Assembly (NCBI RefSeq): GCF_000189635.1
Contig: NW_002476563.1
Coordinates: forward strand, 248,001 to 312,000
Length of the DNA: 64,000 nt
Direction of reading: 5' to 3'
From: Tetrahymena thermophila SB210
Lineage: Eukaryota > Ciliophora > Oligohymenophorea > Hymenostomatida > Tetrahymenidae
The position numbers were made by a program, and so were the translations under genes. How positions within the stretch are numbered: the first letter of the stretch is position 1; each line of letters opens with the position of its first letter. The notes below the pieces were generated by a model that did not search any database, had not been told where the DNA came from, and saw nothing but the letters and a program-made list of their open reading frames with translations. Positions 1 to 64,000 of this stretch are shown here, in pieces.

Positions 1-689
1 TTCGCTGGCATGCGTGTCAATAAATAGGAAAAGAAATCCCATGAAAAAAAGAATTGCAAAATTTTATATTTTTTGTTTGTTTTTGTTAGTTTGCATAAAT
101 GCATGCATCTATATACTAGCTTGATAGATTATTTGATAGAGAGAGTGTGTGAGTTTATATATGTTTTTGTTAGTAATAAAAGAGAGAGAAGAAAAAGTGA
201 ATAATAAAATCAAGATATAAGAAGAGAAAAAATATTAATAATTAATCTTTGAATTATAAGAAGGTATATATTTAAAATAAGAAAAAGTAAATAGTAATTA
301 GCAATTAGCAACCAATATTTTAAAGAAACAAAAAAAAAACAAAAACTAGGTATGAAAGAACGATTTTTAATCTTGTTTCTATTCATAGTAGTAACAGGGT
401 TTATCTAGCAAGCACCACAAGGTATCAATAAATAGCTTCTTTAATGCCGCCAGAGTTGAATCGAAGTGGTCCTTCCTTGATAGAGTTCATTTAGCAAATC
501 CAACTTTCAAAAGCCATCAAATAAAAGCATTTTTACTATCACGTTCTATTTTTTTTTTTCGATCTTTATTATAATTCAAAACTCAGAATGATCAAAAGCA
601 AAACTTAAGGAAAATAGAATGAACTAATAGGACTATGCGATTTTCAACTCTGCTGGCAAAAAATTACAAATTGCTGATAAAGCACAACT
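1..689. other. AT-rich upstream region with a short signal-peptide-like frame
   Basis: No gene is securely placed here. Bases 1-350 are simple AT-rich sequence with GA-rich and TG-rich patches. An ATG at 352 opens a short frame beginning MKERFLILFLFIVVTGF, which resembles a signal peptide, but it meets TGA after about 35 codons unless an intron intervenes. From about 420 to 690 several frames stay open on both strands, which is common when TGA is the only stop. Base composition between 420 and 690 is less AT-rich than a typical spacer here, so an unrecognised exon is possible. Confidence 0.4.
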
Positions 690-1463
690 ATGCAAATTTA
701 TTTAAAATTTCTATCAATTATAATAGTTAGTGGATAGTAGTCTGGAAGTTCATCTAGCCAGTCCATGTGTGGCTAAGAAGAACAACCAGTATACTTAAAA
801 GATTCGTGTAGAATTCTTTTTAGTGATCATAATGTATAGTGCAGTTAGGACATCGATCCAAGCAGGAGAAATGGAAATTATTTTCAGCAAGGGCGAATAG
901 TAAATGGAAAAAATGGATAAGGGTGCAGTAGTGGCCACTATGTTATTAAGCAATAAGGCCAAACTCTAAATAGCAATGTTAATTCCATAATTTTGAACTA
1001 AAATTAGTTTCCGATTACACCTTATATATAGCAAATATCAAACAAATAGCATTGCTAAGAATTCTTCGAAAAAGCAGCGTATGTCTACTAGGATGATTGC
1101 GAAATCCTTCAATCAAATACAATACAAGTTAATTTGGATGATCATTTCTATATAAATTCCAATAAAGACTTTTCATTCATTGAGGTTATGAGTGATATAC
1201 AGTTTCCATCACATTCTTCTTGCACTTCGTCAGCAGGTTGCTCTTCTTAAGCACAATCAAGTACTACGTCAGAATAAAGAAGAGATATTCCCTCTGATAA
1301 ATCTAATACAAATTCTAATCTTTTATTTAATAGACTCTTTAGCTCATGGAATCAAGTCATTTCAGAAGAAATGTATGTTTTCAAATTTTCATTCAATAAA
1401 CAAACAACACCTCTACTCTACATTCATTTATTTTACTTGCCCTTAGTAGCTAATTTAGCCTGA
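690..1463 (+). CDS. Putative small secreted protein (hypothetical)
   Basis: With the ciliate code this is an uninterrupted 257-codon frame from ATG 690 to TGA 1461-1463. The N-terminus MQIYLKFLSIIIVSGQQ looks like a cleavable signal peptide and is followed by a Ser/Gln-rich stretch. Third-position A/T bias and glutamines written as TAA/TAG fit genuine coding in this genome. Five or more Cys lie in the first half and a GHY motif near residue 90, but I recognise no family. The last ~25 residues are hydrophobic. Antisense frames are also open here, and one (about 590-1103) looks protein-like, so the strand call is not certain. It lies ~600 bp upstream of the TMEM131-type gene on the same strand and could instead be a 5' exon of it, because that gene lacks a visible signal peptide. 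Confidence 0.42.
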
Positions 1464-2060
1464 TAGATTGGTAGGGAACATTTTCTAAATAAAACACATT
1501 TATATTTAATTTATTATTCTTACCAAAACTATTTCGCATATTAAATTAACTTCTTTTTATTACTTCAGCTTATGATGCGACATACTCACATATTCAAATA
1601 GATTGTTATACACATTATTTTTGACACTCCAATTTTTCCTTAACATTCCAAAAAATAAAACATAAATTTTTCTTTCATTTTTCCAAATATTTTTTGTCAT
1701 GCTAATACAGAAAATGCAAAATATTTTTAAATAAAGCTCTTTTCCTATCAAAAATACAATAATTTGAGAAATAAATAACCTTTTAAATCATAGCATCTAT
1801 TATTAAACATAAAATTACTCTTAAGGAATATTTAAATCTCTTTATACAAAAAGTAATAAATATTGCTAATAATAATAATCTGATTCTTTTCATAATAAAG
1901 CAACATATTTGAATTATGAATGAAGCCATTTTAAATAAATGAAGCACTTAAAAAGACAAAAAGTTTTATTTATTCTACATTTTTGTTTCTAGACAAACTA
2001 AAACTAAAAATACCTTAATAAGACTAATTTAAATAATTATAAAAGAAATGCATTTCTGAT
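1464..2060. other. Intergenic spacer or long 5' intron
   Basis: AT-rich sequence with no recognisable gene. A 63-codon frame on the minus strand (1560-1751) has no family resemblance and is treated as chance. This stretch is either the spacer before the TMEM131-type gene or contains its missing first exon or intron. Confidence 0.5.
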
Positions 2061-10712
<8,652 letters not shown>

Positions 10713-11860
10713 TAAAGAGTATTATCATTAGTTAATTTAAATAAATTAACTCATTTAATTGCAACATTCTATTAAATTTATAATTACCTTCACCAACAAT
10801 AAATAAAAAGACATACATAATGAATATTAATAAGGCTAATCAAATAAATAAAAGCAAGCTTTAAATCAATACATGAACTAATAAAAGGAAAGTTGAATGT
10901 TTAAAGAATGTGATGAAATAAAAAAGGTAAAAAATACTCGAATGACCTTTATTTATGCCAATTATGGGCTATTTCATATAATTTATCTAATATTAATATA
11001 TAAATAAACAAAAAATAAAAAATATATATATATATATATATCTATATAGCTCCAAATATTATAATTGATCAATAGATAAATTCAAACTAAAATTTAATTA
11101 TTTTTTTTGATTAACTCCAAAACAATTTTTCTTAATCTTTAATTCTAAACTTTTATTTATTTCAATTACCTTCATTTAGATTTAAAAAGTTGAATATAAT
11201 TTAACTTTCTAAACTTTCATTAAAAATTTAAAAATTTGAATTAAAAGTTTAATTATAAAAATAAAAAAATATCAAATAAATGTAAATTACTTTAAGGCAA
11301 TATCAATAAATTATTTTTTTTAATTCTATTCACCATCAAAACAAATTATCTACATTTTTAAATCTAAAATTTAATATAATAATTATATTTACTTTTAACA
11401 AACTTATTGAAAAATTAAAATATAAAATAAAAATTTTACTTGCGAAAGGTGTTTTCAAATCAAGTATTAAGAATTTTATTTAACATTTTTAAAAATATCA
11501 ATTATAAATAATTAAAATATATTTCATTAAATTCTAAAATTGAATTAATATCAATCAAAATAAATGTTTTTTTTCAACATTTATTTATAAATTTAAGTAT
11601 GAAATAGAAATTAAAATTAGTAAAGTTGCTTTAAATCTAATTTTATTGAATAATTTTGACATAAGTCTTTTATTTTATCATTTTATTTATTTAATTAAAA
11701 TAATAGAAGTTGCAATTAAAATAAAAAGAAACTATTTTGCATTATAAAAACAAAAAACAAGTTATTTTTAGATAAAATATTATTTAGAAACTTCTTTGTT
11801 TGTTTTAAAATTTTTAATTTAAATTTTTTTTTCAAAATAATTAAAAATAAATTTCATGAT
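10713..11860. other. Convergent spacer after the TMEM131-type gene
   Basis: Very AT-rich spacer between the 3' ends of the plus-strand TMEM131-type gene and the first minus-strand array gene. It holds a TA tract at about 11021-11045. From about 11650 to 11860 it matches the 3' flank of gene A2 (about 18600-18799), so it is part of the duplicated unit. No gene is seen. Confidence 0.6.
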
Positions 11861-14009
11861 TCATTAATGTTTTTTAAAAATGGAAGAAACAATTCTATTA
11901 TTGACATCATTTTTTTAACAGTTCAGTTAATTCTTAAAAAAGAATTTTTTTATATATTCTTCCTGTAACTGTTAAGATTGCATTATGCAAAATTACTTTT
12001 CAAAATAATTAAGCCTCTCTTTTATTTCTATTTATTTATTTTAAAATATTTGTTATTCCCTTTTAAATAATAATAATTTACTTTGATAATCATCTTAGAA
12101 TTTATTGCTCGCAAAGTCAAGATTGAGTACATTTTCTGTTAGACCTACAAATTAAATAGCAGCTAATTAATCTTTCGTTAATAGAATTGAGATTGCTTTT
12201 TTTAAAAAAATGATGTCTTTGTATAACTCATATATGTTTAAATTTTTATTCACTTCTTATCCAACATTCATTAAAATTTTTAGATCAAATCCTTTAGACT
12301 TAAGAAATTCTTTAGATCTATATAATCTTTTTTGAAAATCAAATTGAAAAAAGAAGTTAATATATTTTAATTATAAAATTAATTTACTAAAATTTAAATA
12401 AAAGATTTTGGATCATTTATTTAGTTGGTTTATTTTTAATGGCTTTTAACTTTTAAGAAATAACTTAACTTATTGTGTCATTATTTTAATTTTTTATTTA
12501 TTCATTTCTTTTTTCTATGCTTAATCTGTTAAAAGCAGATTTTCCTTAATTAAATAATGTTTTTTTAGAATTTATTTGGATTTGACTATTCTCTATTGAT
12601 TGATTTTTGTTTATACTCATAAAACTTTCTTAGTTGCTCCTGTTTTAATTCTTTGAAAACATGCAACTTTCATCTTTTAGTTCAAAATCTTCAATCAGTC
12701 TATTACTCTATTTGGCAAAGGGCGAAACATCATTACAATTATTGTTGCTATTATTATTTTAACTGTTCTAATTAGAAAATTTACTTTTTTCTGTAGAATC
12801 TCTAAATTTAGCTGGGAATGTAGGAACCAATATTTCACTTTTATTCTAATATTCTGAGATGTCGTTAATTGATTGCTTTAAATTTAATATTTATTATGAA
12901 ATATCTTCCTTTTTTTCAATTAGATTATTATGCTCAAGTATTTTTTCGTATTTATCTTAGTAGATATTTTGTAGTAAAAGCATAAAGAAGTCTTATCTAA
13001 TAAGTTTTTGTGAATAAAACCTACCAATAAATCTTGCAATCATAACTAATGCAGCAACTCCATTTATTAATGCCAGAATTTCTGTAAATGTAGGATACTA
13101 AATTTAGAATTACTATACAATTTCATCCATAAGTATCATCGCTTAACTGTATGGGCCAAATCCCGAGTTTAAACAATATTATCTGTCAAAACTTTAGCTC
13201 ATTTAATTATATTGAATAGGTGATTAAAAATTAAGCTCATTCTGAAATAATAAACCTAAATTAACTTTTGTTTGCTATATTTATGTATTCATAGTATTGA
13301 TAGTTAATTAATTAGATAATAAATAGCTATATATACTTCTATAATTAGTTTGAATCTATTTAGAAGTAGTGTTGTATTGTTATGTTTTAAGTTTTAGATA
13401 ATAATAAGAACCTAAATTATTAATAGCATTATCAATTTCAGTTTAAGAAGCACAGTTGTCTGGTTTTGTTGTTTTTACAGAATCTAAATCTAAACATCCA
13501 TACATATTTATGTAAATTGCAGAATATATTTAATTGTCATTACTGTTATCAAGTAAAAAAGTGTAATTGCTTACTTTGGAAAAGTCTATGCAATTAAATC
13601 CTTTTAGTGAAGGGTCAGTACATTTAACAACATCAAGATCGATGGTTTAGTAAATGTTATTTTTCAAGTCTTAGTAATATAATTAAGGATAATACAAGAC
13701 ATAGGTTTTATTCTATGAGGCCTGATATTCATCTATCGTCATAGACAAATTGTAAAAGTATTAAAACCCTATAAGATCTTAGCTTAAAGGTACTTCTTTC
13801 CTATCGCTAGTGATGAAACTCTATGATCTAAATTTTGGATCAATTAAATTACAGAAATACTAATTAAATATGTAAAATATATAAAAGAGAACTATAGCAA
13901 CAGTAATCACAGATAAGAACAAACCTAAAAAAGTTCCTCTTCTATATCTTCCTTCTCCCATATTAAATTAAAATTCAGAAGAAAATAAATCTAATTTCAG
14001 AATACTCAT
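11861..14009 (-). CDS. Two-pass membrane protein, array copy A1 (subfamily A)
   Basis: Exons are 14009-12388, 12326-12082 and 12027-11861, with introns of 61 and 54 nt; the protein is 677 aa ending at TGA. Start MSILKLDLFSSEF; TM1 at about residues 28-50 (GTFLGLFLSVITVAIVLFY). The ectodomain runs to about 308 and includes four Cys shared with all copies (VKC, GFNCIDF, YGC, DNC). TM2 is at about 310-333 (EILALINGVAALVMIARF). A tail motif ILVPTFPAKFRD is followed by Asn/Ser runs. Exon 2 encodes NIYELYKDIIFLKKAI...LAAIQF and exon 3 a charged helical end (RLNYFEK...). Both intron phases (2 and 1) equal those of the other copies and reading frame is intact. It is the most downstream member of the array. 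The function is unknown to me; the two-TM layout with cytoplasmic ends resembles that of P2X or ENaC-type proteins, but no sequence motif of those families is visible. Confidence 0.88.
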
Positions 14010-14769
14010 TATTTTTATTATTTCTACCCTACTCTTTTATCTTTACTTCTAGTTTTTGATTCTACTATGTCACTAAATCTCCTTTAATTAATTTAGAATA
14101 AAATTATTGATATGATTGTTTAACACTATTTATAATGTAAATTTTATTTTTTACCATAAAAAAAAGAAGTAAATTAGTAAAAATAACTCTTAAAGAAATT
14201 ATGATAGTGGCTTATTAGAAAATGATAAAAAAAATCACAAATTAATAACTAGATTTAATATGAATAACTCAAAATAAATATAAATAATTAATTATTATGA
14301 AAAAATAAAATATATAAATGTGTTTCATTTTAAAATGATCACTATTTTGATATTTGATAACACTAGAACAAATTTTTGATAATATGAAAGTTAAATTCTT
14401 AAAGCATAAAATGATTATAATAGTAAAAATGTGTGAATTTTAAGTTTAGGTGTAAATGCAGATTTACTTCCTTCTTCAAATTAATATATAAATAAATCCA
14501 AATATTTTTTTTGATATTTTTTAATTTAATATAAATAATTAGAAGTTTCTTTTTATTGAATACATGACTAACTTATTCTGCCTTCTTAAAAAATGAAAAC
14601 TCAAATATAATTATTAAAAAATTAAAAAATATTTATGTATTTAAATGATTTAGAGAGAATTGTTAGGTAAAAGCATTTTACTAATAAAAAAATTTATTTT
14701 TTTTTACTTTAATTGTTAACATAATATTATGAATGTATACATAAAATTATTATATGAAATATTTTAACC
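14010..14769. other. Array spacer A1/B1
   Basis: Contains the 5' flank of A1 next to the gene (pyrimidine-rich about 14020-14060 on the plus strand) and the 3' flank of B1. Near 14550-14615 it carries one copy of the ~60 bp element built around CTAACTTATTCTGCC and AAAACTCAAAT that recurs downstream of many B genes. A 65-codon plus-strand frame (14754-14951) is antisense to B1 exon 3 and not a gene. Confidence 0.6.
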
Positions 14770-17114
14770 TCAATATTTTACTAATGAAGAAATTATTCTT
14801 TAATCTAGACTATCTTGTTGTTATATTTCTTATTACTGTTTTTTTAAAAATTTTTTTAGATATTATTCTTGCAATAATTAGGAATTTTAGATGCAAATCT
14901 GCTTCTCAAAATAATTTAACCTTATATTATTTAATTCTTAAAAAAAAATAGAATGAATGATTTTGTAGCTTTATTTTTAATTAAACTTACATTGATCGTT
15001 CATATTAGATATTTTATCTAAACTTTAAAATTATTCAGTGAGAGTTATAAATTATATAGCTGCTAATTGCTCTTCACTTAATATCATCATAATAGCCTTT
15101 TTCAAAAAAATAATGTCTTTGTATAAATCATAAATGTCTAAGCTTTTATTGACCTCTTTCTAAATGTACTCTATAAAATCACAATCTATCCCTCTCTACT
15201 GATAAAATATTTTTGATTTAAATTACCTTTTTTTATTTAAAAAAATGATTAAATTAATAAATTTGTGATATTGTTGATAGTTTACTTGAATTTAAAAATG
15301 GTTTTTTTAATGGTTTATTTAAAACTATTGTCTTAAATATTTTAGAGATTTTAAAAGGTAGATTCTTTCAACATCTCTTTTTTTTATCCTTAAGTTGGAC
15401 TTTATTAGATAGATTCTCTATTAATTGTATTAATAGATTATTTTGTATGAAATTAGGGCCTATTTTAGAAAGCATTGGTACCTTTCTACTAATTATTATT
15501 TTTTGGGCTTGATCTCATTTGTTAACTGTAAAACATATTTTTTAATTTAATTTTATTTTAATAATTAGATAGTTAATTTTTTTATTTATTATCAAAGCAA
15601 TTATCATTAATTTAGCTATTTTTGATTATATCTTGATCATATTATTCCTTTTACTAACTTCTTTCAGTTTGAACAAAAATACATTTTTTGTTTATAAATT
15701 CTGCTTTTGGAGAGTTTATTTCACTATTTAACAAATGAATATTATCAAAACTACTCTAATTTTTTAATTTTAAATTTAATTTCTAGCTATCTATTTTTTC
15801 GTTCTCTTCATTGAATTAATTATTAAATTTTAAGCGAAATTAACTATTGTTATTGTTATTATTTATAGAAAGAGACTAGCTTTTTTCTACATAATCTCTA
15901 AGTTTCGTAGGAAAATCAGGCACAATAATGTCTTTTTTAATAGTATTTTCTTAGGCTTCATCTACATCTTCTTCTTTTTCAGTTTTTTCTGTAATAAAAC
16001 ATGAATTATTTTCCAATTTTTTAATAAGATTATTATGCATTATGACTTTTCTATAGTTATCTTAATAAAGATTTTGAAACATTAGCATAAAGAAATCTTA
16101 TTTTATTAACTTTTAACTGTAAAATTTACCCACAATTCTAAATACAACTATTAATCCAGCAAGAGCATTTATAAGTGCTAAAATTTCTGTAATTGTTGGA
16201 TATTAAATTTGAAATTCTTAAACAATTTCATCCATTAGTATTATTTATTTACTATATGGGCCTACTCCTGTGGCTAATGCTTTAACTCTACCAAAACTTT
16301 AAGTTGCTAGAGTATATTAAATAGGAGAAGAGTAACTTTATCTCTACTAAAAAAGAAGACCTGAGTCTACATTCGTCTCTTATTTTTACGCGCTAATAGA
16401 ATTAAGTACAAATAATTCAGAGCCTAAATAATTATATATATTTCTGTAATTAGTTTGCATTGTTTTTGAATTTGTATTGTATTACTAAGATTTAAGTTTC
16501 AGCTAAAAATATGCTTCACCTCCATCTACAATACTATCAATATCAGATTGGGCTGGGCAGTTATTAGGTACAGTTGTTTTTGTCTAGTCTTGGTCATTGC
16601 AGCCATACATACTAATGAAAATAGAAGAATAAACTTGATTATTATTACTATTATCAAGCAAAAAAGTATAATTCATTACACTAGAAAAATCAATACATAT
16701 AAAACCTTCTAATTAAGGTGAAGTGCATTAAAATGTATTGAGATTAGTAGTAATGAAAATATTATTTTTAGGGTCTTAATAATAAAATTAAACAATATAA
16801 ATTAAATATGTCTGATTTAAAGATTGTTAATATTAATCTAAGCTCATTGAGAAATTATACATAAACTAAAACCCAACTAAATCATTATCAAAGGGTACTT
16901 ATATCTTATCACTTTTAATAAAGCTTTAAGATTAAAACTTTGGGTTCATTTAGTTGCTAAAATTGAGATAAAATAAGTAAATCGCATAAAAAAGTATCAT
17001 ACTAACAGCTAAAAATGTCAAGATTAATCCTAAAAAAGTGCCTCTTTTATTATGTTTGGACCCTACATTAAAATAAAACTCCGAAGAAAATAAATCTAAA
17101 CCTTAAATATTCAT
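14770..17114 (-). CDS. Two-pass membrane protein, array copy B1 (subfamily B)
   Basis: Exons are 17114-15286, 15226-14991 and 14936-14770, giving 743 aa with frame intact throughout. Start MNIQGLDLFSSEFYF, then a basic patch (KHNKRG) before TM1, which by the positive-inside rule places the N-terminus in the cytosol. The ectodomain spans about residues 51-309 and carries sequons NFS, NQT and NYT and cysteines in FQC, GFICIDF, YGC and NNC. TM2 is at about 310-333 (EILALINALAGLIVVFRI). The tail motif DIIVPDFPTKLRDYVEKS lies near 396-413 and is followed by Asn repeats. Exon 1 ends in a basic TIFKFQ segment. Exon 2 encodes SLDIYDLYKDIIFLKKAI and EEQLAAIQFITLTEQF; exon 3 is Gln/Lys-rich and probably coiled (LNYFEKQICIQNSQ...). 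The B subfamily is longer than A mainly in the tail. This gene is a good reference copy for the family. Confidence 0.9.
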
Positions 17115-17117
17115 AGT

Positions 17118-18160
17118 TTTTTTAATAGTGATAAATGCGCAGCTAGCGATACTACTAGAGATTTAATTTGCTTTTTGATTATTTTTTATTTACTTTTTGC
17201 TTATATTTTTTATTTATTTTTATGTACTATTAAATAAATTATTCTTAACCAAGACTAATAAACTAAAATTTGTTATTGATATAAACCTAAAAATAGATTT
17301 ATAAATTTTATTTCTTTATTTAATTTAATGTATAATTATGATTAGCTTGAATATAAGTGAAAAAATATAGTGTTAAAATTCCTCCCCAACTAACTGTTTT
17401 TTAAAGTAGGGAAAAAAACTATTTGAGCAAAAATACAAAAATTAGAAAAATGAAAATGAAAAGTCGTTAAAAAATTATTTTTATTATTAGAATTTTCCTT
17501 TTTTATAGTTTAAACTAGAAAGTAATTAGCACTAACAATTCGTCTTGGTTATTTATTTAATTTTCATTTTTATCAAATGTTATTTTCAAGAAAGTATACT
17601 TATTTACTATTATTAGAAACTAACAAAAAAATTCTTCCAAAAATTTTTAAATTTTTTAATAGTGATAAATGCGCAGCTAGCTATACTACTATAGATTTTT
17701 ATTTACTTTTTGCTTATATCTTTTATTTATTTTTAGGTACTATTAAATAAACTATTCTTAACCAAGGCTAATAAAACTAAAATTTAGTTATTGAGATAAA
17801 CCTAAAAATAGATTTATAAATTTTATTTCTTTATTTAATTTAATGTATAATTATGATTAGCTTGAATATAAGTGAAAAAATATAGTGTTAAAATTCCTCC
17901 CCAACTAACTGCTTTTTAAAGTATGGAAAAAAACTATTTGAGCAAAAATACAAAAATTAGAAAAATGAAAATGAAAAGTCGTTAAAAAATTATTTTTATT
18001 ATTAGAATTTTCCTTTTTTATAGTTTAAACTAGAAAGTAATTAGCACTAACAATTCATCTTGGTTATTTATTTAATTTTCATTTTTATCAAATGTTATTT
18101 TCAAGAAAGTATACTTATTTACTATTATTAGAAACTAACAAAAATTCTTCCAAAAATGTT
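17118..18160. repeat. Tandem duplication of the B1 5' flank
   Basis: Two direct copies, about 17118-17651 and 17652-18160, near-identical apart from small indels. Both begin at the AGTGATAAATGCGCAGCTAG block found just upstream of subfamily B start codons and end after a TTCTTCCAAAAAT block. Only non-coding 5' flank is duplicated, so B1 carries two promoter-proximal modules in series. The second copy has no gene attached. Confidence 0.85.
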
Positions 18161-18799
18161 TAATAGCAAGAGTAATAATTAAATTAATTTCTCAAGAAAA
18201 ATGTTTAAAATTTCTTAAGAAAGTACCGTTTTATTAATTATTACATAGTATGCAATAAAATAATTTTAATATTTTTATTTACTAAACTTAATCATCACAA
18301 AATTTTTTAATTTTAAGATGATAAACTATTTTATTTTGGATTTTTTATAAAATATAAAATGAGTTTCTTTAAAGAAAAATATAGCGTAATTAAACTAATT
18401 TAAGTTTGCTTAATAATACCAAAATATTGCAATTTATTTTTAAATAATGACAAGCTTGAGCCAAAAAGCTGTAACCCAGTGTTAATATTTACCTATAAAT
18501 CAAAGTATATAATAGTAATTTAAATTGGTGAAATTTGTTTTAAAATCTAATTTATTTTATAATTTTTTATTAAAATAATAGAATCCTTTCGTTACTCGAA
18601 TAAAATATAATTTATAGGTTTAGATTTATTTTATTAAAATAATAGAAGTTGCAATTAAAATGCAAGCAAATTATTATGAATATTATTATATTTTAGAAAT
18701 AAATTACAAGTTATTTTTAAATAAAATATTGTTAAATAATTTCTTTAATTGTTTAATAATTTTTATTAAACTTTTATAAAAAATAAATCACAATAACAT
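18161..18799. other. Array spacer B1/A2
   Basis: AT-rich spacer. About 18290-18440 matches distal flank sequence also seen near 25270-25400 and 53650-53790. About 18600-18799 matches the 3' flank of A1. No gene is seen. Confidence 0.6.
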
Positions 18800-20955
18800 T
18801 CACTAATTTTTTTTAAAAATAGAAGAAATAATTCTATTATTAATTTCATTTTATTAACTGTTCAGCTATTATTTAAAGAAGAATTTTTTTATATATTCTT
18901 CCTGTAACTGTTAAGATTGCATTATGCAAAATTACTTTTCAAAATAGTTAAGCTTCTCTTTTATTTCTATTTATTTATTTAAAAATTTTTGTTATTTTCT
19001 TTAAAATAAAATAATTTACTTTAATAATTATCTTAAAATTTATTGCTCACAAAGTCAATATTCATTACATTTTCTGTGAGACCTACAAATTAAATAGCAG
19101 CTAATTAATCTTTCGTTAATAAAATTGATATTGCTTTTTTTAAAAAAATGATCTCTTTGTATAATTAAAATATGTTTAAATTTTTATTGACCTCTTATCC
19201 AACGTTCATTAAAATTTTTAGATCAAGTCCTTTAGATTTAAGAAAATCTTTAGATCTAAATAATCTTTTTTGAAAATTAAATTAAAAAAAAAAATTAATT
19301 TATTTTAATAATAAAATTGTAATTTACTAAAATTTAAATAAAAGATTTTGGATCATTTATTTAGTTGGTTTATTTTGAATGACTTTTAACTTTTAAGAAA
19401 CAGCTAAACTTAAAGTGTCATTTTTTTAGTTTTGTATCTATATATTTCGGGTTTCAGTGCTTAATCCGTTAAAAGCAGATTTTCCTTAATTAAATGATGT
19501 CTTTTTAGAAGTTGTTTGGATCTGGCTATTAGTCATTTTTATTTGATTTTTGTTTATACTTATAAAACTTTTTTAAGTGCTAATGTTTTATTTCTTTGAA
19601 AACATGTAACTTTCATCTTTTAGGTCAAAATCTTCAGTCAGTCTATTACTCTATTTAGCAAAGGGCGAAGTATCATTACAATAATTATTGCTATTATTAT
19701 TTTAATTTTTCTAAAAAGAAAATAGATTTTTTTCTGGAGTATCTCTAAATTTAGCTGGGAATGTAGGAACCAACATTTCACTTTTATTCTAATATTCTTC
19801 TGAGATATCGTCTGTTGATTATTTTAAATTTTATATTTATTATGAAATATCTTTTATTTTATCAATTAGATTATTATGCTCAAGTATTTTTTCGTATTTA
19901 TCCTAATAAATGTTTTATAGCAAAAGCATAAAGAAGTCTTATCTAATAAGCTTTTGTGAATGAAATCTACCAATAAATCTTGCAATCACAACTAATACAG
20001 CAACTCCATTTATTAGTGCCAGAATTTCTGTAATTGTAGGATACTAAATTTAGAATTACTATACAATTTCATCCATAAGTATCATTGTTTAACTGTATGG
20101 ACCAAATCCTTACTTTAAAGAAATTTATCTATCAAGACTTTAGCTTATTTAACTATATTATATTGGAGATTAAAAATTTACTTCATTCTGAAATAATAAA
20201 CCTAAATTAACTTTTGTTTGCTATATTTAGGTATTCATAGTTATGATATTAAATTAACTAGATACTAGATAATTATATATACTTCTATAATTAGTTTGAA
20301 TCTATTTAGAAGTAGTGTTGTATTATTATGTTTTAAGTTTTAGGTAATAATAAGAACCTAAATTATTAATAGCATTATCAATTTCAGTTTAAGAAGCACA
20401 GTTGTCTGGAATAGTTGTTTTTACAACATCTAAATCAAAACATCCATACATATTTATGTAAATTCCAGAATATATTTAATTGTTATTACTGTTATCAAGT
20501 AAAAAAGTGTAATTGCTTACTTTAGAAAAATCTATGCAGTTAAATCCTTTTAGTGAAGGGTCAGTACATTTAACAACATCAAGATCGATGGTTTAGTAAA
20601 TGTTATTTAACAAGTCTTAGTAATAAAGTTAAGGATAATATAAGACATAGGTTTTATTCTATGAGGCCTGATATTCATCTATAGTCATAGACAAATTGTA
20701 AAAATACTAAAACCCAATAAGGTCTTAGCTTAAAGGTACTTCTTTCTTATCACTTGTGATGAAACTCTAAGATCTAAATTTTGGATCAATCAAATTACTA
20801 AAATACTAATTAAATATGTAAAATATATAAAAGAGAACTATAGCAACAGTAATCACAGATAAAAATAAACCTAAAAAAGTTCCTCTTTTATATTTTCCTT
20901 CTCCCATGTTAAAGTTAAATTCAGAAGAATATAAATCGAATTTCAAAATACTCAT
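18800..20955 (-). CDS. Two-pass membrane protein, array copy A2 (subfamily A)
   Basis: Exons are 20955-19328, 19264-19020 and 18966-18800, giving 679 aa. Exon 2 (245 nt) and exon 3 (167 nt) have exactly the lengths of A1, and the 1,628-nt first exon ends in the same phase, so the frame is open. Start MSILKFDLYSSEFNFNMGEG. Most differences from A1 fall in the ectodomain between the last cysteine and TM2 and in the tail. Together with B2 it forms the second A+B pair, lying ~6.9 kb from the first (A1+B1), which points to duplication of the pair as a unit. Confidence 0.88.
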
Positions 20956-21869
20956 TACTTTTATTATATCTACCCTTCTCTTTTATCTTTACTTCTAGTT
21001 TTTAATTATTTTTTTCTTCTACTATCTGATTAAATATCCTGTTATTAATTTACAATCAAATTAATGATAATTGCTTAACACTTTTTTATAATATAAATTT
21101 TATTTAATTTAAAATCAAAAATGAAGTAATTTAGTAAAAACATTTCTCAAAGAAATTATGATAGTGAATTAATATAAAATAGAAATAAAATCACAAAATA
21201 ACTAGATTTCTTATCAATGACTCAAAATAAATATATAATTAATTATTATGTAAAACTAAAATAAAAAAATGTTTTTCCTTTTAAAATGATCACTAATTTT
21301 TTATATAGCTGTTCCTGCATTTGAAATATCACAGATCATGATATCATGATTTGTGATATTTCATATAAATTTTATATTACTAATGTATTTTTTTTTTTTC
21401 TAAATCTTAATTATTTTCTTTTTATTTGATTTCTTATATAAAAATTTTTAAAAAAGGCTAAAATTAATTAAAAATTTAATAGAAAAATCATAAATATTGA
21501 TATAAATTAAAATAAAAAATATTATTAATTAAATTCTATTATAAAATTATTTATTTTAAAATAATTAATATTCAAACGCATCAGCAATTGAAAAATATAG
21601 TGATCTCAATTAACTAAATTTTTGAATGGCGTTTGGCTCTACCTAGCTAACATTTTCTGCCAATCTTAAGAATTGAAAACTCAAATAAAATTATTTTAAA
21701 AATTAAAAAATATTTATTTATCTAAAAATATAAATTAATAAAATAATTTAGTGTGAAATATTAAGTATCAACATTTTACGAATAAAAAAAATATATTTTT
21801 GTTTGCTTTAATCATTAACACATTATTATGGATTGATACATAAAATTATTTTGTGAAATATATTTAGCA
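20956..21869. other. Array spacer A2/B2
   Basis: Holds the A2 5' flank, a 40-bp near-perfect palindrome at 21323-21362 (separate entry) and, at about 21640-21690, the CTAACATTTTCTGCC version of the B-gene 3' element. About 21560-21650 is somewhat less AT-rich with no recognisable gene. Confidence 0.6.
21323..21362. repeat. 40-bp palindrome
   Basis: Two 20-base arms meet with no spacer (GAAATATCACAGATCATGAT and its complement) with one mismatch. As DNA it could extrude a cruciform; as RNA it would form a strong hairpin. A partial relative of the left edge (CTGCATTTGAAATA) lies near 25500 without the palindrome. Confidence 0.9.
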
Positions 21870-24251
21870 TCAATATTTTACTAATGAAGAAAATATTCTT
21901 TAGTCTATAACATCTTTCTGCTATTTTTCTTATTACTGCTTTATGAAAAATTTTTAAAAATATTCCTCTTACAATATTTAGGAATTTTATATGCAAATCT
22001 GCTTCTCAAAATAATTTAACCTAATATTATTTATTTCTTAAAAAAAAATAGAATAATTTTGTAGCTTTATTTTTAATTTATAAAAATAACTTACATTTGT
22101 CGTTTATATTAGATATTTTATCTAAACTTTAAAATTATTCTGTGAGAGTTATAAATTATATAGCTGCTAATTGCTCTTTGCTTAGTATCATCATAATAGC
22201 CTTTTTCAAAAAAATAATGTCTTTGTATAAATCATAAATGTCTAAACTTTTATTGACCTCTTACTAAATGTACTTTATAAAATCACAATCTATCCCTCTC
22301 TCCTGAAAAAATTTTATTGATTTAAATTTCCTTTTTTTATTTAATAAAATGATTAAATTAATAAATTTGTGAAATTTTGATTATTTACTTGAATTTAAAA
22401 ATGGTATTTTTAATGATTTATTTAAAACTATTGCTTTAAATCTTTTTGAAATTTTAATAGGCAGATTCCTTCAATATCTCTTTTTTTTATGCTTAAGATG
22501 AATCTTATTAGATAGACTCTCTATTATTAATATTAATAGGTTATCTATTAAATTATGACCTATTTTAGAAAACATTCACACTCTTCTACTAATTCTATAT
22601 TTTAGGGATTTGTTAGCAGTTATACAAATTTTTTAATTTCATTTTATTTTAATAATTAGATAGTTATATAATTATGTTATTTACTATCAAAGTAATTATC
22701 GCTGATTTAGCTTTTTTTAATTATATCTTCCTCATCTTATTATTTTTACTAATTTTTTTCAGCTTGAGAGAAAGTTAATTTTTTGTTTATCGATTCTGCG
22801 TTTGGAGAGTTTATTTCATAGTTAGTCAAGTCACTATTACCTAAACTACTCTAAATTTTTAAATTTAGCATATTTTCTTCAATATTTTAAAAATTCTTTT
22901 TTAAGTTTATATTTAATCTATTGCTATCTATTTTTTCGTTCTCTTCATTCAATTAGTCATTCAATTTTAAATTAAATTTACCATTATTATTGTTATTATT
23001 TAAAGAAAGATATTGGCTTTTTTCTACATAATCTCTAAGTTTCGTTGGAAAATCAGGCACAATAATGTCTTTTTTAATACAATCTTCTTAGACATCATCT
23101 ACCACTTCTTCTTTTTCAGTTTTTTCAGTAATCAAATAAGAAGTATTTTCTTACTTTTTAATAAGATTATTATCGATTATGATTTTTCTATAGTTATCTT
23201 AATAAAGATTTTGAAGCATTAGCATAAAGAAGTCTTATTTTATTAACTTATAACTGTAAAATTTACCCACAATTCTAAATACAACTATCAATCCAGCCAC
23301 AGCATTTATAAGTGCTAAAATTTCTGTAATTGTTGGATATTAAATTTGAAATTATTAAACAATTTCATCCATTAGTAATATTTATTTACTGTATGGGCCT
23401 AATCCTAATGCTAATGAAGAATTTCTATCAAAACTTTAAGTTGCTAGAGTATATTAAATAGGAGAAGTGTAAGTTTATGTCTACTAAAAAAGGAGACCTG
23501 TGTCTACATTAGTTTATTATGTTTACGTGCTGAGAGAATTAAGTACAAATTAATTAGAGGCTACATAATTATATATGCTTCTGTAATTAGTTTGCATATT
23601 TTTTGAATTTGTATTGTATTACTAGGTTTTGAGTTTCAGCTAAAAAAATGCTTAATCTCCATCTATAATACTATCAATATCTACTTGGGCTGCACAATTA
23701 TTAGGTACAGTTGTTTTTACATAGTCTTGATCTTAGCAGCCATACAAATGAATTAAAATAAAAGAATAAACTTGATTATTATTACTATTATCAAGCAAAA
23801 AAGTATAATTCCTTACTTTAGAAAAATCAATGCATATAAAACCTTATAATTAAGGTGTAATGCATTAAAATGTATCGAGATTGATAACATTGTAAATATT
23901 ATTTTTAGGGTCTTAATAGTAAAGTTAAACAACATAAATAAGATATGTCTGATTCAAAGATTGTTAATATTAATCTATACTCATTGAGTAATTATTAAAA
24001 TATTAAAACCCAACTAAATCATTTTCGAAAGGTACTTCTATCCTATCATTTTTAATGAAGCTTTAAGATTAAAATTTTGGGTTTATTTAGTTGCTAAAAT
24101 TGAGATAAAATAAGTAAATCGCATAAGAAAGTGTCGTAGTAACAGCTAAAAACGACAGGATTAATCCTAAAATAGTGTTTCTTTTATAATACTTGGGTCC
24201 TATATTAAAATAAAACTCTGAAGAGAATAAATCTAAACCTTGAATATTCAT
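21870..24251 (-). pseudogene. Two-pass membrane protein, array copy B2, frameshifted in the tail
   Basis: Exons by homology are 24251-22389, 22330-22095 and 22036-21870. The protein reads normally from MNIQGLDLFSSEFYF through TM1, the four-Cys ectodomain, TM2 and the DIIVPDFPTKLRDYVEKS motif. Near 22665 a 4-base TATA insertion relative to copies B1 and B3 shifts the frame. Exon 1 is 1,863 nt, a multiple of three, where every intact copy leaves a remainder of two. Past that point the frame stays open through exon 1 but exon 2 would be read out of frame to an early TGA, so the conserved C-terminal module would be lost. Exons 2 and 3 themselves are undamaged (236 and 167 nt). It may be a young pseudogene or may make a protein with an altered, shortened tail; a sequence error cannot be excluded. 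Confidence 0.75.
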
Positions 24252-24359
24252 GGCTTTTTATAGAGATAAAACGCCCAGCTAGTTATACTTCTAGAGGTTT
24301 TTATTTGCTTTTTGCTTCTACTTTCTATTTATTTTTATTTACTATTAAATAAATTAGTC

Positions 24360-24645
24360 TTAATTCATTTAGTTTCTAAAATTGAGATAAAATAAGTAAA
24401 TTGCATAAGAAAGTGTCGTAGTAACAGCTAAAAGCGACAGGATTAATCCTAAAATAGTGTTTCTTTTATAATACTTGGGTCCTATATTAAAATAAAACTC
24501 TGAAGAGAATAAATCTAAACCTTAAATATTTATGGCTTTTTATAGAGATAAAACGCCCAGCTAGTTATACTTTTAGAGGTTTTTATTTGCTTTTTGCTTC
24601 TACTTTCTATTTATTTTTATGTACTATTAAGTAAATTATTCTTAA
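24360..24645 (-). pseudogene. 5' fragment of a B gene, tandem copy of the B2 5' end
   Basis: About 285 bp repeating 24076-24359 in direct orientation: the first ~55 codons of B2 (IQGLDLFSSEFYF... through TM1) plus ~110 bp of 5' flank. The start codon is lost (ATG changed to ATA) and no body follows, so it cannot encode a receptor. The repeat junction falls at a short TTTAGTT match, suggesting slippage or unequal exchange. Confidence 0.85.
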
Positions 24646-26640
24646 TTCAAGACGGGTTTAGATAAAATTTGATATTGAGATAAACCTAAACATAAAAATA
24701 ATAATTAAAAATTTTGATTCTTCTCACTAAGACTTATTAATTTTTATTTCTTAATTTAATTTGATGTAGAATTATTTGTAGTTTGATTGGTTAATTTTTT
24801 ACTAAATTAAAAATATATTTTGTTAAAATTCCACCCAAACTAACTAAACTAACTGCTTTTTAAAGTAAGAAAAAAATTGTTTTAGCAAAAATACAAAAAT
24901 TAGATAAATGAAAATGAAAAGTAATTAAAAAATTTTATTTGAATTATTAAATTTTTTATTATTCCCATTTTCCTTTTTTTTGAAAAAATTAGACTGTAAT
25001 TATCACGATTAATTCATCTTGGTTATTTATTTAATTTTGATTATTTATCAAATATAACTTTCCAGAAATTATATTAATTTACTATAATTAGAAACTTGCA
25101 AAAATTATTCCAAAAGTTATAAATAACATAAAGTAATAATCAAATTAATTAAATAAGAAAAATGTTTAAATTTCTTTCTTAAACTTCCTTTTATTAGATA
25201 TTTCCTAGTAAGTAATAAAATAATTTTAATATTTTATATTTACTTAATTTAATAATTATAAAATTTTGTTTATTTTAAGATGGTGAGCCAATTTATTTTG
25301 CATTCTTTTTTAAATATAAAATAAGTATCTTAAAGGATTAATATTGCATAATTTAACATATAAATTTATTTTAAGTTTACTTAATAATATAAAAATATTG
25401 TGAGTTATTTTTAAATAATATATGTTTTACAAGTAAGAGCTAATAGATTTAAAAAGTAATTTGAAAATATAATGATGGATAATTAACTTAAATATATCTG
25501 TTTCTGCATTTGAAATAATTATTATATTGATTATGAATATTTTTTTTTCTGAATCTTAATTATTTTCTTTATATTTGATTTTAAATGAAATTTAATATAT
25601 TAGATAGTCAGAGACCTGACTCAACCCCCATTTTTTAGAGGAATTACAGTATATATGTAAATTTAATTTTATCAGAAATTTTTTAAATAACAATATTTCT
25701 TTCTTTGTTAATTTAACTCATCATTTTATTTAAACTTTTGCTTTTATTATTTATTAATCTTATTATTTCATATTTTTCCTTCCAACTATTTAACAATATT
25801 TTATTTCTTCAATATTTAAAAAGTTACAACTAAATTAGTGTATTAAGCTTATGTTCAGCTTTAACACACTAATCTCTTAAATTTGATACTTGAGCTTTAG
25901 TAAAAATAGTTTATTCATTTTGAATTGTGATGTTTTAATTATTAAAACTAATTTAAAATAATATCGTTCTTTTTCTTTTTATTATACTTGCTCTTTTTTT
26001 TTTATTTGTTTGTTAATTTAACTCATCATTTTATTTTCAAATTTTGCTTTTATTATTTATTAATCTTATAATTTCATATTATTTCTTCTAATTAACTATT
26101 TAACTATATATTCTTTCTTTCATATTTAAATGAATGAATTAAATTGGTGCAAAAGGAGCATTAGGCTTAGATTTTACTTTAGTAAAATTGTGAAAACATT
26201 GATTTTTATATAATTATGTAAAAGTAAAACTAGAAATTTAAAAGAATTAGTTAAATAATAAAGGATTATTTGAATTTATAAGAAATCGAAAATTAATCAA
26301 ATTAGAAATAATTAAAAATCAAAGAATTAGTTGATTAATTTTCAAATAGACAAAAAATAAAAATAAATTCAAAATCAATGCTTTAATTGGTTAATTTTTC
26401 AAATAGACAAATATTAAAAAATAAATTAAAAATCAATGTTTTAATTGATTAATTTTCAGATCGAAAATAACAAAAATAAATCAAAAAAAATTGATTGACA
26501 AATTATTAGAATAAAAATGTTTAAATTTTTCTAATTTAAAATAGTATTGTTTCGATTAAAAAATTAAAGAAAAAAATGCCTTAATTAAAATACTCCTTAA
26601 TTAATGAGCATTTACAGTATTTTACTTTAAAAATAAATTT
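24646..26640. other. Long array spacer B2/B3
   Basis: Nearly 2 kb without a gene. It begins with the standard B 5' flank (to about 25150) and a distal flank block at about 25270-25400. Two direct repeats of ~75 bp (25703-25780 and 26008-26085, centred on GTTAATTTAACTCATCATTT) follow. A hairpin-forming inverted repeat lies at 25834-25872 (ATTAGTGTATTAAGCT against AGCTTTAACACACTAAT). At about 26325-26500 there are three imperfect ~60-bp units around TTGGTTAATTTTTCAAATAGAC. Confidence 0.6.
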
Positions 26641-26693
26641 AACACATTATTATGGATTGATACATAAAATTATTAAGTGAAATATATTTATCA

Positions 26694-29083
26694 TCAATAT
26701 TTTACTAATGAAGAAAATATTCTTTAGTCTATAACATCTTACTGTTATATTTCTTGTTACTGCTTTATGAAAAATTTTTTTAAATATTCTTCTTGCAATA
26801 TTTAGGAATTTTATATGCAAATCTGTTTCTCAAAATAATTTAACCTAATATTATTTATTTCTTAAAAAAAATAGAATGAATGATTTTGTAGTTTTATTTT
26901 AATTGATAAAAATAACTTACATTCATCACTTATATTAGATATTTTATATAAACTTTAAAATTATTCTGTGAGAGTAACAAATTATATAGCTGCTAATTGC
27001 TCTTCGCTTAGTATCATCATAATAGCCTTTTTCAAAAAAATAATGTCTTTGTATAAATCATAAATGTCTAAGCTTTTATTGACCTCTTACTCAATGTACT
27101 TTATATAATCACAATCTATCCCTCTCTCCTGAAAAAATATTTTTGATTTAAATTTCCTTATTATACAATAAAATGATTAAATTAATAAATTTGTGTATTT
27201 TTGATATTTTACTTGAATTTAAAAATGGTATTTTTAATGATTTATTTTAAACTATTGCTTTAAATACTTTTGAAATTTTAAAAGGCAGATTCCTTCAATA
27301 TCTCCTTTTTTTATGATTAAGATAAATCTTATTAGATAGACTCTCTATTATTAATATTATTAGATTATCTTGTGTTAAATAAGGATCTACTTTAGAAAAC
27401 AGCCACACTTTTCTACTAATTCTATGTTTTTGGGCTTGATAGAAAATACTTTTAAGAGCCGATTTATTAACAGCTATACAAATTTTTTTATTTCATTTTA
27501 TTTTAATAATTAGATAGTTAATTTTGTTATTTATTATCAATTTTAATTATATCTTGGTCGTTCTATTCTTTTTACTAGTTTCTTTCAGTTTGAAAGAGAA
27601 TTAATTTTTTGCTTTTCGATTCTGCATTTGGAGTATTTATTTCATAGTTTGGAAAATCGCTATGATCTATACTGGTCTAATTTTTTAAATTTAGTACACT
27701 TTCTTCAGTATTTTAAAAATTCTTTTTTAAGTTTACAATTATTCTATTGCTATCTATTTTTTCGTTCTCTTCATTCAATTAGTCATTCAATTTTAAATGA
27801 AATTTACCATTGTTATTGTTATTATTTTAAGAAAGATATTGGCTTTTTTCTACATAATCTCTAAGTTTCGTTGGAAAATCAGGCACAATAATGTCTTTTT
27901 TAATACAATCTTCTTAGACTTCATCTACCACTTCCACTTCATCTTTTTCAGTTTTTTCAGAAATCAAAGAAAAAATATTTTCTTAGTTTTTAATAAGATT
28001 ATTATGGATTATGATTTTTCTATAGTTATCTTAATAAAGATTTTGAAGCATTAGCATAAAGAAGTCTTATTTTATTAACTTATAACTGTAAAATTTACCC
28101 ACAATTCTAAATACAAATATCAATCCAGCAACAGCATTTATAAGTGCTAAAATTTCTGTGATTGTTGGATATTAAATTTCAAATTATTAAACAATTTCAT
28201 CCATTAGTAATATTTATTTACTGTATGGGCCTACTCCTGTTTTTAATGCAATAGTTCTATCAAAACTTTAAGTTGTTAGAGTATATTAAATAGGAGAAGA
28301 GTAAGTTTATCTCTACTAAAAAAGAAGACCTGAGTCTACATTAGTTTCTTATTTTTACGCGCTGAGAGAATTAAGTACAAACTAAGCAGAGGCTACATAA
28401 TTATATAAGTTTCTGTAATTAGTTTGCATTTTTCTTGAAGTTGTATTGTATTACTATGTTTTGAGTTTCAGCTAAAAATATGCTTAATCTCCATCTATAA
28501 TATTATCAATATCATTTTAGGCTGGGCAGTTATTAGGTACAGTTGTTTTTGTTTAGTCTTGATCATTGCAGCCATACAAACTAATGAAAAGAGAAGAATA
28601 AACTTGATTATTATCACTATTATCAAGCAAAAAAGTATAATTACTTACATTAGAAAAATCAATGCATATAAAACCTTATAATTAAGGTGTAGTGCATTAA
28701 AATGTATCGAGATCGATAACATTGTAAATATTATTTTTAGGGTCTTAATAGTAAAGTTAAGCAACATAAATAAGATATGTCTGATTCAAAGATTGTTAAT
28801 ATTAATCTATACTCATTGAGAAGTTATACATAAACTAAAACCCAACTAAATCATTATCGAAAGGTACTTCTATCCTATCATTTTTAATGAAGCTTTAAGA
28901 TTAAAATTTTGGGTTTATTTAGTTGCTAAAATTGAGATAAAATAAGTAAATAGCATAAGAAAATGTCATAGTAACAGCTAAAAAGGATAGGATTAATCCT
29001 ACAATAGTGTTTCTTTTAAAATACTTGGGCCCTATATTAAATTAAAACTCTGAAGAGAATAAATCTAAACTTTCAATATTCAT
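26694..29083 (-). CDS. Two-pass membrane protein, array copy B3 (subfamily B)
   Basis: Exons are 29083-27213, 27156-26921 and 26860-26694, giving 757 aa. I read the frame from the start to early exon 2 and found it intact; exons 2 and 3 have the standard lengths. Start MNIESLDLFSSEFQFNIGP. The acidic stretch before the tail motif (EKTEKDEVEVVDEVQE) is longer than in B1. B3 and B4 are the most alike pair in the window: their three exon lengths are equal (1,871, 236 and 167 nt) and the similarity continues about 1 kb into the 5' flank, so the duplication is recent or has been refreshed by gene conversion. Plus-strand frames at 27628-28054 are antisense shadows of this gene's tail. Confidence 0.9.
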
Positions 29084-30098
29084 TGTTTTTTATAGTGATA
29101 AAATGCACAGCTATCTCTACTTCTAGAGGATTTTATTTGCTTTTTGCTTCTACTTTTTATTTATTTTTATGTACTATTAAATAAATTATTCTTAATTCAA
29201 GACTGGTTTAGCTAAAATTTGAAATTGAGATAAACCTAAAAATAAAAATTTATCTTTGATTTTTCTCACTAAAATTTATTATTTTTTATTACTTTATTTA
29301 ATTTAATTCAGAATTATTTGTAGCTTGAATTTTTTACTAAATTAAAAATATATTTTGTTCAAATTCCGCACAAACTAACTACACTAGCTTCTTTTTAAAG
29401 TAGGAAAATAATTGTTTTAGCAAAAATACAAAAATTAGAAAAATAAAAAGGAAAAGTAATTAAAAAATTTTATTAGAATTATTAAATATTTTTATTATTA
29501 ATATTTTCCTTCTTTTCATAGTTGAAATTGGACCGTAATCAGCATAAATAATTACCTTGATTATTTATTTAATTTTGATTATTTATCAAATATAACTTTC
29601 CTGAAAATATATTAATTTACTATTATTAGAAACTTGCAAAAATTCTTCCAAAAGTTATAAATAACATAAAATAATAATTTAATTAACTACATAAGAAAAA
29701 TGTTTAAAAATTCTTTCAAAAACATACTTTTATTAGATATTCACAGTAAGTAATAAATAATTTTAATATTTTTTATTTACTAAACTTAATCATGATAAAA
29801 TTAATTTTATTTTCAGATGATGAGCTAATTTATTTTGGATTCTTTCAGATTCTATTTTATTAAGTATTTTTTATTTAAGGCCTATTTTTTAAAAACTAAA
29901 ATATTGTTTTAGATTAGTCCATAATATTCTACAAATGAAATTTATTTTAATAGTCTAAACCAAAATAGGTAAAATTAACTTCATGGATTAAGTTAAATTT
30001 TTTTCAAAATAATTTATTTTATTGTAAATCCTCCTTTTTTTCATCCACTCAAATATTTACACATAAAAATTTTTTGATTAATTTTTAAAAAAATTTTT
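29084..30098. other. B3 5' flank, part of a recent segmental duplicate
   Basis: About 1 kb matching 35116-36113 upstream of B4 almost base for base, ending near a TCATCCACTCAAATATTTACAC block. It starts with the GTGATAAAATGCACAGCTAT form of the conserved B upstream module. No gene is seen. Confidence 0.75.
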
Positions 30099-30500
30099 TT
30101 AATTCCATTATTCTTTTATTCCTTTATTCCTTTATTCTTTTATTCCTTTATTCCTTTATTCTTTTATTCCTTTATTCCGTTATTCCTTTAAACATATTAT
30201 TTTTTAAAAGTATCCATATAAATTTCAATCAAAAATAACAAGCTAACAATGAAACACAGATATTAAAATTGAAATTAGTTTTTGTTTGTCAATAAAATTA
30301 ATTCAAAAAACAATTAAAGAAATAGATGTAAAATTAATTTTTTTAATTATGCATTGATGATGATAACTTTAAGAAGTTTGAATTGTTTAAAATATTTTGA
30401 TTGAAATTTCAAAAACAATTTTAAGTCGTAAATAAATAAATTAATTTGTTCTGTTCTGTTCTGTTTTGTTTTGTTTTATTTTATTTTATTTTATTTTGAA
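30099..30500. repeat. Two short tandem-repeat tracts
   Basis: About 30110-30192 is a run of TTTATTCC and TTTATTC units. About 30450-30497 is a pentanucleotide tract drifting from TTCTG through TTTTG to TTTTA. They sit at the edge where the B3/B4 segmental similarity stops, so they may mark the old junction. Confidence 0.85.
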
Positions 30501-31355
30501 AATGGAAATAAATTTGGTGATAAAGGAGCAAAAATAATCAGATTAGGTTAGAGTAACTGTGCTCAACATGTAAATTTAGAATTTTTAAAAAGGTGAATTT
30601 ATTTCAATTTATTACTCTTGAAAAAAAATTATGGAAAAGCTTTTTATTCAAACTGAATTAAAAAGAAACAGCATCAAAATTCAATAAACGTCTTTAATCT
30701 TTAATTAAGCTTGACTTCATTTATAACAGCTCTAAATTAAATTTTGGGAATGATGGAGCTTCCGCTGAAAAATCTAATTTGCTGAATGCACATTTTTTTA
30801 AAGTTGAAAGCTTATTACATGTTGCTGAAGCTGAGCCTAACTTCTGATGCACGTTTATCGCCGGCGCTACTCGAAACAAGTAAAATAAAATAGTTGTACT
30901 AAGATGAAAATTCCAAAAAAACAAACGCTGCAATCTTTTTTTTTTACAGTTGATTTGCCTCTCAACTCGCTCATCTTATGGCTTAACACTTAGCTTTGGG
31001 AGCTGCATGCAAACGAATGGCCATCTAATCCTTTTTCTTTTAGATTTATGTTGTTTTATCATCATAATTTTTTTGAATTAATTGATCTAAAAATTGAATA
31101 AAATCAATAATGTATACTTTAAAAAAAAAAAGATTAATTAAAAAGTTAAAATTCAAAGTTTCAACATACAAAAATAAATAACACAAATGAATAACATAAT
31201 AAGACTAAATGATAAGCCAAGCTTTTGAATTTTTATATATATATATTTTTTTTTTAATTTTCATGTTTCGAATGCGCTAGAGCAGGAGCAGCCTTAGCAG
31301 ATAATTAAGTAGCAATTTATATAGTAGTTTATCGAAATTTGTTTGCTTCCAGCCT
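30501..31355. other. Spacer with a less AT-rich patch
   Basis: A plus-strand frame from about 30524 to 30852 is open with no starting Met, and an antisense frame overlaps it (30721-30933); I could assign neither. Bases about 30770-31030 are clearly richer in G+C than other spacers (for example ATCGCCGGCGCTACTCG and GGGAGCTGCATGCAAACG), which could be exon remnants, a non-coding RNA or a regulatory region. No tRNA-like fold was recognised. Confidence 0.45.
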
Positions 31356-32135
31356 TCAGTTGAACTTTTTTGCTTGCTAAAGCATTTAGTTTTGCTCTTT
31401 AGTCAGCTTGAGCTCATTATCGAAGTGAATGCCCTAAAGCCCTAGTACCTTAGACTGCTCCATCGCGCAGCCCTCCTCGTGATCCTTGTAGGCATCGAAG
31501 TCATTCGAAGTATAGTCCTCACATACTTCACAAATGTACTTGATATAGTCTATTTTTTATAAAGAATTAATTGAACAGTAAGTAATTAAAAGATAAAGGA
31601 AAAATTAAATAGAAATACCAAGTTTCACAGCAAGCATCTTATGCTTGTTGATAATGTGCAGCTTTCTCGCCTTAAACGTACCGTAAGACTTTTTGCAATC
31701 TTACTTGAGACAGGGTATACGTGCCGCCTCCTAGCTCCCATTGCCCTGATGTTATCTGTCCTCGTCCTGATCATCTTCATCATCATCATTATCAGCGCCA
31801 CGCAGTTTGTTCCTCTCCAGTTAATCCTTGAATGACCTGTACTCGTTAATCAACTCCAGCTACCTTTGATTCTTTTGCTCGAGTACTTTTTAAATCTTTT
31901 CGATTTTCTACCTATTTAACCCACTATTTGCAACCTTTTTCATGCCACTGCTAACCTCTACATTCTTCACTTTTATTTTATTTTGGCTCAAGTTATCAAC
32001 TTCCTTTGCTTTGTTAAACTCTTTGAATTCTTTCAGCGCACTAAAGATTTATTCTTTATCAATCTTGACGTTATCTGAGCACTTGCTCAATAAGAAGTCG
32101 CCCAACTCATTTAAACTTTTATCACCAATGCTCAT
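31356..32135 (-). CDS. Acidic zinc-finger protein
   Basis: Two exons, 32135-31619 and 31549-31356, are split by a 69-nt GT...AG intron, giving 236 aa. Start MSIGDKSLNELGDF. A Lys/Glu-rich helical region with coiled-coil character (about residues 85-115) leads to an acidic cluster (DNDDDEDDQDEDR, about 118-130). Then comes a classic C2H2 finger, C142-x4-C147-x12-H160-x4-H165. A second finger-like C179-x2-C182-x13-H196-x3-C200 follows, of C2HC type. The intron falls between the two. Codons use G and C at third positions far more than the flanking array genes (AAG, CTG, GAG, GGC), suggesting good expression or a different history. It is unrelated to the array family and lies between the near-identical copies B3 and B4 on the same strand. 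The fingers suggest nucleic-acid or protein binding in the nucleus; this is inference. Confidence 0.85.
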
Positions 32136-32677
32136 GCTTTTTAAACTAAAATATTTTGCTCGGGTTTAAGGCAAAAAATAATTGTAATTAAGTAAATAAT
32201 ATTTTGATTTTATATTTTTTATAAAAAAAATGAGAAAAAATATAAGTATTTAAATTTGTGTTTATGTCTTTGTTTATATTACAAAAACAAAAGATGTTAA
32301 TATTCTAAACTATCTTCTATTTTCAAAATTATAAATAGGTTTTACTATTTTTATTCAAATCAAAGCAATGTTTTGCTAGATAAACATCTTTTTGATATGT
32401 ACGGTAGAAGGGAGAATGCTGTTTTTTAATTTTCAAAAATATTATTATAAATAGTTCATTTAATATAAGAACATTTAATGTATTTAAAAGTTTCTTTTTA
32501 TTAAATACCGAGCTAACATATTCTGCCAATCTTAAAAATTGAAAACTCATATAAAATTATTAAAAAAATATTTATTTATTTAAAAATATAAATTAATAAA
32601 ATAATTTTGGGTGAAATATTAAGTATCATTTTACTAATAAAAAAAAAATATATTTTTTGCTTTTAAAACTTAACACA
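32136..32677. other. Spacer between the zinc-finger gene and B4
   Basis: Short AT-rich 5' flank of the zinc-finger gene, then the B-type 3' flank with the CTAACATATTCTGCCAATCT element at about 32490-32560. A 73-codon minus frame (32329-32550) overlaps that repeated element and is not supported as a gene. Confidence 0.6.
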
Positions 32678-32724
32678 TTATTATGGATTGATACATAAAA
32701 TTATTATATGAAATATATTTATCA

Positions 32725-35115
32725 TCAATATTTTAATAATGAAGAAAATATTCTTTAGTCTATAACATCTTTCTACTCTTTTTCTTATTACTGCTTTATA
32801 AAAAATTTTTTAAAATATACTTCTTGCAATATTTAGGAATTTTATATGCAAATCTGCTTCTCAAAATAATTTAACCTAATATTATTTATTTCTTAAAAAA
32901 AATAGAATGAATGGTTTTGTAGCTTTATTTTTAATTGATATAAATAACTTACATTCATCGCTTATATTAGATTTTTTATCTAAACGTTAAAATTATTCTG
33001 TGAGAGTAACAAATTATATAGCTGCTAATTGCTCTTCGCTTAGTATCATCATAATAGCCTTTTTCAAAAAAATAATGTCTTTGTATAAATCATAAATGTC
33101 TAAGCTTTTATTGACCTCTTACTAAATGTACTTTATAAAATCACAATCTATCTCTCTCTCCTGAAAAAATTTTTTTTATTTAAATTGCCTTATTATAAAA
33201 TAGAATGATTAAATTAATAAATTTGTGTATTTTTGATATTTTACTTGAATTTAAAAATGGTATTTTTAATGATTTTTTTAAAACTATTGCTTTAAATACT
33301 TTTGAAATTTTAAAAGGCAGATTCCTTTAATATCTCCTTTTTTTAAGCTTAAGTTGAATTTTATTAGATAGAATCTCTACTATTAATATTATTAGATTAT
33401 TTTGTATTAAATAAGGATCTACTTTAGAAAATATTCACACTTTTTTACTAATTCTATATTTTTGGGCTTGATAGAAAATTCCTTTAAGAGCCGATTTATT
33501 AACAGTTATACAAATTTTTTAATTTTAATTTTTTATAATAATTAGATGGTTAATTTTGTTATTTATTATCAATTTTAATTATATCTTGGTCGTTCTATTC
33601 TTTTTACTAGTTTCTTTCAGTTTGAAAGAGAATTAATTTTTTGCTTATCGATTCTGCGTTTGGAGTGTTTATTTCATAGTTTGGCAAATCGCTATGATCT
33701 ATACTGGTCTAATTTTTTAAATTTAGAACACTTTCTTCAGTATTTTAAAAATTCTTTTTTAAGTTTATATTTAATCTATTGCTATCTATTTTTTCATTCT
33801 CTTCATTCAATTAGTCTTTCAATTTTAAATGAAATTTACCATTGTTATTGTTATTATTTTAAGAAAGATATTGGCTTTTTTCTACATAATCTCTAAGTTT
33901 CGTTGGAAAATCAGGCACAATAATGTCTTTTTTAATACAATCTTCTTAGACTTCATCTACCACTTCCACTTCATCTTTTTCAGTTTTTTCAGAAATCAAA
34001 GAAAAAATATTTTCTTAGTTTTTAATAAGATTATTATGGATTATGATTTTTCTATAGTTATCTTAATAAAGATTTTGAAGCATTAGCATAAAGAAGTCTT
34101 ATTTTATTAACTTATAACTGTAAAATTTACCCAAAATTCTAAATATAACTATCAATCCAGCCACAGCATTTATAAGTGCTAAAATTTCTGTAATTGTTGG
34201 ATATTAAATTTCAAATTATTAAACAATTTCATCCATTAGTATTATTTATTTACTATATGGGCCTACTCCTGATTCTAATGAAGAAATTCTATCAAAATTT
34301 TAAGTTGTTAGAGTATATTAAATAGGAGAAGTGTAAGTTTATCTCTACTAAAAAAGGAGACCTGAGTCTACATTAGTATCTTATTTTTACGCGCTGAGAG
34401 AATTAAGTACAAATTAAGCAGAGGATACATAATTATATAAGTTTCTGTAATTAGTTTGCATTTTTCTTGAAGTTGTATTGTATTACTATGTTTTGAGTTT
34501 CAGCTAAAAATATGCTTAATTTCCATCTATAATATTATCAATATCATTTTAGGCTGGGCAGTTATTAGGTACAGTTGTTTTTGTTTAGTCTTGATCATTG
34601 CAGCCATACAAACTAATGAAAAGAGAAGAATAAACTTGATTATTATCACTATTATCAAGCAAAAAAGTATAATTACTTACATTAGAAAAATCAATGCATA
34701 TAAAACCTTATAATTAAGGTGTAGTGCATTAAAATGTATCGAGATTGATAACATTGTAAATATTATTTTTAGGATCTTAATAGTAAAGTTAAACAACATA
34801 AATAAGATATGTCTGATTCAAAGATTGTTAATATTAATCTATACTCATTGAGAAGTTATACATAAACTAAAACCCAACTAAATCATTATCGAAAGGTACT
34901 TCTATCCTATCATTTTTAATGAAGCTTTAAGATTAAAATTTAGGGTTTATTTAGTTGCTAAAAGTGAGATAAAATAAGTAAATAGCATAAGAAAGTGTCG
35001 TAGTAACAGCTAAAAAGGATAGGATTAATCCTACAATAGTGTTTCTTTTAAAATGCTTGGGCCCTATATTAAATTAAAACTCTGAAGAGAATAAATCTAA
35101 ACTTTCAATATTCAT
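32725..35115 (-). CDS. Two-pass membrane protein, array copy B4 (subfamily B)
   Basis: Exons are 35115-33245, 33188-32953 and 32891-32725, giving 757 aa, each exon the same length as in B3. The scattered differences from B3 lie in the loop before TM2 and in the distal tail, while the cysteine blocks and the tail motif are unchanged. Because a ~2.6 kb block with the zinc-finger gene lies between them, B3 and B4 are not a simple adjacent tandem pair. The plus-strand frames at 33660-34086 repeat the antisense shadows seen over B3. Confidence 0.9.
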
Positions 35116-36412
35116 TGTTTTTTATAGTGATAAAATGCACAGCTATCTCTACTCCTAGAGGATTTTATTTGCTTTTTGCTTCTACTTTTTATTTATTTTT
35201 ATGTACTATTAAATAAATTATTCTTAATTCAAGACTGGTTTAGCTAAAATTTGCAATTGAAATAAACCTAAAAATAGAAATTTACCTTTGATTTTTCTCA
35301 CTAAAATTTATTAATTTTTATTTCTTTATTTAATTTAATTCATAATTATTTGTAGCTTGAATTTTTTCTAAATTAAATAATATTTTGTTAAAATTCCGCA
35401 CAAACTAACTACACTAACTGCTTTTTAAAGTAGGAAAATAATTTTTTAGCAAAAATACAAAAATTAGAAAAATGAAAATGAAAAGTAATTAAAAAATTTT
35501 GTTAGAATTATTAAATATTTTTATTATTAGCCTTATCCTTTTTTTCATAGTTGAAATTGGACCGTAATCAGCACAAATAATTATCTTGGTTATTTATTTA
35601 ATTTTGATTATTTATCAAATATAACTTCCCTTAAAATATATTAATTTACTATTATTAGAAACTTGTAAAAAGTTTTCCAAAAGTTATAAATAACATAGAA
35701 TAATAATTTATTTAACTACATAAGAAAATTGTTTAAAAATTTTTTCAAAAACATATTTTTATTAGATATTCACAGTAAGTAATAAATAATTTTAATATTT
35801 TTTATTTACTAAACTTAATCATGATAAAATTATGTTTATTTTCAGATGATGAGCTAATTTATTTTGGATTCTTTCAGATTCTATTTTATTAAGTATTTTT
35901 TATTTAAGGCCTATTTTTAAAAAACTGAAATATTGTTTTAGATTAATTAGTCCAAAATATTCTACAAATGAAATTTATTTTAATAGTCTAAACCAAATAG
36001 GTAAAATTAACTTCATGGATTAAGTTAAATTTTTTTCAAAATAATTTATTTTATTGTAAATCCTCCTTTTTTTCATCCACTCAAATATTTACACTTAAAA
36101 ATTTTTTGATTAAAATTTTCCCTGAAGACCTTATATTTTTATTATAAAATGCGGGGAAAATATCGATCTCTATTGTATTTAAAAGCTTCGTTTTATTAAG
36201 TACCTGATTAGCTTATTCTAGCAATCTTGAAAATTGATAACTGAAATAAAATAATATTTGAAAATTTAAAAATATAAATTAATAAGTTATATAGAGCGAA
36301 ATATTAAATATAAACATTTAACTTATAATATTTTAATAAAAAATTGATATTATTTAATCTATAACAATTGTTAATGATGGATAAATAAAATTATAGTGCA
36401 AAATATTTAGCA
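35116..36412. other. Array spacer B4/B5
   Basis: Up to about 36113 this is the near-identical partner of the B3 5' flank. After a junction near 36114 (CCCTGAAGACC) it becomes the 3' flank of B5, with the recurrent AGCTTATTCTAGCAATCTTG element at about 36185-36255. No gene is seen. Confidence 0.65.
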
Positions 36413-38831
36413 TCAATATTTTAATAAAGAAGAATATATTCTTTAATCTATAGCATCTTGTTATATTTCTTATTACTATTTTATGAAAAATCTTTTTAGA
36501 TATTCTTCTTGCAATAACTAAGAATTTAATATGCAAACCTGCTTCTCAAAATAATTTAATCTTCTTTTGTTTATTTCTTAAAAAAAATAAAGTGATTTTA
36601 CTTTTCCTTTAAAATATAAAAATAACTTACATTCAGAATTTATATTAGATTTTTTATCAAAACTTTAAAATTATTCAGTGAGAGTTACAAATTATATAGC
36701 TGCTAATTACTCCTCGCTTAATATCATCATAATAGCCTTTTTCAAAAAAATAATATCTTTGTATAAATCATAAATGTTTAAATTCCTATCGACCTCTTAC
36801 TCAATGTACTTTATAAAACCGTATTCTATCCCTTTCTACTTGAAAAATGTTTTAGACTTAAATTACCTTTTTTTTTTAATAAAATGATTAAATTAATAAA
36901 TTTGAGAATTTTTTGAATCTTTACTTGAATTTAAAAAAGGTATTTTTTATGATTTTTTTAAAACTATTGTTTTAAATATTTTTTAAATGTAAATAATCAT
37001 TTTCCTTCAATATCTCCTTTTTTTATCCTTGAGTTAAATTTTATTAGATAGATTCTTTATTACTAATATTAATAGGTTATTTATTAACAAATAAGGACCT
37101 ACTTTAGATAACACTGGCATCTTTCTACTAATATTACTTTCTTGGGCTTGATAGAAATTACTTTTGAGAACTAATTTATTAGCTGCTAAACTAATTGTTT
37201 ATTTTTATTTTATTTTGAGAATTTGATAGTTAATTCTATAGTTTATTATATTAACAATTTTCATTAATTTAAGTATTTTTAATTACATCTTGCTCAATTT
37301 ATTCTTTTTACTAATTTTTTTCAATTTGAGAGTAAATTAATTTATTATTTATTGTTGATTCTGTATTTGGAGAGTTTATTACAGAGTTAACCAGATCGTT
37401 ATTATTTATACTATTCTAATTTTTTATATTCAGCATATTTTCTTCATTGTTTTAAAAATTCTTTATTAAGTCTATATTTAATTTCTAGTTATTTACTTTT
37501 TCATTTTGTATGTTTAATTATTCATTAAATTTTACATGAAATTAACAACTATTATTATTATTATTATTATTACGATTTAAAGTTAGATTTTGACTTTTTT
37601 GAACATCCTCTCTAAGTTTTGTTGAAAATTCAGGAACAATAATGTCTTTTTTTATACAATTTTCTTAGACTTCATCTACATCTTCTTCTTTATCAGTTCT
37701 TTCAGTGGAAATCAAACAAGAAATATTTTCTTACTTTTTAATAAGATTATTATGGATCATGATTTTTCTATATTTATCTTAGTAAAGATTTTGAAGCAAG
37801 AGCATAAAGAAGTCTTATTTTATTAATTTTTAACTGTAAAATTTGCCCAAAATTCTAAATACAACGATTAATCCAGCAACAGCATTTACAAGTGCCAAAA
37901 TTTCTGTAATCGTTGGATATTAAAATTAAAATTTTTAAACTATTTCATCCATTAGTAATATTTATTTACTATATGGGCCTAATCCTTATGTCAATGAGGA
38001 ATTTCTATCAAAATTTTAAGTTGTTAGAGTATATTAAATAGGAGAAGAATAAGTTTATCTCTACTAAAAAAGGAGACCTAAGTCTACCTGAGTATCTTAT
38101 TTTTATGTGCTCAGAGAATTAAGTACAAATTAAGGAGAGAATACATAATTATAAATGTTTCTGTAATTAATTTACATTTCTTTTGAAGTTGTATTGTATT
38201 ACTAAGTTTTGAGTTTTAGCTAAAAATATGCTTATTATCCATCTATAATATTATTAATATCCTTTTGGGATGGACAATTATCAGGTACAGTTGTTTTTAC
38301 TAAGTCTTAATCTCTGCAGCCATACAAATGAATGTAAATAGAAGAATAAATTTGATTATTTTTACTATTATCAAGCAAAAAAGTATAGTTACCTAGATTA
38401 GAAAAATCAATACATGTAAAACCTTATAATTAAGGTGCTGTGCATTAAAAAGTATTGAGATTGATAGTATTGTAAGTATTACTTTTAGGGTCTTAATAGT
38501 AAAATTAAACAATATAAACAAGATATGTCTTATTCAAAGATTTTTAATATTAATCTATGCTCATTGAATAATTATACATAAACTAAAACCCTATTAAATC
38601 ATTTTCGAGAGGTACTTCTATCCTATCATTTGAAATGAAGCTTTAAGATTAAAATTTTGGTCTTAATTAATTGCTAAAATTGAGATAAAATAAGTAAACA
38701 GCATAAGAAAGCGTCGTGGTAACAGCTAAAAACGACAAGATTAATCCTAAGACAGTATCTCTTTTATAATGCTTGGGCCCTATATTAAATTAAAACTCTG
38801 AAGAAAATAAATCTAAACCTTAAATATTCAT
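36413..38831 (-). CDS. Two-pass membrane protein, array copy B5 (subfamily B)
   Basis: Exons are 38831-36925, 36866-36631 and 36576-36413, giving 768 aa, the longest copy. Exon 1 is 1,907 nt and keeps phase; exon 3 is one codon shorter (164 nt). The tail carries a long Asn run (ATT trinucleotides at about 37548-37575 on the plus strand). Its version of the tail motif is IIVPEFSTKLRED, and the conserved Pro-Phe core is kept. Copies B5 to B7 resemble one another more than they do B3/B4, for example in the AKH to FGPKHYKRDTV segment before TM1. Confidence 0.87.
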
Positions 38832-39653
38832 GATTTTTTTAGTGATAAGCGTGTAGTAGCTAGCTATACTTTTATAAGTTTTTATTTGTTTTTGTCTTCT
38901 AAATTTTTATTTATTTTGTGTGTTTATTAAATTAAATATTCTTAACTCAAGGCTGGCTTAACTTAAATTTACTTTTATGAAAAATTAAAGAATAGAATAG
39001 TAAATCTATGATTTTTCTCTTTTAGATTTATTAGATTTTTTTTATCATGTAATTTATAGAATTTATAAACAAATTGAATTATAATTAAAGCTTGAATCTA
39101 ACTTTTTACTCAATTATAAACATATTCTGATAAAATCCTACTCAAGCTAACTGCATTAACTACTTTGTAATCAAGGAAAAAAATATGTTTAAGCAAAAAT
39201 ACTAAAATTAGAAAAATGAAAATGAAAAGTAATGAGTGACTTAATATCGTAGGTACTCATATAAAAGGATGATTTTTGAATAAGGACGAAAAATATTTTT
39301 CCTTATAAAAAGGTACTTCATCTTAAAAAATTTTTTTAAGTAAAACATATCAAAAACACGAATCTAATAAAGTATTTTATCAAATATTTTTTATTAAAAT
39401 AAAAATGTACTTTTTAATGTATTTTATTTACTTAAATATTTATATACTTTAAATCACATACTTATTATATTATTAAAATAAATTTAAATAAAATATTCTC
39501 AAAAAATTAAAGCTGGTAAGTGAGATGTTTAAACTGAAATCGAAATGGCCTTAATATATGAACCTTTACCGTATATATATTTATATATGCTTTAATCTTA
39601 AACACACTATTATATACAGAAAAATAAAATTATACAGTGGGTAACATTTAGCA
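38832..39653. other. Array spacer B5/B6
   Basis: B5 5' flank to about 39235, then the left arm of an inverted repeat (39241-39286), then AT-rich sequence leading to the B6 3' flank. The CTAACTTATTCTGCC element was not found here. No gene is seen. Confidence 0.6.
39241..39286 (+). repeat. Inverted repeat, left arm, flanking copy B6
   Basis: About 45 bp, TTAATATCGTAGGTACTCAT through GATGATTTTTGAATAAGG, whose complement occurs with a few mismatches at 42403-42450. The pair brackets copy B6 and its flanks. Confidence 0.7.
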
Positions 39654-42061
39654 TCAATATTTTAATAATGAAGAAAATATTCTTTAATCTATAGCATCTT
39701 GTTCTTATATTTCTTATTACTATTTTATCAAAAATTTTTTTAGATATTCTTCTTGCAATAAATAGGAATTTAATATGCAAATCTGCTTATCAAAATAATT
39801 TAGCCTGATATTGTTTATTTCTTAAAAAAATAAAATGATTTTGTTTCTATACTTTTAATTTATAAAATAACTTACATTCAATATTTATGTTAGATGTTTT
39901 GCCAAAACTTTAAAACTATTCAGTGAGAGTTACAAATTATATAGCTGCTAATTGCTCTTAGCTTAGTATCATCATAATAGCCTTTTTCAAAAAAATAATG
40001 TCTTTGTATAAATCATAAATATTTAAATTTCTATTGACCTCTTACTCAATCTATTTTATAAAACCGTATTCTATCCCCTTCTACTTAAAAAATGTTTTAG
40101 ACTTAAATTACCTTTTATTATTTAATAATATGATTAAATTAATACATTTGAGAATTTTTGAATCTTTACTTGAATTTAAAAATGGTATTTTTGATTGTAT
40201 TTTTAAATCTACTGTTTTAAATATTTTTTAAATATTAATAAGGAGATTCCTTAGATATCTCCTTTTTTTATGCTTAAGTTATATTTTGTTAGATAGATTC
40301 TTTATTGCTAATATTATTAGATTATCTTTTATTAAATAAGGACCTATTTTAGAAAACACTGGTACCTTTCTATTGATTCTATGTTTTTGGGTTTGATAGA
40401 AATTACTTTTGAGAGCTGATTTATTAGATGGTAAACTAATTATTTATTTTATTTTGAGAATTTGATAGTTAATTCTGTTATTTAATATAGCAAAAATTTT
40501 AACTAATTTAAGTATTTTTAATTACATCTAGCTCTTTTTATTTTTTTTACTAATATTTTTCAATTTGTGAGAAAATTAATTTATTGTTTATAGATTCTTC
40601 ATTTGGATAGTTTATTACAGAGTTAGTTAAATCATTATTACCTATATTGCTCTAATTTTTTAAATTTAGCATACTTTCTTCATTATTTTGCTAATTCTTT
40701 TTTAAATTTATATTTAATTTCTAGTTTTCTTTTTTTTGATTTTCTACATTTATTTATTCATTAAATTTTAAAAGAAGTTAACAATTATTATTATTATTAT
40801 TCTTATTATTTAAAGTTGGATATGGACTTTTTTCTACCTAATTTTTTGCTGGAAAGACAGGCACAATTAGGTCTTTTTTTATACAATTTTCTTATACTTC
40901 ATCTGCCACTTCTTCTTTTTCATCAGTTTTTTAAGTGGAAATCAAACAAGAAATACTTTCTTACTTTTTAATAAGATTATTATGGATCATGATTTTTCTA
41001 TATTTATCTTAGTAAAGATTTTGAAGCAAGAGCATAAAGAAGTCTTATTTTATTAAATTTTAACTGTAAAATTTGCCCAAAATTCTAAATACAACTATTA
41101 ATCCAGCAACAGCATTTACAAGTGCCAAAATTTCTGTAATTTTTGGATATTATATTTGAAATTTTTAAACAATTTCATCCATTAGTAATATTTATTTACT
41201 ATAGGGGCCTAGTCCTGATTATTAAGCAGAAATTCTATCAAAATTTTAAGTTGATAGAGTATATTAAATAGGAGAAGAGTAAGTTTATCTCTGCTAAATT
41301 AAGAGACCTAAGTCTACCTGAGTATCCTATTTTTATGTGCTCAGAGAGTTAAGTACAAATTAACCAGAGGATACATAATTATATATGTTTCTGTAATTTG
41401 TTTGGATTTCTTTTGAAGTTGTATTGTATTACTAAGTTTTGAGTTTCAGTTAAAAATATGCTTGTTATCCATCTATAACATTATTAATATCCGTTTGGGC
41501 TGGGCAATTACTAGGCACAGTTGCTTTTACTAAATCTTAATCTCTGCAACCATACAAATGAATATAAATAGAAGAATAAACTTAATTATTATTCATATTA
41601 TCAAGCAAAAATGAATAGTTACCTACTTTAGAAAAATCAATACATGTAAAACCTTATAATTAAGGTGTTGTGCATTAAAATGTATTGAGATTGATTGTAT
41701 TGTAAATTTTATTTTTAGGGTCTTAATAGTAAAGTTAAACAACATAAACAAGATATGTCTGATTCAAAGATTGTTAATATTAATCTATACTCATAGAATA
41801 ATTATACATAAACTAAAATCCAACAAGATCATCTTCGAGAGGTACTTCTATCCTACCATTTGCAATGAAGCTTTAAGACTAAAATTTTGGGTTTATTTAG
41901 TTGTTAAAATTGAGGTAAAATAAGTAAAGAGCATACGAAAGTGTTGTAGTAACAGCTAAAAATGACAATATTAATCCTAAGACAGTATCTCTTTTATAAT
42001 GTTTTGGCCCAATATTAAAATAAAACTCTGAAGAAAATAAATCTAAACCTTAAATATTCAT
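39654..42061 (-). CDS. Two-pass membrane protein, array copy B6 (subfamily B)
   Basis: Exons are 42061-40170, 40111-39876 and 39820-39654, giving 764 aa with phase kept. The usual tail motif is altered: LIVPVFPAKNQVEKS, where two codons of the KLRDY segment are missing but the VPxFP core stays. An Asn run follows it. It is the only copy enclosed by the inverted repeat at 39241-39286 and 42403-42450. A 65-codon plus frame at 40034-40231 is antisense to exons 1 and 2. Confidence 0.87.
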
Positions 42062-43460
42062 GATTTTTTTAGTGATAAATGTGTAGCAGCTAACTGTAGT
42101 TTTAGGAGTTTTTATTTTCTTTTGGCTTCAAATTTTTATTTACTTATAAAATAAAGTATTCTTAATTCAAGGTTGGCTTAATTTAAATTTGTTATTAAGA
42201 TAAATCAAAAAATAAAATAGTAAAAATCTTTGATTTTTCTTGTTTAAATTTATTCGTTTTTATTTTTTTCTTGTAATTATGCTTAATTATTTTTAAATAA
42301 AATATTAACTATTTAATAATCAAATAATTTTCAATTTAAGAAATTAGATAAAATATTAAAATTTGAATAATTTTTCAGATTTTTTATTTTAAAAATTTTA
42401 TCTCTTTATTCAAAAATCATCCTTATTGATTGAATACCTACGGTATAATATTTTAAATATACAATTTTTAATTTATAATATATTTTTATTTTATAATAAA
42501 GCATGCTTAATTATTTTAAAAGAAAATATTTATAATTAATAATCAAATAATTTTCAAATAAAGAATATTAAAAAAAATAAATAAGTAAAAAATTAAAATT
42601 CTGTAATAATTTTAAAGAATATTTTGAAATAAATAAAAGAAACTTCTAAAAATATTATCAAAATTTAAGATTTCAATCTAAAGCTTGATATTTTTAAATG
42701 TTTCTTGAAAATTATGTAAATTTTATTAATTTTATTTGATTTCAACTTCAATAAAAATAAATTAAAACAGATATTCTAATTAATTAATAAAACTTTTATA
42801 AAAATAAATAATGTAATTAAAAATTATATTTTTAAAATGGTAGTGTTAAATCAAAATTTTAGATAGTCTTTCTCGTTATCTGAATTTTCAATTACTTTTC
42901 AGGCGCATGAGAATAATCAAGTACTTCAGTTACGAAGAAAGTCATTATTTCTATTCAATCAGTTTTAAAACTTTTTAGGCGATTGAGTTGAGTCCATAGA
43001 GAAAACCAAAAGGTGTATTTACTAGCATAGGAAATAGGAATATTTAGTTTAATTACTTGAGGGGGTATTTTGAGTTTTTTATCAATAATTATGAGTTAAA
43101 TTAAATATATTTAGCTAGGAAATATAACATAAATTAATCATAATAATTAAATAAATTAAAAAGGACTTAATATTTTTTTTAATTAATTGAAAAGTAATAA
43201 ATCTTTTTTTATTTATTTAATTTAATGCAAATATTTATAAGTATCTTTTTATTAAATACTTAACTAGTTTATTCTGCCAATCTTAATTAAATAATATCAG
43301 TGAATTTAAAAATATAATAACTTAATAAAATTATTTAGAATGAAATATTAAATACCAAAATTTTACTATGAAATAAATAAAATATTTATTTATACATTTT
43401 AATCTTTAACATTTTGTTATAAATTAATAAATAAAATTAAATAATGCAAAATATTTAGCA
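42062..43460. other. Array spacer B6/B7 with an unexplained patch
   Basis: B6 5' flank to about 42300, the right inverted-repeat arm at 42403-42450, then AT-rich sequence. About 42860-43080 is less AT-rich and has two similar blocks (TTTTCAGGCGCATGAG and TTTTTAGGCGATTGAG) and a GAGGGGGTATTTTGAG end; I cannot assign it. From about 43130 the B7 3' flank begins, with CTAGTTTATTCTGCCAATCT at about 43260. Confidence 0.5.
42403..42450 (-). repeat. Inverted repeat, right arm, flanking copy B6
   Basis: CTTTATTCAAAAATCATCC through TACCTACGGTATAATATT, the mismatched complement of 39241-39286, about 3.1 kb away on the other side of B6. Confidence 0.7.
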
Positions 43461-45868
43461 TCAAGATTTTAATAATGAAGAAAATATTCTTTAATCTATA
43501 GCACCTTATTCTTATAATTCTTATTACTGTTTTATTAAAAATCTTTTTAGGTATTCTTCTTACAATAACTAGGAATTTAATATGCAAATCTGCTTCTCAA
43601 AATAATTTAACCTAATTTTGTTTATTTCTTAAAAAAAATAAAGTCATTTTTGCTACTATACTTTTAATTTATAAAAATAAATAACTTACATTCATAATTT
43701 ATATTAGATTTTTTATGAAAACTTTAAAATTATTCAGTGAGAGTTACAAATTATATAGCTGCTAATTACTCTTCGCTTAACATCATCATAATAGCCTTTT
43801 TCAAAAAAATTATGTCTTTGTATAAATCATAAATATTTAAATTCCTATCGACCTCTTTCTCAATCTATTTTATAAAACCGTATTCTATCCCCTTCTACTT
43901 AAAAAATGTTTTAGACTTAAATTACCTTTTTTTATTTAATAAAATGAATAAATTAATAAATTTGTGAATTTATTTTTTGAATCTTTACTTGAATTTAAAA
44001 ATGGTATTTTTGATGGTTTATTTAAAAATATTGCTTTAAATATTTTTAAAATGTTAATAGTCATTTTCCTTCAATATCTCCTTTTTTTATCCTTGAACTA
44101 AATTTTATTAGATAGATTCTTTATTGCTAATATTATTAGGTTATATATTATTAATTTAGGAGCTAGCACTTTTATACTAATTCTACTCTCTTGGGCTTGA
44201 TAGAAATTACCTTTCAGAGTTGATTTATTAGCTGCTAAACTAATTGTTTGTTTTTATTTTATTTTGAGAATTAGATAGTTAATTATTCTATTATATATTT
44301 TAACAGCAATTTTCAAAAATTTAAGTATTTTTAATTTCATATTGCTCATTTAATTCTTTTTACTGATCTTTTTGAATTTGAGACAAAATTAATTTATGAT
44401 TTGTTGATTCTGCTGCATTTGGAGAATTTATTACAGAATTGACCAGATCTTTATTATTTATACTGTTCTAATTTTTTATATCCAACATATTTTCTTCAAT
44501 TTTTAAAAAGTTATTTTTTAAGTCTATATTTAATTTCTAGTTATCTATTTTTTCATTTTTTATGTTTATTTAGTCATTAAATTTTAAATGAAATTAGCAA
44601 TTATTGTTATTATTTTTAATAGGATATTTATTTTTTTTGAGATAATCACTATTTTTTGTTTGAAACACAGGTACAATTAGGTCTTTTTTTATATAATTTT
44701 CTTAGACTTCATCTACCGCTTCTTCTTTTTCAGCCTTTTCAGTGGAAATTGAACAAGTAATATTTTCTTACTTTTTAATAAGATTATTATGGATCATGAT
44801 TTTTCTATATTTATCTTAGTAAAGATTTTGAAGCAAGAGCATAAAAAAGTCTTATTTTATTAAATTTTAACTGTAAAATTTCCCCACAATTCTTAATACA
44901 ACTATTACTCCAGCTACAGCATTTACAAGCGCCAATATTTCTGTAATTGTTGGATATTAAAATTGGAATTTTTAAACAATTTCATCCATTAGTATTATTT
45001 ATTTGCTATATGGGCCTAATCCTGATGTTAATGCTGAAATTCTGTCAAAATTTTAAGTTGTTAGAGTGTATTAAATAGGAGAAGAATAATATTATCTCTG
45101 CTAAATAAGGAGACCTAAGTCTACCTGAGTTTCTTATTTTTAAGTGCTCAGAGAGTTAAGTACAAATTAAGAAGATGATACATAATTATATATGTTTCTG
45201 TAAGTAGTTTGGATTTGCTTTGAAGTTGTATTATATTACTAAGTTTTGAGTTTCAGCTAAAAATATGCTTATTTTCCATCTATAACATTATTAATATCAT
45301 TTTGGGCTGGGCAATTATGAGGTATAGTTGTTTTTACTAAGTCTTAATCTCTGCAACCATATAAATGTATGTAAATAGAAGAATAAACTTGATTATTATT
45401 ACTATTATCAAGTAAAAAAGTATAGTTATTTGCTTTAGAAAAATCAATGCATGTAAAACCTTATAATTAAGGTGAAGTGCATTAAAATGTATTGAGATTG
45501 ATAGTATTGTAAGTATTATTTTTAGGGTCTTAATAGTAAAGTTAAACAACATAAACAAGATATGTCTGATTCAAAGTTTGTTAATATTAATCTATGCTCG
45601 TTGAATAATTATACATAAACTAAAATGCAACTAAATCATCTTCGAGAGGTACTTCTATCCTATCATTCGTAATAAAGCTTTAAGATTAAAATTTTGGGCT
45701 TAATTAGTTGCTAAAATTGAGATAAAATAAGTAAATCGCATAAGAAAGAGTGGTTGTAACAGCTAAAAAAGACAAGATAAATCCTAAGACAGTATCTCTT
45801 TTATAATGCTTTGGCCCTATATTAAAATAAAACTCTGAAGAAAATAAATCTAAACCTTAAATACTCAT
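43461..45868 (-). CDS. Two-pass membrane protein, array copy B7 (subfamily B)
   Basis: Exons are 45868-43989, 43925-43690 and 43627-43461, giving 760 aa with phase kept. Start MSIQGLDLFSSEF. The tail motif is the most diverged among intact B genes (LIVPVFQTKNSDYLKK): the second Pro is lost, while VPVF is retained. The stop lies in a KS-TGA context rather than the KY-TGA of other B copies. A minus frame at 45337-45558 lies on the same strand but in another frame of this exon and is a shadow. Confidence 0.87.
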
Positions 45869-46630
45869 TGTTTTTTTTAGTGATAAGCTTGTAGCTGCTA
45901 GCAATAGTTTTAGAGGTTTTTATTTTCTTTTCGTTTCTAAGTTTTATTTATTTTTATGTATTAATTAAATGAAATAATCTTAATTCAAGACTGGCTTACC
46001 TTAAATTTATTATTAAGATAAAAAAAAAATACAAAATGTTTGATTGTTTAGATTACATTTTTTCATGTAATTTAATTTAGAATTTATTAAAAAAAATTGA
46101 TCATAATTAAAGCTTGAATATAATTTTTACTCAATTGCAAGCATATTTTGTTAAAATCCTACCCAAGATTATTAAATTAACAGTATTTTAAGGTAGGAAA
46201 AAAATTTTTTAATCAAAAGTACTAAAATTAGAAAAATAAATGAAAAATATAAATTTCAATAATTTGATTTTATTGAGCCAATTTTAAATGCCCTGGCCAT
46301 AATAGAGAAATTAATTAAAAACTCCAAGTTACTTTTTTCTTCAAATTAATTGCTATTTTTATTTTCTTAATTTAATGTAAATATTTAAAATTTTCCTTTT
46401 AGTAATTACCTGACTAACTCATTCATTCATTCTGCAAACCTTTAAAGTTGATAACTCAAATAAAATAATATTTGTTAATTTAAAAGTATTAAATAAAAAC
46501 AATATGTAGAATGAAATATTAAATATTAGTATTTTACTAATAGAAAAAAAATATAAATTTTCTTTAATCTTTAAATCGCTATTACAGTTGGATATATAAA
46601 ATTATATTAAATAGTTTGATATATTTAACA
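45869..46630. other. Array spacer B7/B-fragment
   Basis: B7 5' flank, then from about 46240 the 3' flank of the fragment below. The CTAACTCATTCATTCATTCT variant of the repeated element is at about 46410-46470. The block from about 46290 (TGGCCATAATAGAGAAATTA) recurs near 56820 ahead of B8. Confidence 0.6.
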
Positions 46631-47057
46631 TCAATATTTTAATAATGAAGAAATTATTCTTTTATCTTTAGCATTTTGTTCTTATATTTCTTATTATTAT
46701 TTTATGAAAAATCTTTTTAGATATTCTATCTGCAATAACTAGGAATTTGATATGCAAATCTGCTTTTCAAAATAATTTAACCCTCTATTGTTTATTTCTT
46801 AAAAAAATAAAATGATCTTATAGCTATTCCTTTAATTTATAAAAAGAACTTACATTAAATATTTATGTTAGATGCTTTATCAAAACTTTAAAATTATTCA
46901 GTGAGGGTTACAAACTATATTGCTGCTAATTGCTCGCTCTTCGCTTAATATTATCATAATAGCCTTTTTCAAAAAAAGAATTTCTTTATATAAATCATAA
47001 ATGCTTAAATTCCTATTGACCTCTTACTCAATGTACTTTATAAAATCACATTCTATT
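46631..47057 (-). pseudogene. 3' fragment of a B gene (exons 2-3 only)
   Basis: Exon 3 (46797-46631, 167 nt) and its intron are complete. Exon 2 begins at 46854 and similarity stops abruptly near 47057, about 30 nt short of the exon's 5' end. There is no exon 1. A 4-base CTCG insertion in exon 2 (near 46935) breaks its frame. Beyond 47057 the sequence is unrelated AT-rich DNA and then the 3' flank of A3, so the break is probably a recombination junction. Confidence 0.88.
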
Positions 47058-47482
47058 AATCAAAATTTGAAAATAAATAAATAAACAAATAATTGCTCGA
47101 AAAAGTTAGTTTTTGGCCTTAATAAAATAAATTAATAGTTTGTATTAATTAAAATTTTGTATTCATTAGAATAATATTATAAATGAAAATATCAATATGC
47201 ATAACATAAAATTAAATATTGTAAAATAAGTCCTCCAAATGAAATGGTTGGCAGACGAAAAAAAAAAATGGCCTGATACTTTATTGTGAAAATTATTTTA
47301 TTTTAAAAACAAATTACAAGTTTAAAATTGTTATCATTATATATATATTATTTAAAATTAATTTACTTAAATTTTCTTATTTAACAATATTTAAAATAAA
47401 AGAAATAAAATTTGTTACTTCGTTAATTTTTTTATAATTTTTAATTTAAACTTTTACAAAAAAATAATTAAAAAACAAACAT
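47058..47482. other. Junction spacer fragment/A3
   Basis: Unassigned AT-rich sequence to about 47300, then the 3' flank shared by A1, A2 and A3. No gene is seen. Confidence 0.55.
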
Positions 47483-49626
47483 TCACTAATTTTTTTTAAA
47501 AATAGAAGAAATAATTCTATTATTAATTTCATTTTTATTATTGTTCAGTTAGTATTTAAAAAAGAATTTTTTTATATATTCTTCCTGTAACTGTTAAGAT
47601 TGCATTATGCAAAATTACTTTTCAAAATAATTAAGCTTCTCTTTTATTTCTATTTATTTATTTAAAAATTTTGTTATTTTCTTTAAAATAATAATAATTT
47701 ACTTTGATAATCATCTGAAAACTTATTTTTCACAAAGTCAAGATTCAGTACATTTTCTGTGAGACCTACAAATTGAATAGCAGCTAATTAATCTTTGGTT
47801 AATAGAATTGAGATTGCTTTTTTTAAAAAAATGATGTCTTTGTATAATTCATATATATTTAAATTTTTATTGACCTCTTATCCAACATTCATTAAAATTT
47901 TGAGATCTAATCCTTTAGATTTAAGAAAATCTTTAGATCTATATAATCTTTTTTGAAAATTAAATTAAAAAAAATTAATTTATTTTAAAAATAAAATTGT
48001 AATTTACTAAAATTTAAATAAAATATTTTGAATCATTTGTTTAGTTGGTTTATTTTGAATGGCTTTTAACTTTTAAGAAACAGCTAAGCTTAAAGTGTCA
48101 TTGTTTTAGTTTTTTTTTCGAGTTTCAATGATTGATCCGTTAAAAGCAGATTTTGCTTAATTAAATAATGTCTTTTTAGAATTTGTTTGGATCTGGCTAT
48201 TAGTCATTTTTATTTGATTTTTGTTTATACTTATAAAACTTTTTTAAGTGCTAATGTTTTATTTCTTTGAAAACATGTAACTTTCATCTTTTAGGTCAAA
48301 ATCTTCAATCAGTATATTACTCTATTTATATAAGGGCGAAGAGTCATTACAATAATTGTTGCTATTATTATTTTAATTGTTCTTAGAAGGAAATATATTT
48401 TTTTCTGGAGTATCTCTAAATTTAGCTGGGAATGTAGGAACCAACATTTCACTTTTATTCTAATACTCTTCTGAGATAATGTCTGATGATTATTTTAAAT
48501 TTATAATTTATTATGAAATATCTTCCTTTTTTTCAATTAGATTATTATGCTCAAGTATTTTTTCGTATTTATCTGAGTAGATGTTTTGTAGCAAAAGCAT
48601 AAAGAAGTCTTATTTAATAAGCTTTTATGAATAAAATCTACCAATAAATCTTGCAATCATTACTAATGCTGCAACCCCATTTATTAGTGCCAGAATTTCT
48701 GTAATTGTAGGATACTAAATTTAGAATTACTAAACAATTTCATCCATAAATATCATCGTTTAATAGTATGGACCAAATCCTTACTTTAAAGAAAATTATC
48801 TATCAAAACTTTAACTTATTTAATTATATTGTATTGGAGACTAAAAATTAAGCTCATTCTGATATAATAAACCTAAGTTAACTTTTGTTTCCTATATTTA
48901 GGTATTGAGAGTAATGATAGTATATTAATTAGAGTATATATAATTATATATACTTCTATAATTAGTTTGAATCTATTTAGAAGTAGTGTTGTATTATTAT
49001 GTTTTAAGTTTTAGGTAATAATAAGAACCTAAATTATTAATAGCATTATCAATTTCAGTTTATGAAGCACAGTTATCTGGAATAGTTGTCTTTTAAACAT
49101 CTAAATCTAAACATCCATACATATTTATGTAAATTCCAGAATAAATTTAATTGTCATTACTGTTATCAAGTAAAAAAGTGTAATTGCTTACTTAGGAAAA
49201 ATCTATGCAGTTAAATCCTTTTAGTGAAGGGTCAGTACATTTAACAACATCAAGATCGATGGTTAAGTAAATCTGATTTTTCAAGTCTTAGTAATAAAAT
49301 TAAGGATAATACACAACATAGGTTTTATTCTGTGAAGCCTGATATTCATCCAAAGTCATAGATAAATTGTAAAATTATTAAAACCCTATAAGATCTTAGC
49401 TTAAAGGTACTTCTTTCCTAAAGCTTGTGATGAAACTCTATGATCTAAATTTTGGATCAATCAAATTACTAAAATACTAATTAAATATGTAAAATATATA
49501 AAAGAGAACTATAGCAACAGTTACCACAGATAAAGACAAACCTAAACAAGTTCCTCTTTTATATCTTCCTTCTCCCATATTAAAGTTAAATTCAGAAGAA
49601 AATAAATCGAATTTAAGAATGCTCAT
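47483..49626 (-). CDS. Two-pass membrane protein, array copy A3 (subfamily A)
   Basis: Exons are 49626-48008, 47947-47703 and 47649-47483, giving 676 aa. Exon 2 and 3 lengths match A1 and A2 exactly and phase is kept. Start MSILKFDLFSSEFNFNMGEG. It lies ~27 kb from A2, separated by the run of B genes, so the A and B copies were interleaved by more than one event. The ectodomain cysteine blocks and the ILVPTFPAKFRD tail motif are conserved. Confidence 0.88.
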
Positions 49627-50916
49627 TACTTTTACTATATCTATCCTACTCTCTTATCTTTACTTCTAGTTTTTAATTAATTTTTTTCTTCTACTATCTG
49701 ACTAAATATACTTTTTTAATTTACAATCAAATTATAGATAGTTGTTTAACACTTTTTTAAAATATAAATATTTTTTAATTACAATCAATAAGAACTAATA
49801 TAGTAAAAAAAATTCTTAAATAAATTATGATAGTGACTTCAAAGAAAATGATAAATAAAATAACAAATTAATTACTAGATTATCAATAAGTAAAATAAAT
49901 AGACAAAATCAATTTTTATGTCAAACTAAAATATATAAATGTTTCCTTATTTCGTTTTAAAATGATCACTAATTTTTGATATTTGATAACAATAGAGCAA
50001 ATTTAGTAATATTATGCAAGTTAAATTATTAAAGCATGATTATTTTTAAAAAAACTCATTCAATTTATTTTATATGTCATCTTTTAATATTAATAATTTA
50101 ATTGGGAGACAAATAAAAGAAATAGAATAAATTTTATCAATTAATTATATTATAGATTTAAAATTTATCAATTCAGTTATCATTAAAACAAAAACAAAAA
50201 CAAAAAAATATCTAAAAATTCTAAAAGTATTTATAAATTTTAACAACTTTCTTATAATAATCTAATTCTATGTTTCACTTTTAACCTGATTTGTTTTACT
50301 TTAACTAATCAAATTATTTTTAATATGTTAACTCAGTTAACTTAAAATATATTTATTGCTTATTACAAAAACAAAATATTTTAAGTTGATTTACTGCTTA
50401 TAAGGGTATAATTTATGTAAAGCAAGATGCCATACAAAAATTTCGTGGTTTGCATACCACTCATTATGAATTAGATTTTAATTAATTAAAAAATTTGATT
50501 TTTATATTTTATAATAAAATTTTTATTATGAATTTAATTTATTATAATTTCAAAAATAAATAATTTTTTTCATCATAATTTTTAAATTTAGTTAAATTTT
50601 GTGAAGTAGGGTAGCAAAAATACAGGGTTTGGGGTCATCAATTTCTGTAGAAATTATTCCAAACATTCAAAATTTGTAGATAAAAGAAATTAATTTATTT
50701 CTTATCTCACAATATATTTTAATTATTTAATAATCAAGCTTTTTATCCCTATTCCAAAGATTTAATGCTAATATTAATATTTTATTCATAACTAATCTAA
50801 TTTTTTTCTACATATTTTCAAAATTTATTGTGTCAAATTATTAAATAGAGAATTAAATTATTTTATTCAATAAAAATATAACAAATTATAAAATATACCA
50901 ATTTATACATTTTATA
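49627..50916. other. Array spacer A3/A4
   Basis: A3 5' flank to about 50000, then ~900 bp of AT-rich sequence without a gene. A small hairpin (GTGGTTTGCATACCAC, about 50443-50458) and a patch GGGTTTGGGGTCATC (about 50625-50640) stand out from the background but were not assigned. Confidence 0.5.
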
Positions 50917-53128
50917 TCATAATTTTATTAATATTGAAGACATTATCCTTTAATCTATTTCGTTATATTATTTGTTTTACTAGCATCTTTAAATAAATTT
51001 ATATATATATTTTTATTGCAAATCTTATGATCGTAGAATGCAAAACTATTTTTCAAAATAATTAAGCTTGCTTTTTATTTCTTAAAATCATAAAAATATA
51101 AATACATGATTAGTTATTAAAATAATTAATTTACAATCATAACTAAGTTTTGATTAGCTATTCTTTAAATCTAGGTTCAAAAATTGTTCTGAAAGACCTA
51201 TACAATATATAGCAGAGAGTTGATCTTAGCTAAGAAGCATAGTAATTGCTTTTTTCAAAAAAATAATATCTTTATAAAGCTAAAATACATCTAAGCTTGT
51301 ATTAATCTCTTGTTAAACTTTGTGGATAATTTTATTCTCTATACCTTTTGATTTTAAAAATTCTTTTGTCTTGAAAATTCTAATTTTTATAATAAATAAA
51401 TAAAACGTTAAACAAAAAATTATTTATTTATTTTTTTAAAAAATTTTACTTAAATTTAAATATAATATTTTTTATTTATTATTTTATTGAAGGACTTTAA
51501 ATCTTTCTAAATTTAGAAGAATAAGCTTGACTAAAATCTTCTTTATTTCTATTCTAATAGATAATTTTATTATTTAGATTTTCTAAATTATCTTTAATAT
51601 TAAGCTCTCTTGTTTACTTTTAACTTTATTTACTTGAATTTTAACTTTCCTTTTAATAATTAGAAGGTTGGAGAAAGTTTAATAAAAAACTTTAAGACTT
51701 GGTCTATGAACTTGTTAAAAAACTAAAATTTGGAGAATTGATCAACAGATTTTAATCACTTTTTTTGTTTCTTGTACTAATTTATTCTACAGTAATTAGC
51801 TGCTAGTCATCTTTTTTATACATTAAATTTTCTTCTTTATTCATATATTTTTATAAATTTTAAGTGGCATCGTCTTTTGATTAATGAGTCAATTAATTTT
51901 TATCAACATGGATTTTTGATTTAGTATTGAGACTTGGTATAAAAATTTGCTTTTTTAAATTCTTTTCCAAGTTATCATCTGAAAATTCTTGCTTTATATT
52001 TGTTAATTAATCAAAATTATAATTCTTTTAAATTATAAAATGATTATGTTAAAGTATTTATTCATACTTGCTCCTAAAGATGTTTTAAAGTATGAGCATA
52101 AAGAAGTCTTAGTAAATTAGCTTTTAGGAATATAACCTACAAAAAAATCTAGAAATGATAACTAGAATAGCAACTCCATTGACAAGTGCCAAAATTGAAG
52201 TTATTGTAGGGTACTAAATATTAATTTTTTATACAATTTCATCAATTCTGATAATTACTTACATATATGGACCCACACCTGATAACAAAGATAGATTTCT
52301 ATCAAATGATTAAATTACCTAATTATGCTATATTGGGGAAAAATAATTTTCTTAACTTTAAGATAATAATCCTATGCTAACCTAAGTCTCTTAAGTTTAT
52401 GTATAGATAGTATTAACTATGTATTAATTAGATAAAACATAGTTGTATACACTCCTATAATTAGTTTGAATCTACTACGAAGTAGTATTGTATTATTAAG
52501 TTTTAAGTTTAATATAGAAGTAAGCATCTTTTCCATTAATTACATTATCTATATCAATTTAATTAGCACAATTACTAGGGAATGTAGTTTTTACTTAATC
52601 TAAGTCTTAACAACCATACATACTAATATATATCTAAGAGTAAACATTATTATTATTACTATTATCAAGTAATAGAACTTAGTCTTAAATCTTTGAGAAA
52701 TCAACACAATAGAAGCCTTATAAAGCAGGATCATTGCATTTAACAATATCAAGATTGATAGTATTAAATATATTATTTAAAGTATCCTAATAGAAATATT
52801 AAGCATAAAAAACTGCATATGTTTAATTATAAATTTGTTAATACTGATCTATTGTCATTGAGAGATTATAATAAAATTAAAACCCTACTAGATTCTAGCT
52901 TAAGTCTACTTTTTTCTGATAGTCTGTGATAAAACTTTGAGATCTAAAGTTTGGACTAATCAAATTATTCAAATATTAATAAAGCATATAAACGAAGTAA
53001 TAAAAAACAGCACCATAAGAAAGTATAGATAATATGAAGCCAAAGCAACTACCTCTTTTTTACTGTTATTAAGTTCCAATATTAAAATAAAACTCAGAAG
53101 AAAATAAATCATATTTGTTAATATTCAT
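50917..53128 (-). CDS. Two-pass membrane protein, array copy A4 (diverged subfamily A)
   Basis: Exons are 53128-51450, 51379-51135 and 51080-50917, giving 695 aa. I read the ectodomain and TM2 in full and found no break. Start MNINKYDLFSSEFYFNIGT. Exon 2 is 245 nt as in the other A genes, exon 3 is one codon shorter. TM2 reads SILALVNGVAILVIISRFF. The exon 2 end differs from all others (SAIYCIGLSEQFLNLDL in place of AAIQF...). Divergence in flanks and coding sequence suggests an older copy than A1-A3. Confidence 0.87.
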
Positions 53129-54011
53129 TTCTATTGTTATGAAAATCACTATATTTTTATTTCTACTAACTAATTGATATCACTTATCTCTACTTTTACT
53201 TAATTATTCTTTTATTATATAAATTATTAAGCTCATAAAATTCCAATTTTAATTTATGTATTCCCAAATCATATAATTCTTTTAGCATTCTCTCTATAAT
53301 AATTATTTCCTTAATAAAATTAAATTTAATAAAAAATTAAATATTTTTTTATAAATGAAAAAAAAATTTAAAAATAATAAAAAAAGGTATCAAAATAGGT
53401 TTGTTTCGAACCTGAATAAACAACAATAAAATATATTTTTTTCATTGAATTATATTCGAATACTGTTATATGTAAATTTTTTGATGTTTTAATTGAATTT
53501 AAAAATGGTATTTTAATGATTTATTTAAAACAAAAGATTTAAATATTTTTAAAACATTTTAAAATTTGTTTTACTTTAAGTTGAAAATTTTTATTTGTTT
53601 ATTTTATATTCTTGATGTAATTACTTTTAGCAATTTTAAGTATTTTTTAAATAAAGAGTAAATTAATATATTTTGGATTCTTTATAAAATATAAAATAAG
53701 CTTCTTAAAAAATGTAATATTGCATAACTAAATTTTATAATTTACTCAAGTTTACTTAATTATTACAAGTAAAGTATTGTGTGTTGTTATAAATAAAAAA
53801 ATCAACTAACTTTTTACAATTTACAATTAATAGATTTCAAAAGAAGTTAAAAAATATAAAGGATGATTAACTTAAATATTTTTAATACAACAACTGTGAT
53901 TAACAATCTAGTTCTTCATGAATTAGACCTAAATTTATACTTAGTTACATTAGAATTGCATATGAAATTTTATATGCCAATGAGTTAGAATTTGAGGTGA
54001 AATTTTTAATT
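53129..54011. other. Array spacer A4/A5
   Basis: A4 5' flank, an AT-rich stretch, a short B-gene relic at about 53485-53575 (separate entry), a distal-flank block at 53650-53790 shared with 18290-18440 and 25270-25400, and the A5 3' flank. No gene is seen. Confidence 0.55.
53485..53575 (-). pseudogene. Relic of a B gene exon 1 end
   Basis: About 80-90 bp matching the last codons of B exon 1 (the KNTIFKF segment with its splice donor context) in the same orientation as the array, with small indels. No other exon lies beside it. It indicates that a further B copy once stood between A4 and A5. Confidence 0.6.
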
Positions 54012-56338
54012 TCATTTTGTCATAAATATAGATGAACATATTCTTTAGTCTATTTCATTTTTTTGTTTATTCTCTTATTATTTGAGTAAGAACTTTTATA
54101 AATACAAATCTTATAATTCCTGAGACTGTAATATACAAAGCTACTTTTCGAAGTAATTTAATTTGTTATCTATTTCTATTTATTTTTTAATACAATAAAT
54201 AAACATATGCTTTAGATCCTTATTTATTAAGACTTTTTTATTAAAGCCATATTTTTAAAAAATTAAATTAAAAGCCTATTTGGTATGGGTCAAAACAGAG
54301 TTTATGTGATTTAAATTTTTGAGAATTTACAATATTTCAGCCAAAAAACTGAATGTAAATTTATATGAAATAACTTTATTAAGCTCCTATTAGATGTTCA
54401 TCTCTTTTTAAATTTAGATTAAAGAAATTTTCAGTAAGACTTATACATTAAATAGCCGCTAATTATTGATTGCTTAAAAGTATTGATATAGCCTTTTTTA
54501 TAAAAATTACATCTTTATAGAATTCATATATGTCTAAACTTTTGTTGACTTCGAACTAAATGTGATTTATCAATTATTTATCTATTCCTTTAGACTTAAA
54601 ATATTTTTTCGATTTGAAAAACCTTTTTGAAAAAAATTTTAAATATCAAATTTGATTAATAAAAATATAATTTAAATATTTTACTTAAATTTAAAAATAA
54701 AGTTTTTAATCAGTTTTCTTATTGAATTGCTATAAATTGCTTTGAATTTCTCAGTTAGGGTTTTATTTTTCAATTTATTATTGCTTTCCAAATAAATAGT
54801 TTCTTTCTTTTGAGTTTGTTAAATTTTATGAGTAGTTTTTTTATTTTATTTCTTTAAAATATTAGATTTACTCGAATCAATACTTTCTTTTTGATAGAAA
54901 ACTGCTCTTGGACTCTTAACGTTTCCTTTTGGGGAAATAGTTAGTAGGCTACCTAATTGTTTAGCTTTGTTTGTAAAATCGTAAAGTAAAATTTTATTAT
55001 TTTTTTATAAGGTTTAACTTGTTTTGTTTATTTGAGTGAGTAATATATATCTGGTTTTTAATTTTCTTCGCTTTTTATACTACTTTAAAATATATTTTAA
55101 TTGAAATCACTAGCCTGAGATTTTTCAACATTATCTTTTAATTTAATTTAAAAATTTGGGATAAAAATATTATTGCTATTGTTCCTTTCAAACATTTCAT
55201 CATCTTATTTTAGATTTGATTCATTAATAGATTTATTTTATTAAATAAATTTGTTTTATTATAGTATCTTTAAGTATTTATCTTGATAAATATTTTGAAG
55301 TAGTATCATAAAGAAATCCTATTTGATTAATCTTTGTGAATAAAATCTACCAAAATATCTTAAAACTGTAACTAAAGTAGCTACTCCATTTACAACAAAC
55401 AGCAAATATTTCTGTGAAAGTGGGAAATTAAATTTCAAATTACTAAACAATTTCATCCATTTGTATAATTACTTAATTATATGGACCTAACCCTTATTTT
55501 AATGAGAATTCCTTATTAAAAGTTTTATTTATTTAATTATACTAGATTGGAGAGGAAAATGTTTCTTAACTTTAAAATATTAACCCTTAATTGACACTAA
55601 TCTCTTGCATTTAGGTGCTTAAGGTGTTGACAAAAAACTAATTAGATGAAAGGTAATTGTAAATATTTCTATAATTTGTTTAAATCTTTTTGGATGTTGT
55701 GTTATATTGCTATATTTTAAGTTTTAAATAAAAATAAGAATCTAAAACATTAATTACATTATCAATTTCAGTTTAATTGGCAAAATTATTAGGAATATTA
55801 GTTTTTACATTATCTATATCTAAGCAACCGTATGTATTAATCTATATTGAAGAGTAAACAGTTAACTAATCACTATTATCAAGCAATAAAGTGTAATTAC
55901 TTATTTAGGAAAAGTCTATACAATAGAATCCATTCAAATAAGGATCAGTGCATCTTACAATATCAAGGTTAAATGTATTGTAAATATTATTTTTAATATC
56001 TTAGTAGTAAAATTAAGCATAAAAAATAATATATGTTTTATTTTAAGATGTTTAATATTCATCAATAGTCATTGAATAATTATAATTAAACTAAAATCCA
56101 ACCAAATCTAAAGTCAAAGGCACTTCTTTCCTGTTTTCTGTGATAAAACTTTAAGATCTAAATTTCGGATTTATCAAGTTATTGAAATATTAATTAAATA
56201 AGTAAAAAAAGTAAAAAAGTACAACCACAGTAGCTATCACAGATAACGATAGTCCCAAACTGTGCCTCTTTTGTATTTCTAGCTTCCCATATTAAAATAT
56301 AATTCTGAAGAAAATAAATCGTACTTGAGAATATCCAT
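54012..56338 (-). pseudogene. Two-pass membrane protein, array copy A5, frameshifted
   Basis: Homologous throughout to subfamily A, from MDILKYDLFSSELYFNMG to a TGA at 54012-54014. A one-base deletion just before TM1 (near 56255) runs the frame into TGA within a few codons. A one-base insertion at the start of TM2 (near 55400) shifts it again. Exon 1 (54685-56338) is 1,654 nt, the wrong remainder for the splice phase, which implies at least one further indel. The second intron region is also longer than elsewhere (about 200 nt). The four cysteine blocks and the exon 3 helical end remain recognisable. It is probably a pseudogene; sequence error at several sites is less likely. Confidence 0.78.
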
Positions 56339-57144
56339 ATATGAATCAAAATATTATCTTAATTTTGTTATTAATTACTTCTACTTTTTAAATTAATTAA
56401 AAGCTAGCTGAATTTCTTGAACCAATTAAATTCTTATTTTTTATAATTATTAAATTAAAGTTATCATATTTTTAGACACTAAGATAAAAACAGTAATGAT
56501 TTTTTTGAATATTTAAAGCTTTTTTCTGTTTATGTTAAATTATAATTAAAATTTAATAAAAATTAAATTTAAAACTAATTACCTAACATATACAGGATAC
56601 GAAAAAAATAATGTCCATACTTTTTCAAAGATCTTTGATATAATGAAACTTATTATATTTTGTGAATATATTGTAGAATTATTGGCGGGGTAGTCTGGAA
56701 CCGGACAATGAATGAAAAATTCAATTCTTATTTGATATAATTTTTGTGATAAAGTATAAAAAAATTTTTTTAAATAAAAATTTCTATCAGAGCATAATCT
56801 AATTTTGTTAAGCATATTTTCAAGGCCATAATGAAATTAATTAAAAATGTCAATTTACTTTTTTCTTCAAGTTAATTGATAAGTAACAAATTTTTTTTAT
56901 TTTTAAATTAATGCAAATATTTTTAAAATTCTTTTTATTAATCATATGACTAACTTATTCTACCAACTTTGAAAATTGGTAACTCAAATAAAATAATATT
57001 TGTTAATTTCAAAATATAAATTAATAAAATAATGTAGAATGAAATGTTAAATTTTTACTAATAAAAAAAATATATATTTTCTTTCATCTTTAACACGTTA
57101 TTATAGTTGGATATATAAAATTATATAGAGTGAAATATTTAGCA
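56339..57144. other. Array spacer A5/B8
   Basis: Contains a 78-codon minus frame (56579-56815) with no in-frame TAA/TAG and a GC-rich spot TTGGCGGGGTAGTCTGG near 56680-56697; no family is recognised and chance is plausible. From about 56820 it is the B8 3' flank with CTAACTTATTCTACCAAC at about 56950. Confidence 0.5.
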
Positions 57145-59544
57145 TCAATATTTTAATAATGAAGAAAATATTCTTTAATCTATAGCATCTTGTTCATATA
57201 TTTCTTATTACTATTTTATGTAAAATTTTTTTAGATACCCTTCTTGCAATAGCTAGGAATTTAATATGCAATTCTGCTTCTCAAAGTAATTAAACCCTAA
57301 ATTGTTTATTTCTTAAAAAAAATAAATTTAATTTGTTGCTATACTTTTAATTTATAAAAATAAATAACTTACATTCAACATTTATGTTAGATGTTTTATC
57401 AAAACTTTAAAATTTTTCAGTGAGAGTTACAAGCTATATAGCTGCTAATTGCTCCTCGCTTAATATCATCATAATAGCCTTTTTCAATAAAATGATGTCT
57501 TTGTATACATCATAAATGTTTAAATTCCTATTGACCTCTTCCTCAATTTACTTTATAAAATCATATTCTATCCCCTTCTACTAAAAAAATGCTCTAGACT
57601 TAAATTACCTTTTTTTATTTAATAAAATGATTAAATTAATAAATTTGTGAATTTTTTGATGCTTTACTTGAATTTAAAAATGGTACTTTTGATAGTTTAT
57701 TTAAAACTATAATTTTTAATATTTTTTAAATATTAATGGGCATATTCCTTCAAGTTTTCCTTTTTTTATGTTTGAGTAAAATTTTATTAGATAGACTCGC
57801 TATTACTAATATTATTAGATTGTTTAGTATTAAATAAGGATCTACTTTAGAAAACACTTGCACCTTTCTACTAACTCTATGTTTTTTGGTTTGATAGAAA
57901 TTACTTTTGAGAGCTGATTTATTAATTGTTTAACAAAACTTTTAATTTTGTTTTATTTAGAGGACTCGATAGTTAAGACTATTCTGTATTATTACAGCAA
58001 TTTTCACTAATTTAAGTATTTTTAATTACATCTTGCTCATTTTATTCATTTTACTAACTTTTTTCAATTCGAGAGAAAATTAATTTACTGTTTATTGAAT
58101 CTGCCTTTGGAGAGCTTGTTACGGAGTAAACCTGATCGTTATTATTAGCACTGTTCTAAATTTTAAAATTTTCTTCACTATTTTATAAATTATTTATTAA
58201 GTCAATATTTAATTTCTAGTTTTCCGTTTTTTCATTTTCTTCATTTATTTAGTCGTCATTAAAATTTAAAACAACTTAACAATTATTATTATTTAAAGTT
58301 CGATTTTGATTTTTTTCAACATAATCTCTAAGTTTTGTTGGAAAGTCGGGCACAATAATGTCTCTTTTTAAACAATTTTCTTAGATTTCACCTACCACTT
58401 CTTCTTTTTCAGTTTTTTCAGTTTAAATCAAGCAAGAAATATTTTCTTAGTTTTTGATAAGATTATTATGGTTTATGATTTTTCTATACTTATCTTAGTA
58501 AAGATTTTGAAGTAAGAGCATAAAGAAGTCTTATTTTATTAATTATTAACTGTAAAATTTGCCAACAATTCTAAATACAACTATTATTCCAGCAACAGCA
58601 TTTATAATTGCCAAAATTTCAGTAATTGTTGGATATTAAATTTGAAATTATTAAACAATCTCATCCATTAGTAATATTTATTTACTATAGGGGCCTAATC
58701 CTGATTATTATGCAGAAATTCTATCAAAATTTTAAGTTGTTTGAGTATATTAAATAGGAGAAGAGTAAGTTTATCTCTACTAAAAAAGGAGACCTGAGTC
58801 TACATTAGTTTCTTATTTTTACGTGCTGAGAGAATTAAGTACAAATTAAGCAGAGGATACATAATTATATAAGTTTCTGTAATTAGTTTGCATCTCTTTT
58901 GAATTTGTATTGTATTACTATGTTTTGAGTTTCAGTTAAAAATATGCTTAAACTCCATCTATAATATTATCAATATCTATTTGGTCTGGACAATCATCAG
59001 GTACAACTGTTTTTACTAAGTCTTAATCTCTGCAACCATACAAATGAATGTAAATAGAAGAATAAACTTGATTATTATTTGTATTATCAAGCAAAAAAGT
59101 ATAGTTACCTACATTAGAAAAATCAATACATATAAAACCTTATAACTCTGGTGTTGTGCATTAAAATGTATTGAGATAGATTGTATTGTAAATATTATTT
59201 TTAGAGTCTTAATAGTAAAGTTAAACAATATAAATAAGATAAGTCTGATTCAAAGATTGTTAATATTAATCTACACTCATCGAATAATTATACATAAACT
59301 AAAACCCAACTAAATCATTTTCTAGAGGTACTTCTATCCTACCATTTGTAATAAAACTTTAAGATTAAAATTTTGGGTTTATTTAGTTACTAAAATTGAG
59401 ATAAAATAAGTAAATGGCATAAGAAAGAGTGGTAGTAATAGCTAAAATTGATAGGATGAATCCTAAGATAGTGTTTCTTTTATAATGTTTTGGCCCTATA
59501 TTAAAATAAAACTCTGAAGAAAATAAATCGAAACTTTATGTCAT
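57145..59544 (-). CDS. Two-pass membrane protein, array copy B8 (subfamily B)
   Basis: Exons are 59544-57668, 57608-57373 and 57311-57145, giving 759 aa with phase kept. The start region differs from its neighbours: ATG-ACA-TAA-AGT gives MTQSFDLFSSEF, apparently from small changes in the usual MNIQGLDLF codons. The tail motif DIIVPDFPTKLRDYVEK is intact. It is the first of the second B cluster, beyond the A3-A5 group. Confidence 0.87.
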
Positions 59545-59915
59545 GGTTTTTTTTGAGATATGTGCGTTGCAGCTAACTATACTTTTAGAGGTTTTTATTT
59601 GCTTTTTGCTTCTACTTTTTATTTATATATATTTACTTATTAAATAAATTATTTTTAATTAAAGGCTGGTTTAACTAAATATAAATAAAAAAATAAAAAA
59701 GTAAAGTTTTAATTTTATTCTCTTAGGTTTATTAATTTTTATTTTTTTCATGTAATTTAATGTAGAATTTATTAAACAAATTGAATTACAATAAAAACTT
59801 GAATATATATTTTTACTCAATTAATTGGCAAACTTTTTTTTGAAGGTACTTATATATATTATTTAATCTTTGTCATTTTATGATATATAAAATTATATAA
59901 TGCGAAGTATTATAA
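59545..59915. other. Short array spacer B8/B9
   Basis: Only ~370 bp, the shortest intergenic distance between family copies. It holds a shortened B 5' flank and a truncated 3' flank; the CTAACTTATTCTGCC element is absent. Confidence 0.65.
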
Positions 59916-62322
59916 TCAACATTTTAATAATGAAAAAAATATTCTTTAATCTATAACATCTTGTTGATGTATTTCTTATTACTATTTTATGTAAAATTTT
60001 TTTAGATACTCTTCTTGCAATAGCTAGGAATTTAATATGCAAATCTGCTTTTCAAAATAATTTAACCTTCCATCGTTTATTTCTTAAAAAAATAAAGTGA
60101 TTTAGATGCTATACTTTTAATTTAAAAAAAGAACTTACATTCAATATTCATGTTTGGTGTTTTATCAAAACTTTAAAATTATTCAGTGAGAGTTACAAAT
60201 TATATAGCTGCTAATTACTCTTCGCTTAACATCATTGTAATAGCCTTTTTCAAAAAAATAATGTCTTTGTATAAATCATAAATGTTTAAATTCCTATTGA
60301 CCTCTTCCTCAATTTACTTTATAAAATCATATTCTATCCCCTTCTACTGAAAAAATGTTTTAGACTTAAATTACCTTTTTTTATTTAATAATATGATTAA
60401 ATTAATAAATCTCTAATTTTTTTGAATATTTACTTAAATTTAAAAATGGTATTTTTAATGGTTTATTTAAAACTATTGTTTTAAATATTTTTTAAATGTT
60501 AATAGTCCCTTTCCTTCAATATCTCCTTTTTTTATCCTTGTGTTAAATTTTATGAGTTGAATACTCTATTAGCAATATTAATAGATGATCTGTTATTAAA
60601 TTAAGATCTACTTTAGAAAACACTGGCACTTTTCTATTTATTCTACATTTTCGGGCTTGATAGAAGTTACCTTTGAGAGCTGATTTATTAGCTACAAAGC
60701 AAATTGTTTAATTTTATTTTATTTTGAGAATTCAATAATTGATTCTTGTATGTATTATAATAGTAGTTTTCATTTAATTAAATATCTTTAATTGTGCTTT
60801 GCTCATTTTATTCATTTTATTAATTTGTTACTACTTGAGGAAAACTGAATTTTTTGTTTATTGATTCTTCATTTGGAGAGTTTATTACATAGTTATTCAG
60901 ATCGTTATTATTTATAGAGTTCTAATTTTTTAAATTTAGTGTATTTTCTTCATTGTTTTAAAAATTATTTTTTAAGTCTATATTTACTTTCTAGTTTTCT
61001 GTTTTTTCATTTTCTTCATTTATTTAGTCATTGAATTTTAAAAGATATTAACAATTTTTAGTATCATTTAAAATAGGACTTTGACTTTTTTCTACATAAT
61101 CTCTAAGTTTTGTTGGAAAGTCAGGTACAATAATGTCTCTTTTTAAACAATTTTCTTAAATTTCATCTTCCACTTCATCTTTTTAAGTTTTTTCAGTTGA
61201 AATCAAACTAGAAATATTTTCTTAGTTGTTAATAAGATTATTATGGATTATGATATTTTTGTATTTATCTTAGTAAAGATTTTGAAGCATTAGCATAAAG
61301 AAGTCTTATTTTATTAACTTTTAACTGTAAAATTTACCCAAAATCCTAAATACAACTATTAATCCAGCAACAGCATTTACAAGTGCTAAAATTTCTGTAA
61401 TTGTTGGATATTAAATTTGAAATTTTTAAACAATTTCATCCATTAATAATATTTATTTACTATATGGGCCTAATCCTAATGCCAATGAGGAATTTCTATC
61501 AAAATTTTAAGTTGTTTAAGTATATTAAATAGGAGAAGAGTAAGTTTATCTTTATTAAAAAAGGAGACCTAAGTCTACCTGAGTTTCTTATTTTTATGCG
61601 CTCAAAGAATTAAGTACAAATTAAGGAGAGTATGCATAATTATATATGTTTCTGTAAGTAGTTTGAATTTCTTATGAATTTGTATTGTATTACTAAGTTT
61701 TAAGTTTCAGCTAAAAATATGCTTATTATCCATTTATAACGTTATCAATATCCGTTTGTGCTGGACAATTATCAGGTACAGTTGTTTTTACAAAGTCCTA
61801 ATCTCTGCAACCATACATATGAATGTAAATAGAAGAATAAATTTGATTATTATTATTATTATCAAGCAAAAAAGTATAGTTACCTACATTGGAAAAATCA
61901 ATACATCTAAAACCTTGTAATTAAGGCGTTGTGCATTGAAACGTATTGAGATTGATAGTATTGTAAGTGTTATTTGTAGGGTCTTAATAGTAAAGCTAAA
62001 CAACATAAACTAGATATGTCTGATTCAAAGATTGTTAATATTAATCTATGGTCATTGAATAATTATACATAAACTAAAACCCAACTAAATCATCTTCGAG
62101 AGGTACTTCTATCTTTTCATTTGTAATAAAGCTTTAAGATTAAAATTTCGGGTTTATTTAGTTGCTAAAATTGAGATAAAATAAGTAAATGGTATAAGAA
62201 AGAGTCGTAGTAACAGCTAAAAACGAGAGTATTAATCCTAAGAGAGTGTTTCTTTTATAATGCTTTGGCCCTAAATTAAAATAAAATTCTGAAGAAAATA
62301 AATCTAAAGCTTAAATATTCAT
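59916..62322 (-). CDS. Two-pass membrane protein, array copy B9 (subfamily B)
   Basis: Exons are 62322-60434, 60374-60139 and 60082-59916, giving 763 aa with phase kept. Start MNIQALDLFSSEFYFNLGP. The tail motif reads IIVPDFPTKLRDYVEKS. It is the most upstream copy on the minus strand, so it marks the 5' edge of the array within this window. Exon 3 ends KC-TGA rather than KY-TGA. Confidence 0.88.
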
Positions 62323-63895
62323 GATTTTTTTAGTGGAAAGCAGTTAATTATACTTTTAAAAAAAATTTTATTTGCTTTTGATTCTATATTTTTATTTATT
62401 TTTATGTATTATTTTCTAGTTAGATTAATCACAAAGTAAAAATAAAACTTTAATTTTTATCACTTTACTTAGTAATTATTGTTTCTATATTTATTTTTAA
62501 AATTCCACCCACACTAGCTAACTAGAATAGCTGCTTTTTAAAAAACAAAGAAAAATTTGATTTAGCAAAAATACTTAAATAAAAAAAAGGAAAATGAAAA
62601 GAAATTAAAAAAGTTTATTCAAATCATTAAATATTTTTATTATTAACACTCTCTTTTCTTTTTTTTATAGTTGTTTTTGGAACTTAATTGGCAATAATAA
62701 TTGATCTTAATTAATTATGATTATTTATTGAATATGATAGTCGAGAAAATAGATATATTTATTTTTAGAAACTTGTAGTTCTTTAAAGCTTTCTAAATAG
62801 CATAGAGTTTTCTTTGATAAAAATTCTATTAAATCTATTATAATTTATTTAGGAAATATAAGTATTACTAAAGAATTAATTTAAGCTCTAAAAAGAATGA
62901 AATCAGTTAATGACCTAATCGAAAATTTAATATATACTGAAGTTTAAGAATTAGCGAAAATAAATTTTTATATAATTTTACCTTGTCTAAATTATATAAT
63001 AATAAAGAAATAATAGATTGCATGGTAAAATGTAAATAATACTAAATTAAAATAGAAACAATAAAATAAATTAAACGCTCACATTTTATTTAACAAAATA
63101 AATTATTTAAATTTACTTTATTTAAAAAATTATAATTTAATTTTAGAAACTATTTATTTATTTTTTTGAAAAATAATCAGTATTATGTTATTAAGAATAG
63201 AAAAATTCATTTTTATTTTTTAAGGAAGAATATATAATAATTGTAACAAAATAAACATTAATTTATACTTAAAGTTTAGGAATAGGTAATAATTGAAAAT
63301 TAATATGGTTTGGAATACGTTAAAATTATTTTTGTATCTAAATTAAGGAAATAACAAAAAATAATTTAAAATTTATTGTGTTTGTGCTCATTAATTCTTT
63401 ATTTAGATGACTAATTTTAAACTACTCAAATCTGTATTTTATCAGCAGATGTCTATGAATAAATTATAATGGTGTAGACTTAAACTCTAAAAATGATGCA
63501 ATTCAAAAAATTAATTTGAATATTGCGGTAATTGTTTTATTGATGCAATATTAAGTATCCACCTATGCTCATATAATTTCACGCGTTTAAACTTTGATTT
63601 TTTTAATTTGTTTGTAATATTAACAAAATTTATCAAATTTGAAGTTAATAATTGATCAAGTGTACAATTTTTATAACAAATGTAATTTGACTGTGTTTTT
63701 GAGGTAAATAAACAATAAATAAACAAATAGTTCATGGTTTTAGAGACTAAACAATTTTGAAATTTATTTGATTAAATTTTGTGCTATTTGGCTATTAATA
63801 ATAAAATACATTCATATAAAGTTATATATTTTTTACGATGTAAGCTAAAAGTTAAGCATTTAAAATAATTTGTTAAACATATATATGATTTTTAA
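62323..63895. other. Spacer between the array and the serpin gene
   Basis: The standard B 5' flank continues to about 62790 (last shared block GAAACTTGTAG). Beyond that about 1.1 kb of AT-rich sequence has no recognised gene. A 74-codon minus frame (63511-63735) lies in it without family resemblance. The window's array similarity ends here. Confidence 0.6.
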
Positions 63896-64000
63896 TCACT
63901 TGCTTTCAGCAGGGTTGTTGACTCTTCCCATAAAGAGAATAGAGCCAGTAGGCTTGTGGGAGATGGTGTAGAGGAAAGGTCTTGTGCATCTTACTTCAGG
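63896..64000 (-). CDS. Serpin, C-terminal end (partial)
   Basis: The last 34 codons of a minus-strand gene that continues beyond the window. The residues RPFLYTISHKPTGSILFMGR then VNNPAESK and TGA match the C-terminal serpin signature (PF-[LIV]-F-x-I...G-x-I-L-F-M-G-R-V-x-N-P). Serpins are serine or cysteine protease inhibitors; this strand lies downstream of the reactive-centre loop, so inhibitory class and specificity cannot be read here. Codons are rich in C and G at third positions (CTC, ACC, AAG, GTC, AAC), unlike the array genes, which usually goes with high expression in such genomes. Location (cytosolic or secreted) is unknown because the N-terminus is missing. Confidence 0.88.
   Translation of the reverse strand, partial: PEVRCTRPFLYTISHKPTGSILFMGRVNNPAESK

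What the first reader, a model, noticed from the sequence alone, without database searches (positions are those of the whole stretch)
11861..62322. ~50 kb single-orientation array of an unnamed two-pass membrane protein family
Fourteen full-length-scale copies plus fragments, all on the minus strand, share a fixed gene plan: three exons, intron phases 2 and 1, exon 2 of 236 or 245 nt, exon 3 of 167 or 164 nt. Twelve keep frame. Each has a four-Cys, sequon-bearing ectodomain between two TM helices and long cytoplasmic tails. I do not recognise a described family. The layout suggests a diversifying surface receptor or self-recognition family, which is inference.
Basis: partly seen in the sequence, partly recalled or inferred. 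Interest (0 to 1): 0.85.

Follow-up and report, generated by a model that had tools for sequence, protein, structure and literature searches.

The report
Giant ciliate family of two-pass proteins
A ciliate genome carries more than 150 copies, mostly head to tail, of a two-pass membrane protein whose membrane-entry end resembles that of universal ER-Golgi cargo receptors; its outer domain looks conserved rather than diversified.

Summary
The array is real: fourteen gene-scale minus-strand copies and one 3' fragment lie at 11861-62322. Two searches of the same genome give at least 154 family loci on 46 contigs; 102 of 103 close neighbours share a strand. The window copies match no Pfam family convincingly. 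Among 60 family cores the most frequent Pfam hit by far is ERGIC_N, the N-terminal domain of ERV41/ERV46 cargo receptors (20 of 60; next 4 of 60), and a sister copy passes its curated cut-off (7.7e-8). The second ERV domain was not found in the family. So this is a hugely expanded family related to ERV41/46 through its TM1 end, with its own 4-Cys lumenal domain and a conserved C-terminal module. "Diversifying receptor" is not supported: the ectodomain is under purifying selection and the cytoplasmic tail is generally the fastest part. Function is inferred: sorting or cargo-receptor-like.

The parts
11861..14009 (-). copy c1, intact, 677 aa: exons 14009-12388, 12326-12082, 12027-11861; ends in KKHQ
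14770..17114 (-). copy c2, intact, 743 aa: exons 17114-15286, 15226-14991, 14936-14770
18800..20955 (-). copy c3, intact, 679 aa: exons 20955-19328, 19264-19020, 18966-18800; ends in KKNQ
21903..24251 (-). copy c4, frame changes in the exon-1 tail (between about 22716 and 22663); exon 2 at 22330-22095, exon 3 matched at 22037-21903
26694..29083 (-). copy c5, intact, 757 aa: exons 29083-27213, 27156-26921, 26860-26694
32725..35115 (-). copy c6, intact, 757 aa: exons 35115-33245, 33188-32953, 32891-32725; recent duplicate of c5 (blocks 26635-30081 and 32666-36113 are 95.9% identical)
36413..38831 (-). copy c7, intact, 768 aa: exons 38831-36925, 36866-36631, 36576-36413
39654..42061 (-). copy c8, intact, 764 aa: exons 42061-40170, 40111-39876, 39820-39654
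43461..45868 (-). copy c9, intact, 760 aa: exons 45868-43989, 43925-43690, 43627-43461
46634..47071 (-). 3' fragment (exon 2-3 region only), frame shifted
47483..49626 (-). copy c10, intact, 676 aa: exons 49626-48008, 47947-47703, 47649-47483; ends in KKNQ
50917..53128 (-). copy c11, intact, 695 aa: exons 53128-51450, 51379-51135, 51080-50917
54397..56338 (-). copy c12, pseudogene with at least three frame changes
57145..59544 (-). copy c13, intact, 759 aa: exons 59544-57668, 57608-57373, 57311-57145
59916..62322 (-). copy c14, intact, 763 aa: exons 62322-60434, 60374-60139, 60082-59916

Best explanation
This is one array of a very large ciliate (Tetrahymena-like) family of two-pass membrane proteins that shares its N-terminal end (cytosolic leader, TM1 and the first lumenal stretch) with the ERGIC_N domain of the universal ER-Golgi receptors ERV41/ERV46/ERGIC. 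Both termini face the cytosol and a loop of about 265 residues with four conserved Cys faces the lumen or the outside. Shown here: gene plan, two hydrophobic segments, family size, same-strand arrays, purifying selection on the loop and on the C-terminal module, a faster tail, ERGIC_N similarity through relatives. Inferred: the topology, that the loop binds a client or ligand, that the C-terminal module (exons 2-3) docks cytosolic machinery, and that the proteins act in sorting or receptor-like handling of secretory or surface proteins. Copy number presumably grows and shrinks by unequal crossing-over, with partial duplications and decayed copies left behind.
For: ERGIC_N is the most frequent Pfam hit among 60 family cores: 20 of 60, best E 0.0022; next families 4 of 60. 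Ten sister-subfamily proteins: 10 of 10 hit it best, E 0.047 to 7.7e-8, one over the curated cut-off (these loci were chosen through an ERGIC_N scan, so the count is not independent). Reversed N-termini of the same ten: 0 of 10. Sister to window: 31% identity over 449 aa; L077 and L073 against the 60-row profile, hhalign E 2.2e-58 and 1.2e-32. A 23-row profile against two true ERV N-termini of this genome: probability 84%, E 7.7e-6. Windowed shuffles: 1 of 200 reached the observed score in each of two tests. Constraint. Expansion. Segment trees that disagree.
Against: Window copies barely hit ERGIC_N (1 of 13, E 0.05). In one search two other families with 3-4 members had better single E-values (UPF0302 0.00084, AlphaC_N2 0.0018). 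Against the single ERGIC3-like sequence the profile match is weak (probability 2-4%); against the C399 N-terminus 24%, and there one shuffle scored above the real sequence. PF07970 was found at 5 places, none at a family locus. No CxxC/CCxxC; long C-terminal tail; KKxx ends 3 of 12 copies. The AlphaFold model has pLDDT 34. No expression, localisation or ligand data.
Confidence: 0.5

Rival explanations
1. Diversifying cell-surface receptor or self/non-self recognition family, with the ectodomain as the variable part.
For: Large arrays, sequon-bearing 4-Cys ectodomain, long tail. The highest ectodomain window has pN/pS 0.91 at residues 180-199. In two pairs (c5/c6 and c2/c9) the ectodomain ratio is slightly above that of the tail.
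Against: Ectodomain dN/dS is 0.16-0.74 in the 14 pairs computed and below the tail in 12 of them; 0 of 39 windows exceed 1. 19 alignment columns are invariant across 60 family cores, 14 of them in the ectodomain, the four Cys included. MTA/MTB features are not met.
Confidence: 0.15
2. A ciliate two-pass family unrelated to ERV41/46; the ERGIC_N similarity is convergent TM1 composition.
For: The match covers one TM segment; window copies hit in only 1 of 13; the second ERV domain was not found; single-sequence comparisons are weak.
Against: ERGIC_N in 20 of 60 cores that were not chosen by it; a sister copy over the curated cut-off; reversed controls 0 of 10; 10 of 12 sampled non-ERV loci from a genome-wide ERGIC_N scan belong to this superfamily (not a random sample).
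Confidence: 0.25
3. Two-pass ion channel family of the P2X or DEG/ENaC kind.
For: Two TM segments with a large loop.
Against: No P2X match in the genome at E<=1; no channel family among the 25 of 42 families shown for 60 members; the 60-row profile finds one PDB sequence, at E 0.65. DEG/ENaC was not searched for by itself.
Confidence: 0.05

Closest known systems
ERV41/ERV46 (ERGIC1-3) ER-Golgi cargo receptors
   Same: Two TM segments around a large loop; ERGIC_N detectable in relatives, over the cut-off in a sister copy
   Different: COPIIcoated_ERV (PF07970) not found in the family; no CxxC/CCxxC; C-terminal tail of about 350-440 residues; KKxx in 3 of 12; at least 154 loci against five PF07970 places on three contigs in the same genome. 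ERV features from passages of PMC4729789
Plant and chromalveolate PDI-C (ERGIC_N + thioredoxin + COPIIcoated_ERV)
   Same: Another lineage-specific remodelling of an ERV-type protein
   Different: No thioredoxin hit here; the paper's table gives 0 PDI-C for Tetrahymena thermophila (passage of PMC4729789)
Tetrahymena leucine-rich-repeat gene expansions
   Same: Lineage-specific expansion with tandem duplication (passages and section 8 of PMC6564038)
   Different: Young LRR genes are built of 90-bp exon arrays; here three-exon genes with no LRR hit
Tetrahymena MTA/MTB mating-type proteins
   Same: Membrane proteins; the germline copies lie in a tandem array
   Different: Head-to-head pairs, five TM helices, GFR domain (passages of PMC10901506 and PMC3608545)

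Membership tests
ERV41/ERV46 (ERGIC) | ERGIC_N domain PF13850 | tested here: inconclusive
   Window copies 1 of 13, E 0.05; 20 of 60 family cores, best 0.0022; sister copy 7.7e-8, over the cut-off
ERV41/ERV46 (ERGIC) | COPIIcoated_ERV domain PF07970 | tested here: not met
   Genome search at E<=0.001: 5 places on C314, C399 and C81 (703-707 kb), none at a family locus; absent from the full lists and from the part shown (25 of 42 families; 25 of 30)
ERV41/ERV46 (ERGIC) | Two TM helices separated by a large lumenal loop | tested here: met
   Hydropathy, 12 of 12 intact copies
ERV41/ERV46 (ERGIC) | CxxC and CCxxC motifs of the Erv46 type | tested here: not met
   Loop Cys at 130, 140, 172, 186, none closer than 10 residues
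ERV41/ERV46 (ERGIC) | Short tails; C-terminal KKxx or xKxx | tested here: not met
   C-terminal tail of about 350-440 residues; KKxx in c1, c3, c10 only, 3 of 12
ERV41/ERV46 (ERGIC) | Beta-sandwich lumenal fold | tested here: inconclusive
   AlphaFold pLDDT 34, not interpretable
ERV41/ERV46 (ERGIC) | Cycling between ER and Golgi | not testable with these tools
   needs microscopy
MTA/MTB self-recognition | Five TM helices, GFR domain, head-to-head pair | tested here: not met
   Two TM segments, no Pfam hit at E<=1 in 6 copies, one orientation in the array
P2X receptors | PF00864 | tested here: not met
   no match in the genome at E<=1

The most novel reading that the evidence does not exclude
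An ERV41/46-type endomembrane receptor was co-opted in ciliates into a new repertoire of more than 150 receptors, for sensing or sorting, in which the client-binding lumenal domain is held fixed and the signalling or sorting tail diversifies: an inside-out version of the usual variable-receptor logic.
Probability: 0.15. Interest if true: 0.8.

Novelty: new variant of a known kind. Interest (0 to 1): 0.55.

Why it matters
ERV41/46-type proteins are few elsewhere (six in Arabidopsis, passage of PMC4729789). Here a genome with five PF07970 places on three contigs holds at least 154 loci of a probable relative. That makes an uncharacterised ciliate family testable: it predicts a secretory-pathway location, a disulfide-bonded lumenal domain and a shared C-terminal docking module. 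It also shows that in an expanded membrane family the fast-evolving part can be the inside, so that array size alone is no sign of recognition.

Tried and rejected
AlphaFold on the 13 window cores gave pLDDT 34; I ran no fold search on it, because a low-confidence model gives meaningless matches. PDB sequence searches with one copy, the 13-row and the 60-row profile gave 0, 0 and 1 (E 0.65) matches. No tRNA or Rfam feature in the window. A viral-contig scan found no relative. P2X was searched for and not found. Two of the 12 loci fetched from the ERGIC_N scan (L071, L075) were not shown to belong; the N-terminal exon of L075 matches the family profile only at E 0.028. Paper searches (listings) showed no title or abstract start that describes this family; only open-licence PMC papers are covered.
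Full report
Observation. The window is contig C15, 248001-312000, of a 101,022,631-base, 445-contig genome. It is AT-rich (21.9% GC from the base counts) and holds long frames under genetic code 6. Self-comparison shows direct repeats of up to 3.5 kb. I placed starts, aligned the 3' parts of 13 copies and a fragment and wrote splice models. Twelve of fourteen gene-scale copies have an intact spliced frame. Both introns are GT-AG; intron 1 is 56-70 nt, intron 2 is 53-62 nt. c4 breaks frame in the tail, c12 is a decayed copy, and a 3' fragment lies at 46634-47071.

The splice models rest on sequence, not on RNA. In the spliced frame, exons 2+3 have dN/dS 0.19-0.61 in the 14 of 66 copy pairs computed. 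The peptide recurs in the genome: 163 matches at E<=10, with 150 of 336 candidates scored.

Topology. Twelve of twelve intact copies show two hydrophobic segments near residues 27-45 and 311-329, four Cys in the loop (five in c1) and three to five sequons there. That both ends are cytosolic is inferred from the loop sequons and the basic flanks.

Family size. One query gave 112 scored matches of 386 candidates, a divergent member 116 of 406. Their union is 154 loci on 46 contigs; 133 lie in 30 arrays, and of 103 neighbour pairs closer than 15 kb, 102 share a strand and 1 does not. These are matches to the core of exon 1, not checked one by one for intactness (the window's pseudogene c12 is among them), and they are lower bounds because candidates beyond the scoring cap were not scored. 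The window array has the most matches, 14; the next has 13.

What it is. The window copies hit no Pfam family convincingly (0 of 6 at E<=1; ERGIC_N in 1 of 13 at E 0.05). Sixty cores from the genome (13 window rows, 47 others) gave ERGIC_N 20 times, best E 0.0022; the next families had 4 members. Two families with three or four members had a better single E-value there (UPF0302 0.00084, AlphaC_N2 0.0018), so the weight lies in the recurrence. A genome-wide ERGIC_N scan gave 45 matches at E<=10: ERV genes on C314, C399 and C81, then an array on C116 (four places over the cut-off), C129 and others, and two places that fall inside family members (C39, C79). I fetched 12 of the non-ERV places; 10 carry the same architecture, and two (L071, L075) were not shown to. 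The ten all have ERGIC_N as best Pfam family, E 0.047 to 7.7e-8, one over the curated cut-off; they had been chosen by that scan, so this is not an independent count. Reversed N-termini of the ten gave no ERGIC_N hit (0 of 10). The sister copy L066 is 31% identical to c9 over 449 residues, and L077 and L073 match the 60-row profile at E 2.2e-58 and 1.2e-32. A 23-row superfamily profile against two true ERV N-termini gives probability 84% and E 7.7e-6 over the TM1 region. Single-sequence matches are weaker: probability 2-4% for the ERGIC3-like protein and 24% for the C399 N-terminus. In windowed shuffles 1 of 200 reached the score in each of two tests; in the second that shuffle scored higher than the real sequence.

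What it is not. PF07970, the second defining ERV domain, is found at five places on three contigs, none in this family. The Cys motifs and short tails of ERVs are absent; KKxx ends three of twelve copies, c1, c3 and c10. I therefore do not file it as an ERV41/46 member: it is a probable relative through ERGIC_N with its own lumenal and cytosolic parts. The defining ERV features were read in passages of PMC4729789.

Selection. Ectodomain dN/dS is 0.16-0.74 and tail dN/dS 0.47-0.78 in the 14 pairs; the ectodomain is the lower in 12 and slightly the higher in two, c5/c6 and c2/c9. Pooled over 16 within-group pairs, none of 39 windows has pN/pS above 1; the ectodomain maximum is 0.91 at residues 180-199, the tail maximum 0.99. 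The method is crude: Nei-Gojobori counts, pairs not independent, synonymous sites near saturation in distant pairs. Trees of three segments place c7, c9, c13, c14 and c1, c3, c10 differently, with mixed support, which suggests conversion or mosaic duplication. c5 and c6 lie in blocks of about 3.45 kb that are 95.9% identical.

Mechanism, inferred. Unequal exchange makes and loses copies. The constrained loop presumably folds on two disulfides and binds a client or ligand; the constrained C-terminal module presumably docks cytosolic partners; the tail between them is loosely constrained. By its N-terminal kinship the simplest place of action is the ER-Golgi system or delivery to the surface. 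No call tests this.

Literature. PMC6564038 (passages; section 8) reports tandem expansion of species-specific genes in ten Tetrahymena species, mainly of seven known domains, most of them weakly expressed in axenic growth. A family without a Pfam domain would presumably not appear among those seven. The listings of my searches showed no paper describing this family.

Noticed in passing
window 4932-10712 (+): A 1926-aa open frame matches the TMEM131L fifth Ig-like domain (PF24501, E 3.2e-13), directly beside the array; TMEM131 proteins act in secretion (recalled).
   Followed up: no
window 30607-32354 (-): A stretch richer in G+C between c5 and c6 holds frames that do not look like the family; the 332-aa frame has Cys/His spacing like zinc fingers by eye, no Pfam hit at E<=0.1.
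   Followed up: partly
window 17183-17650 and 17696-18163; 24082-24367 and 24364-24649: Short direct duplications (97.2% and 96.5% identical): one upstream of c2, one that repeats the start and TM1-coding part of c4.
   Followed up: partly
L075 (C162:267801-270300): Another membrane-protein gene with a DIFGK...GFGG-type N-terminus turned up in the ERGIC_N scan; weak match to the family profile (E 0.028).
   Followed up: partly
C100 (42,582-base contig): A short contig on which nine family matches in one orientation span about 10-41 kb.
   Followed up: no
genome-wide: The exon 2+3 module also matches at places where the (capped) core searches listed no family member, for example C13, C114 near 638 kb, C284 and C428 near 338 kb, so further genes may share it.
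   Followed up: no
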